From Chlamydoabsidia padenii (taxonomy: Eukaryota; Mucoromycota; Mucoromycetes; Mucorales; Cunninghamellaceae): 64,000 bases of DNA. How positions within the stretch are numbered: position 1 is the first letter of the stretch; each line of letters starts with the position of its first letter. A program made the translations under genes and the position numbers. Positions 1 to 64,000 of this stretch are shown one piece after another. Location of the stretch: contig JAIWND010000017.1 in assembly GCA_025330725.1 (NCBI GenBank), positions 620,001 to 684,000 on the forward strand. Reading direction: 5' to 3'. Below the pieces are notes generated by a model. The model made no database searches, had not been told where the DNA came from, and saw only the letters and a program-made list of their open reading frames with translations.

Positions 1-777
1 TAAAAGTAAAATCACATCAACATCCTCAGCGAACAGATTCAATTGGTATGTGCGGGGAAAATTGGAATATCTCATCACTTGACAACCATCACACTACGAA
101 AACTCTTACCTTCACGAACATCTTATTGACATTGGAGCCTCGACGGATATGAAAATGGCAACATGTATTTTTTTGAGTGATGATCGAATATTGGATTTGG
201 ATTGTCACAATGAAACATTGTCGGTAATATTGGTCTTTGGCGGCTTCATTGATCTCTCTTCACACATATCTCTGTAGTTTAATTCCTCCCCCTTCCCCTT
301 ACCATAATATAGATATGGTTCTAGTTTTAAATATAATAAAAAATAATCATCTCTGTATGTAATACTTTATAAACAGGACTTTGTGCGATTTGTAGGATAG
401 AGAGTGACTATAGAGGCAGGTGTAATATAACATGTCCCCATACAATCCAATCCTCAAATCCCACCTTCTCATATTTAATACCCGCTTTGCATGATTTCCC
501 CCTCCCCTTTCATCACACAGAAAGGATGACCATTTGTAGAATCGTAAACATTACATACAATGACAAAAAGTGTATAAACTCCATCAATAAAAACATACCT
601 TTTTATACTACACTACAAAAAAGAATAAAAAAGAGGACAATAGACAGCCTTTATTGTTTGTAAAATTAAAAATAAAATGTAAAGTATAATGCAGTAATGA
701 ATAGATGGTGGAAGGACAAATGTAACACATAATGGAATAACAAAGGATATAAAAAAAAAGGGGGGGGGGTAAAGTAA
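1..777. other. Left-edge intergenic DNA with an isolated short ORF
   Basis: No gene is supported here. On the + strand one frame is open from 83 to a TAG at 275-277. It contains the residues LIDIGAST, which resemble the active-site strand of retroviral-type aspartic proteases. The frame is closed by a TGA at 80-82, and no splice acceptor lies between that stop and the motif, so it is at most a relic. The rest is AT-rich, with an A9G10-like run near 750-769 just past the end of the next gene. Confidence 0.5.
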
Positions 778-1174
778 TCAAGTAAATGTGCTAAAAGTGT
801 TAGTGATATACTTGGAGGCCACTTCATTCGCAGTACCAAAGAGGTATTTCAACCCATCCGCCAATTTTTCGAGTTTTTGGTTCAAACCCACGTTGCCTAG
901 AATAGTAATAGTATCATCATCAGGACCAAAGAGACAAAGGATATCAGCCACCAGTGCTTTAGGTTGCCCGGAGCAGGAGTCATGAGAGTCGTTGGCCAAA
1001 GTCCAGGATATCTTGTTTGGATGGCGGTTGGAGGCATGGATATCGGTAGAGCAGAGCCTTTGATTTTACCAAATGCTTTACAAATTACATCAACAGGTTT
1101 GGTTCGTCCGTATACTTCAATGGTGTTGAGGATGACTGCTTGATTGTTACCAGTGTTGATAAGAATTGCACCTG

Positions 1175-1251
<77 letters not shown>

Positions 1252-2457
1252 GAAATTGAGGAAAGAATTCCCAGTCAGAGTTCAGTAAGTTGCAAACGTG
1301 TTCCGAGATTTCGACGTAGTTTCGTTGAGAGAGTAGGGTGTTGTATGGCGACATGTTGATGAAGTTTTCCAGATCGCTAACCACTTCAGGAAGACATTGC
1401 ACACCCAACGCACCTTTGTCCGCCATATCAGAGTATAATCGTTTTTTGAGGATAATCGGCTTGATGTGCTGATGACCAGTTTGTTGATAATATATGGGTT
1501 TGTGAGGGCATTATGTTCAATACCTTGACTATCAGTGATTGCAATTGGTTGTAAGGCAAGACTTTCCACAATACACATTGATTTGATTTTTTCTTCCTGG
1601 GATGCGTGTTCTTGTTGACAGCAGTACAATACAGCTTCATCATAGTTTCGTGGTGTCTGTGTTGTTGTTGGTGGTGGTGGTGGGGTTCACAACGGAAGAT
1701 AAAATTTGTCCCTGACGTCGCTTGTTAACAAAAACCTTTCGGCTTCATCTATATTAAACAAAAGAGAGAATATGGATTAGTATGAGGTTATACTCCAGTT
1801 TTCAACTAATCATCTCAATATGCGTTAACAAAGCCATCCACATATATTACCTCCAAGAGCGAATGATTGCCCTTTTCGCACAGTAGACACGGATCCAGGA
1901 GACGCTACCAGGACGAGAGACTGGACACCAAGATCTAGAAGCTTCATCGACGATTGGGCCATATCTCTGGAAATCTAAAAGACTTGTTAGCGGATCTACA
2001 TATATAACATGGCTAATTACCTTGTTGGCGGCTTTTTTTTGGTCAACAGGTCCCCAGGACATCCTTTTGCAGTATCCTTGCTTTTCTTCTTCAGAAGCTT
2101 CGTCGTACTTCCGTTTCAAGGAAGCAATGCTTTCCTTGTTGAGCTTTACACCTACAAAGTTATATATGTAAAAAAAAAAAACAGTATTAGTGTATATAAA
2201 ATATAAATAGATAAATAAAGCACATATAATGAATAATATTTACCCTTGGCTTCTTCGTGGAAGAAGGCATTCCAGGGATGCACCTTTCGGCGAGAAGGCA
2301 ACACTGTTGTACCCAAAAGTTCTGCATGCAGTAACTGTGGATTGATGCTTTCTTCAACAGCTTCAGCAAGAATAGCATTAAAGCTTTCAGCCAACGCGTT
2401 GATTTTTTGTTGGAGGTTAATAGAGCAGAGGTTGAAGTAAGAGTCAGTGGTGTTCAT
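778..2457 (-). pseudogene. Broken or mis-sequenced HMG-box-like gene
   Basis: The minus strand starts at 2457 and gives exons joined by GT-AG introns. A first exon of helical sequence contains KVHPWNAFFHEEAK. The next carries ASLKRKYDEASEEEK, and together they look like an HMG-box-type fold. Downstream exons remain protein-like to the stop at 778. They can only be read through with disruptions: an in-frame TGA near 1687, a one-base frame change between about 1470 and 1430, and another inside an A-run near 1060. One intron is almost entirely a 74-base homopolymer (1177-1250), flanked by GT and AG. Indels in homopolymer-rich DNA could be assembly errors, so this may be an intact gene. I do not recognise a specific family beyond the HMG-like region. 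An inverted promoter-like repeat lies about 75 bp upstream. Confidence 0.45.
1177..1250. repeat. A74 homopolymer inside an intron
   Basis: An uninterrupted run of 74 A on the + strand (poly-T on the coding strand). It makes up nearly all of an apparent intron of the broken gene at 778-2457. Confidence 0.95.
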
Positions 2458-2530
2458 TGTGATATAAAAAAAGGAATTGAGGAAGAAGAGAGGGAAAAAA
2501 GGAGGGATTGTTTTTTTGGAGAAAAATAAT

Positions 2531-2560
2531 GCGGGGCTTCAATTTATAATTGAAAGCCCG
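2531..2560. promoter_or_regulatory. Inverted-repeat promoter element
   Basis: GCGGGGCTTCAATT (2531-2544) is followed after three bases by its near-complement AATTGAAAGCCCG (2548-2560). It is two facing copies of the CCCGC/TTGAA element seen upstream of many genes here, about 75 bp before the start at 2457. Confidence 0.5.
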
Positions 2561-3219
2561 TTTGTGAGGAAAGTGAGGATTGTGAGGAAAGTGAGGAAGT
2601 CAAATTAGCCCCATAGGCTCCATTGTCAACATTTTAAGGAGCCTATGAGGCCTGAATTTTTCTGGGTGTGGTGACTCCAATCTGATGGTAACAGGAAGTT
2701 TTGATTGGCAGGCAAAAAAAATTGAATCCACTAAGAAATTTTTGATTAGCTAGAGAAAAAGCTTGAATTTTAAACGCAAACCACTGTGCATGGACAGTGC
2801 ACTCTTTTGATTTTTGGTAGGCGGGTGAATTGATCACGAATGCCGGTTAAACATATATGGATTTGTATAACAGAACGAGAGAAATAGTGGGGGGATATCG
2901 GAATATCTTTTCACCAATCTAACTGACAATATTTTTTTTTTTTTTTGGGTTACCAAGAACAAATTACAAACCGAAAACTACTATTGGACATGCATTCAAG
3001 ATAGCTTAATAGGTGTAAACTTGATCATGTACTACTACTTGATAACTGATGCTATATACCTTTTTTATTGTCCCCCTTTGAGTATACATAGAATTTAAAA
3101 GTCTAGCTAATCTTCGCCTTTGCCATGTTATATAATTGAAAGTGCTAATTTTCATGCGACTACAGAGGATGGCTTTTCGGAACTGGAGGGCGACTCATCA
3201 ATTTTTTTAATGCCCGGTA

Positions 3220-3232
3220 TTTCAAAACCCGC
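3220..3232 (+). promoter_or_regulatory. TTTCAAAACCCGC promoter element
   Basis: A close copy of the recurring upstream element, 106 bp before the methyltransferase ATG at 3339. Confidence 0.5.
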
Positions 3233-3338
3233 TCCGGCTTTTCACTGGATTGAAAAACACTCTTTCCCCACATTTCATTACTCTCTCTTTCTTTCTTCTT
3301 TAATTCTTTTTATACTTGCCAACAATATATCGTTTACG

Positions 3339-5490
3339 ATGCAGTCAAATCGAAAGCATTCTTGGATGTTTGGCTGGACTCCGCCATGGCATCGTAAAAC
3401 TAGTGACATGAATCAACACTCTTCGACAACTGGGCATCCACAACGATCAGCACGTAAACAAAGCCATTCGTCGTCCAAAGTCGCCACATTTAAAACTGAT
3501 CAGATATACTCCTCCAGCAACACAAATAGTAGTAATAGTTTCTCAGCACGCCAACCTGATCAAGCCATGGACACAGGCTCGCCTCTCTCATCATCAAACT
3601 CATCCTTCGCCAGCTCATTCAGACGCAACACAAAGGAATCCGTTTTGGATTTCTTTCATAGACGAAAAAGCAGCACACCATCGTCTACTATATCCTTACA
3701 GCAATCATCGAATGTTGGTCCCATGTCTTCCTATCCTCCTGGACGAAATTCTGGTCTATCAGCATTCAATTCTACAGCAGCACTCACTAATGGCTCAACC
3801 CAACCCTATACAACCTTACAAAGCACTAATCCAACAAATGGTGTTTTATCAACTTCATCTCCTGGTACTTTAACCAATCCTCATCATCAAGCGACAAACA
3901 TCGGCATCAATCCACCACCACCAACAGTAACACCAGCTATACATCAACACCATCGATTTCCTTTTGTAACTCATCACAATGACTCGATTGGTGCACAATC
4001 GCCAATACCTGAAGAACCTTGCTTTTCTTCACCTCCATCATCATCATCATCACATTATCATCCACAAGTGTCTTCCTTATCATCATCACTGACGTCTACT
4101 TTGGGACGTCCTTACGATACTCTGATGAAGAAGCAAGGTCTTTTTTATGAATACACGATGGATATGCAGGACTGCGCACCACCCACTATGGATGATACAA
4201 AAAGAATCACACTACGTCATGATCTGGTCAAATTAGCTTTGGATGGGTAGGGAAATTTGTAAATATGTTTAAACTCCGTATGTGTCTGATCTCTTCTCCA
4301 TTCCTTTTTTAGCCTTTTCAAAAGCCCATTGGAGCCTCAACAGGAAGGCGAAAGACAGGTCCTTCAAATTGGGTAAGTTGGGGTAAAAAAAAAAAAAGAA
4401 GAAAAAAAGAACGTGATAGGAACTAACTCATATGACCCTTTTTAAAAAATTCTAGATGCGGTAATGGGGCTTGGTGTATCGATTGTGCCAAGGAACATCC
4501 TAATTGGTTTGTGCTTGGACTGGATGATCGAAATGGCGGTCCCTTGATCTCAGCAGCTTCTGGCAAGAAAATGATGTCTGGTACGTCCTCCTCAACCTCA
4601 GCACCATCTAATCCAATTATTTTACCCAGCCACACCGTCACTTCCTCGGCGTCCATCTCCTCGTCATTGATGGGACTGAATACTCATGGCTGCAACTTTA
4701 CTTTTATTCGAAGTACAACCACTCTGGTGAACAGTCTCAAGATGTTTCCTGATGGCCAATTTGATTTGATCTATGGGCGCTTCTTGGCTTTGGCGCTTCC
4801 TCCTTGTGAATATGAAGATCTGATCTCCGAATGCTGGCGGGTATGTAAACCAGGGGGCTTTGTCGAATTTACTGAATTGGATATGCGCATCTATGGAACT
4901 CATGGTAGTGGGACTTTGATCAGGAAGCTTAATCAACAAGGTAATCAAGTGGACTACACTACAGAAAAAAAAAAAAAAGAAACATAGTATTAACACTTTT
5001 TGAAACTATTACTATAGTGGTGTCTGCCATGAAAAAGCAAAAGCTCGATCCAAGGTTACCAAGGCATCTTCAAGACTTATTCTTCAAGCTCCTAGTGGAC
5101 GATCAACCAGCAAGCAGCCATCGACGTCAAAACAGCTATCAAGTCAAATATAATTCTTTACCATTGGGTGTATGGGGTGGTCGATTAGGTGTCATGTTTC
5201 GTGATGATATTCATGATATACTGGACGCATTACATGTCACATCATATCCGGTGACCGATATTACGAATGGAAGCAACATTAATACTCCGGATGTAGTCGA
5301 TGAAGACGACGACAATCATGATGACGACTTTGATGATGATGACAGTATTGAAGACAAGGCCAACAAGAATAGGAATGGCCTTTTTGAAGAAGATTGGACT
5401 GCTACTACTGATATCTTGGATGATGAATTGGATTCTCAAAATGCTTTTATGAATATCTATCAAGTCTATGCCCAGAAACACAAGGATTGA
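3339..5490 (+). CDS. LaeA-like SAM-dependent methyltransferase
   Basis: Likely a class I S-adenosylmethionine-dependent methyltransferase of the fungal LaeA/UMTA-like group. Its substrate is unknown. There are four exons, 3339-4246, 4313-4372, 4456-4940 and 5018-5490, with consistent phases, giving 641 residues. The first ~300 residues are Ser/Thr/His-rich low complexity. The Rossmann fold begins with motif I, VLQIGCGNGAWC, split by intron 2 and followed by FVLGLD. A Ser/Thr-rich insertion of about 45 residues separates this from FDLIYGRFLAL and the WRVCKPGGFVEFTE motif. The tail carries an Asp-rich stretch. I chose the ATG at 3339 because the upstream extension is a CT-rich leader. LaeA-type proteins are known as regulators of secondary metabolism in ascomycetes, but many paralogues occur in Mucoromycota and no metabolite cluster is seen here. 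Confidence 0.85.
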
Positions 5491-6876
5491 AACTTTTCCC
5501 TCTCCACTCCCCTCCTATTATCTACTTACTTTAATTATACATCGTACCATAGTCATACTTTTATCTTTTTACCTACTTAATAATACTTAGTTTTGTATAA
5601 TATACTTGTTTGTTACCATTTGATGACAATAAACTATTTTTAACCTTTGTTTTATGAATCATTATGATCACCTTTGCCTTTATATATTTAGATACTATCT
5701 GCTGATAAGATAGGACATAGAATGTTTGACAGATCTTTTTTTAGAACTTATGCACCCCACAGTCATTTGTTTTATGTGTAATGACAAGTATCAGTTATAT
5801 CGAAAACCAAAGGATCACTTATGCTGGATGACCATGTCTTTTGGTTCACATCCCTTTGTGAACAGCATATGATTTGACAGAAGAATCAAACCCACTGTAT
5901 GTACCAACTCCATGGGTTATGTGCTGTACAATGCCGGTACAATATCAGAATATTCATCCTTGTGACACACTCTACCCAATTCAACTAATGTCTTCCCAAT
6001 TTCAAATCCCGCCATTCATGCAAAATGCCTTTCTTTATCAGGCACAAGTGCAGATCATTTCAGAATTCTTCTCAACTCGAAAAAGATTTCTATAGAATAG
6101 TAACAGATGGAGATATGTTTGCATGAATACCCTTTCTAACTAATTTAGTTAGTATTATGCAGAAAAAAAGAATAGAAAAGTACATTTTCTTTGTTCTGCG
6201 ATATTTGTCATGCAGCATATTAATTGTTTGGTCAGCAGCATAATAATTAATAGTGACTTTTTTCTTTCTTTTCCTTCCGATCTACATAGGAAGAAGCTGT
6301 CATCACTCATGGGATACAGAAAAAAGAAAAGAGCGGTTCACTCACTTCGGGATTTGAAAAACAAAAAAAGATTATGATTGGCTAGACATAAATAGTAACT
6401 TTCTACCATACCAAAAGTAAGTTACATAATCAAAAACAAAACTACAAATGCACAAGGATCGACATGATGCTTTTTCGATGACTTTTTTTAAACATGCGTG
6501 CATAAATTCTGTCTCCCCCACGATTAGAATATGAGGGAAATAATAGACGCAGAATGGGAATCTGCCCAATAGAAAAGGACATTAACCTTCACCACTTTAT
6601 TCAAGGAGGGGGAAAAAGGGCTTACTTGAGGGTATTTTGCCCTTGGCGTGAAATTGGCTCAGGCGCATTAAGGACGGGATCTGAATTCATGAGGCTGTAA
6701 AATAAAAATCCGCCTACTTTTTTTTTTTTCCTCCACCTTTTTCTTTTCCCCTTTCCACACTGTATTTTTTAATTCTTTCCCTTCTTCTTTTTTTTATTTT
6801 ATTAACCAACCTTCCATCTTTGTAATTATAGCGACTCAATTAACAATCACAACCACACTCTGCGACTTGTCTGATA
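5491..6876. other. Long intergenic region with an orphan element
   Basis: The proximal part is the 3' UTR of the methyltransferase, with an AATAAA at 5638-5643. A perfect TTTCAAATCCCGCC lies at 6000-6013, far from any start I can support. A weaker copy (ACGGGATCTGAA, 6674-6685) and AAAAATCCGCC (6704-6714) precede the gene at 6877. The short ORF at 5874-6095 has no protein-like character that I trust. Confidence 0.5.
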
Positions 6877-7611
6877 ATGGCATGCCAAAAACCATTGTCT
6901 TACTCAGTCCATTCGTCCTCACCTACTCACTCTAATGCGACAACAATGGCAGGAACCAAATGGCGAAAAAAGCTGACTCGATTATCAAAAAAGTTGCAAT
7001 CAGGATCAAGACAAGAGATGCCAATGACGGCGGCGGCGGCGGCTACTGAAAAACTGCTACGACGACCCAAGGCGACAGTACAAACAGAAGATCTTACTGC
7101 AAGTCAATTCGCTTCCATGGCAGGCATCAAGATCCAACGAGGTCGCTACCACCAAGAAACCGACGAACCCTCCATGACTTTTGACGACGACGACGACGAC
7201 GACTATAGTGACGAGGATAGCGACACGACTGAAATGCTTCCGTTCCAACAGCTGACAGTAAAAGCAACAAAGACGCACCAAGGTAGTCTTCCCTGTGTGA
7301 CATCATTATCCTCCTCTCGATCCATATGGGACGCACGCTTTTGGCAACAACAACAACAACCGAAACAGCAAAAAGATAAATCGGACGTCATGTATTCAGA
7401 TCTCTCCACAAATGATTCTTTATCTTCAGCAGCTTCGACTTTGGATACATGTCTTTATACACCTTCATCAAAACCTCGGGTTCTTCATAAAGGACGATTC
7501 CAAATTGTAATGGGAGATACTCCAACAAGTGAACCTCTTATTCGTACTGGATCCTCTGAATCAAGTAACAATGTGGTGGAATGGCATCGGAAAAGGGCAA
7601 TGACTCAATGA
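6877..7611 (+). CDS. Hypothetical low-complexity protein
   Basis: A single-exon ORF of 244 residues that I do not recognise. Residues ~29-45 are basic (WRKKLTRLSKKLQSG). There is an alanine run, a patch QFASMAGIKIQRGRYHQE, and then an acidic run of seven Asp (~103-110). After that come Gln- and Ser-rich segments and the C-terminal patch KGRFQIVMGD. No signal peptide or membrane segment is visible. Its leader is strongly CT-rich, as for other genes here. It converges on MPP10. Start choice is uncertain: an internal ATG at residue 24 (MAGTKWRKKL) is equally plausible. Probably a lineage-specific, largely disordered protein. Confidence 0.6.
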   Translation: MACQKPLSYSVHSSSPTHSNATTMAGTKWRKKLTRLSKKLQSGSRQEMPMTAAAAATEKLLRRPKATVQTEDLTASQFASMAGIKIQRGRYHQETDEPSMTFDDDDDDDYSDEDSDTTEMLPFQQLTVKATKTHQGSLPCVTSLSSSRSIWDARFWQQQQQPKQQKDKSDVMYSDLSTNDSLSSAASTLDTCLYTPSSKPRVLHKGRFQIVMGDTPTSEPLIRTGSSESSNNVVEWHRKRAMTQ

Positions 7612-8220
7612 ATCGCTCTTTCTTGGCCTCTCTCTGTTTCTCTCTCTCTCTCTATTTTTTATAATTTTATTCCCACCCCTCCCTTTCATTTGTTTATTAA
7701 TCTAACCATACAACATTATACCCTTTGAATCCATCATTTTACTTTTATGTATATTCTTCCCATTCTACAAACGTTATTATGACCATCTTTATACTACTTC
7801 CCATCACATGTTTATTTACTTGTCTTCCATCTTATGATGTGAAATTTACCATATACGTTGTTGTTTTGAACACAACCCCACATATGATCATTAACAATAT
7901 TGTTACCCCACCTTCCTTTTAGTTTATGCCCTCCATTTTTTATTTTATATATGTACATAATTTATATATCCAGATCTATCCTAATAAAGAAAAGTTTGTG
8001 GGACAAACATTTTATCATATACATAAACTCAGTCATTGTATGTAAAAACATCACTTTATCAATTATGTCTATAAAATGTTTGGTTTATTGTATTGTATGA
8101 TATAAAATAATAAAGAGAGAGAGTGTGTAAAAAAAAAAAAAAGATGAGTATGTAGACGAATGATGATACTAAAACTATACTAGGACTAATAGATGTTAAT
8201 GCGCGGGAAGGGGTTTGATT
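7612..8220. other. Convergent 3' UTR region
   Basis: AT-rich sequence between two convergent stop codons (7611 on + and 8221 on -), with a CT dinucleotide run at ~7636-7652. I see no gene in it. Confidence 0.6.
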
Positions 8221-10458
8221 TTAAAAGAGAGATGCCGAGGTAACCGTCTTGTCTTGTTTCATTTTTTTGCCATCCTTGCCAATGACAGTAACGTTCTTTT
8301 GACCGATCAGTTCCTTGACAGCCTTGGTCTTTGATTGTCGATCCACAAAACCACGAGCCGATGCAGGTCTTGATTTGGCGAGTAACTCCCGTTCCTTGTC
8401 CTTGATTGCATTTTCCTTGCGCTTGGCCATCTTCTTTTGTTTTCGGGCTCGTCGTCGTTCTTCTTGAGTCATTTCGCTTTGGTCCTTGATGTCGCCCTGT
8501 TTCTTGTCGTAGACTTCTTCTGGTGCCAAGAGAGTTGCGTCCGATACATTGACAGGGATGATTTCTTCCATGCTGATAGATGCCGCATTGCTGACAACAG
8601 ATAATTCCGCCTTGGCCTATTAAAAAAAGAAAAGAAAAAAGAAGAAGAGAAGAATATTGGGTTAGAGCTGGTTATGTAGGGTCGATCAAGTGGTTTCAGT
8701 TGGTTGACTTACTGGTTTAGGTGTAAAGTGGAAGTTGCTTAAAGAATCCAGTTTTTCAGAGAGTTCAGAGAACATGTTACGGATTTCTTGGTGTTCCTTT
8801 TCCAGAGCTTCGTCCTTTTCATGAGATTGATCACCAGTTGATTTTTTGACAAAGTCTTCTTCGTACAAGTCAGCCAAAGATTTCTTCGATTGAGTGTCCA
8901 CCAGTTCCACCCGTTTCGATGGCATCCATGGTCTTGCTGAAGGATCAGCTTTTCGTTCAACATCATCAAACGTATTCTATTAAAAGATACATAAATGTTA
9001 GACGATGGTTGTGATATAATATTGTGTCACTTACTTCACTAATACGTTTTCTGATCAGATCTTCCAACACGTTAGTAGTTTCTTGAGTGATGACTGGTAC
9101 CGGCTTGACAGAGTGATCGAATTCCATATCTTCTTCCAATAAACTATTGACGGGTCGTGACTTGACTGATGCTTCACCTTTAAGAGTCCAATGTCGTCCA
9201 TCAATGTTTTCTTGTTCGAATTGTTCGATTTGTGCCTGGACCCGTTCTTGTTGGCGTTGATGTGCTGATTTGTGTTCCTTTTCTTCTTCATCGTCTTCAT
9301 CAAACAGTCCACGTACTTTGTTGGGCGTATCGTCTTCATCGTTGTCGGAATCGTTTTCGTCTAGTTGTTCCTCTTGATCCATATCTTCACCTTCATCATC
9401 GCTATCATTATTGTTGGCAAATTTAACCTTTTTGTTTGTCGTTGATGGTTTCGCAGGAGCCATGAAGAAATCCTTGAAGGTGATATCTATTAATCAAAAT
9501 TAAAAGCCCATCAATTCATATGTAATAATCATCCCTTTTTTATGTTTTATTTTACCTTGAGCATGTTCATCTTCGTCATCGTCATCATCTTCGCCATCCA
9601 AAGCATCCAGATCGTTGTCAAAGTCAATTTCATCTTCATCATCTTCACGGTCAGAATCCATATCCAAAGCTTCTTGTTGTTCAGTCCATTTGTTGAATTC
9701 ATCCAGATTGAAAAAGTCGTCGTCCACTTCAGATCGTTTAACAGGTTTAGTGACACTAATCCAACCAGTTGGTAGTTAGTAATAAGAGAGAGAGAGGCAA
9801 AGGTCAGTCCACCTTTCATGATTTGTTTTTTCTATTCTGTTACTGTATTCTTACCTAGAGTCTATCTTATCCAAGTCGTCTTCATCCGAGAGATCTTCAA
9901 ACATTTCTTCTTCTTCTTCTTCTTCTTCATTGTGTTCTTCGTCTATATCTTGTTGATCTTCCAAATCCATATCGTCTTCGTCTTCGGGATCGGTCTGTTC
10001 TTGTTCGTCAATGCTGAGTTCCATATCTTCCAAACCAGAGTTAGAGTCATTACCGTCCGAAGATTCAGTATCAATTGTTGAGGCCCAAACCGAAGGCTTC
10101 GCCCATTGCTTGAGGGATGTCTTGCAGTAGTTTAAAAAGGGTTCGTTTTGAGTGACCAGTTCTTCCCAAATCTGATCATGATCGAATCCTTCTGTTAAGA
10201 GTTCTGGGAAAGGTGAGAATGATTGATCTTCATACTCTTTTGCTAGATCAGGTAAAAAGAATAGGATTAGTTATAAAATAAAAAGAGAGGTGTAATAGAG
10301 TGAAGAGGTGACTTACCAGTGTCATAAAGATGTTTCGTTAAAGCAATCGATTGTTCAACAAGTTTGTGATCCGTCGAGAAGAAAACCTGAGGTTTTTCCA
10401 CAGTCGATTTGATATAGTCAGCCGTCAGGGAAGAGTGTGTTTTCGACTTTGCCACCAT
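8221..10458 (-). CDS. U3 snoRNP protein MPP10
   Basis: Component of the U3 snoRNP / small-subunit processome, acting in the nucleolus in 18S rRNA processing with IMP3 and IMP4. There are six exons: 10458-10317, 10242-9855, 9755-9556, 9486-9035, 8976-8713 and 8616-8221. All phases agree, giving 613 residues, typical for the family. The N-terminal part has FSTDHKLVEQSIALTKHLYD. A long acidic Glu/Asp region follows, including DDDFFNLDEFNKW and KVRGLFDEDDEEE. The conserved core follows with LEDLIRKRISE, NTFDDVERKADPSARPW and KKSLADLYEEDFVKK. The C-terminus is basic, with ERRRARKQKKMAKRKE. It converges with the hypothetical gene at 6877-7611. I found no good copy of the common upstream element before its start. 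Confidence 0.95.
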
Positions 10459-11451
10459 AGTGTTGTTGAGTAAAAGTCAAGTGAATGGATCACAGAAAGA
10501 AAAAAAAAAAAAAAGGTATATGGAAGTGAAAGAGATACAAAAAAAAAAAAAAAAAAAAAAAATCGACTTCTTCACGGAACTGAGTTTGATAATTAATGAG
10601 GTTCACCGTCACGCATGGCTTTAAAGTCTGTGAATGAGAGTTGTTTGTCTAGTGTCTAACTAAATAAAAAAAAAGTTACGTGATGAATATATCACTTAGC
10701 CAAATCTGAATAAAGTCAAGAAGGTGACATGGTTGCTCTAAGAATAAAAAAAAAAGTAACCCCTTGAAAGTGGTTTAATTTTGGTTCCCGAGCATCCGTT
10801 CACGTTTTTGACAGATGATTAATCAGTGAACTGAGATTTTGGATATCTTCTGATAACTTTGACAACAAGCATAGCTAATAATAACAATCAAAATGGAAAT
10901 GGAAATGAAAATGAAATACATGACCGGTGTCTTGATCGATCCAAGTGTACCAAGACTTCATGCGCTTTCAATGTGTATGTGAGGGTCAAGACAAGATGGT
11001 TGTTAGGGTCCTAAATCATGGTTTTTATTTGTAAAATGACAATTAGATAGACAATAATAATAACAATAAAGAGGAATGCAACTGCAACAACATATATATA
11101 AGATGTGAGAGTAAGTGTGTATGTTTATGAGCCTGTTTTTAAAGATATTATTCATGTATATACAGTTATGGTAGCAGTGATAAAAATAAAAAAAAGGGAA
11201 AGAGAGAGAATAAAGGAGCTATTGTATAATGATGTTTGTAATTATATATAAAGGATGATTTTTTTAGGTTTTAAAAAAGGGAAGGAGACATAAAGGTGAG
11301 TTGGTATAAACTGATAAAGAGAGAGAGAGAGAGGAGGGGGAAAGTAAGAAATCGACGGATGATCAACAAGACAGTAAAGTGATGACGATGTAGGAGACGA
11401 TGTTCTTTTAAAGGAGTAGTAAAGCCAGAATAATAACAATTACAAGTCGAA
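10459..11451. other. Intergenic region, AT-rich
   Basis: Contains A-runs (10500-10514, 10540-10561) close to the MPP10 start, then the 3' flank of the gene ending at 11452. I recognise no gene or element. Confidence 0.5.
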
Positions 11452-12438
11452 TCATCCAGATACAGTCGAAGTCGGTGATCCTATTTGCGTGGTCGGCGAG
11501 TCAGAGCAGCCCATAGATTCCATCATACCAACAGATGTCATAGCCGGTGCCTGTGATGTCGACATATGTGTATCTACTGAGCCTGTATGATGATATGATT
11601 GATGATATGGATTGTGATGATGATATGCATGATGTGACGAAGTTGGATCACCGTAAAGTAAAGAAGGTGATTGTTGGTGTTGAAATTGTTGTTGATCCAC
11701 TGTCGGGAATAGATGAGTTGAAATATTCCGATATGTATTTACTTGATTTGCCGCTGTTGTAGGTTGTTGCTGCTGTTGCTGTGATTGTTGATGTTGATCC
11801 GCAGAATGTGATGTCGAAAATGCTGGCATATTCCCCGATGATCCATCAAATAAGCTATTGTTTTGGTGTAGATAGGTCTGTATTCGCCGTTTGATATCAC
11901 TAGCTATCCGCCATTCCTCCATTATTTCATTCCGAAATGATTGCACCCGTTCCAGTTTGACTTGACCGCTTTGTTCCAACCTTGATAATATCATAATTAA
12001 TACTTTACATAGTCTTGTGAATTTGATAAAGTTGTCGTCCAGGTATTGCTTGATATAATGAAGGAAGGCTACTGAGCCTGCACCTTTTTGTGGAGGTAGA
12101 GCTGGTTCGTGGTAGGTTGAGAGTGAGAGAGCAGGTAAGACACTATCGTAAAAGGAAGATAAGTCTTGTACAATGGCCTTGGCTTGATATAAACACCGAG
12201 TGAGTTCGATGAATTTGGAGTCGATAGCAGATAAATTTGACTTTAAACGAGGTATTGTACGTTGCCGATGACCTTGAAGATTACTATTGGTGTTGCTTGG
12301 GGCACGACGAATTTGGCTGTTACCTTGAATAGTTGTAGTTGTAGCTGTAGTTGTAGTTATGGAAGTGGATGATGCTGTCGCTGCTGCTGGTGGTGGTGGA
12401 AAGGTTGGTGCAATGGCAGATGACCTTTCAGTGTTCAT
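11452..12438 (-). CDS. Hypothetical protein with helical core
   Basis: Unrecognised single-exon protein of 328 residues. After a Thr/Ala/Pro-rich N-terminus, residues ~60-190 form a compact, probably all-helical region (SAIDSKFIELTRCLYQAKAI ... FIKFTRLCKVLIMILSRLEQ ... FRNEIMEEWRIASDIKRRI). The C-terminal third is Gln/His/Ser-rich low complexity. The frame stays open upstream to 12771, but that extension encodes Phe/Leu/Ser from a CT-rich tract typical of leaders in this genome, so I start at 12438 (MNTERSSAIA). No membrane segment is predicted within the chosen ORF. Function unknown. Confidence 0.65.
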   Translation of the reverse strand: MNTERSSAIAPTFPPPPAAATASSTSITTTTATTTTIQGNSQIRRAPSNTNSNLQGHRQRTIPRLKSNLSAIDSKFIELTRCLYQAKAIVQDLSSFYDSVLPALSLSTYHEPALPPQKGAGSVAFLHYIKQYLDDNFIKFTRLCKVLIMILSRLEQSGQVKLERVQSFRNEIMEEWRIASDIKRRIQTYLHQNNSLFDGSSGNMPAFSTSHSADQHQQSQQQQQQPTTAANQVNTYRNISTHLFPTVDQQQFQHQQSPSLLYGDPTSSHHAYHHHNPYHQSYHHTGSVDTHMSTSQAPAMTSVGMMESMGCSDSPTTQIGSPTSTVSG

Positions 12439-13785
12439 TAGGCAAAGTAAAACAAATTGTTGATGTGATGGAGTGCAGAGAGTGAAGAAGTAATATACAT
12501 TAGGCAATAGAGAGATAGCAAATAAAAAGTGAGGAGTAAAAAGAAAATAAAAAAGAACCAACAAACGCCTGCTTGATCCCTTCTCTTTTAATTCCTTTTT
12601 GTGTCTACGTGTGGTTGTTGTATCCGCCCGAGAGTATATCTGTATATCGGTAAATAAAGAAGAAGGAAGAATGAGGGATGAATTATTAAAAAGAGAGAGA
12701 AAGAGAGAGAAAAGAGGGAAATAAAAGGAAAAAGGAAACTTGTCCCCCGCCACAAACATAATGAGCTTCATCGGGAGTTAATGCGGTGTTTCAAATTTTG
12801 AGAACAACAAAAAACATATTGTTTATTTTGTTATAACTGATTGGACCGTTGCTTTTTTTTTTTTTTTTTTTTTTCTACCGCTAGATTATTATATGTGCCT
12901 TGTAGAGTACTTGGATTTGCTCACCAATTAAAATGTGGAAAAGAAAAAGAGAGTTCTGATCCCAGTTCTCCTTGATTGATGATGCAGGCGATCCAATAAT
13001 TTGTCATGCACACTACAACGTTATGTATATATTGTATTGCAGTAAACCAATCAAGGTTTTCTAGTGGCTTTTCCCTTAACCAATCTCTTCACAGTTACAT
13101 CAGCTTTTTTGATCAGGGCTTTTCTCGATCTCGATTTACTTTTTACATATTGAAACACCGCCCGGTGGCATGCTTTGTCGCTCACTGTATGCACATACGA
13201 ATCTGAAATCAATTAAAAGATATGCATACTATCATCATAAAGGCTTCTTGAAAATTATCAGGTAAAAGTCAATCTATTCATTCTGTCCATGGTCTTGCAT
13301 CAATCTGACGATCGAATATAAGAAATAAGGGGGGGGCGATGAAGACAAAGTTTAACGACAAGTATAGGAACCTTCCTGGTTGTGTTTGAGGAATACACTT
13401 CCTTTTTTGACCAACAAGGCAAGCATTACCCCGATCCCAAACTAGGTATCATTGACATCATCATCACTAATCATGTCAGTATCTGTTGTTGTTGTCTTTA
13501 AGATTAATCATGCATATGACCATATCATTGTCTACGTCTCCTTTAGGATAAAATATACTATTCTTGATCCTTTCCCCCTCCGTTTCCGGTACACTTCTTC
13601 CTATCATTACATCATCGGAAGATCATCATTGTGCCACCACCAACATTGTTATTAATCATTTACACTGTTTGTTTTTTATTTTATTTTAAATGTCCCAAAT
13701 ATCTATCTACATAAATTAAAAATTAAGCACTATTTGTCCAGTGTATCGTAGGGTATGTATTAACATACAATTCCATTACCCTATC
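12439..13785. other. Intergenic region, probable long leader
   Basis: The first ~330 bases are probably the CT-rich leader and promoter of the gene at 12438. CCCCCGCC at 12744-12751 and GCGGTGTTTCAAAT at 12783-12796 resemble the recurring promoter element. A T-run lies at ~12848-12873. Short ORFs at 13006-13206 and 13452-13655 are not supported. Confidence 0.45.
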
Positions 13786-14160
13786 CTATTGTTGACCCAT
13801 GGTTTGCATTTTTTCCCCAACCTTGGTGTTGATTTCCAAAAACTTGCCAACGCAAGTATCGATGCAAGAGGATTCGGTGGCGGATAGTTCGTTTTGTTCG
13901 TATTGTCGGTTCACGCACTTTGTGTAGCAGGAATCAGAGATACTAAATGGTATAAAAGAAAGAGTTTAAAACCAAAGTAAGTAAACGGTGATTCCTTCTA
14001 GATTGTTGACTGGCCTGGTCTTTCTTTATTTTATTTTTTTCATGTTTTACCGGTTGAAGAGATCCGTGACCATTTCGAGTTCTTGTTCCGCCATCATAAT
14101 GTTTTGAGGATCAATGGCTTGTTGTTGTCGCATAGGGGTGCTGCCTCCAAAGAATGACAT
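13786..14160 (-). CDS. Mitochondrial small TIM chaperone Tim10
   Basis: Intermembrane-space chaperone that escorts hydrophobic precursors from TOM to the TIM22 complex and SAM, as a Tim9-Tim10 hexamer. There are two exons, 14160-14051 and 13942-13786, giving 88 residues, the normal size. The twin CX3C motif is intact: CYTKC and, 16 residues later, CIDTC, each flanked by helices. AEQELEMVTDLFNRISDSC matches the Tim10 N-terminal helix. The product lacks a presequence, as expected for this family. A GCGGGATTTGAA element lies 75 bp upstream of the start. Confidence 0.95.
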
Positions 14161-14513
14161 GATTGTGGAAGATTCAAAGTGAAAGAGAGGTTGTTTATTT
14201 TCCCTTCAACTTTTTTTTTTTTACTTCAAGCGCAGCGGGATTTGAATTTCCTGAGGCCGTCATTTTCCATGCACTTTTGAAGACCAGTGAGTATATCAAA
14301 CGAGAAGACCAACTCCTACAATATGAGCCGTTTCAAAGTCTTGAGTCATTGTATAGTATCGATTCAAGCGTTTATTTTCATGATAAAATTTGGTATAAAA
14401 CAAAACAAAAGTATAGAAAGGGTGATTACAGGTGAGAATAACAAGTACAACACTATAATGACAATCATGGAGGGAGAGCTAAACTAATAAAGGGGAGTCT
14501 ATAAAGTAACACT
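14161..14513. other. Promoter of Tim10 and 3' flank of the VIP1-like gene
   Basis: Contains the element at 14235-14246. A short ORF at 14163-14435 crosses it and is not credible as a gene. Confidence 0.5.
14235..14246 (-). promoter_or_regulatory. GCGGGATTTGAA promoter element
   Basis: Reads TTCAAATCCCGC on the Tim10 coding strand, 75 bp before its ATG; an almost perfect copy of the recurring element. Confidence 0.55.
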
Positions 14514-15691
14514 TTAGGCAGCAGTAACAGGAGTCTTTTCAGCAGCATTAGGGACTGCTTCAGTGGACTTTTCGCTCTTGTCCAACTACAAACAAACAAA
14601 CAAAAAAAGATGAGTATTCAACCTATGTTTTCTCTTGCCTTTTTATTTGACTTACTTGGATCTTCTTGGCTTCATAGTGAACAGCAGCAATTTGGTTGAA
14701 GGTTTGGTTGGCGAATTCGTTGACTTTTTGACCAGTAGGAGTTTGGAGAGCAGCTTGAGCATGAGTTTGAGCGGTTTGAGCAGCATTGGTGACCTTTTCT
14801 TGAATCTTGTACTTTTGATCGATTTCAGTAGCCTTGTCCCAGATACGGTACTTTTCATCGAATGACTTGACTATATGAAATCAAGTTGATTGTGAGTTTA
14901 ATCGCCCACTAGTTGGTTCCCAAGTCATTCTTACCATTATTTTGGAAGTAGTTCAAGTAACCAGTGAGACGCGAGGTGACATTGTATTTGCCATCGTATT
15001 CAAGACCTTTGGCAACAATTTGATCTTGGAGCAAGTAACCATTAGCGAGGATTTCAGCAGCAATACGAGCCTTGGGCTTGCTTTCTTGAGAGGTTTCAGT
15101 GGCATCAGTTTCCTTTTCATTTTCAGTAGGGAAGGCAGATTCAAAGTAGGGAGCAACAGTAATATGTTCATCATCAATCAAAGCTATTATTTTTTTAAAA
15201 AAAACATAAAGTGAGTCGTGTATGTCCATCATGATTTGTAGTCCCCCACCCCACCCCACCCAGATCTGGAAAAAACTTAATTATCCTATTACTTACCACT
15301 GCTAAGAAGAGACGCAGTCTTGGCAGCAGATTCACGTTCAAAGTGAACCAAGGCAACTTGGTGGGCTTCATCGTCATCCCTATAATAACAAGGTGTCATT
15401 ACTTCAAAAGTCGTTTTCTACAACCTCTGTTGACTTACTTGATCAGTTCAAATTCCTTGATCTTTCCACAGAATAAAAAGAATTCCTTGACTATATATAC
15501 AAAAGGAATGTTAGTTCGCGAATGAGTACACTGATGAAGACAAATCTTGTATTCACCATTCTAGTAATCTTTTCTTTTACTTTTTTAACTTTTTGCTTAC
15601 CAGTCTTTTCAGAAGATGCAAGGGAGATGTTCTTGACCAAGACGTAGTTAGGAGAAGGAGTTTCAGGGATAGTAACAGTAAAAGCAGGCAT
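14514..15691 (-). CDS. VIP1-like RRM protein
   Basis: RNA-recognition-motif protein resembling fission yeast Vip1 and related small fungal RRM proteins; the RNA target is not known. Six exons join in frame: 15691-15601, then short exons near 15489-15440, 15380-15298 and 15183-14936, then 14871-14657 and 14585-14514. The total is about 250 residues. The RRM is split over the first four exons. RNP2-like NYVLVKNISLASS opens the fold, KEFFLFCGKIKEFELIK follows, and VALVHFERESAAK occupies the RNP1 position. The C-terminal half is helical and Ala/Gln/Lys-rich (SFDEKYRIWDKATEIDQKYK) and ends near TPVTAA. A TTTTAATTCCCGCC element lies 106 bp upstream. Confidence 0.8.
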
Positions 15692-16400
15692 GTTATAAAA
15701 AAGTTGTATTTGAATTTAAAAAAAAAGACAAGATGGAAAAGAAAGTTGCATCCTTTCTTTTTATTTTATATAGACGATTTTTGCTAGAGCTGTCAATTTT
15801 AATTCCCGCCATCCACATGAAACTAACAATTCTGTCTGTGCTTTAAAAATCATAAGATCACCGAACCAACCAAACATGTGAATCAATGCAGCTAGAAAAA
15901 TGAAATCTATCAATACAATCACCACTCAAGCTGTCAATAGATTCATAATACCAATACTTATTTCAATGAGTTTATCACAACATTTATTTTCACTTGCCTC
16001 CTTTTTCATTCGAGCAAGGAAAGTGTATAATCGAGATTCCCTAATCCGATGGCGGCCTTTAAATACCTAATTTGTCCCTGAAAATCGTGTTATGTCAACC
16101 ATGAAACGTGCACGCTTTCAGAAAAAAGACCAATGTTGATATAGGGCCCTATTTTTCACATGTTCCAAGTTTGTCAACCGATATAATAGCTACACATATG
16201 CAAATAACACACAAAGAAAAGTATACACAATCATGCCATGCGTAACATCAATACAAAATGGTCTGGTATGCCTTTTTTTTTTATTGGTAGAATATAAAAT
16301 AACAAAACAAGTGAGTGAGTGACTAAATAACAATAAACGAATAGTAAAGGATCAAAGGGTAATAATATAAGTAACTACACTAGGTTAGACCAAGCAATAA
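15692..16400. other. Intergenic region
   Basis: Holds the promoter of the VIP1-like gene, including TTTTAATTCCCGCC at 15797-15810, and the 3' flank of SEC24. No other gene seen. Confidence 0.55.
15797..15810 (+). promoter_or_regulatory. TTTTAATTCCCGCC promoter element
   Basis: Recurring-element copy 106 bp upstream of the VIP1-like start at 15691, in reverse orientation relative to that gene. Confidence 0.5.
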
Positions 16401-18926
16401 CTAGTTTTTCTTGAGTTCTTCTTGAATTCTTCGATGCAATACGCACATATAGTCCACATACGTCTGCACTTCAGCATTTCGGTCTTCGGTCATCCAGGTA
16501 GAGAAGATAAATTCAAGAGGATCCATATCTTGTCGAACCACATGCAATTGTAGATAGTGAGATCTATCCATTTGTAACTTTCTTGCAATCCCATGTACTT
16601 GGTGCGACAAATCACTATCCATGGCAGGTAATAGGGTCTATTTAAACAAACCAAAAAGAGTTAGTGATGAAGCATGTATGTGCGGTCAATTGTTATTTTA
16701 CCATTTTGGGATTCACTTGATCCAGACTTGGCACACCAAAAAGATCTTGAAGTAGAGAGCTTGGTACAGATTTACCCAACCATATGTATAAGTCATAACC
16801 AGTATCTAGATAACAAGTCAGTTAATATGAGCATTCTTTAGTAAATCTTCTTTTTTGTTCGACTTACCTAGTATATATGCCCCGTCTGTCTCCAGTCTTT
16901 CAAAGGAAGTCCGCATCATAGGTGGCAGTTTGAGGTATCCGTTCATTCCTTGTTTGCCACACTTAAAAAGTTATTAGTCAGTATGTATCTTCCTTCTTTT
17001 TTTTTTGTTTTACTCTGTTCTTACCTCGTCATCCATTTTATGCAAAGCAAATAGCCTGGGGTAAAGTGCCCAAACCACTTCCTTGACACCTAAACCATTA
17101 AATAGCCGTGTCCCTACAGATCGACAATCAGTGTTCATGTCGGTGCCCACTTGTTAGATGGAAATGAAGGTTAGTATTTATGTTTATCATAACTGTCCCT
17201 TGATTTCTTTTTTTTTTATTGACATACCCCCACGAAGAGCCTTGGATCGAATAGCACCATGGACATAGACAGGTAGTAGCTTGAAAGCTTCAGGAAGAAT
17301 CAGTTGACCGGGAGATGTTGATGACGCACAGTTGGTACGGTACGCAGTCAATATTTGTACACATTGGTCGGTCATTTTTTGGTGGATATCTTTTCTATTT
17401 TTGTGTTGGAGATCAAAGATTGCTACAATTAAAAAAAATAAAAGTTAGGATCGGATGTTCAAATTGTATATCGCTTTATAGTTACCTTTTCTGATGATGA
17501 CACTAGCAGTAGTATCAGCATCTCCATGTCTAAATACATCAGCTATTTCGGATGTTGCCGCCAGATTCAAGTTGTGTACACGCACACGCCGACGACCTTC
17601 CTTGTTAGTGTAAAGGAGAGCACATTGGAAGGAGACACTACGACTGATGTCTAGTTTGTTGTCATGCTTTAGTACCGCTGCTATGGCCTTGTCTTCGTCC
17701 ACACCGGCTAATTCCATGTCAGTATAGGTGCTCATATTGCAATTGCCATAATGATCTATTACTTGTAAACCTAAATTCAAAATAAAATATTTTAGTATCA
17801 CTATTTTCCCAATCATGCATCCACTTACCATCTGAACACCTAATACGTAATATGCCATCATATCCAGTTTCTCGTTGGAGATCATGATCAAGTTGGAATT
17901 GGACATTGAGAGCATCACATGTATAATCAAAGTTGGGATAGTATCGAAGATCACCGCCAGTTAATTCAGATAATACACCAACAGTTGCCGCATCAATATA
18001 TTCTTTAGGGAAGAGCCAAGTGTTGACGCAAACAGCATGCTTGACACAATCTTTCGCCAGTTCTTTATACGCTTCGCTTTGAGGTTGCATTAGTTGTTTT
18101 TCTTTATCTGTGTTATACATGTTCTTGTCGTCGCGGGATTTGAGTGCATCGGCGCCAAAGTTTGGTAAACAGGATTGGAAGATAAAGAGTTGGCCACCAA
18201 TATTTTCCAGTGCTTGAAGTCCACCCCGAGCAGCAGCGGTAAAGACAGATTCAGGTCGTGCGTTTTCTTGGAACATTGTAGGCAATCCATCCAGCAGTTC
18301 CATAATGATATCCCTGTATAAAGCAAAACAGCCAATTAGTATTGATTGGCAATGTCAAGTTCCAGTCCAGACAATCCTTATTTCATCCTTACTTACCTTG
18401 ATTGTTCAATATCCACGAAGAATCCAGCTTGAAGAGGGCAGAATACATCGTTAATGTCAGGAACGACAAGCATTTGTGCCTGAGTCAAAGAGGGCTGGTA
18501 AAAGAAGATTAGTTGAATACATTTTCGTTATTATCCATCACTTTATCCCACAATGCTGGTTTACTTACATGAAGATTGTAAAACTGTACATCCTTATCAA
18601 AAGTCAGTATACCTATCTTGTTTGTCGCAGGCAATCTTGGTCGATCCAAAGAATTCGAGTATAGGGCAGTCTTGAGAGCATCACAGCAGGATTTGAGCAT
18701 TCCAGATCTAATGGCTTGGGCAGATACATCGATGGCAAAAACATAATGCAAAGGAGTAGGCGGACGAGTAGAGTGGTAATCTTTAGGTACTTCGAATTCC
18801 ACCGATCCATATCGAAGTTCTGGTCTTTGTTCGATATCCACCCTACGACCAGACATGTCAGTATTACAGAAATACCAGCTAGGTACTACAGTGTGACAAA
18901 ATGATATGGCGTTAGTACATTCATTT

Positions 18927-18984
<58 letters not shown>

Positions 18985-20554
18985 CTAATTACTTACCAGA
19001 GTTGGCATGAGAGCATATACAGCATATAAACTTTGATCCGCCTTCAACAAATTCACACCATGGATTGATATATGCCCGACATCGAGTACAGCGCACAGGC
19101 CCTTCTTCACCATGATCCACCACCTGAATAGCAACTTCATCAGAGCGTCGCTTGGCTAGAGGTTGGACAATCAAACCGATAGGAAACTTGGCAGAGTCGG
19201 CAAGATCTTTACTGAAGGGTATTTTGTCAGTTGTAGATCGAATATACCGAGGATTGCTATTGCCTAAGATTAAAGAAGAAGAAGAGAGAATATGTTAAAC
19301 GCTTTTTGATTCTATTTCTTAAAAGAAAAAAAAAAAAACTTACCTTGATCAAGACCAATATAATCAGTTGTTGAAAGTGGTACGCGTTCCCTTTCCATAG
19401 TGCCAAAGAATTGATTTTCAAATAAAGTTTGATCTTGTTCACGAACCTGTACAGGAGCAGGCATTTGATCAGGATCGATACGAGGGCGTGGTTGTTGCGG
19501 AGGTCGAAGATCAGGTGGTAGTTGCTGAGGCTGTGTTGGACGAGGCATTTCATTAGGTTTGCTGTTGTTCGTCATCGGAGAGGCCAATCCAGGTCGTATA
19601 GCACTCATTACTGGAGATCGAGTCATTGGTGGGTGAAGTTGATGTGGTGGGTTCAATCCATGTGGCCAAGGAGCATTTGCCGGTTTTGTTGTTTCTGCCA
19701 CCTCTGGGTTCACAGCATAGACACGTTTCGATTTCCCTGTTGTAACCTAATAAAATATAAACAATGAAGGTTAGTTAAGCATGTTTAATTAATTGGTTAG
19801 TATTTACTTTTTGTTGATATGGTTGAGGAGGTAAAGATTGTGCTGGAGCTGACTGTGCTGGAGCTGGTTGACCCATTACTGGTGGAGATTGTTGTGTGAT
19901 AGGTGCTTGAGATTGATGTTGCAAAGTTTGAATATGAGCATTTGGTTGACCTTGTAGGCCATGTTGTTGTTGTTGTTGGTACGGTTGAGTGGCCATTGGT
20001 TGATTTTGTAGTGACATTGCCTGCATTGACGTTGCAAGATTGGGTGAAACCGATTGCTGTGTTTGCGCCAGAGTAGGTAATTGTTGATGAAGTTGCTGCT
20101 GAGGAGGAGGACGCTGATAAGTAAACTGTTGAGGAGGCTGTTGTTGCTGAATGTTTTGTGAAGAAGGTACACCAGGTTGTTGTAAAGTAGGCTGATTTAC
20201 GTTAGGTGGCACCATCATGGGTCGCCCTTGCATTAGCTGTGGTGATGGTCGAATAGATGAAGGTTGCTGTAATCCAGGCAAAGGTGGTCTTGGGATTCCT
20301 ACAAGGAAGATAGTATACTAATTAGTAAATGCGGACATATATCTTTACGGTATTATCAAGTTGCTTGAGATTCATGTTACACATTACACGTGTATAGATG
20401 TCCTTTCTTTTGTTTTTCATTTACCTTGAGCTTGATGATTTGGGAGTGGTGGACGGGCTGCAGATCCAGGCACAGTGTTCATTGGTTGTGGTTGTGGTTG
20501 GAATGGAGGTCTATGTGGATCATAACCCACGGGTGGCTGATTTCCAATATTCAT
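16401..20554 (-). CDS. COPII coat cargo adaptor Sec24
   Basis: Cargo-binding subunit of the inner COPII coat. It pairs with Sec23 on Sar1-GTP at ER exit sites. About 13 exons give roughly 1,050-1,100 residues. The start at 20554 (MNIGNQPPVGYDPHRPPF) leads a long Pro/Gln-rich disordered N-terminus (exons 20554-20425, 20298-19808 and ~19748-19343). The Sec23/24 zinc finger follows (VRCTRCRAYINPW ... FICCICSHAN). Next come the trunk (LHYVFAIDVSAQAIRSG; DINDVFCPLQAGFFVDIE), the beta-sandwich and helical domains (DCVKHAVCVNTWLFPKEYID), and the gelsolin-like domain (TGYDLYIWLGKSVPSSLL). The C-terminus is EFIFSTWMTEDRNAEVQTYV. The intron at ~18999-18888 contains a 56-base T-run. Confidence 0.95.
18929..18984. 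repeat. T56 homopolymer in a SEC24 intron
   Basis: Uninterrupted T-run on the + strand, poly-A in the transcript, inside the intron after the zinc-finger exon. Confidence 0.95.
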
Positions 20555-21437
20555 ACCAATGAATGATGAGGTGTTTTACAATATAATTGATTAAAGAAAA
20601 AGTAAAAAACGGAAGTGGCGAAAGAAAGAAAATTTGGAAGACGTGGGCCGCTTACGAAATTAACCGCCGGCGGCGTTTAAAATGGCGTGGCCAAAAAAGT
20701 GCATTTCATCAAGGGAATACAAACATCGGCACCCTCTTCTACTTTACTTTTCCCAAGCGGTTATAGTCTTACATTTGGAATTTTAATCACTCAACAAGAC
20801 ATCAAGTGGAACTATTCGATAAAGGGAGGATGTTCTGATAGAATTCCCATTTCATCTTCCCTTTAAAAGAGTTCAAAGTGATCCACTCTTGTGTGTCAGT
20901 GAGGATACTCCATCATCATCTTAATTTTTTAAAAAATCCAAAGTAATTCGAAGATTGTTTCAGTAAGAGTTAGGCGAATGGGCATTGTCTGGAGAGTATA
21001 TAGTGCGAACTAGAAGGTATTACCCTACACGAAATTGGCCAGATTCAAATCCCGACCGATGATCAAAATCCCGCTTGGTGTCGAGCAGGCCCAAGTCAAA
21101 AGTCTTTACCAACGTATGCAAAATGACTCTACTGAGGATTATGCCTACGCAGGTGTATATTAGATAAAAGAGGCTTCCATGATAGTCGGGATCGGGGCTT
21201 GAATTCCGCGAAATTCATGCAGGGGCGACACTTTCTGTTCAAACACGATGTGCAATGGGACGAAACATTGAAACGCCGCATTCATCATCGATTGCATGAA
21301 TCCTGTCATTTGATGTTGAGATACATGATAAACAAGACATGATAGATTACATGGGGGTAAATGGGTACTTTTTATTGCCAACCACAGTGAAGTGAAGGTA
21401 TGAGAAGATAAAAAATTAGCTAAACTATAGTTCTACT
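20555..21437. other. SEC24 promoter and an orphan element pair
   Basis: GGCGGCGTTTAAAA (20669-20682), overlapping an AACCGCCGGCGGCGTT palindrome, lies 115 bp upstream of SEC24. Two further copies, ATTCAAATCCCGACC (21043-21057) and TCAAAATCCCGC (21063-21074), are ~490 bp from the nearest start. A minus-strand open frame at 21160-21381 has no ATG start and is not called. Confidence 0.5.
20669..20682. promoter_or_regulatory. GGCGGCGTTTAAAA promoter element
   Basis: Variant of the recurring element, 115 bp upstream of SEC24, embedded in a GC-rich palindrome. Confidence 0.4.
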
Positions 21438-22263
21438 CTAAGCAACTAGTTCAACAACTATATCCCAAAAGATAAAAAAAAAAAAAGCCATCAGTATATG
21501 ACCATGATACAGCATGCTACTCCCCCTTTATCCATGTTTTGTTCACTTACCACCACCAGCAGCCTTGATCTTTTCTTCAGCACGGCGAGAGACGAAGCGA
21601 GTGCGGACGATGACAGGTTGAGCAAGACGACCCTTGGCCAAGACCTTACCGTAACCCTAGATCCCACAAAAAAAAAAGTGTGAGTACAAACAACTTTTCT
21701 CTCTCTCTCTTCCCTATGGTTCTAGCTACTTACGTTTTGAAGAGCATCAACAACAGGAACCTTTTCAGTGTTCTTATATTGTTCACGGACACCTTCACCA
21801 GCCAAAGTCCAGATTTGGTCCAAGTTGACAACAGGACGCCATTGGGTGTTTTTCTTCAAGTGGAAAGTACGCATACCGACCTTACCAAAGTAACCAGGAT
21901 GGTACTTATCCATGTTAATACGGTGATGATGTTGACCACCAGCAAGACCACGACCACCAGGATGCTTTCTGTGCTTACCGACACGACCGTGACCGGCGGA
22001 TACATGACCACGCTTCTTTCTGTTATGATGAAGTCTAGTAGGCTAGTTGGAGAAAAAAAAAAAAAAGTCGGTTAGTCAACTGACAAAGTCTATATATTGT
22101 GCTGCATAATCTAATGCCGATCCATCCATCCATCCATCCATCCATCCATCCTCGATAGACAGTTTTATCAAATCGTATAATATCCATCGACTCATCGATG
22201 CCATTGTATCGTTTTATTGTGCATTCTCGATCGTTGATTATTTGTATTACGGTCCCTTACCAT
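21438..22263 (-). CDS. 60S ribosomal protein uL15 (L28/L27a)
   Basis: Cytosolic large-subunit protein uL15. Four exons give 145 residues, close to the family norm. The first coding exon is just the ATG (22263-22261). It is followed at once by a GTAAGG donor and a 218-base intron, and then by exons 22042-21734, 21656-21551 and 21457-21438. The sequence begins [20 protein letters not shown], continues [20 protein letters not shown] and [15 protein letters not shown], and ends KAAGGVVELVA, all diagnostic. Internal candidates for a start are excluded because conserved [13 protein letters not shown] precedes them. A TTTCATATTCCGCC element lies 71 bp upstream. The first intron carries a tetranucleotide repeat. 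Confidence 0.95.
22122..22151. repeat. (ATCC)n tetranucleotide repeat in uL15 intron 1
   Basis: About seven tandem ATCC units in the intron that directly follows the start codon of the uL15 gene. Confidence 0.85.
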
Positions 22264-22366
22264 TCTTCAAATTGTAAAAAAGAAAGAAGCTTTCGTTCGG
22301 AATGGGATGTTGATCAATTATGCCGTAATGAACTTTCATATTCCGCCATTTTATATTTCGAAGGGC

Positions 22367-22400
<34 letters not shown>

Positions 22401-22953
22401 TCTTACTCTTATTTTGGATTTCATACGGTATCCAACAATTACTATGTAACCATTGGCTATTCTCTTTCGAAATAATGGCTATTACACAGCAACGTATTCG
22501 TGGGTTTGAAAAGACTTGAATGTTTCACCACTCGCTAGGCAAAATGGAACTTGATATTTTGGCTTGTGTGATTTACTATTTATAATTACTCATCTTGATC
22601 TACCTTCTCTACAAGAAACCAACGAAACAAAGATATCAACAATATTCTACTATACCTCGACTATAGGCACTATGAAAGATCGCCTAAAGTCATCTGGCTG
22701 GTACCTCTTTATTACCTGAATTCTCAACGCGTTACTTTATGTGTGCCTATAATGGTTTTGGTATGCCTTCCTTCTAAAACTACTCTACTTAATTCTACAA
22801 CAGTAATGGAACCAATATTTGTAAGTAAAATGGGGAATGATGGTCGTTGGATGATGCTAATAGTCATAAACTCTTGGGCGATAATGTAGGTTTGTTTATA
22901 TTGATGAAGAACTGCTTTTGTGTGTGCGAAACCATGACCCAATAACAACATCA
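22264..22953. other. uL15 promoter and upstream of unknown gene
   Basis: TTTCATATTCCGCC (22334-22347) and TTTCGAAGGGCGGA (22356-22369) flank the uL15 start region. A T-run (~22370-22397) follows. The stretch 22690-22890 has short protein-like frames on the + strand, but I could not join them in phase to the gene at 22954. Confidence 0.45.
22334..22347 (+). promoter_or_regulatory. TTTCATATTCCGCC promoter element
   Basis: Copy of the recurring element 71 bp upstream of the uL15 ATG; a second degenerate copy lies in the opposite orientation at 22356-22369. Confidence 0.5.
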
Positions 22954-23641
22954 ATGGAATTCTTTATAAATGATGGTAAGTTTAATACGTTTTTAACTGT
23001 CTGTACATGTTTTATCTTGGATCTAGGTATTGATCATCATCGACAGGAGGAGGGACATGGGATCTTATATTCCAACTCCGCATGTGGTGCCTACTTTGAT
23101 CCCAACGACAAGCGTCTGGTCTCGTGCTCAATGAATGTTGTATCTCGATCAAGGTGCATAAAGTGTTGCTGTCAATTTGGGCTCCCTGTTACTGTATTGA
23201 TGATGTAAGTTACCAGTTATCTATCACATGGAACTGTATGGCGGTATGAGGGTATGTATTAATCACTGTTTTGTTGTCAAATAGGCATTATAAATCGGCT
23301 TTTGATGGAGATCCCGGGAACTCTAGAACCAAGAAGACAGTAACCCGATCAGATAATTCATGGGCGCAAACAGGTAAAACAAGATGAAAAACCCACGTAG
23401 TATTCCTTATTTGTAGGCTAATTCATCAAATGTTGTAGGATCTTGGAATAGATGGACAATGACGTTCCAATTCAAGTAGGATTATACTCTCTTTGCAGCA
23501 TGAATGACAACTTATTATTATCCTGTGGCACTAGCGATACTATTCCTGTTTAGGATATGGACCAAGGCACTGGTGACTCAATATGGTGGGAAGGTAACAA
23601 AGGCACATCGAGAAAACGAATGTCAGCCCATTTTAGTGTGA
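22954..23641 (+). CDS. Unrecognised spliced small protein
   Basis: I do not recognise this protein. Five coding segments, 22954-22975, 23027-23204, 23285-23373, 23439-23475 and 23554-23641, join through canonical GT-AG introns. All phases are consistent and the segments end at a TGA, giving 137 residues from the ATG at 22954. Four phase-compatible junctions without a stop are unlikely by chance, so a real or recently real gene is probable. The product has GHGILYSNSACGAYFDP, a cluster of cysteines (RCIKCCCQFG), then SWNRWTMTFQFK and a basic C-terminus. No signal peptide is visible. The frame stays open upstream to 22890 behind a plausible acceptor, so an upstream exon may exist. A 32-base T-run follows the gene near 23661-23692. 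Confidence 0.5.
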
Positions 23642-23656
23642 TACTCATGACCCTAA

Positions 23657-23694
<38 letters not shown>

Positions 23695-24277
23695 TAACCA
23701 TGTTTTCCTGTAGGCCCTTTTAGACCCCCCCTACATTAGAATAGCATATTATCATCTGTCTCTTACAAATCAAATAAACACATCATCATTTTTTTTTAAA
23801 CACATATCCAATGCATCTGACTTTTAAAACCAACAAATGCTTCATACTGTATATATAGGCACCTTGACTCATTCTAAATCCAAGTTCGTAGGACGAGATG
23901 CAGCTGACTTGCGTGGGGAAAATACATTATGGATCTGCACGTTCTTAATTCATCCCCGGCTGGGTGTCAGCGGCAAATGCCATTCCGGAAACCCAGAATG
24001 TGAAAGTGCGGAGTGATATCACATGTTACACCAAGATCAAGTTCATCGTCAAAAGTCATGAGATATTAAAGCATTTTCATAATGAAACATCATCAGGTTA
24101 ATCACCATTGTCATACAGATAAAAAGGTTTTTTATTTTTATTTTTATTATGAATCTATAGTAACACTAAAATGGGGTATGGATAATTACGTAGAAGGGAA
24201 TAAAAACAAGGGGAAGGGTGTACCTAAACTATACATGTTTCAAACATTGCCAACTATACTACTAATTAACTAATAAA
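23642..24277. other. Intergenic region
   Basis: Contains a T-run near 23661-23692 and AT-rich 3' flanking DNA. No gene supported. Confidence 0.5.
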
Positions 24278-25093
24278 CTAATCAAAGACAAGATGCCATA
24301 AACGTTTAAAGGGATCATTTATATGTGGAGTACTAATAGTAGATTCCGCCATTGATGATAAAGAGGAGGTGATGGATGGTGATGAGGGGATCATTGTTGT
24401 TTTTTTGATGTCCTTGATTGTACCGTCAGGATATAACACGTGGTGAAGAGTCTCTGTGGCAACACCGTTTTCATATTTTTGATACACTGTTTCCTCCGAG
24501 CCATCCGTTCGATATATACATTCTTGAGTGCATTTCCAATCCTATTAAATATATATTCCAAGGTTAAAGGAAAAGGGGAGTTAATATCATTCATTATTAA
24601 AACCCGCTATTTTCTTTGTGTCTAGCTAAAAATAAAACTTTACCTTGTTATTTAATATAGATGAGCCTTGTTGTTGTTCTTGTTGTTCTTGTTGTTCTTG
24701 TTCTTTTCCAGTCTTGTCCATTAGAGTCAAAGAGTTTATATTTTCATTATGTTTTGAGCTAGAGTTGTAGGTCTTGTTCATGGGAGTTGGTCGATCTAGA
24801 GAGGACACCATCATTCCTTGGGATCTTGAAGAAATACATGTTCTATTTCTACGAGACTTTTCCGCCAGTCGGACAAAGTCACTTCCACCAAAGTCATGAA
24901 GTTTCAATGGAGGAGGTTGCTTGGTTGTTAGTGTTTTTGATGTGTCGATATCATATTTCCCACTATCCACAGGTTCAATCAATTGGCGAAACATCATGGA
25001 GATGGAGCTTTGCATGATACTTGCCATCTTTTGATCGAATTGATCCATATCATTGGATGATAAAAAGGGGATGTTTGTATTGTTTGAGGACAT
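24278..25093 (-). CDS. Hypothetical protein
   Basis: Two exons, 25093-24644 and 24541-24278, give 237 residues with consistent phase. I do not recognise the family. The N-terminus (FDQKMASIMQSSISMMFRQL) is helical and Met-rich. The middle is Ser/Thr-rich and ends in a Glu-Gln repeat. The second exon has a regular charged segment, TVYQKYENGVATETLHHVLY followed by PDGTIKDIKKT, and ends FKRLWHLVFD. Alternating DGT/NG-type turns like these occur in HAX1/MLF-like proteins, but that is only a resemblance. The frame extends upstream to 25150; I start at 25093 because the extension is poorly coded. The promoter is shared with the divergent gene at 25281. Confidence 0.6.
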
Positions 25094-25185
25094 GATAATA
25101 ATTATTGAAGAGAAAGATGGGAAGAGGGACGTCAAATTAAAAAATTGCATAAAGGCGACTTTTTATAACCCAAACTAGATTGGTA

Positions 25186-25199
25186 AATTTAAATTCCGA
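25186..25199. promoter_or_regulatory. AATTTAAATTCCGA element in a divergent promoter
   Basis: Variant of the recurring element, 93 bp from the minus-strand start (25093) and 82 bp from the plus-strand start (25281); the only strong candidate in this 187-bp divergent promoter. Confidence 0.4.
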
Positions 25200-25280
25200 T
25201 TCGTCATTTTATGGATCCCTCCCCCGATCCCTCTCTCTCTTTTTTTCCTTTCTTTCCCTTGGCCCACGGTTGATCCAATT

Positions 25281-25771
25281 ATGTCCATCGAACAAATATT
25301 ATCAGCAGGTCTTCCAGAAGCTCAGCCTATATACCCACGAATACTTTATTCATTTGCACCCCTCTTCCTGACAGCAGCGAAGCCATGGCAAGTTGTTGAA
25401 CGAAGATTGATATTGCTGCTATTTACGTACTAATCTTTTTATTCTACTTATTTTTAGCTGACACAGATATATTTTGAAACGAAAAGTGGCCAACTATCAC
25501 CAATATCAGCCGGATAATCTGGACGATGGGCACAAGTAGGTAGGATAAACCATTCATTGTCATGTTGTACTCATGACTAATCTATCACTGTCTCCTTCTC
25601 TTTTTATAGCTCAGCAAACTTTGGAAAGGTAAAAAAATTACCAATATCATCTGCGACTGTGTTATGTAAAAAGAAAAAAAAAACTTACCATTTGCTCTTA
25701 CTTATGTCCTTACTCTTTAGACAATCCCTGCAAGACGAAACAGTAACGCAAATCGGAATCTCAATCTGTAA
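25281..25771 (+). CDS. Small spliced membrane protein
   Basis: A gene seen only after splicing. Exons 25281-25426, 25467-25535, 25610-25628 (19 bases) and 25721-25771 join in phase to give 94 residues ending at TAA. The N-terminus MSIEQILSAGLPEAQPIYPR leads into a hydrophobic stretch, LYSFAPLFLTAAKP. A second hydrophobic stretch, RRLILLLFTYIL, follows, and then a basic/polar tail (RKVANYHQYQPDNLDDG). This suggests a small membrane protein with one or two membrane segments and a disordered C-terminus. I do not recognise the family. The first intron is only 40 bases and starts GTACTAAT, so that junction is the least certain. Divergently paired with the gene at 24278-25093. Confidence 0.55.
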
Positions 25772-26574
25772 GGTCGTATCATCAACGCGCAAGAAACAAT
25801 AAAAACATCAACAACAAGTGTCTTTTTTGACAAAGACAAATGAATAACGACCCAGGTACTGACTATGGAATGTATTGGGTCAACAACATGACTTCTTCTT
25901 ACTTGATGGATACCTCTGTTTAGGATAAAGTAATTCAAGATCATACCTGTCTCTTCTGTATCAATCGGGGTAAGAAATGACCAAGGATAAAGGCAGTCAG
26001 GGCGCACATAATAATGACATATTAAATCAACAAGGAAATAGACTAATGTTGTGGAACTAAACCTCATTGTACTTTTAGATCGACAAAGAGTGTAGCAAAA
26101 TGGCTTATGACGACTTTCGAACTTGATGTGGGATGGGCATTGATGTAAACCGCGCTACTTCAAATAACGATGATGGAAAAGGACAACTAAGTTGTATACA
26201 TTTGTCTTTCACCAGGAACAATCACTGACCATGTTACTTTTATTATTAGATATTTGGCACTGACAAGTTTGGTCAAATCTCAGGGGAATCTTCTTTATGA
26301 AAAAACAGCGGCAGTTAAATGGCATCATCCTCGACATAATTTACTTATCAACTCAACGACATTCTCCTTGAAATGACAACCACCAAGAACAAGTCGCAAT
26401 AGGATTACTACCCTCATCTAGATTTGATAGCATAGTTACCTTTTAATAATAAAGAACCACTGATGTCCATATTTAAAATCCCGCTTTTTTTTAAAAAAAA
26501 AAATCGTGCGCGAACTCATTTCTCCCTCTCTCTCTTTCCCTCCCTCTCTTCCACCACTACAAACAAACCTTCAA
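25772..26574. other. Intergenic region upstream of condensin
   Basis: Contains short frames bounded by splice-like sites (for example around 25846-25990 and 26080-26370). I tried to join them and hit stops in every phase, so no gene is called. TTTAAAATCCCGC at 26472-26484 and a CT-rich leader (26520-26552) precede the condensin start. Confidence 0.45.
26472..26484 (+). promoter_or_regulatory. TTTAAAATCCCGC promoter element
   Basis: Recurring-element copy 90 bp upstream of the condensin ATG at 26575. Confidence 0.5.
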
Positions 26575-29500
26575 ATGGAATCGTCCTTTGTATTACAAGA
26601 TGAAGTACGATTGTTACAAAACGAAGTATCCGACTACTACATTGAAAACGAATTCGCTGTTGAAAACAAATCGGAACAAGACCTGGCGTTTGGTCTAAAC
26701 AGTAAGTATTCATTGATTCTTCGACTCACACTTGTCAATAGATTACCTCTCTTTAATCCTTCTTTATGTTTATCTTTAATGCATATTAATAGTGGTAACG
26801 GAAAACATTGAAGGATCAAGCGATGCTATCACCGATCCCTTGGTATTCGACAAAGTCCGTAGTTTTTTGAAGTATGACAACAACTACACAGGATCCTATC
26901 AAGCAGCAACACTAACTGTATTTCCTTCATAGATACTTCCCAGCTCTGACTCCTCGTATTGCAGCACGTTTACATGACGTTTTGTTATCCGGTAAGAATT
27001 CAAAAAAAAAAAAAAAAAAAAAAGATGTAATATGTACATTACAGTTACTAATAGATTCTCTTGTTGCCTCTTAGCCTTCCGTGCTGAAGTCAAGTCTACT
27101 AATGACGATTTAAACAACAATGAAACTCGAACCTTTGCCGAACATCGCATTTGCCTTGAACACTATGTCTTTTTGATCTATTGGTTTTTGAAACAGTCTG
27201 AAGAAGCCTCTAAATCTGCAGCCACCACTACAACCAACAAATCAAAAGTAAGTTACAAAATAGACCATCCCAGGCACTGTAGATCGGCTACTCATTATTT
27301 TAAATCTTTTATACGTAGAAGGGAAAAGGACGTGCTTACGACGATCGTCCTGCAAATTGGGCCTTACAGAAGAAGAAGACATTCGATCTATTGGCATGGC
27401 TCCTTGAAATGAAACTCACAAAAATTTGGACCCTCCCTCCTGATCGAACTGTATTAATCAAGTAAGTAAAACTTGAATTCATTATGATTCATGCGGTTTA
27501 ACGGTTTATCCTTTTTATATTTATAGTCTAATCACCAAGCCTTGTTACCAATTCTTTGAAAATCCTGCCAATACGAAATTAGCTGAACTGAAACTATGCA
27601 TCTTCAAGATTCTTAGTCTATGCGTAAAATACTACGACCATCGACAAGGTAAACTATTTGGAAGCGGGGTCAAGGTGGGCGTCATTGATGCGATCTCTTA
27701 TCATATTTTTATTTTTAGCTGCCCAATCCACTGTCATACAAAACTTACAATACTGGGAACACTGTGCTGAACCTATGGCTGAATGGTTATACTACTTGAT
27801 TGATAAATACGACCATGGGCAACTGACGGATGAACTCTTACATGAAATCGGCAACCAAGAATTCAAGGATACAACAACGAAGGACGTCAAAGATACAGCA
27901 AACCCGAAAACCTTCTCTGCCTTTTTACTGAAACTAACTGATTTGGCCTCTCGCGTCATTTTGAAGAATCTTGGTGTATTGATCTCGCAACTGGATAGCG
28001 AAGTAAGTAAAAGAGGAAGAAGATCACTTCCATTCTGGTGCTAACTTGATTCTTGACAGTCTTATGCAATGCGAATAACTCTTATTGAAATCATTGGCAA
28101 ATTGATTGTGGACCTGACACAGAACTCTGAAGAATCGCAACCTCAAAAGGATCAAGTTAACAACTTCTTCGACATACTGGAAGAACGGATGCTTGATCCA
28201 ATCTCTTTTTGTCGTGCCAAGGTACTTCAAGTCTACATTCGGTTATTGGAGTAAGTTTATTTACGGATGTAATACATTAATGTTAACAATGTCTCTAATC
28301 TTTTCTTTTTTATATTTATATATTACTATTAATTAATAGTCTTCGCGTCAAATTCCCTAAACGTAGACAAACTTTATGTAGTCTGGCCATTCGACATTTG
28401 GAGGATAAAAGTAGTAGTGTACGCAAGACTGCCGTACGTGTTTTGACAAAGCTGTTGTCCACTCACCCTTATGACATGTATGGTGGCGAACTCTCTTTGG
28501 ATGATTGGCAGATCAGATTGAACACGTTAAATGCGGAGTTGGAGGTAGGAGCATAAAAAAAAAATAGGTAAAATGAAATTCAGGGGTACTCACCATTATC
28601 ATTTTTAGGTCTCAAGCACACAGGATGACTCTCTCGACGGTGTCATGTTAAATGTAATCAATAGGCAACAAATGGAACTAGGAACAACCGCACCTACTCT
28701 CAACAATGATACTGAAAATGCAGATATGGACAACAACAATCGACAAATTACCTCTTCCGACAATACTAATGATATGGATCTTGACGGGGACGGTTTACCA
28801 GCAACACAACAGGCATCTGCAGATGAAGACAATGGTCAAGTACCGATGACAAAGGTGGCAACAACGACACCTGCTCGCCCTATTACGATCATTAGCTCGG
28901 AAAAAATGCAACAACTTACACTAATGAAAACCTTCCTTATTGATGCCATCAAATTCATTGAACAAATCCATAAAAGCATGTCTATTGTTAGTCAACTCTT
29001 GTCCTCGAAATCAAAACTGGAAGTGATGGAAGCCATGGACTTTTTTATGACGGCTTACATGTACAAAATCGACATGGCAAAGGTAAATTTGTCAACGGAT
29101 GCGGTAAAGAAATGTTGTGAAACTGATGCTAGTTTTATTACTGTTTTTGGAATCTATAGGATGGACTGAAAAAGATGCTGCATCTCATTTGGATCAAGGA
29201 TACCAGTGATGAAGGGAAAGGAATCAAGTTAAAACTGCTGGATTGCTACCGGACCCTTTATATCGACATGGACGAGAACCTATCTAAAAGACAAAACATC
29301 AACAACATTGCCAAGAACCTTATTGCATTGACCTATCACACCACTTTGGCAGAATTAACATCCTTGGAACAAGTGCTCAGTACTCTGGCAGCTGAAGGTG
29401 ATATATCGCGCCCTGTAGTAGAAAAACTTTGGGACGTATATGGTAAGTGAATCAAAAAACAAGCAAACTTTTTTTATCAGTATCATTTATTTCACACTCA

Positions 29501-31784
29501 CTTTTTTTTCCCCTCAATCTTTGTGTCTGATAGGTTTTTCCCGAGGACAAATCTCGAAACAGCAACGACGTGGGGCAATCATCATTCTCGGTATGCTGGC
29601 AAAGGCGGACACTGAAATGGTTGCGGAGAAGATAGACCTTATGCTTCGTGTAGGTCTGGGACCTGTAGGAAAGGTAATAGAACATTGAACAAGTAAATCA
29701 AATCAAATGATACTCACATACTTTGTTTTTATTTTAGTCTGATTTGGTGGTTGCTAAATATACCTGTATGGCATTACAAAGATTGGCGGGAACAAAATCT
29801 GATAAAAGTAAGTATCAACATAGCAATGTGATAGGTACATTGAATGCTTTATACTAACACATTATGTTGAAACTTTTTCTCAAAGCTCGTGGCGTCTACG
29901 AAGGAAAACGGTTACCAATGTCTCATCCTATATTTGCCAAGCTCAAAGACATCATCATAGGTCGAAACATGTCCATGGAATGGTTTGGTACAGCAGAACA
30001 GGCTATCAATGCAATTTACCTCCTGGGTGATCATCCCGATATATTGTGTGCCGAAATCATCAAAATCAAATCAAAGGAACTCTTCTCTGATGGCGACGAA
30101 TCAAATGATCAAGAAAAAGACTTTGGTGAAGATACAATGGATATCGATCAAGACGAACAAACAACTCAGCAGACAACCTCTACACAGCTCGATTCAACCA
30201 TCAACCAATCGCTGAAAAAGAGTCCCTTTGAACTTAGTCAGCTTATCTTTATTGTGGGTCATGTCGCTCTTAAACAAACGGTGCATCTGGAAGTGGTCGA
30301 ATCTATATGGAAAAGGAAAAAATCGACAAAAGGAGGTAGGTGATAAATGAAAAAAAAAAAAAAAAAAAACCAGAGAAGAAGGATGGATATGTATACTAAC
30401 AGACTCAATATATACTTTTATTAGAAAAACAATCCAAAGGGGCCGACGACATGGACGATGAATTGGAACAAGTTGGTGGGACTGCGGAAGATGATATAGG
30501 TGATGCGATCATCCGTATTCGTGAACGTGAAATCCTTTTCAACCAGAAATCTCTACTTGCTCGATTTGGTCCGCTTTTAGTTGAAGTTTGTGCAAGAAAC
30601 AAGGTGTATACGGTAATATCCATAAATCCAGAACAATGACTTTTATAACTTGGTACAGTACTAAAATTAAATCATCTCTTTGTATAACTAATAGGATCGT
30701 ACCTTACAAACAATGGCAACCTTGGCACTTGGAAAATTCATGTGTGTCAGCTCAGACTATTGTGAACGCCACCTACCACTATTACTCACCATCCTTGAGA
30801 AATCTAAAGACCCCACTATCCGAAGTAACATTGTGATTGCTCTGGGCGACATGGCAGTTTGCTTCAACACACTGATTGACGACAATATCACCTTCTTATA
30901 CAATCGACTGGCGGACGATGATAAACTGGTTAAAAAGAATGCGGTGATGGTGCTAACTCATTTGATCTTGAATGGTATGGTTAAAGTCAAGGGACAAATC
31001 AGCGAAATGGCGAAATGCTTGGAAGACTCTGATCAGCGTATTGCGGACTTGGCCAAACTCTTTTTTACCGAATTGGCAAACAAAGATAATGCGATCTACA
31101 ATAATTTACCGGATATTATCAGTAATCTCACCGCACAAAACTCTAATCGAATGGAAGAAGAATCTTTCCAGCGGGTCATGAAGTTTATATTCTCCTTTGA
31201 ATTCGTGGAAAAGGTAAAGGATTGGGGTGGGGACAATAGAAAAAACTGACTGACCAACTTTATTATTATCTAGGGTAAATATGCGGAAAACGTAGTGGAC
31301 AAACTCTGCCAACGATTCCAGTTTGCTGAAGAAGGACGGGGTTGGCGGGATATTGCTTTTTGTCTGTCACTACTTCCATACAAGACTGAAAAGTGCTTTC
31401 GAAAACTGCTGGACAACCTCCCTCTTTATCAAGACAAGGTACATGATGAAGCTGTACACAAATACTTTATGGAAATCATTGCAAAAGGCCGCACAGCAAC
31501 AAAATTACAAAAACTGGATCTCAAATCTATTGTGGATGAACTGGAAGCAAAGGTGGAGTCTTTTAGTGGTGTAACTAAAGAAGACAAACAAAAGGCGGTG
31601 AAACCAAAGAAAAAAGGTACGTTGCTATTACGATGGTCTGGTCTATCATACTCACTTTATTCTTTTTGTATTACTACTAGTTGTTTTACGCGCCATAAAG
31701 AAAGATTTGGGATTTATCTCCCAGTCTTCTTCCCAGATCCTGCCTACTGACGACTTGCAAGAAGACTCCCAAATGATGGACTAA
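26575..31784 (+). CDS. Condensin complex subunit 1 (CAP-D2/Cnd1/Ycs4)
   Basis: HEAT-repeat non-SMC subunit of condensin, needed for mitotic chromosome condensation. Many short exons (more than 12) give a protein on the order of 1,200 residues. It starts MESSFVLQDEVRLLQNEVSD at 26575. The N-terminal domain includes YFPALTPRIAARLHDVLLSA. The central part includes VSKRG-type linkers and an acidic segment (DNNNRQITSSDNTNDMDLDG). The diagnostic Cnd1 domain lies near the C-terminus (LALGKFMCVSSDYCERHLPL, IRSNIVIALGDMAVCFNTLI, LYNRLADDDKLVKKNAVMVL and THLILNGMVKVKGQISEMAK). The last exon begins after an acceptor near 31680 and ends DLQEDSQMMD at a TAA at 31782-31784. The C-terminal Lys/Ser-rich tail is where cell-cycle phosphorylation occurs in the family. 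Confidence 0.95.
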
Positions 31785-31990
31785 CTAGTATACGTCTGCT
31801 CTTTTTACTATCCTTGTTACTGGTAGTTTAGCTATTATCTCTGTTTATATTACATATTATTACATTATACATTCATACCATGATTTGAAATAAAAATACA
31901 ACAATAAACTTGAACCAATACAATAATATGGATAACTGGTTGCCTTTTAAAAATATACATGTTCTTTTTTAAGCTTCTATGTCTTTCAGA

Positions 31991-32003
31991 GCGGCGTTTA
32001 AAT
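31991..32003 (+). promoter_or_regulatory. GCGGCGTTTAAAT promoter element
   Basis: Variant of the recurring element 66 bp upstream of the GNAT gene ATG. Confidence 0.35.
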
Positions 32004-32069
32004 ATCGATTATTTATTTGGGTCCCTTTTTTTTTTTGAAAGGCACCTTTCTTTTCTTGATCATTTTACC

Positions 32070-33229
32070 ATGCCGATATTGAACTTGTTAACGACTGATC
32101 AATATGCACCGTTAATAGATCAACTCGCTCAACACCATCAACCAAGCGCTACGCACCTTCTTGGTTGGTTTCTCCAAACGGGACATTCCTCTGTCGACAC
32201 TCTTGGTCGATCTAAAGTATACTCCACTCATCCTGACCCTAGTTATCTTCCTACCAATGAACCTGTTGTGATTGTGGTCAACCATTTCCATCGTCTTCGG
32301 ATTTATCTCAGTACCGAATCAACTCTGGACAGAAAAGGGCACGTCAGCGCTACCATGAAACAACAAGCAATAGATGGTGACTGGTCTGGTGAAAAAGCGC
32401 CTCAGTTTTACGGTGACAATGATGCTCTACAGTCCTTGTACCGACGTTCGGTGGAAAAACTGGAAACTGTGCTATTGGAACTGACTAGTCAAGGTGATAA
32501 CAACTCGATCATGTTTCATGGCCTATCTTTATTGTGGCAACCTCTGGTGAATATGATGTTTGAAGTGTCTTATTATGGTCCATGTCATATGTTTGTCAAG
32601 CCTGCTGAAATCATCCATGGTCCTTTAGATAGTCCTTATCCAATCTCCAAACTGAATCCAATGGATTTGAAAATGGTAAGTATATACGGCAAGGGAGAGG
32701 GGAACATGGATCGACTTTTTTTTTTTTGTTTTTTTTTTTTTGTTTTGTTTTACTAATGTCGCATTGGATATAGGTGGTGGAAAAGAACAAGATTCTATAT
32801 GATTCCAGCTACGTCGAAGATTGTTTTCGTATGTCAACTGCTTTACGTAATAATCAAGGTGAACTGATTGCTTGGGGATACACACATCGTGATTGTAGGT
32901 ATTAAAAAAAAAAAAAAAAAAAGAGTAATATCATACGTCAACTCCCTACTTGAACTTTTACTATAATAATAGTACCTATAGGCGGATTACATGTACTTGC
33001 CGAATACAGGCGAAGAAACTTGGCAAGCATCATTGTAGGTGACCTTTGTAATCAACAGACCCAGTTTTTGATCGATCATGCTCCTTATGCGACTACATTA
33101 CCATACTATGTACAAAGTCTCGTAGAATACACCAATCCTGGCAGTACAGCTTTGTTTGAACGTCTCGGCTTTACCAAAGTAGGGCTCGGAAAGACTTGGA
33201 CATTTATAATACCTAAAACTTTGACTTGA
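32070..33229 (+). CDS. GNAT-family acyltransferase-like protein
   Basis: Likely a member of the GNAT superfamily, FR47/glycine N-acyltransferase-like; substrate unknown. There are three exons, 32070-32675, 32774-32894 and 32973-33229, in phase, giving 327 residues. The N-terminal half (MPILNLLTTDQYAPLIDQLA ... EPVVIVVNHFHRLRIYLSTE) is a degenerate lobe. The C-terminal half has the acetyl-CoA binding pattern GGLHVLAEYRRRNLASIIVG, equivalent to the V-x-P-x-x-R-x-x-G-x-A motif with Asn in place of Gly. NPGSTALFERLGFTKVG, the usual strand/helix after the acyl-CoA site, follows. A GCGGCGTTTAAAT element lies 66 bp upstream. Confidence 0.8.
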
Positions 33230-33964
33230 TTCCATTGTATACACTTTATCTTTTACCCAATAACTGGATAAATGGTTTATTACTTGCTGCATATTGTTGG
33301 TGCCGTAATTGGAATTCCGACATTTAATAGGTGGCTCTTTGCGACCATATCATGTTATTAGGTGGATACTATTGACCCAACAAACCTACAACGCTATGAC
33401 CTTTGCTGATGCCATAATATAGTTAGTTATAGATTAAATTAGATCTAGAATATTTGTTATACTATTGGAAATAATAAAACCCCCACTTTTTAAACTATAT
33501 TCTCTTATAAAGTCTCCCCCTTTGAGTCATGCATATAACCACTTTTTTTGATCAACTGGTTACAGTGTGACCCCGACTTGATAGTTACTTATATTTGTCT
33601 TGTCATGATCAAAGTGTGATAGATTCAATGTCTTATTGTTATTGAATTTGGAAAATTACAGTCAAAATGTATCAAAGAAGATCATGTACATTCCATTTTG
33701 CTTATAGGGAAGTTGATCCAAATCATGCTAAAAAATCAGACGGACATTTAATTACAACATTTCAAATCCCGCCATATGCCGACATGCCAGTTTTTTACAA
33801 GTGTTATTTATTATTCGATGATGGTTAAAGCTAAAACTTATGTAATAATAATATAGTGGATGTGTAGGGACAAAGTTAAAATAAAACCAAAGACAACATA
33901 AATAGGGACAAAAGACATGATGTGACATAAACAAGTAAAACACAGCGATGATTATATCCTTTAT
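33230..33964. other. Intergenic region with an orphan element
   Basis: Both flanking genes end here, yet a perfect TTTCAAATCCCGCC lies at 33770-33783 and TTGGAATTCCGACA near 33308-33321. No ORF of note. Confidence 0.5.
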
Positions 33965-34782
33965 TTATTTAAGAGGGACGAATCGAGAAGAGTGAGTAGC
34001 ACCAATACCGGGACGACCGTGACGGACAGGCTTGTAGGTAATGCTTTAATAAAAAAAAAAAGGAGGAAGGGGGTGAGTCAGTAATAGTCACCATCACCTT
34101 TTTTTTTTTTTTTTTCCTGTACACTTACGAGAATTCACCAAGGTAGTGACCAACCATTTCAGGACGGATTTCGACTTGGTTGAAAGTCTTACCGTTGTAG
34201 ACACCGACGACGGAACCAATCATTTCAGGGACAATGATCATGTTACGCAAGTGAGTCTTGACGGTGGCAGGCTTTTCACCAGAAGGAGCTTCAGTCTTGG
34301 CCTTGCGGAGCTTCTTGATGAGACCCATAGGCTTGCGCTTGAGACCACGTTGGAATCGTCTACGAGCACGGCAGTGAACCAAATCCATGAATTGTTCAGA
34401 AGACAAATCCAAAAGTTGGTCAAGGTCAACGCCACGGTAGCTGAACTTGCGGAAGGTTCTCTTTCGTTGAGTAGTTTGTTGGTCAGCCTAAAAGATACAT
34501 GATACAAAAAGTGTAAAAAAAGGACGATGAGTGACTGATGTTTCTTTTTATTATCCTATATTAAACAATTCCGTCCATCAAGGGTCAACCAAATCTGTCA
34601 TATATGTGGTAATGGATGGTTCTTGTTATTGCTGTAGTTGATCGTTGGTGGTGTGGAGAGTTCTGGCGCTATATGGTACTCATAAATAGTCATATCATGT
34701 TTTATAGGTGTTTGGATACATTGACAGACCCATGGATGGACGGATGGATGTTAATAATGGATGGATGGATGGAACTTACCAT
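33965..34782 (-). CDS. 40S ribosomal protein uS19 (S15)
   Basis: Cytosolic small-subunit protein uS19. Three coding exons give 146 residues. The first is only the ATG (34782-34780), followed directly by a GTAAGTTCC donor and a 292-base intron, then 34487-34129 and 34043-33965. Diagnostic segments are [34 protein letters not shown] and [27 protein letters not shown] leads into [20 protein letters not shown] and the ending FVPLK. The split-ATG structure is the same as in the uL15 gene at 21438-22263. Two facing promoter elements lie 72-100 bp upstream, and intron 1 contains ATGG-type repeats. Confidence 0.96.
34733..34772. repeat. Imperfect (GGAT)n repeat in uS19 intron 1
   Basis: Tandem ATGG/GGAC-type tetranucleotides, interrupted near 34750, lying just downstream of the split start codon. 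Confidence 0.8.
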
Positions 34783-34853
34783 AATGATGAAAGAAGGAAG
34801 CCTTTTTTCCCACTTCACACTATTTCCACTTTTTCAACCACCCACAAAAACAA

Positions 34854-34883
34854 TTCATATCCCGATAAAGCGGGGATTCAAAA
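34854..34883. promoter_or_regulatory. Paired inverted promoter elements of uS19
   Basis: TTCATATCCCG (34854-34864) faces GCGGGGATTCAAAA (34870-34883) across five bases, 72-100 bp upstream of the uS19 ATG. This is the same inverted arrangement as at 2531-2560. Confidence 0.5.
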
Positions 34884-35010
34884 TAATGCATTGTTCAAAG
34901 ATACAATGTCCTTCACCCCATTGTTTATTGATATAATACGATGTGTAATAAATAGTATACAAGATAAAAGAAGTAGTAGTGAGTATATAGATACAAGTAA
35001 ATAGAGATGG

Positions 35011-36377
35011 TCAAGGAGGAGACAGAGTAGGAGGGACAGGTTGTTGGGGAAGAGATACAGTCGAGGAAGAAGAGAGATGTTGGTTTTCATGATAATCCGT
35101 GGTTGGTTTGATAATTGTATCGTCACTACTGGCAGTGGTAAAAATAGGAGCTGAGGTAGGTAGCATACGTCCAGTTGAATAATCACGTTGCGATCGCCAT
35201 TTCTGAGGTATGTCAAGAATACCACGCCGGGCATGATGACACCATTCACGAAGACCCAATCGTTGCACGGATAATAAAGCAGCCACCACCAAACCAGCCA
35301 AAAAACCAATACCTGCATTAGAAAAGGCCATCATAGCACCTGTTGTCACCAGCATCACCACCCATTTTTCAGTTTTCTTCTTTTCGTCCGTTTCACCGGC
35401 TACCACAGCTTTTCCAGCAAAGGCCAACTAGAGAGAGAGAGATTAGATATAAGATCGTGATGGTATTCATACATCTTGTTATTATTACCTCGATAGCCGA
35501 TACAAATAGCATCACAGCCAAAATGGATTTCGGGAATAGATCCAGTAAACCCACCAATGAGCTTCCAAAAAGAATTCCCAGTAATAACTTGCATGATCCA
35601 AGAATAATCACCGACATTTCCGAGCGAGCACCGAATCTGTATTGACCAGCCAGTCCACCAGCACCATGACTATATACAAAACAATAAAAAAGCAAGTGAG
35701 TGATCGAGTTACAATATTAAAGGGGGGAAGGATACTTACCAAAGAGGCATGGCACCAAACCAACATTGAATCAAGTTCATCACACCTACACTAATTGAGA
35801 CTTCAGAAGTACCCGAATGTTTATCAGGGAAGAGATCATCAATCAAAGCACAAAGACCAATAACAGAGTTGAGAGCAGTCAAAGGGATCTGGCCTAATCC
35901 AGCATTTACAAAGCCGTCTCGGAATTCCGAGGCAGTAGGACGAATGATGGTATCCGGATAATAACCCCCAATGGTAGGACGAGGAGTAGTAGTTTTGGAG
36001 CCAGCATACATTTGGATAAATGCAAACATCACCCCCACCAAAAACAGAATCAGAGCACTGGGCACCTTGTTGTTATAACAAGAAAAGACAAATAGGAATG
36101 CCAATAAAACCCAAACATAATTGTCAGCCCATTGATCTTGAGGACCTTGCATATTCCAAGATAGTTTAGCCACCAATTTGTATGCTGTTTGAATGAGAGA
36201 GAAGCCTGTTCCCATTTGAATACCTATAATAAGGAAGATGCAAGGAGGAGGGGGTTACTAATGTTTAAATGCCGCCTACAGAATACATACCCCGAATGAC
36301 AGCAATTGGCGTGTAGTTTCCCACCAAGTTGATTGTGCGAGTCATACCCAGAAAAAAGACAATTGCTCCCACGCCTA

Positions 36378-36420
<43 letters not shown>

Positions 36421-37074
36421 CAGATAAACAAAAAACGTTAAAATCATAATTGGGTATATATAACTTCATTGGCTTACCAATTCCGGCCGCCATATTTTCT
36501 GCCATTGTCATTTTACTTGATAATACTACAGCTGCAACGGCTACACCAATTATAAAACATGCGTGAGTCCAGGTACTATACATGCATCATCCTAGTTAAT
36601 TACCTTTCATGGGCTGTACACATACCGGCACTTGGAAGAAGAGACCAGAGAGAATGTTCCATATACCAGTAAACCATAAAGTACTTGTCAGATTGATTTG
36701 ACCACCAATAGCCAAAGAGATCATGATAGGTAAAAAGGTACCTAGATCACCAAGACTACCAGATACCTATACACCGTGAGAGTTATTCGCAATAAGACGT
36801 AATATTAGTCATTTATGTATAATCTTGTTTTCCTACTTACTTCATGGATGTTTAGGTTGTTCTTTAGTCTTGTTAATCGGTTTTTAAGATACATAGATGA
36901 TGGTCCGTGGGCTATTTCTATAAAACAAAACAAAAGAAAAAGGAAGAAAAAATCGAAAAAGAATAAAAAAAAAAGTTAGATCCCAAGAAATTTCCGCTGC
37001 TGTGTTTTGTCATACATACCACTAACCAGTGGCAAAGGAGTAATAATGGTTACAAGATGATCAACGCCGTACAT
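35011..37074 (-). CDS. MOT1-type molybdate transporter
   Basis: Plasma-membrane or vacuolar anion transporter of the MOT1/SULTR5-like branch of the sulfate-permease superfamily, likely importing molybdate. About eight exons give roughly 510 residues. The start MYGVDHLVTIITPLPL at 37074 is followed by the signature GSLGDLGTFLPIMISLAIGG. FQVPVCVQPMK then splices into AVAAVVLSSKM, and TPIAVIRGIQMGTGFSL follows. A second signature, MPLCHGAGGLAGQYRFGAR, spans an intron, and FPKSILAVMLFVSAIE lies downstream. Multiple membrane segments follow, with a polar Ser/Pro-rich C-terminal tail and no STAS domain, as in MOT1. One intron contains a T27A16 palindrome. I found no strong upstream element near the start. 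Confidence 0.9.
36378..36420. repeat. T27A16 palindromic homopolymer
   Basis: 27 T followed immediately by 16 A inside an intron of the MOT1 gene, able to fold into a perfect hairpin. Confidence 0.95.
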
Positions 37075-38022
37075 GATAGGATAGAGGTGATTAGTGCCAG
37101 ATTAGTTGTGATTTGATCGATTGTCAATGCATATTCATCAAGAATTGATACCCAACCTCCGTTTCTAGTCAAAAAAAAAAAAAAAAAGAGACGTCCGCCA
37201 GACTTGTTATTGTTAAAGAGCTTGAGCTTTTTGGTTACTGCTTGTGTCGAATGGTGTAGAGTGATAAAAGTAGTCCATCCAAATACTTTGATCGTCCGTG
37301 TCATTGGTCAAAATACCAAATACATTCACAGTGAGAGTCTCCAGATGATGTGTACGCCTTATCGTTTGACAGCTTTCCCGCCAATAGAGTCATCGCCAAA
37401 CTGTTTAGTTCCAGTCGAACAGTTGCCAAATCTTTGTAGAATGAATAAAATAGAGTAAGGATCATTATCCGGCAATCAGTAATCCAGCATAGCTTTGCGG
37501 GACCCTTTTGTTTCATTAGCAAAAGAGTATAAGTTCCTTAAGAGTTACACCGTCGTCGAATCTTGTTGATATAGGAGGATATAATGTGACATTACGTTTG
37601 TATCCATTAATTGGAGGACTAAACCAAGAATGTAGGTTTTAAACGAGGAGAAGGAGGGAGAAAAAAAAAACAACCAACAATTGGCCAGATTTTAAACGAT
37701 TAAAATGCCGCTCGATCCCCCAAAAATGGATGTCCCCATTGTTCTCTTGCCCATGATTCCGACAACATGTTTACAAGCGTACGCGATAAAAGATGATTAA
37801 ACCCCCCCCCTTTATGTATTAGACAACGTGAGCTTTATTCCAAATGATATAATATACAAATTATTTACGAAGGGAAGATTATTATTAAATGTAGTTCCAA
37901 AAAGTTAAAAGAGCTAATGCATGTATGATATAAAGTAAATGGGGAGGGGAAAAGGGGGATAAAAACATAAATATATAAGAGAATTCAAGTACACTTGTGT
38001 CATCGAGTATGATCGTATTGCT
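37075..38022. other. MOT1 upstream region
   Basis: Contains short unsupported ORFs on both strands, a C-run (~37801-37810) and TTTTAAACGATTAAAATGCCGC near 37690-37711, a loose match to the recurring element ~600 bp from the MOT1 start. A 5' UTR intron of MOT1 would explain the distance but is not proven. Confidence 0.4.
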
Positions 38023-40020
38023 TCACTTGTTATTCATGTTGGTGTCCAATATCAAGTCATTGTTGCCCATAGTGTCGCCTATTGATATATCCTTGTTATC
38101 ACTTGATGTTGAGGTCAAGATTTGCGCATACATATCGTCGTCCTTGATTAGTTGCTGTTCCTGAATGAGTTCACCATCGAGACTATTCCCTCGTTTGTTA
38201 CTATTATATATCAAGGACCCCCCGCGAGGTAGTGGTGATGATTCGCTGAGAGGTAGTGGTCCGGGTATTTCAAACTTTGGTGAGGTTGCTGATCCAATTT
38301 TGTCGCCTTTCATGCCCAAAGTTCGTATTGTCCAAGGTAGCGCCCCTAATCTATAATGACCCGCAAATAGTTAGTATAAAAATGATCCTGATGATTTTTT
38401 TTTTTTTTTTTTTTTTTACCTAGCATAAAACATTTGTAACCTTAAGCGCATCGCTTCTTGATACAAATCAATGACTGTGCGAGTTCCATAGTAACCTTGA
38501 CGCACGTTCCGGATAAAGACATAGAATTCACATACAGCCACCAGTCGGTCCCGGCAGAATCGATCGATGCAAGCCCAGTCATCAAAGTAGGATATCCGAA
38601 AGCGGTAAGGTAGAAAAGACCCATTGTTGGTTTTGCCGCATGCTTGACATCCAGTAAAAACACCCATTTGACCACTAGTACTGAATAGTTCCCAAAGCAT
38701 GTATTTCCCTGCAGAGATCTTGAGAGGCATGTCCACCGGTCTTTTGGCCTGTTCTTCGGCGAATCCATAAGGCGTGTCTTCAATAAAGCAAGTGTCCATC
38801 AGAATGGCTTCGTTCATTTTCCGAGAAGATAGTCGAGATTGAGCACCAAATCGAAGACAAGGATCCACGTCTTCCATCTGACAATGTTTCATAAAAGGAA
38901 TGTTGTGTATCTTCTTGAGAGGTATAGAGGTCTGCAATTTGGCAAAGTCGATAAATTCATCCAAGAGCATCGTATCCATGTCAAGTAAAGAATCCTTGTT
39001 TGTGTCTTGATATTGCAAAGCATGACCCGGAAACAGACCCGCCAAATCCTTTATACCGCGCACATCCGATCCTTCCAGTTCAGTCAGCCCACCAAGAGTG
39101 CCCATTGATCCATTAGAGTTACGATTGCTGCTGCTGCTGCTGTTACTGATATAGTTCATACCACTATTCCTGTTGCTTTTGTTGTTACTGTTGTTTTCCA
39201 TATCCTCCATTTTCAATCGTAGTTCTTGTAATTGCATTTCTTCTGCTGCCAGTCGATCGCGTGATTCCTTGAGTTGATTTTCCAAATGCTGTCGAGTCAC
39301 CTTCAGGTGGTAGATTTCCCGCTTTTCATTAGCCACCATTCCATTAGCTTCTTCAAACAGTCGCTGTGATAAATCTTCTAGTTCGTTTTCCACCATGTCC
39401 TTTGAGTACTGAATTTTTGCCACCCGATCGATATTATCCACATACTTGTCGTTCAGTAGCCGCATGTCACCTTGTAATGCGCAAAAAGCCCGAGTCTTTT
39501 CATCCAATTCCTTCTCCGTTTGCTTTGCTGTAATATGTAGTTGTGACATATCGTTGGCTTGCTCTTTGATTTGTTGTTGTACTTTGTAGAGACGCTGTTG
39601 TAGTGATTGAAGTTCGTCTTGTTGAGTATTGCGTTCCTTCAAGAGATTATCCAACACAGGTACCACACGACCACAGAGACCGCAGAGACGAGGATCCGAG
39701 GACGTCATGATATCATAGCATGGACAACTGGGCGGGGTTGTAGTATTCATCGTTATACCATTAGACCCTGTAGCAGAAGTATCGGTAGGAGGACCACCGG
39801 AGATGGTCGCCGCTGCTTTTTGACTAGTGTTGGTATCAAGAGTGTTGGTGTTATCGTCAGTATAAATGTATCCTTGTTGCTTGTTGCTGGTGTCGATAAT
39901 GTTGTCGTCATTATTGCCGTTTACAGAGCGTGCCTTTTGATGAGAAGAAGACTCGGAATCATTCGTTACAGCACCAACAAGTGTAGGTGAGATTTCAATG
40001 GGTTCTTCCTTTAGATTCAT
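38023..40020 (-). CDS. Rab GEF Sec2/Rabin8-like
   Basis: Guanine-nucleotide exchange factor for the exocytic Rab (Sec4/Rab8), acting on secretory vesicles. There are two exons, 40020-38420 and 38350-38023, giving 642 residues. After a low-complexity N-terminus comes a Cys-containing patch (DPRLCGLCGRVVPVLDNLL). A long coiled coil (~165-300) contains the Sec2-domain signature LSQRLFEEANGMVANEKREI, which is diagnostic. The C-terminal part has the conserved block PFMKHCQMEDVDPCLRFGAQ and a CxxC...CxxR-type region (GVFTGCQACGKTNNGSFLPY) seen in fungal Sec2 homologues. The upstream in-frame extension to 40131 is hydrophobic leader sequence, so I start at 40020. Two TTTTAAATTCCGG/TAAAATCCCGACC elements lie 72-110 bp upstream. 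Confidence 0.92.
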
Positions 40021-40903
40021 ATATAGAATGTTTAGAAGATAAAGGGCATTAATGTAATTGAGAGTGGGAAAAAGAAAGAGAAAGGAAGAAAATTTTAAAT
40101 TCCGGTTTTTATATGGTAAAATCCCGACCACTGGTGTTTACTGCATGATCAAAACTGCTCAATCTGTCAAATTCTACTTTTTCAAATCCCCTCCCCCTTC
40201 AAATCACTATATAGCCTTGCATGCAAGTATATATGTAGTATGATGTAAACCTTTTATTTGTAATCTGCTCTTTGTCAGATTATCATCATGAATTGATATG
40301 TATGGGAAGAGTGCTTTACCGACACCTACGCCAAATACAATCATTATTCACATGTTGATACCAGTGGGGTAACTATCGGCGAAGGAGGTGGTCGTCACCA
40401 AAAGTAGCATCAAGAAGATATATCATGTCAAATCTTACCAGAATTGGTTACCCTTTTTCTTTTGACATGGACTGTGTGTGGGGGACGGATGAATCTTTTG
40501 GTTTCTTGCAATATAGGCCGAACTTCCTTGTTTCCCCTCCAATCAGAGGGACAGGTTGGATAATCGGAATTTTAGCGGTTTCCTTTTCGAGAACAAGATT
40601 TTCTCACTATGAAGGGACGGGCTTCGTTCAACAATGGGAAAGTAAAAAAAGAGAATCATTGCACGTGCCGCTAAAAAGGCTGAGCTCGAAAAAAATGTAT
40701 TTTTAGGATCATTCTTATATTTGGTCGTGATCCCCCTCCTTTTTGTTTTTTTTTTTCTTCCTTTTCTTTCTTTTTACATTTTTATTTCATCTTTGATACC
40801 CTCACTATCATTCTTCTTCCATTGGTATTATTTCCAACCCTTTATTATTATAACCTATTAACAGCAACAACAACAACAAGTATTACTATTCACTCATACA
40901 TTG
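40021..40903. other. Divergent region between SEC2 and PIP5K
   Basis: TTTTAAATTCCGG (40093-40105) and TAAAATCCCGACC (40117-40129) lie near SEC2. The PIP5K side has a CT-rich leader (40738-40840) and CAA repeats. The ORF at 40425-40706 is not supported. Confidence 0.5.
40093..40129. promoter_or_regulatory. Tandem promoter elements of SEC2
   Basis: Two same-orientation copies, TTTTAAATTCCGG and TAAAATCCCGACC, 72-110 bp upstream of the SEC2 ATG. Confidence 0.45.
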
Positions 40904-41040
40904 ATGTCGTTGGCTTCTTTGTCTCACCGTCCTCTTCAAGAACAACCATCCAAACAGTCTTATGTTTCTAACCAGGAACAACACCATGTCTTGGCACCAA
41001 CTGCTGCAACCAATTCTTACAATCAACATCATTACAATCT

Positions 41041-41080
<40 letters not shown>

Positions 41081-43567
41081 GACGACTTTTCTGACGAAGA
41101 TGAACAACGATATACATCTCCTATAGATATGGTGACCGAACCTTTGGAACTATCACCACCCACCACGCCATTACCTTCCACAAAAAGCAACCTTGGGGAT
41201 TCTTTGCGTGATCCTTTAATGGCCACCAATCACCTCAAAACAACAAGGTCAACTGCTACATCTCATGGTGCTATGAAACCTCTTCCTTTTGACGTTCAAG
41301 CCTTACACGAACGAACACTACACCAATTCCACCGGGAAGGCGATGACGATATTACTTTTAAACGACACTCCACTCACGACGCCATTATTCATGCTAAACG
41401 ACGGGATACCACCATGGGAATCCTACCCCTGCATCCTTCAGAATTCGATACATCCACCTTACCATCAATCACTTCAGACTCTGGGGCAACATCCATCAAC
41501 GGTGCTCCACAAAGTGCCAATACCACCAATCCTAACGATGCTGCTGCTACTGTCGCTCGCCATGGATCTACTTCGACACTTACTCGACACAACACTACTG
41601 GTCATGCTCTACAAAAACACAAGAACAACAAAAAACAGGTCACTGAGCTCTCTGAAGACTTTCAAAAGGAACTGACTGCTCGACGAAAGGCCTTCCGACG
41701 ACTCTCTCGCAGGAAAAAGGAAGGGGATGATGATGATGATCGTGTCATGATTGGTACTCGTATTGGTGAAGGACATCAAAACTATGTCCTCATGTACAAT
41801 ATGCTTACTGGGATCCGTATTGCTGTGGGTCGGGTGTCTGCTAAAATGGATCGTGCCTTGACTATTGAAGACTTCTCTGCTGCTCACAAACTGGCTTTTG
41901 ATGTGTAAGTTGGGACTAGAATACTTTTTGATGATCTTACTTGCTGACTTTACTTTTTTATATGTTTATAGTACTGGTGATGAACTCACTCCTGGTGCCA
42001 AATATGATTTCAAGTTTAAAGATTATGCTCCATGGGTATTCCGTCACTTGCGTGAACAGTTTGGTATTGATCCTGCTGATTATCTGGTATGTTTCATATA
42101 CATATATAAATAAATATAAAGACTAACTAATCCCCTTTTCATTCATCTAGATCTCTTTAACAAGCAAATACATCTTATCGGAATTGGGTTCACCTGGAAA
42201 AAGTGGTAGCTTCTTTTACTATTCAAGGGACTATCGCTTTATTATCAAGACCATTCATCATACCGAACACAAGTTTATGCGCAAGATTCTCAAACAATAC
42301 CATGATGTAAGTTGAATGAAAATGAATACTGTAGACATTTATGCATATTTACTAATCATATTACTCTTTTTGTTATTATTATTATTATTAGCACGTCATC
42401 AATAATCCCAATACACTTCTTTGTCGTTATTATGGTCTACACCGTGTCAAGTTGCCTCGTGGTCGAAAAATCCATTTTGTTGTCATGGGAAATGTATTCC
42501 CACCTAACAAGGATGTCCATGAAACTTATGATCTCAAGGTAAGATGACGACAGTGCCAAGAAGAAGAAAAATGAAATTAGGAAAAGAAACACATTGTAAT
42601 CATTTGATTATCCTATTTTTTTTTAAAAAAAAAAAAAATTCGTTTATTCATTCATTAGGGATCCACGATTGGTCGATTACTACCTGAAGAAGAAATCAAG
42701 CGAAACCCAAGTGCTGTCATGAAGGATCTTAACTGGGAAAGCCGTAAAAGGAAACTGATGCTGGGTCCACAAAAAAGAGGCATGTTTATCAAGCAACTTG
42801 TCCGTGATGTTAGGGTAATTAACTGATGATATTGCTTTTGAATAATCCTGACCTCTTTCATATTTGATATTGTAGTTACTGGTGCATTTGAACATTATGG
42901 ATTACAGCTTGCTAATTGGTGTCCACGACATGCTTCGGGGAAACAAAGACAATGTACGAGATTCTACTCTACATGCATTCCAGGTAAATAAATGATTCAT
43001 GAATGAATCACTTTTATTGACTAAACATATCATCTTTTATTATTATTATTATTATTATTATTAACATAGCCGGACACCAAACGTGTTGAACGCCGAGACA
43101 CCATGATGAAACGACGCCAAAGCAAAGCTCAAGTTGTCCGAAAAGCCATTGCCCAAGCTAACCCTGACAAGCTGGATCTGTCCGAACTTCCCGATGATCC
43201 CGAAGAGTAAGTGACCAAAATAAAAAGTGAACATCCCTCTTTTGGTGTATATGTGCACTTTAACTCACCCTTCTTTTATCCTTATAGGCGCCGAAACTGT
43301 GTGTTTTATTCTGACGAAGGTGGTTTCCAGGCAACGGATGAAATGGACCAACCTACTGGTATGCTTTACTTTATGGGCATCATTGACATTCTGACACCTT
43401 ACGACACCAAGAAGAAAACGGAGCACATGTTCAAGTCATTGACCCAAGACAAGGCGGCCATCTCTTCTGTCAAACCCTCCATCTACGGTGATCGATTCAT
43501 GGGCTTCATGGCGAAAACTTTGGAACACAATCAAGATATCCCTCAAGAATACCACATGAGCTCTTAA
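40904..43567 (+). CDS. Phosphatidylinositol-4-phosphate 5-kinase (Mss4-like)
   Basis: Makes PI(4,5)P2 at the plasma membrane from PI4P. Eight exons give about 700 residues. The start is the ATG at 40904 ([18 protein letters not shown]). Residues ~47-63 are a polyglutamine run, and the N-terminal ~250 residues are disordered. The kinase core runs from [20 protein letters not shown] through [40 protein letters not shown] and [15 protein letters not shown] to the DLKGSTIGR motif. [11 protein letters not shown] carries the catalytic aspartate. The activation-loop region and [17 protein letters not shown] follow, with [15 protein letters not shown] at the end. Complete catalytic motifs imply an active lipid kinase. 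An (ATT)n microsatellite lies in the intron at ~43039-43064. Confidence 0.96.
41041..41081 (+). repeat. CAA repeat encoding polyglutamine
   Basis: Pure CAA trinucleotide run inside the PIP5K N-terminal coding sequence. Confidence 0.9.
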
Positions 43568-44026
43568 ATGTAGATGCACCCCACTTTATTTTATCATCAA
43601 TCACTGCACATCTTCTCCCCTCCCCCTTTTAACCCTATTTATTATACTATTATACTATTAGCTTATCTTGATTATATTTTATTGCTTTTATCAATGATGA
43701 TGATATTAACCTTTATTGTATACAAAAATAAAAAATAAACTGTTTTGTGATATTATCGAACATGTATGATCATAGTGTATGAAGACAATGGAGATTAGTT
43801 TTATTTTATTAAATAAAGGGATTACAAGAGAAGGATGTGTGATAAATGCTAATCTACTTGATTTGTTTTATATACATACAATAGACGATCGGAAGATTTA
43901 TGACAGGGAGGATGGCAGTAGTAGTTAGTATGATACATGAGTAGAGTCAAATGTTCAATAATAATAATAATAATAATAAGATATTATGATGGTTGATGCA
44001 GAGGAGGGATAATGATGTATATTATT
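43568..44026. other. Convergent 3' UTR region
   Basis: Between the PIP5K stop and the DR1 stop. Contains AATAAA-type signals (~43727-43740) and an (AAT)n run at 43958-43979. No gene seen. Confidence 0.6.
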
Positions 44027-44700
44027 CTATTGGTTTTGAGCTTCGAACTTTTGTCGTGATTGTGCAAAGAGGAGTTCTTGTTGTCGTAATAGTTCTTCTT
44101 GAGAGATACCAGTGTTTTCCAATCGTGTGCTTTTCTTGTCCCGATCCTAGATATATATATATATTAATAAAACATTAACAAGAGGTTCAAGTGAAGGGGT
44201 ATAGACATGATTACCTTTTGTTGCTTTTTGTGTTCTTTGAAGACATCGTCCACCTCTTCTACATAGTCGTCAAAACCAAGCGCTTGAAGTGATGCCAATA
44301 CATGTTCACCGGCAATAGTCTTCTTGGTTTCCTTTTCACATATTTCATTAGATTCGGAAGCTATCAAGTGGATAAATTCTATATCAAAAAGTGTCAGTCA
44401 GGTGGGTTTCCTTTTTTTTGGGGGGGGGGGATCTTGTGGAATACACTTACCTACACAACAGTCGATCAGTAGATCGCGTGTATCTTTGGAGCATACTACA
44501 TCGTCAGGCATCATTTCATTAATGAGTTTTTGCACAGTAGCTATAATAAAAAGAGGAATCTTCCTATTAGTTTGTTTTCTTGTTTTATTACTATTATTAT
44601 TACTATTATTATTACTATTACTATTAGATTAACTTTTCTTACCTTTTGGAAGTGAGAGATCATCATCCGTAGGAGCCCCAGAGCGTTCGTTATCACTCAT
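44027..44700 (-). CDS. Negative cofactor 2 beta (DR1/NC2beta)
   Basis: Histone-fold subunit of NC2, which binds TBP-DNA and represses or modulates Pol II initiation together with NC2alpha. There are four exons, 44700-44643, 44540-44451, 44378-44215 and 44146-44027, giving 143 residues, the expected size. The histone fold runs LPKATVQKLINEMMPDD, then DTRDLLIDCCVEFIHLIASE, SNEICEKETKKTIAGEHVLA and SLQALGFDDYVEEVDDV. The tail ENTGISQEELLRQQELLFAQ is Gln-rich, as in DR1 orthologues. A GCGGGTTTTGAA element lies 104 bp upstream. Intron 1 contains (ATT/ACT)n repeats at ~44584-44627 and intron 2 a C/G-run near 44420. Confidence 0.95.
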
Positions 44701-45486
44701 GTTGGTAATGTGATAATATAATCGAGGTAGAATGAAAAAGAAGGGAAAAAGAGAAAAAAAAAAAAAAATTGAAATTCAATCCAGTGGCGCTGGTTTTGGG
44801 ATGAGCGGGTTTTGAATCTGAATTTCTGTTTGTTGCTTATTACTTGACGTTGGGCCCAAAAAGCATCCTAATGTTCTATCATTTTAATAATGGTAACAGT
44901 GTTCCATTTTTATGCTCTTGTCTGATTACAAAAGGGCATAGCATAGGTCGACGACAAATAAAGAGTTGACCTGCTTGTGCGGCATTTGAAAATAAAGGCA
45001 TGTAAGTAGGTCGATCCTACACTTCAAATTTGAGAGAGACTCAAATCACAAATAATGATAAAGATAGACAGACACTGTCAATTTCACTGACAGTAACTAT
45101 TCGCCCTCTTTTGAGTACCAGACCTTCCAGGAGACAGGGTACAGTCGAGCTTTGAAATAATGAGTGGCGGCGGGATTTGAAAATAAAGTTTTTCATGCAG
45201 ATTCAACTTTTTGATTTATCAGTAAAACTCAATTGTACAAGACGGATAAATTGGTACGAATATTCTTTAAAATGTGTAGATATCATGGCAGATGCTTTAT
45301 CACCTGTATACATGGAAGTGTTAATAAGAGATCACCCATTCCCCCTCCTCGGTCATATATGACAGATAGCACAGTGACAATATAGATACATAAAAAAACA
45401 ATTCAAGTTTATTAAATGAATGATTTAATAAAATAGGATATAAACTAAATCAACAAAACTATTAGATTTACCAACCAAAAAAGACA
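44701..45486. other. DR1 promoter and an orphan element
   Basis: GCGGGTTTTGAA at 44805-44816 serves DR1. A second, perfect GGCGGGATTTGAAA at 45169-45182 is ~470 bp from the DR1 start and has no gene next to it. The ORF at 45177-45362 overlaps this second copy and is not supported. Confidence 0.5.
44805..44816 (-). promoter_or_regulatory. GCGGGTTTTGAA promoter element
   Basis: Reads TTCAAAACCCGC on the DR1 strand, 104 bp upstream of its ATG; identical in core to the methyltransferase copy at 3220-3232. Confidence 0.55.
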
Positions 45487-48058
45487 TTACTTGCGTTTGC
45501 CTTTAGGTTTTCTTCGTCCTTGAGTGATCACAATATGTTCGGCCCATTCTTGTGGTTGAGCATCGGGTTGTTCGTTGGTCACAGCAGGTGTACCCCAGAC
45601 AGTTTTCGGTTGATGTTGATGTTGTTGGGCTTCCAAGGCAGATATTTCCAAGGCTTCTTTTAGCATCCGGTCGTTTTCCTCCAGAGTCATCGGTTGGTAA
45701 GTTTTGAAAAAGGGATCATCCTCCATCCTGGCCTGTTCTTCCCGTCGTGTATCCTGCACTTGTCGTATTTGTTGCTTTTTGGCGGATATCTTGATGGCTT
45801 TTTCTTCCCGTTTGATCCGATCTTGTCGCTTTTTGTTTCGCATCTTCAATTCACCTACAATCAGTCAAAAGAGTGTTAGTAAATGGCAGTCGATGGATAG
45901 GACTAAATTACCTTGGAAATGGTTGAATGTTTGTTTAGAGACCAGTGGTTTTATGTCAACTTCAATAAAGGTGACATCGCAGGCTAAAGGCAGATGCCCA
46001 ATATATTTGCATCGATGGCGAATATCCTAATCCATAATAGTTAGATACACACATCATTCCACTTGTTTTCGTTTTTATTTTTATTTTGGGGATGGGGTGG
46101 GAGGGGAGTTACCTCTGTGAGAGTCGTTTCTTCTACGCCTCGAGTTTTGACTTGAAGTACAGGAGGGAAGTTCTGGTAATCGCCATATTCGTACTTTAAA
46201 ATCCGAATGTCAAGTGGGTGCAAGTAGATATGTTGTCCATCCTTTGCCTGGTAAAAGTAGAATTCAGTAGTAGGGCTTTGTCGTTGATGCTGTTGTAGCT
46301 GACGTTGTTGATTTATCGTCGTGTTTGATCCAGTAGTTGTAGTCGTCAAAGAAAGAGTATCGTCTGTTCCAGCACGCTGCAAATGATGTTGTTTATAAGC
46401 TTCTGGGATGTCATCTTCATTTACTGGATCTGATGGTCTGTCGATGATTTGTGGTGCTGTTGATGACTTTACAATTGTGTCTTCCTTTTGCTGGTGTTGG
46501 CGAGAGTACAGTGATTGTCTTGTTTTGGCTTGCTCCAAAAGATGTTCCGCGGCTTGCACAGCATTTTCCAAGGACTTGTTCGAATACATGGCCCCAATAG
46601 CTTCAGCTTCCAACCCCAGTTGACGCAGTCCAGCTTCAATAAAAGGCATATCTTCGGTTGATCCCCATTCCTTGGCGTCCTTGAGAGCTGACTTCAATTC
46701 CCGAATATCACGATCGTTCTCCATAAGAAGGTAGTCAGGACTAGCAAGCATGAATCTTCCGAATAGCATGACATTTGGTGTAAAATGCCATGGCATAAGA
46801 GTCAATGAGGTTGTGTCACCACGATGCTGGTGTTTGTTGTATAAATCATCATCAATTGGCCAGGTGTCGGATAGTGGAAGGGCCAATGTGGATTTGCTGG
46901 ATCGTTGCATCAAACATAATTCAACAGTATCACCTTCAGTCACATTGATAAAGTTGGTAGCTGTTGTAGTAGTAGTAGAAGTAATAGTAGTCCCATTTAA
47001 TGATGATGACGATGATTCAGTAGTTGATGATTGAGTTGGTCTTGAAACGGCAAATGGATGGACACTACGGACACTTTTTAGATCCTTGGCATAGACAGAT
47101 TCCCAACAGATTGGACACTTCCTCCAACGCTTTTTAGGTTCCCGCAGATCAAGGTAGTGAAGGATACAATTAAGGCAGAATGCATGTCCGCATTTTGTAA
47201 CACGCGCAGCAGTTGGAGGTGACAAACAGATAGGACAAGATAATGCTTCTTCACCAGTAATTAACTAGTATAGATAAACAATGAGTCCCAAAACGTTATA
47301 TATTCCCCCTTTTTTCTTCTTCTACTTACCACTTGTTCAATGTTATCCCAATCAAAACTGGAATCAGGTTCGATGATATTGGCAAGATAATTTCCAAAAG
47401 GTTTGACAACGAATCGGAAGCTGTCAATTAAAGAGAGCGCGTTAGTCTTTCTTGTTTCATTTAAATGCCATTATACTTACTTTGCATTCACAAATCGTTC
47501 TTTGTTGAAGGGTTGATAAGTGGTTGGTTTGTGTCGACGTGGTGTGTAAGAGGGTTGCTGTTGTCGTTCCGGGAAAGAAAAACTGAGCAGATGATTCAGT
47601 GATACACGCCCCTTTTTGTCGCCAGTGTCTTGATGACGATGATGATCTTCGATCTAACATAAAATACATACAAATGAGTATCAATCAAACCCACCTTCCT
47701 CCTCCCCCAACCTTTTTTTCTTTTTTTCTTTTTTTTTCTCTTTTACCTCCAACATGTCAGATTGTTCAGTAGAAGAAGAAGAAGAGGCATTTCGAGGATG
47801 GCGCCTAGTTTTGTTCTTGACTGCGGTAGGATTATTGCCTTTATTACTATTAATTTGATGATGATGATTGGTTGCACCAGCAGCCGGGGCTGTAAAACGA
47901 GTCCTTGTTGATGATTGGGCTTGACGAGGTGCATTATTGTACGATTTCCCATTTGGTTTTGCTGAGGACGATCCGCCTTCTTTAGTGTTGGTGTTGTCAG
48001 CTAAAGCAGTAGTAGACGAAGACGAGCCAGGTGTAAAAGTAGGTGCGTTTGCGTTCAT
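45487..48058 (-). CDS. RING finger protein RNF10/Mag2-like
   Basis: Probable RING E3 ubiquitin ligase of the RNF10 (yeast Mag2) family, implicated in ribosome quality control by 40S ubiquitination. Six exons give about 740 residues. The low-complexity N-terminus (MNANAPTFTPGSSSSTTALA) leads to a conserved block, KPTTYQPFNKERFVNA, then SFDWDNIEQVLITGEEALSC. The RING is CPICLSPPTAARVTKCGHAF then CLNCILHYLDL and RKCPICWESVY, giving a C3HC4 pattern. Downstream conserved blocks are LMPWHFTPNVMLFGRFMLAS, HPLDIRILKYEYGDYQNFPP and HLPLACDVTFIEVDIKPLV. The C-terminus is a basic coiled coil ending RRKPKGKRK. Its ATG overlaps the stop of a 100-codon upstream ORF by four bases. Confidence 0.93.
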
Positions 48059-48357
48059 GATGTTTTCAAAAGAGATACAAGCAGGTGTTTTAGGTTTGTT
48101 GCCGAGGAAAATGGATAGTTTTGATAATAGTGGTGGAGTCCTGTTTGTATATAGTTGAATCTGGGTGGATGTGAAGAGCGATACAGATAATAGTAGAGTC
48201 GCTTAGTGGCTTGGTGATAAAAGTGTAATCGTCTAGGGTTGGTGTTGGATGTCGAGTCAAAAGAAGGTTGATATGTTTGTTTAAAGTAATTGTAGAGTTG
48301 GTATAACAGTGTTGTCAGAATTGTAAAGAGTATAAAAGTGAAAGCAGGTGTTTCCAT
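48055..48357 (-). CDS. 100-codon upstream ORF overlapping RNF10 start
   Basis: An ORF of 100 residues on the same strand whose TGA overlaps the RNF10 ATG as ATGA. The N-terminus (METPAFTFILFTILTTLLYQ) looks like a signal anchor. The rest is Tyr/His/Arg-rich, and I do not recognise it. No acceptor, donor or promoter element separates it from RNF10. It may therefore be a long uORF in the RNF10 5' leader, a bicistronic arrangement read by reinitiation, or non-coding leader that happens to be open. Confidence 0.35.
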   Translation of the reverse strand: METPAFTFILFTILTTLLYQLYNYFKQTYQPSFDSTSNTNPRRLHFYHQATKRLYYYLYRSSHPPRFNYIQTGLHHYYQNYPFSSATNLKHLLVSLLKTS

Positions 48358-48358
48358 T

Positions 48359-48879
48359 ACTTGAAGAGAAGAGAAGTCATTATGGGGATAGTAAAAGGAT
48401 TCAAAAGGAAGAGTATATACAATAAGAAAAAGGAAGAAAGTTTACAAATAAATTATATAAAGTATCAAATAAAGAATAATGAAGAGAGTAAAAAGGAGAT
48501 GATGTAAAATGGAATGAAGAATAACGAATCTAAACAACTGATACAAGGCCAAAACAAAGGAAAAAAGTCAAACCCGTTAATATAAAGTCTCACATTGTCG
48601 GAGTGTGGAAATGATTGAACCCGGACGAGCCGATGATTTCATGCGTCGGTGTATCATGATACCAGGATGATGATTAGCCTTGACAAAGTCGGGGGACCAT
48701 GAATGTTATAGTCTCATCAGCCAATAGTAGTAATCATTGAACATGGTCATGTTAGACATCCATCTCTTCAATCACTCTACACTATTTTTCAAGTCCCGAC
48801 AGATGCTTTAAGGCATTTTTCTCTTTTTCCTCTCTCTTCTTTTTTCTTTCCTTCTTCCATCCTCACATATATCAAAACA
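48359..48879. other. Divergent promoter, RNF10 and SYLF-SH3
   Basis: TTTTTCAAGTCCCGAC at 48785-48800 serves the SYLF-SH3 gene. GATTGAACCCGGACGAGCC near 48613-48631 is a loose match on the RNF10 side. No other gene. Confidence 0.5.
48785..48800 (+). promoter_or_regulatory. TTTTTCAAGTCCCGAC promoter element
   Basis: Recurring-element copy 79 bp upstream of the SYLF-SH3 ATG at 48880. Confidence 0.5.
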
Positions 48880-50519
48880 ATGGACAAACTCTCAAAAGTC
48901 ACCTCTTCAATCAACTCTCCTTTGCCAAGTAGTTTATCAAGTAAGACTAACAAGAAGGCATATGAATCCATTTACCAAATGATACTAACTAATCCGTGTA
49001 GGCGAATGCAAAAAAGCCGCCAAGATTCTTAACAGCTTTATTGGTAAGAAAAGACAAAGTGGAACCAATACTCGACTAGTCCAACTCCCTCTTATATGTA
49101 TGTCTTTATTCCATAGATCCAGGACAAGGCTTGGACAAGATGATTCCACCCAATATTTTGGAAAATGCCCATGGACTTGCCATCTTCTCAGTGCTTAAAG
49201 CTGGCTTTCTCTTCAGCGGACGTGCTGGCTCTGGTCTAGTTGTTTCAAGGTAACAAGTTAAAAAACGACTTTACTGGTATTCTATTTACTAACCTTACAC
49301 CGCTTACTTTTCTCTTAGGCTGCCTGACAATGGTAAGGGTTTGACAGAATCGCACTAGCCATCGGGCATTAAAATTAACCTGCTATTTTTGCTTTACTTA
49401 GGCTGGTCTGCTCCAAGTGCAATCTTTACTGGTGGTATGGGGGCCGGTGGACAAATAGGTACTTATCACAAACACAATAAATAAGGAACAAAGAACCATT
49501 GTATATAACAGTCTTTTTCTTTAATAGGGGCTGAACTCACTGACTTTGTTTTGGTGCTGAACTCCAAGGATGCGGTCAAGACATTCAGTCAATTTGGAAA
49601 TGTTACTCTTGGTGGAAATGTATCAGGTATGTTGATTAATCATAAATGGGATAATTGTACAGACTGATACTCACTTTTGATTCTACCTAGTTGCGGCTGG
49701 ACCTATGGGACGAAATGCAGAGGCATCTGGATCAGCAAGCTTGAAAAATGTTGCAGCTATCTATGCATACAGTAGAACAAGGGGTCTCTTTGCTGGCGTA
49801 TCATTAGAAGGCTCTGTGATTGTAACACGCGGTGATGCAAACGAAAAGCTCTATGGACGACGAGTGACTGCCAAGGAACTGTTGGATGGATCGGTTTCTC
49901 CTCCTCCCGAAGCGGACGCCTTGTATCGTGCTTTGAATGCCAGATTCCACACTCTTGGTAATAACACTGGTACTCACTATCAACAACGTGTAATAGAAAA
50001 CGGATCATCACCATCAAGGTACAAAAGCTCAAATATATCTGCCCCTGGAACGATTCGACAACCTCCTCCTCCTCGACAATCGGTTGGATATGGTGCGCCT
50101 TGTCTTTTACCACCGCCAGCGTCACCTCACAATGGATATCAGCACTCTTCTACCAGCCCGCCTTCTTATTCTTCCTCACATCAAACCCAATCGACATCAT
50201 ACCAACCACGAGCGGATGTCAAGCGTCCTCCGCCCCCACCTCCAGTCAGTCGAAAACCCGCTATGTCAACACCTCCTGAACCTACAGCTCGTGTTATTTA
50301 TGCATTTGCTGGTGAACAAGATGGTGATTTAAGCATGAACGAAAACGATATTGTCACGATCATTCATCAAACTGACAGTCAGGACGATTGGTGGACTGGA
50401 AGGATTGGATCAAGGCAGGGTATTGTAAGTATTAGTTAATCTTGGTAAAACAGAAAATATACTAATTATCTTTTTACTCTTGGTTGTAGTTTCCAGCCAA
50501 CTATGTACAGCTTCAATAA
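48880..50519 (+). CDS. SYLF-SH3 actin-patch protein (Ysc84/Lsb3, SH3YL1-like)
   Basis: Lipid- and actin-binding endocytic protein that works with the Arp2/3 activator Las17/WASP at actin patches. Eight exons give about 390 residues, all phases verified. The SYLF domain follows a short N-terminus (MDKLSKVTSSINSPLPSS): AKILNSFIDPGQGLDKMIPP, then AHGLAIFSVLKAGFLFSGRA, GSGLVVSRLPDNGWSAPSAI and GAELTDFVLVLNSKDAVKTF. GGNVSVAAGPMGRNAEASGS and AYSRTRGLFAGVSLEGSVI follow. A Pro-rich linker leads to the C-terminal SH3 domain (ARVIYAFAGEQDGDLSMNEN, DDWWTGRIGSRQGIFPANYV) ending QLQ. Exon 4 is only 14 bases (49319-49332). Confidence 0.95.
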
Positions 50520-50896
50520 AATTTGCTCATTTGATAGAATAGATCCCCCATCTTTTTTTATTTTTATAGTTATGATAGCCATTTTAACTTGACCTGTATT
50601 CTATACCCTTCTCTCACTTTATTTGCAATTAATTTAATTCAAATCTTTATCCATGTTAATAAAAAGTATTGTTTTATGTGGTTTAATATAATTCATAAGG
50701 TGATGTTTTATGTTTATGCTTATTTATTCTCACGGTGTAACTGGAATTACTGGGCGTCAAGGAAGAATTTGCTGACTTATGGCAATTGTCGGGATTTGAA
50801 AATCAGTTTTAAAGCAAAGGAAAAAAAAAAAAAAAAAAAAGGCTATTGAATAACCTCGCATCTCTTTCCTCCATTACTCTACACTATTTGAAAAAC
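50520..50896. other. SYLF-SH3 3' flank and ACAD promoter
   Basis: TCGGGATTTGAAAA at 50789-50802 lies 94 bp upstream of the ACAD start, followed by an A-run (~50821-50840). No gene. Confidence 0.55.
50789..50802 (-). promoter_or_regulatory. TCGGGATTTGAAAA promoter element
   Basis: Recurring-element copy, reverse orientation relative to the acyl-CoA dehydrogenase gene, 94 bp upstream of its ATG. Confidence 0.55.
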
Positions 50897-52369
50897 ATGG
50901 CGACCAATTCTCTTATTGACCTCAAGAAACTATCTCCCAAGTTCCAAGATCTATATGCCAAGGCAAAGGACTTTGTAGAAGTAAGTAGATATATGAACTC
51001 TGCTTTTTTCTTTGTTGAATCCACTCTTTACTAATTAACTTTACTTCTTCTCTTATTATTATTTATATATTAGAATGACTGCATTCCTGCTGAAAAGATC
51101 TTTGACTTGCAAATGGGTACAGGTGACGATCGCTGGAAGGTAAATTGAAAAAGAAGAATACAACAAATGACAAGATGAAAGTACTGTACAAACTAACCCT
51201 CTTTTCTTTTCTGAATAGGTTATCCCTCCTGTGTTGGAAGAACTCAAAGCCAAAGCCCGATCTCTTGGTCTGTGGAATCTTTTCCTTGGAAAGACTTATG
51301 CTGAAGGTGCTGGTTTGACTAATGTAGAATATGGTTTGATTGCTGAATTGACTGGTCGGTGCCCCAAGCTTGCCCCTGAAGCGATGAACTGCTCTGCTCC
51401 CGACACTGGTAATATGGAAGTCTTGGCTAAATACGGTACTTCTGCTCAAAAAGAAAAATGGCTGAAACCTTTGATGGATGGCAAGATTCGATCGGCCTTT
51501 GCCATGACTGAACCTCGTGTAGCTTCTTCTGACGCCACCAACATTGAATTGAACATTCGTCGGGAAGGAAACGAATACGTCTTGAATGGTCTCAAATGGT
51601 GGATCTCTGGTGCTGGTGATCCTCGTTGTGCTCTTTATTTGGTGATGGGTAAATCTGATGCTGGAAATCCAAGCCCGTATCGTCAACAATCTATTGTCTT
51701 GGTGCCTGCTGATACGCCCGGTGTGACCGTCGTCCGTCCTTTACCTGTCTTTGGCTTTGATGATGCACCTGAAGGTCATTGTGAAATTGTCTTTAAGGAT
51801 GTACGTGTGCCTATTGAAAACATTATTCTTGGTGAAGGTCGTGGGTTTGAAGTCATTCAAGGTCGTCTGGGTCCTGGTCGTATTCATCATTGTATGCGAA
51901 CTATTGGTATGGCTGAACGTGCCTTGGAATTCATGATGGTCCGTGTCACTGATCCTGCTCGTCGTACTTTTGGTAAGGGGCTTTATGAACATGGTACTAT
52001 TGTGTCGGATATCGCTCGCTCTCGTGTCGAAATTGATCAAACTCGATTCCTTGTCTTGAATGCTGCTCAAAAGATTGATGAAGGTAACGCCAAGAGTGCT
52101 TTGAAGGAAATCAGTATGGCCAAGGTAAATTATTAGGGGGGCGGGGAATATAGAGGCTGATGAATATTATACGATACTAAACACGATTACGTTTTATACC
52201 TGTGTAGATTGCTGCTCCCAACATGTTACTCTCTGTAGTCGATCGGGCTATTCAAGCACACGGGGCTGGTGGTCTTTCGACTGATTTCCCTTTGACCAAA
52301 TTCTATGCCGGTGCTAGAGCTCTTCGCTTCGCCGATGGTCCTGATGAAGTAAGTTTATATATATACATG

Positions 52370-52402
<33 letters not shown>

Positions 52403-52654
52403 GAAATGATCGGTGTGTTTAACATTCTTATTCTCAATGTGCAATCATCTATAGGTCCATATTAGGTAAATATTACATAAAGAAGAAGAAAAGCTTGAGA
52501 TTTCAAAAGTCAATCTACTAACTTTGCTACTTTTTTTATTTTTTTATCTTTTGATAGTCAACTCGGTCGCAATGAACTTCGTCGTGCAGAAGAAATCCGT
52601 GCCAAATTCAAATCTCGAGCCGAAAAAACTCAAGCTCGCCTATCCAAACTTTGA
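50897..52654 (+). CDS. Acyl-CoA dehydrogenase (ACAD10/11-like)
   Basis: FAD-dependent acyl-CoA dehydrogenase for beta-oxidation, closest in style to the dehydrogenase domain of ACAD10/11. There is no kinase domain upstream, so it is a stand-alone enzyme. Six exons, 50897-50980, 51074-51139, 51219-52124, 52208-52348, 52455-52465 and 52558-52654, are fully in phase and give 434 residues. Motifs are [20 protein letters not shown] (FAD/substrate binding), [34 protein letters not shown] and [17 protein letters not shown]. The C-terminus ends [19 protein letters not shown] and a basic tail. No clear presequence is seen, though the N-terminus ([20 protein letters not shown]) is compatible with a peroxisomal or cytosolic location. 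Exon 5 is 11 bases. Confidence 0.95.
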
Positions 52655-53177
52655 AACCAGACAATCTATATCAATAGTTACCACCCCTCATTATCTCCCC
52701 TCCATTCCTATGTAGGTTATTATTATTTTATGCATCTATTATCAAAAATAAAAACCATGATCTTGTTTGTAAACTATGAATGCTACATTCGAATGATTGT
52801 AACCTATAAAGATAGTTAACCATTTTCCATAATCCACTCTGGGTGCGGATTTTGAAATATTGCATAAAATGTATTTTTCGAATGCCGCTGTCATGCATTT
52901 TGTTGTCATGCCATCATTAATGGCAAAAGATACATATATGTATGTATACACACTTTTTTGGAGCCCGGATAGAATCATACCTTCACGCTGTGTTGAATAC
53001 CGATAACCACTACCAACAAATAATACCCTCTAATAATAAGATCACCAGTTGTTTATTTATCTAGTTAAATTTAAAAAAGTAATGTATAAAAGAGTATTGA
53101 TGGGAAGCTATGGATATGACTAATCTAAATGTACAAGATAGAATTAAACGCGGTTCCTATAGCCAGGAAGCATCAAA
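52655..53177. other. Convergent intergenic region with an orphan element
   Basis: 3' flanks of the ACAD and GH9 genes. GCGGATTTTGAAAT at 52845-52858 matches the recurring element although no start codon is nearby. No gene seen. Confidence 0.45.
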
Positions 53178-55334
53178 TTACCAAGTATAAGATAGAGTGG
53201 CCAAACCAGTTAACAAAGAGACCAACATCAAAGAAGTAGACGGACCCAGACGGATAGCAAAGGAGCTGGACGCAATAGGTTTGGAAGATTGAGTAGATTG
53301 GCTAGCATGTTGATTACCCGATTTGATTTCCTTCTTGCCAATGTCAATGTTGTCGTTGTTGTTGCTACTGTCATCAGAAGCAGGAGGAGCAATCACCTTT
53401 TCATCATGAGTCTTTTGGATACTTTGTTTGACAATAGGAGATGCATTCAATGTAAAAGCACGTTCAGCACCTTTGCCAGGGTAAAGGGTATCCAACAAAG
53501 AATCAGCAGATTCAGGATTCATCAACAATTTCCAAGAGTAAGAAGACGCCATTTCACCCCGAGGACATCCCTTGTTGCAAGTATGGTAACAATCATCCTC
53601 TGGCCAGTTTGGAGGAGCTGAAGCATTGGGATGAGACCAACCAAGATCCAGACCACAATCAGTATAAGGTTCGAATTTATCCACACCATAGTAATCAATT
53701 AAACCAGCAATAGCACCAGTCCAGGCAGAGTTGTAATCTTGAGTCACTTCAGAGTATTCATAGTTGGATCGATCATCATACCAGCTATCATCCACACTGG
53801 GTCCACCTTCCACCGCACCATAAAGGATAAATCGTTGAGCCGTCTTACTTTCGGAAAAGTCCTTTTCGACCTTGTCTTGGAATTCACCGCGCATAGGATA
53901 ATCAATGTAACTGTTATAAGAAGACTTGTGATATGGTTTTGAAGGATAATTATCACCAAAACCAACCACCCAAGAATAGCCATAGTCACCGAGAGCATAG
54001 TTGATTTGTTGAGTGGCAAAAGTCACCATTTGCTCTGCTTCTTTTCCTTTATAATCCAAAGCCTTTGCCATTGCCAACATTAAGAATGCCACATTACCAG
54101 AATAGCCAACAGATCCCCAGTGTTCGATATAAGCCAGACCACGAGGAGTATACTTGACAATTTGATTAGGATTGGGTAAAAATTGATTAAAGTATTCCAT
54201 CGCATTCTTGTAAAACATGTCTTCTTTGGTGAAGAGATAAAGTAAGACATGAAGAGCACCACCTTTTTCGTCCCAAGAGTATTCCGTGAAAGAGTCCGCT
54301 GCCTTGGCGTACCATTCTTTAGCAATATCCAACCATTCTGGATCCTTGGTAGCCGCGTAAATCCAAGCTGCACTCCAGGCCAGTTCATCCACATAGTGAG
54401 TCGAAGGATACCAAAAAGTAGCCCATTGGAAAGCATTATCTTTGGAGCTAACATAACTGCCTTGATGTTCAGTCGCCAGTTTGAATAGTCGTTTAGCACG
54501 GTTCACCAAGTCATCCGCCATTGTTGCATCATAAGGTCGCCACGCAATGGATATCGCCGCCATGGCTGCACTGTATTCACCAATGATTTCAGAAGAGGGA
54601 TTGTCGGGTGTAATATATGATGCTTCATGAGGTAGACCAGTAGGGACCCATTGTTCATATTCTTCAGGAGGGCCCCAGTAGTTAAAGTCAACATCGAGTT
54701 CGATCAATTTGGAGATGGGTCCAAGTGCAGAAGTTCCCAATTGGCCAACCACATGAGTATCGTTATAATGAGCGTTGACAAGATAATCTATTAAAAAAAT
54801 AAAGAAAGAAAGAAAAAAGAAAATGAGAAATGGGGGCGATCTGAGATTTTGTTATGAAATGAAAAATTCAATACCCGATCCCCATTTTAGTAATTCTAGC
54901 CCTTCAGCCAATTCATCGACGGATTTCATAGCATCACCAAAGACCACCACATTGAAAGCCAATTGAGTGACAGTCCAACCAAAAGGTAATCCCCATTTCA
55001 TTGTATTAGCAGCTTCATACCAGCCATGTGACAAATCTTCGCCATATTTCCCCACGCACACTTTGCATGAATCACCTCGCCAGGCCATTCGCTGATAAGG
55101 TAAATGACCCGATTTTTGAGCATGGTAAAAAAGATAACTTTTATGCATCACTTCTGCATAGTTATACTTGGGGGTAAGAGGGGCAACATAAGTTCCATTC
55201 ATGGGTGGTATAGGAGGGTGCATCTTGGGACTTGGTGAATCATCATCATCCTCTTCGATTACTTGTGATAACGCCCTGCTGGTGAATCCACCAAGTAGTG
55301 CAAAGATTGCAATACTATTTAAGCTTAACTTCAT
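53178..55334 (-). CDS. GH9-family glycosidase-like, predicted GPI-anchored
   Basis: Glycoside hydrolase family 9 (endoglucanase type) by sequence, secreted. There are two exons, 55334-54875 and 54787-53178, giving 689 residues. An N-terminal signal peptide (MKLSLNSIAIFALLGGF ... ALS) and a C-terminal hydrophobic tail after a Ser-rich stretch suggest a GPI-anchored cell-surface protein. GH9 landmarks are MAWRGDSCKVCVGKYGEDLS, GEYSAAMAAISIAWRPYDA and WKLLMNPESADSL. The GH9 signature with the catalytic acid is intact: WYDDRSNYEYSEVTQDYNSA (Glu at 53748-53750). The canonical YDAGD block holding the catalytic base is replaced by YEAAN (residues 106-110), so ordinary inverting cellulase activity is doubtful. 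A Cys-rich insert (CYHTCNKGCPRGEM) lies near the C-terminus. Confidence 0.88.
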
Positions 55335-56183
55335 TTCTCTAGTGGATGGAAACTAAACCGGAATTAAAGGAAAAGAGAACCATTCACACTGTTCGTATCA
55401 ATCTTTATTTCTCGGCTCTTTTTTTTTTTCTTTCTTTTTTTTTTTTCTTGGGGGACTCTTTGTTTATATCAAAAACTGCTTATAATGTAACTTTGAGGAT
55501 CTCCTAATGTTTGATTTCGGAAACAAACATTGTTTTTGACATCGGATGGATTCTTGAGATTTTCAAATCCCGCCTTGATCAAATCAGGTGCTAGATTTGC
55601 ATTGTTCGTTTAGTTGTTGATTGTTGTCAAAGCAAGATTTGTGGAACTGTCATGTTTGTCATTACGATGATACACCAAAACAATTTCACTACTATGCTTT
55701 CTCGGGATAATAGAATTCGAATCCGATCCAAGTACACTTAATCTCCGACAATCCTTCAACAAATATTAACAAGGGATCAGTTGTCTTTTATGTACCATTC
55801 ATCATCGTTGGAAGGTGATTTACTGTGAATCATGCATCTTTCAGGTACAACTTGTAGCGGGATTTGAATAATTTTTGATCCACAAATCGAGGCAATCTGT
55901 ATTTCTTTTCCAGGAAGAGTTATAATATATAATAGCATATTAAATTTCAAATATCTTACTTACCGTGAGAAATAAACGAGGTATTTGATTTACGAACTAT
56001 AATTTGTTTTCTCTATGCTTGAAGTAGTTTGATCATGAAAAAAGTCGGTCTGGTGTCACCAAACCAATTTCATTCGCCGCCCGCAAAAAGCCACTCTCTT
56101 TTTTTCTTTTCTGTATCCGAACCTTTTTTTTTTTTTTTTTTTTTTTCCTCCTTCTTCCTTCTTTCTTTTATTCTATTGTTATC
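55335..56183. other. Divergent region between GH9 and UTP14
   Basis: Carries three element copies: TTTCAAATCCCGCC at 55561-55574 (227 bp from GH9), GCGGGATTTGAA at 55858-55869 and TTTCATTCGCCGCCCGC at 56068-56084 (99 bp from UTP14). T-rich runs lie near 55419-55448 and 56126-56146. No further gene. Confidence 0.5.
56068..56084 (+). promoter_or_regulatory. TTTCATTCGCCGCCCGC promoter element
   Basis: Variant of the recurring element 99 bp upstream of the UTP14 ATG. Confidence 0.4.
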
Positions 56184-59100
56184 ATGCCCCGACCACAACA
56201 GAAAAAAGGAAACTTCAACAAAGGCTCTAAGAAGTCTTCTACTTCTTCAGGCAACAAAGGAAAGCAACCCTACCGAAAAAAACAAGATATTAACGATGTA
56301 TTCGAAGCCGACGATGATCAACAACAATTACAACGTAAAGGTCATGACATGGACGAAGTGGATGACTATGAATATCAAGTAGGCGACATTCAAGGTGACG
56401 ATGACGAAGAAATTGATTCTGATGAAGCTTTTGATGATTCTGATGACGAACGCTTTGATCACTTTAAATTCAGTGGATCCACTAAGGTAACATCTGTTCT
56501 TATGCATAATTAAACCTGGACTCTAGTGTATTCTAATCCACCTTGTCTTCTTTTTTATATATATATATATAGCCCTCTGACAAGAAGCATCTCAAGAAGA
56601 AGGAAATCTCTACTGTCAACAATATGGAAACAGAAATCAACATGGATGAATCAGAAGGTGACCACGACGACGACGACAGCGAAGAAGATATGGATGGTGA
56701 TGATTATATGGACATTGCAGATATGCTTGATGACAACGACTCACCTGCAATGACTGTCGACAAGGAATCCGTTCGTACTCTCTTACCTGGTGATGATGAT
56801 GACAGTGTTGACGATTTGGAAACGGAGGAATTCATGGGCTTCTCTGACAATGACGACGACGAAGAGGATCATGATCAAGATGTGGTGGACTTTATCACTT
56901 CCTTGGATACTAAGAAGCGAAAACGTGCGGTGGATAAGGATGGCAACAAAAAACTCAAACCCTTGGCCGAACGATCTGAAGCGTACAAGGAAAATGAATT
57001 CAACTTGCCTGTGCAGCAAAAAACAACCATTGACGGCAAGAAGAAGAAACTGGATTTGAAGGACCTGATGGGTTCTTTGGATGGTGAAGCTTCTCTCAGT
57101 GATCTTCGTGATACTTTGAAAACAATGGCGGCCAACAACAAGACTCAAGCTACTTTGGATGCTCCTCTGCCTCAACGTATTCAAGATCGTATGGAACGAC
57201 AAGCTGCTTATACTGAAGCCAACAAGGAAATCGCTCGCTGGGAAAACACTGTTAAAGGAAACAGAGAGGTAAGGTGATACATAACTAATCTAGATAAAGA
57301 AAAACTAACCACCCTTTTTTATTATCTTACATATGACCTGTTTAGGCCGATCATCTCTCCTTCCCCATGCAACAATCTGTCACTAGTCAAACACTCACCA
57401 GTGCAGCTTTGGCTAGCAAGTTTGTCCCTACTAATGATATGGAACAACAAATTCAACAAGCCCTACAGGATGCCGGTATGAAAGACGAAGAATTAGAAGC
57501 CTTTGAAGCCCTACAACTTAACAAGCTCACGGTGGAAGAAGTCGAAGCTCGGCGGAAGGAACTTGGTCTCATGCGCGAACTGATGTTTAGACACGAAATG
57601 AAGGCTAAACGGATGAAGAAGATCAAGAGCAAGAGCTACCGCAAATTGAAACGACAAGAAAAGGCTCGACTGGATGAACAAGTGTCTAAACTACAAGAAC
57701 TGGACCATGAAATCACTCAAGAAGATCAACAAGAAGCGGCCATGTCTCGGGCGGAAGAACGTATGACTCTGAAACACAAGAACACTGGTAAATGGGCGAA
57801 GCGTGCTTTGGCTCGTGGTCAACAAGACGAAGGAACTCGAGATGCTATTATGGAACAACTGCAGCGTGGTGAACAATTACGCCGCAAGATCCAAGGTCAG
57901 GACTCTGACAGCGATGATGGCTCTAATTATGAATCTGATGGTATGGACGACAAGGAACGAACAGCTATGGAATTGGATGCTTTGGCGGCTGATTTGGACA
58001 AGGATACCCAACCCAAAAAAGGAATCTTCGCTATGAAATTCATGCAAGAGGCTGCTAAACGTCAAGAACAAGCTACTAGGGAAGAATTGGACGAATTCCG
58101 CAATGAATGGTTGGATGAAAACAGCGATAATGACGACAAGGATGCTACTGAACCTGCTTACTCTCATGTGGCCAATAATCCTGGTCGAATGGCATTTGGT
58201 GCAAAGGTGGTAAGTCTAATAATTGATGGGATAGGGATCTTGTAACTAACGAATGTGAACGGTATAGGGTGCAAATAAAAGGACTGGATCTGCTGGCAAC
58301 CCCGAAGACAACACAACTCCTTCCACGGTCAAGGTTAATGAAGCTGGGCAAATCGACAAGCTATCCCATGGTGCTGGACATACTACTCGTACCACTGGAT
58401 CTGTTAAAACATCGGCTGCTCCTACACCTAGTCCTCTGGCTGATTTAGATTCGATCGAAACTAATCCTTGGCTACAAAATGATACCTCTCGCTTATCCAA
58501 GAAAGCTAGCAAGTCCAACAAAGCTCAAAAGGGGAAGAAAATCCAACCAAAGCAAGACGAAGAAGAAGATGTGGAATTAGATACAACCAACGTGCTCTCA
58601 GTCAAGAAAACAAAGACACCAGCAAAATCAACCAAAGTCTCCTCCAGCAACAATGACAATGCCACTTCCACACAATCAACAACAGTATCTGTCAGCCATG
58701 ATGTCAACAACAACGATTCTGATGACGGTGATGATGATGTGCCAGCTCCTACAATGGTGGCGACCTCAAACAAATTGGCCTTTAGTCAACGTGAACTTGT
58801 GGCTCGTGCGTTTGCTAATGACGATGTATTGGAAGAATTTGAAGAAGAAAAGAAGGCGGTTATTGCTGAAGATGGTGACAAGGAAGAAGATCTGACTCTA
58901 CCTGGTTGGGGATCGTGGGCTGGGAACGGTTTGAAGAAATCCAAAAAGAAGATCGTCAAGGTTACCAAGGGGATTGACGCTAGCCAGCGAAAGGACGCCA
59001 AAAAAGCCAATGTCATCATCAATGAAAAACGACACAAAAAGGTAATATTAAACAAGGACAATTTGCACTTTATTATACTCACCATATTCTTTATCTAACC

Positions 59101-59289
59101 TAGTCTGAAAAATATCAAGCCGCTCAAGTACCCTTCCCCTTCAAAAGTATGGAACAATACGAACATTCTTTACGTGCGCCTGTTGGTCCTGAATGGAATA
59201 CTCGCGCTTCTTACCAAAAGATGACCAAACCAAGAGTGATGACCAAACTTGGAACGGTGATAGATCCTCTTTCTGCTCCCTTTAAATAG
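56184..59289 (+). CDS. U3 snoRNP-associated protein Utp14
   Basis: Small-subunit processome component that activates the helicase Dhr1 to release U3 from pre-rRNA. There are five exons, 56184-56486, 56573-57268, 57346-58209, 58268-59041 and 59104-59289, in phase, giving 940 residues. The N-terminus is basic, and repeated acidic Asp/Glu tracts follow (~90-250). The conserved core includes DLKDLMGSLDGEASLSDLRD and LDAPLPQRIQDRMERQAAY. It continues with KIKSKSYRKLKRQEKARLDE, a typical Utp14 motif, and ERMTLKHKNTGKWAKRALAR. The C-terminal domain has LTLPGWGSWAGNGLKKSKKK and ends PVGPEWNTRASYQKMTKPRV then KLGTVIDPL. All landmark blocks are present, so it is probably functional. Confidence 0.96.
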
Positions 59290-59372
59290 ATCATCTTTAC
59301 TATTTATTTACATTATTATTCATATCATTCATTTTACTCCACATGTACACTTTTTTTTTGCAATAAAAACAT

Positions 59373-59419
59373 ATTCAAACCCCGCCTTCGTCCCACTTAA
59401 AGGGGCGTTTAATCCCGCG
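59373..59419. promoter_or_regulatory. Two promoter elements of the RdRP gene
   Basis: ATTCAAACCCCGCC (59373-59386) and GTTTAATCCCGCG (59407-59419), 81 and 48 bp upstream of the RdRP ATG, within a short 178-bp spacer after the UTP14 stop. Confidence 0.55.
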
Positions 59420-59467
59420 TCGCTTCTTCCACTTTTTTATTTTTAATTGTCTTTACAGCGTTGTCTA

Positions 59468-62161
59468 ATGTCAAAACCATTCCAACTGGATCCAATCATT
59501 GTACAGAATGCCAAGCAGGTCTACATTCACCTAGGACACTTCGACAAACAACGATGTCTCTCAAATACTGCACTTCACGATCTCCCTATCGAAATTCAAA
59601 AAATGCATTTGCTCTATTGTACTGATCCACCTGAACTGACCAAGACAACACGCCAATTCTTACAATCCTCTCAACGATCGAAACGGAAATCAACTTTGAA
59701 TGACTTTATCAAAGCAATTGAAGTTGCTCTCGACTCTCTCTGTACAGGTAATATATATATTTATAATATGACAGGAAGCGTTTTGTTGACTAATGTACAC
59801 TTTTTTTTTTTTTTTAATTCTTTATTTCCTACTCTTAGCTGATGACTGGGGGGACGATGACTTTGATGATCTTGACGACTTGGACCTTGACGAAATCGAG
59901 AAAATCACCAACAACACAAGCAAAAAACGTACCTTTGAAGAAATGGGTGCGGCATCACAAACAACAACAACATCAAACTCGAGCAAACGAAAACTGAATG
60001 GTAACAATTTAACAACAACAACAATTGGTGTCAACAACAACTCAGCATCCACCACAAACCTAGGCGGGCTCACTTCACCTGACACACCACTGGCGGATAG
60101 TGAATATTTCAGGCGACAATACCAAGACCATATTCAACTACAAAACAGTAAAGTCCCTGGGTACAATGTCATTGCAAGCCCCACCGACCCCTTGGATTTT
60201 GTTGAAAAGGCGCCTCTGGTATTCCAAATGGAACTGGCTCGGTTTATGACTGCCTGTATGATACCTTGGGACCGTCTGGATGCAGGAACAGCACAAAGAT
60301 TCCTCGAATTGGCACGTAACTCACCTCACAAGATACATGACGAAATGATGAAATGGTACTCTACTCCATTGGAACAACACTCGGAAACAAAATCCAATCA
60401 ACCTCTCAATGGACGGCTTTGGAATATGATCTCTTTGGAAAGATGCTCTGATCTAGTTTGGAAATACGGTATGAACCTTGGATCATCCGATGAATCGCAA
60501 CAACAAAAGGATGGAGACGTCTTGGTGGATAAAATGGCCACTGGGAAACTAACACAAACCAAGTCTTTACGGTATACGGCAAAGATTCATTTTCCTGACA
60601 ACAAAGAAGAACAACCTTTTGTGCAACTAAACGTCCCGCGCATCCAATCGTCCAACCGATTCTACCGAAAATTTGGGGCTGAGCGATTCTTGGAACTACG
60701 ACTCTCGAAACATATTGCACCAGAATCGATTGGCGAACATACACCTTTTATCCTGCGACCCTTCTTGCTCATGGGACGAACGTATCGATTCTTATTCTTA
60801 AAGGACGATCGTCTGGTCCTCTTTGCCACTGAAGGTCCTGGTCTCAAGTCCATCTCTATACATTCGGTGATCAACTGGCATATTCCGATTCTACAAAACT
60901 GGGACTTGACAACATGCAAATTCGCCAGTAGAATGTCCCTTGGCTATAGTAACAGTATCTCGACGTTGACTTTTGATCCTGAAAACATTCGCCTGGTGGA
61001 CGATGTCTTTGCGGTAGGACGACCAAGGGATGATAGCTCTTGTATGACTGATGGATGTGGTATCATCTCAGCTTCTGCTATGCGAAAAATCATGGGATCA
61101 CAACAAAATGATATCTTACCCTGTGCGATTCAAGGACGTATTGGTGGTGCTAAAGGTCTCTGGATTGTCTCACCCAATCTCGATATGGAAAGCGGCGACT
61201 GGATCGAAATTCGGACCTCTCAAAATAAATTCAAGACTGGTCTACCTGATCCTATCACCAAGAAGACTGATCCGATTCACTACACGTTTGATTTGGTCAA
61301 GAGCGCTATTTGTATCTATCCTTCTCATCTCAATACACAATTTATTCAATGTCTGGCAGCTGGTGGTGTCCCTACTGTGGTCTTTTTGGAACTATTGAAG
61401 GAACATATCGGCAACGTTTCTGAAATACTTACGGATATCAGGAATACTCAGGTGCTACGGGATTGGGTTGTTAAGGCAGGTGGTATACAAGGGCAACGAC
61501 GTGCTGCAGATGGACTTGGAATAAATCAACGTCAAGCAACAGCGCCAACATTAGGTGGAAACGACGATTTGGAAGACTTTGATAGTGACAAGACTGGACC
61601 GACCGAAGATGTTACTTCTCCTGCAGCAAAGAAAACAACGTCGAATATATCAAGAATCAACTCGTACTCTGGCTTCCCCTCGAATCTTTACGAATCTATT
61701 GTGCGACTTTTGGATGCTGGATTCGATCTCACTAATGCATATATCGCCAACAGAACGACCTCAGCTTTTAAAGGGATGCTACAGTCTCTATCAACAAAAT
61801 ATCGTGTGGAAGTCCAGCAGTCTTGTACAGTTATGTGTATTCCTGATCCTACTGGTACTTTGAAACCCAATGAAGTCTTCTTGCAACTGTCCAGTCGTAG
61901 GATAGATGAAAAGACTGGGATCCATGCTGGCTTGATTGTGGGTGATATCCTGGTGTCTAGAAATCCATGTGGTCTGAAAAGTGATATCCAAAAGGTACAG
62001 GCGGTCGATTGCTCTCCTCTTCGTGTTTATTCTGATGTGATCGTATGTCCTATTCAAGGATTTCGGTCCTTGGCTAGTAAACTCAGTGGTGGGGATTATG
62101 ATGGGGATTTAGTAGGTATTGAAAAAATTAACAGACACACACGAAACAGTAGGTCACTCAC

Positions 62162-62199
<38 letters not shown>

Positions 62200-63406
62200 A
62201 TTCAATACATAGATCTTTTGTTGTTGGGATAGGCGCGTGGTGGAACCATTCAATTCATCGCCTGTGCCGGAAACTGTAGCAAGAATTGGTACGGTCTTTG
62301 AAAAGGATTCGACAAAAGTGTGTGATGAACTTCGACATATCAAGGATGAACATGCACAGGCTTCTCGACTTCAACAATTGTTTCTTACTGTTCCTACATA
62401 CGATGGGACTCTTGGTGTCTATGAAAATTGGAGAACGGTGGTATCAGAACTGACATCATACGATGCAGAGGATGTGATTTATCTTGCTCAAATGTGTGCG
62501 CTACTGGTCGATGCTCCGAAACAAGGGTACAAGGTGAAATTCTGGGCGAAAAAAGACGACAGGGCCAAATACTCTTTTCATGCTCCTCCCAATTGGTTTG
62601 TAGAAAAGCTCAAGAAAACGCGTGACTATGACGAACCAACAACAGTCCGTATCTCCTATCAAGCGGAACGCCCTTTAACAACAGCTATGGATCATCTACA
62701 CTCAACCATTCAACAAGAAATCGAAAAACTCGCCAAGAATCCTCAATCACTCCTTCCTGAAGATGTCGTGGTGCGAAAGGACCTTGACCTGGCTCTTCCC
62801 TGGCATAATGCGGAGGAAACGGCGAAAACTCTGGGCGATGAAGATTTCTACAAGGACCTCAGCACTATCAAGGAAGCAGTGGATAAAAACTTTAACAACT
62901 ATATGCAGGACATCCGGGACGTGGCAGCCTACCTCCAGCAAAAAGCAGATTTACAACAAAGACGATCACAACAAGAATTATCATCATCATCATCATCATT
63001 GGGAAAAGACCATGGGCCAGGGAAATCAGTACTAGGGGAATGCATCAGTCGATTCAATTCGTTCCTCGAAATTGAAGAACACCACGCCAAACTCTTCCAC
63101 AGCATGATCATGGACGAAATGGTTTCAACGACATTGAAAATGGATATAATGGCAAACGACGGGCGACTGGTACAGACACTCAAAGCCAGCTGTGCTTACT
63201 TAAGGACGATTCAACATGGGAAATATGGGAAATACTGCTATGTGGTAGCCTATGACGCTTTGGCTCGTATTAAATCGGATGCCTGTGCAAAGAAGACCAA
63301 GTTGAATGGCATCTGCAACACGGTGGTACCATCAATCTACCCTGCTATGAACATGGACCGACGATGGATTCGACAGTACAAGGAAATCTGGTTATTAGGC
63401 AAATAG
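59468..63406 (+). CDS. RNA-dependent RNA polymerase (RNA silencing)
   Basis: Cellular RdRP of the eukaryotic QDE-1/RDR family, which makes double-stranded RNA in RNAi. There are three exons, 59468-59747, 59839-62111 and 62213-63406, giving 1,248 residues. The N-terminus (MSKPFQLDPIIVQNAKQVYI) is followed by an acidic Asp-rich linker and low complexity. The catalytic region includes LRLSKHIAPESIGEHTPFIL, VFAVGRPRDDSSCMTDGCGI, IQGRIGGAKGLWIVSPNLD and LASKLSGGDYDGDL. The DYDGD catalytic triad is intact (62094-62108). An intron with a 35-base T-run begins one codon later. The C-terminal part (FCCWDRRVVEPFNSSP, RRWIRQYKEIWLLGK) matches the family. No Argonaute or Dicer gene lies in the window. Confidence 0.96.
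62164..62198. repeat. T35 homopolymer in an RdRP intron
   Basis: T-run inside the 101-base intron just after the catalytic DYDGD codons. Confidence 0.95.
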
Positions 63407-64000
63407 TGTATTATTTTCATCTACTTTTTATACCCCCCCTTCCCTACACATTTAAAAATGTTGTCCCTTTTTTTTTATTACTTTAACCAATAAAGATGCT
63501 TTTTAATAATAATAAAAAATAACGTATATCTATCTTGACCAATGTGGTGACTACCCGCGTTTATGACTCTTTTTTTTTTAAGTATAGATCAGACACCAAT
63601 CATGGAAATACAAGTCAAGTGTCATTGTGCTTTGTTGACTTTTTCAATCAAAATAGGGCAAGTGGAGACCCAAATGTAGACATCTGATCTTGACAGTTGA
63701 AAGCCATTCCTCCAATCATTGACAAGCAATATTTTTAAGGGGTAAAATAGACACCTACCATCAGTACCTTGTACTACATTACATTTTGAAGCATTAAAAC
63801 ATTAGACTTTTATTATAAAAACAAACAAACAAAAGTAAATAACTATGGGAGGGGGGGGAATATAGGATATGATTATCCTATTAAACAAATACAAAGACAC
63901 TTTTACAGGTGGGTTTGCTTTAACATATATACAAAAAGTGAGATGATAAATAAAGATAAATAAGGATTTCTAAACTACATGAGCCAATTCCAGGGTTATG
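63407..64000. other. RdRP 3' flank and right edge
   Basis: AT-rich sequence with AATAAA-like signals near 63488-63520 and a G-run (~63850-63858). No gene seen to the window edge. Confidence 0.5.

Follow-up and report, generated by a model that had tools for sequence, protein, structure and literature searches.

A rigid 15-letter motif of intergenic DNA in Chlamydoabsidia padenii, densest upstream of genes, is a probable site of a general-regulatory-factor-like protein

The genome of Chlamydoabsidia padenii carries thousands of copies of an element with the 15-letter consensus WTTCAAATCCCGMY, which in the DNA we sampled lies in intergenic sequence and is densest about 100 letters before start codons; a single gene-control protein in wide use probably docks there. 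The reading that we consider fairly likely is that the motif is the site of one abundant sequence-specific factor working like the yeast general regulatory factors Reb1 and Abf1. The element had been proposed from a 64-kb stretch of DNA (the window), where the original prediction described a recurring sequence just upstream of most genes.

To compare abundance with controls, we counted words and matrix matches in the genome, in the window and in a 314-kb sample, which consists of the window and 250 kb chosen by position, all from one genome. The exact 11-mer TTCAAATCCCG has 3,811 copies in the 34.2-Mb genome (reversed control, 2) and CAAATCCCGCC has 908 (reversed, 2). CAAATCCCG occurs 10 times in the window, where its reverse is absent and an order-2 Markov model expects about 0.4. 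An unseeded count of 9-mers, allowing one mismatch, ranked GGGATTTGA first, with matches in 51 of 110 upstream regions and in 2 when reversed. A full scan of the sample with a weight matrix gave 224 sites at 10 bits, and 20 column-permuted matrices gave 7–33; a faster scan that skips a few sites gave 222. The training sites of the matrix were themselves intergenic sites from this sample, so we carried out a held-out test, in which a matrix trained outside the window placed a site 60–180 bp upstream of 13 of 23 window genes (20 permuted matrices, 0–1). Chance is excluded as the origin of the excess. The window holds 41 sites of at least 10 bits (42 without the scanning short cut); 26 are itemised in Table 1, and the remaining 15 are mostly weak (10–13 bits) or lie within predicted genes.

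Table 1. Motif sites itemised in the window, with the distance in bp between the middle of the site and the closest predicted start (strand in brackets)
Position	Strand	Bits	Type	Distance and start	Original prediction
2529..2545	-	10.9	motif	79 before 2457 (-)	2531
3218..3234	+	20.7	motif	140 before 3366 (+)	3220
5998..6014	+	25.5	exact consensus	871 before 6877 (+)	absent
6345..6361	-	20.4	motif	524 before 6877 (+)	
6672..6688	-	16.0	motif	197 before 6877 (+)	
14233..14249	-	22.4	motif	80 before 14160 (-), Tim10-type	14235
15795..15811	+	17.1	motif	111 before 15691 (-)	15797
20668..20684	-	14.1	motif	121 before 20554 (-)	20669
21041..21057	+	22.6	motif	494 before 20554 (-)	
22332..22348	+	12.4	weak motif	210 before 22129 (-)	22334
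25185..25201	+	14.3	motif	99 before 25093 (-)	25186
26470..26486	+	18.3	motif	97 before 26575 (+), condensin (Cnd1)	26472
31989..32005	-	13.8	motif	73 before 32070 (+)	31991
33758..33774	+	24.6	exact consensus	735-bp convergent spacer, no predicted start near	absent
34851..34867	+	15.5	motif	280 before 34578 (-), ribosomal protein S19 family	34854
34868..34884	-	13.1	motif	inverted neighbour of 34851..34867	34870
40091..40107	+	14.0	motif	78 before 40020 (-), Sec2p-like	40093
40178..40194	+	15.9	motif	165 before 40020 (-)	
44803..44819	-	19.3	motif	110 before 44700 (-), histone fold (CBFD_NFYB_HMF)	44805
44977..44993	-	19.3	motif	284 before 44700 (-)	
45168..45184	-	24.9	exact consensus	475 before 44700 (-)	absent
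48785..48801	+	19.3	motif	87 before 48880 (+), Ysc84/SH3	48785
50787..50803	-	24.3	motif	102 before 50897 (+), acyl-CoA dehydrogenase	50789
55559..55575	+	25.9	exact consensus	232 before 55334 (-), GH9	absent
55855..55871	-	22.5	motif	321 before 56184 (+), Utp14	
59371..59387	+	22.3	motif	89 before 59468 (+), RdRP	59373

The recurrence described in the original prediction is confirmed, on stronger evidence than was first supposed. Taking the best score within about 16 bases, 17 of its 19 coordinates fall on a site of at least 10 bits, the exceptions being 56068 (9.2 bits) and 59407 (0.4 bits), and our gene finder places all 19 in intergenic DNA. The list was incomplete: it included the exact copy of TTYAAAYCCCGCC at 59374 and missed the other four in the window (6001, 33761 and 55562 on the plus strand, 45169 on the minus strand). 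The motif itself is real, and its proposed form, TTY(A)AANYCCCGCC, is corrected to WTTCAAATCCCGMY. The positions that vary least are TT, AA and CCG, and the trailing CC is a preference only (C or A in the first place, C or T in the second). At the third letter, 247 sites at 9 bits have C in 152, T in 55, G in 25 and A in 15. Outside the motif the flanks carry next to no information; the preceding letter is T or A at 115 of 124 sites. The inner spacing is rigid: one base separates TTCAAA from CCCG in 53 intergenic copies, and no other gap between 0 and 12 bases was found more than 3 times (0–3 for each). Genome-wide, the 13 gaps from 2 to 14 bases pooled gave 1,100 matches against 451 for the control; the first figure is too high, since the matches listed include cases in which a second CCCG follows the motif.

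To locate the sites relative to genes, we used a purpose-made gene finder, which predicted 125 genes in the sample. Its genes scoring above 10 contain 502 introns (median 71 bp, donors mostly GTAAGT); those scoring 10 or less were left out of most site locations and those below 20 out of start-anchored counts, for which 113 of the 125 were kept. Predicted starts were compared with a database protein for one gene, that for RdRP, whose start at 59468 (+) agrees with P0001: the two proteins are 97% alike along 1,248 residues and begin at the same residue. The motif is nearly confined to intergenic DNA, with a peak at promoters and no preferred orientation. Of 124 sites with at most one mismatch, 108 fall in the 97.8 kb of intergenic DNA, 9 in the 38.4 kb of introns and 7 in the 177.7 kb of exons. 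The matrix at 10 bits found 195 intergenic, 17 intronic and 12 exonic sites, against permuted means of 6.0, 2.9 and 10.6, so exonic sites in the sample are at chance level. Density reaches 4.5–9.4 sites per kb at 60–140 bp upstream of predicted start codons, against 0.07 per kb in exons; the refuting outcome named in the original prediction, a density no higher than in shuffled or downstream sequence, was thus not seen in the sample. A site lies within 300 bp of the start in 77 of 113 genes (20 permuted matrices, 0–5) and within 150 bp in 56 (permuted, 0–3), and 28 of 29 divergent spacers hold at least one. Within 220 bp of starts, 37 sites have the orientation of the gene and 43 the opposite one, in keeping with the either-orientation claim.

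The distances had been given as mostly 48–115 bp, a range that the 60–140 bp peak replaces. Fifteen of the 19 predicted coordinates lie 73–140 bp from the nearest predicted start, 59407 lies 56 bp away, and 22334, 34854 and 34870 lie at 210–297 bp. When 69 promoters were aligned on their nearest site, a stretch rich in pyrimidines and poor in G appeared between roughly +40 and +130, which is the composition that a 5′ leader should have. A result less favourable to our preferred reading comes from taking other intergenic DNA, rather than exons, as the reference: the words most enriched 180–30 bp before starts are then A/T and CT runs, and AATCCC occurs there only 39 times, against 17 expected. 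The genes were also said to be functionally unrelated, and we saw no functional bias by Pfam (E ≤ 0.001): matches were found for 9 of 20 genes with a site, drawn at random from the 59 non-window genes with a site within 300 bp, and for 8 of 20 without one, taken from the 21 non-window genes lacking a site within 500 bp (largest exon only in both sets). The motif thus occupies a fixed upstream zone of many unrelated genes, in both orientations, a trait of general regulatory factor sites of the yeast Reb1/Abf1 type. The reading as a general core or proximal element holds for its proximal part; the core-promoter part is unsupported, because the distance spans about 100 bp, the sites may point either way, and 101 of the 222 are intergenic and more than 300 bp from any predicted start.

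We considered whether the sites have a simpler origin. The TFIIIC B box, or tRNA T-arm word, is GGTTCRANTCC, and its likeness to the motif raises the possibility that the sites are T-arms, with TTCAAATCCCG readable in the T-loop. The T-arm requires a GG that at most 27 of the 3,811 copies possess, the letter before the motif is G at only 5 of 124 sites, and the one tRNA in the sample carries no site; this origin, refuted for the bulk of the sites, is vanishingly improbable. The sites might instead be remains of a transposable or tandem repeat carrying the word, and a repeated unit of about 229 bp does carry the motif at several places in C1. A search of the whole sample against Rfam for this unit returned one tRNA and nothing else. 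Of the 222 sites, however, only 13 fall in sequence that has another copy in the sample (copies outside it would escape this count), and the flanks are nearly free of information, so that a repeat origin is disfavoured for the bulk of sites and extremely improbable as a general account.

The original prediction likened the element to the animal CDE/CHR tandem, and a true CDE/CHR element would be read by a MuvB/DREAM-type complex with LIN54. The likeness is superficial. The TTYAAA half (TTTGAA or TTTAAA) fits the LIN54 consensus TTYRAA given in PMC4974476, as the third letter could in 207 of the 247 sites at 9 bits, and a GC-rich partner adjoins it on the same side as in the tandem. That partner, CCCG, stands one base away, in contrast to the four nucleotides between CDE and CHR given in PMC5716687; TTCGAA is rare, the genes with the motif are of mixed function, and we saw no cell-cycle bias. 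TTCGAATCCCG, which should suit LIN54 equally, has 215 copies against 3,811; its control, however, has only 1, so that 215 is itself a large excess, and some of these copies may be tRNA T-arms. Neither the CXC domain of LIN54 (by profile or typed query) nor the DIRP domain of LIN9 had a match in the genome, in searches that were run without a positive control and in which introns can split domains. We regard a true CDE/CHR element as very unlikely.

A more substantial alternative concerns E2F; the prediction had also noted a CCCGCC core as in E2F sites. According to PMC4862756, zygomycetes lost pRb and kept E2F, whose consensus is GCGSSAAA. After the loss of pRb, E2F/DP could have become general promoter factors reading a longer, shifted site, GCGGGATTTGAA rather than GCGGGAAA. 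Six E2F_TDP loci score above the Pfam cut-off, and the two that we inspected, one E2F-type and one DP-type, have well-preserved helices; RB_A had no match in the genome, in a search without a positive control. Upstream pieces of MCM genes (1.0–2.6 kb) hold a site of at least 16 bits in four of six cases, although one piece, MCM_b, includes a locus picked for its motif (a second site is also there), and MCM genes are not evidently richer in the motif than other genes. At the one of six MCM loci where the start could be read with some confidence, it lies 115 bp from the site. The motif shares GCGGGA with the E2F site described there and has TTTGAA in place of AAA, and AAATCCCG instead of the core TTTSSCGC/GCGSSAAA. 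Across the genome, TTTSSCGC has 2,172 copies and its reversed control 1,813, hardly an excess, and TTTCCCGC, TTTGGCGC, TTTCGCGC and TTTGCCGC pooled are absent from 32 kb of promoter DNA, where AAATCCCG occurs 31 times; the zero is weak by itself, because the four words are scarce throughout, with 5 copies in the rest of the intergenic DNA. With the consensus words not enriched in promoters, we reject a canonical E2F site. A changed site is also hard to reconcile with the contact residues of E2F and DP, which look normal, and we regard E2F/DP as unlikely readers of the motif. A bolder version is, in our estimate, quite doubtful: an early-diverging fungus would have fused an E2F-like GCGGGA rigidly to a CHR-like TTTGAA and would use the product throughout its genome, in general promoters and in intergenic DNA. 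A cell-cycle code would thus have been rewired, once pRb was lost and without detectable MuvB, into the standard promoter code, possibly still read by the retained E2F/DP.

The sites far from genes bear on a different possibility, that the element is mainly architectural (a boundary, nucleosome-positioning or chromosome-organising site) and that the promoter peak is a by-product. Seventy-seven of the 222 sites are more than 500 bp from any predicted start. Convergent spacers hold a site in 15 of 28 cases (35 sites in 20.0 kb), and tandem spacers beyond 300 bp have 1.5 sites per kb, against the exonic density. Sites away from promoters match those at promoters in strength, with medians of 16.9 and 16.8 bits respectively, and 75 far sites tested as unannotated promoters gave no sign of a leader-like stretch in a comparison with 1,200 random positions (one-sided P = 0.87). 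Because the far sites are equally strong and lack such a stretch, promoter action alone is insufficient to account for the distribution. Against a mainly architectural role, the 60–140 bp zone has roughly 2- to 9-fold the site density of the bins from 200 to 1,000 bp upstream (1.0–2.9 per kb), and we saw no fixed spacing or phasing between sites in the sample. We hold this role to be possible, if rather improbable.

The reading that we prefer remains that of a site for an abundant general factor. Reb1 and Abf1 are general regulatory factors of yeast, and the Reb1 site is TTACCCG. Like their sites, the motif is indifferent to orientation and lies roughly 100 bp before the start codon of many unrelated genes; like the Reb1 site, it has a W-rich flank beside CCCG. 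It differs from the Reb1 site in having AAATCCCG rather than TTACCCG, an extra TTYAAA half and an abundance in convergent spacers. Yeast general regulatory factor sites lie mainly at promoters, whereas the far sites and occupied convergent spacers described above place many copies of this motif elsewhere; our claim is therefore limited to a similar mode of action and does not extend to membership of that class. The motifs of the animal multi-zinc-finger proteins M1BP, ZNF143 and YY1 are similarly long and continuous and lie in proximal promoters of many genes, although their sequences are different. Among the matches listed in open-licence PubMed Central, we saw neither this word reported nor any general promoter motif described for Mucorales.

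We infer that a single factor reads the sites. It would bind in either orientation and most densely 60–140 bp ahead of the start codon, which probably places it a few tens of bp upstream of where transcription begins, and would open chromatin by holding the DNA free of nucleosomes, thereby supporting transcription of a large share of genes regardless of their function. Possible readers are a multi-finger C2H2 protein, a Myb protein of the Reb1/TTF-I type or E2F/DP. Because the core of this 15-bp sequence recurs exactly in thousands of places, it is a direct handle for finding this factor, and the motif could help to predict starts in such genomes. The CHR-like half, together with the retained E2F and DP genes, makes the reuse of a cell-cycle code testable. 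More broadly, the motif opens the question of the origin and turnover of general regulatory factors in fungi other than Dikarya.

Simple repeats aside, the most prominent words in the window were AAATCCCGC and CGGGATTTGA, the latter present in 10 copies against 0.12 expected. Across the genome (34.2 Mb in 95 contigs), CAAATCCCGCC occurred 908 times and the 11-mer core TTCAAATCCCG 3,811 times, with 2 copies of the reversed control in each case. At most 27 of the 3,811 core copies can be explained as tRNA T-arms. The consensus WTTCAAATCCCGMY was derived from 124 sites with at most one mismatch, and its flanks carried nearly no information; TT, AA and CCG were its least variable letters, and variation was greater at the C in TTCAAA and at the two letters TC that precede CCG. 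We scanned a weight matrix at a cut-off of 10 bits over 314 kb, comprising the window on contig C9 (620,001-684,000) and 250 kb chosen by position (contigs C1:1,000,001-1,200,000 and C2:300,001-350,000). A short-cut scan gave 222 sites (reversed matrix, 11; five permuted matrices, 14-42) and a full scan 224 (reversed, 11; twenty permuted, 7-33), which by extrapolation suggests a genome total of the order of 20,000. The motif is real, strong and genome-wide. Among the matches listed from open-licence PubMed Central papers, we did not find it.

Our own gene finder predicted 125 genes and 502 introns in this sample, and 113 genes were used for counts anchored on predicted starts; for RdRP, the one gene compared, the start agreed with that of the database protein. 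Sites with at most one mismatch were intergenic in 108 cases, intronic in 9 and exonic in 7. For 10-bit sites the full scan counted 195 in intergenic DNA, 17 in introns and 12 in exons, where permuted matrices averaged 6.0, 2.9 and 10.6. Intergenic DNA thus showed a roughly thirty-fold excess and introns some excess (0.44 sites per kb), and exons were at chance level (0.07 per kb). Only 3 sites fell in the first 60 bp before starts; density was 4.5-9.4 per kb at 60-140 bp, 3.2-3.8 at 140-180 bp and 1.0-2.9 farther away. In the full scan 56, 77 and 90 of the 113 genes had a site within 150, 300 and 500 bp (short-cut scan: 55, 76 and 88), whereas twenty permuted matrices reached maxima of 3, 5 and 9. 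With a matrix trained on C1 and C2 alone, 13 of the 23 genes in the window had a site at 60-180 bp upstream, compared with 0-1 for 20 permuted matrices. Orientation was neutral, with median distances to the start of 101 and 105 bp, which argues that the motif acts as DNA rather than RNA. The sole site-free spacer among 29 divergent ones (C1:1,168,184-1,168,571) has an RPB5 gene on one side and a gene for a proteasomal ATPase on the other.

The original prediction had drawn 19 such coordinates by eye, a short distance upstream of functionally unrelated genes. Seventeen lay on sites of at least 10 bits; 56068 (9.2 bits) and 59407 (0.4 bits) fell below. Of the exact TTYAAAYCCCGCC copies in the window, five in all, four had been omitted. 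For 15 of the coordinates the closest predicted start was 73-140 bp away, and the other four are outside that range. Pfam bore out the Tim10-type, condensin and RdRP genes and one ribosomal protein (S19 family), and gave a histone-fold gene compatible with the proposed DR1; Sec24 was not among the supported names. The RdRP gene also matched a protein of Chlamydoabsidia padenii (95% over 92% of the query), a species placed in Mucorales, Cunninghamellaceae.

The richness of the remaining intergenic DNA counts against a pure promoter element. Tandem spacers held 1.5 sites per kb beyond 300 bp versus 3.1 within 300 bp, and 28 convergent spacers held 35 sites, with at least one in 15 of them. More than 500 bp from every predicted start lay 77 of the 222 sites, 12 of these in locally repeated DNA; the far sites were as strong as promoter sites, and no pyrimidine-rich stretch of the kind seen downstream of promoter sites was found at them. 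Part of this group may stem from genes that the finder missed, from untranslated exons, from enhancers or from architectural sites. When the zone 180-30 bp before starts was compared with other intergenic DNA, the top words were A/T and CT runs, and AATCCC occurred 39 times against 17 expected. T- and CT-rich runs in this zone strongly favoured the sense strand (AAAAAA, 253 sense versus 618 antisense).

A unit of about 229 bp that contains the motif recurs in both orientations, with copies 74-95% alike; in locus L024 it stands directly ahead of CTCTACTAAGATTTGG. It had no Rfam match at the gathering threshold and is possibly a non-coding RNA gene family undescribed so far. A 13.0-bit site lies 42 bp beyond the 5' end of the tRNA-Phe gene, at C1:1,143,972.

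Coordinates of individual sites, repeat copies and genes
Feature	Location	Strand	Remarks
Exact-consensus site, 24.6 bits	window 33758-33774		convergent spacer, no predicted start there
Comparable site, 26.1 bits	C1:1,172,255		similar to the site at window 33758-33774
Unit of ~229 bp, L024	L024:7906-8415		
Unit of ~229 bp, C1 sample copies	145215-145889, 155091-155653, 157895-158517, 161656-162131		add 1,000,000 for G000:C1
tRNA-Phe	L023:3858-3930 = G000:C1:1,143,858-1,143,930	-	only tRNA gene in the sample
Glycosyl hydrolase family 9 gene (Mucoralean fungus)	window 53178-55334	-	

Compared with the CDE/CHR tandem, the CHR-like half fits TTYRAA, the LIN54 consensus (PMC4974476), but the four-nucleotide gap of CDE/CHR (PMC5716687) is absent from the motif. 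TTTSSCGC showed no appreciable enrichment. Upstream pieces of MCM genes had a site of at least 16 bits in 4 of 6 and TTTSSCGC in 0 of 6, so these S-phase genes seem to resemble other genes. TTCGAATCCCG occurred in 215 copies versus 1 for its control, and this variant is therefore not absent. E2F_TDP domains were found at six loci (L034-L039), two of which were inspected and look canonical, and genome searches run without a positive control gave no match to RB_A, CXC or DIRP domains. The genome thus has six E2F/DP-type loci and no detected pRb A domain; E2F without pRb is reported for zygomycetes in PMC4862756.

TTCAAA and CCCG were separated by exactly one base in 53 intergenic copies and by each other gap from 0 to 12 in only 0-3. 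Gaps of 2-14, pooled genome-wide, gave 1,100 copies versus 451 for the control; some of the 1,100 are the motif itself with another CCCG behind it. The rigid one-base gap argues for one protein surface rather than two independent factors. We aligned 69 promoters on the site closest to each start, at a median of 102 bp ahead of the ATG. Between about 40 and 130 bp downstream of the site they were rich in pyrimidines and poor in G, and from this composition we infer that transcription would start some 40-60 bp downstream of the site. The motif is most likely the site of one general regulatory factor, a kind of site known from yeast and animals.
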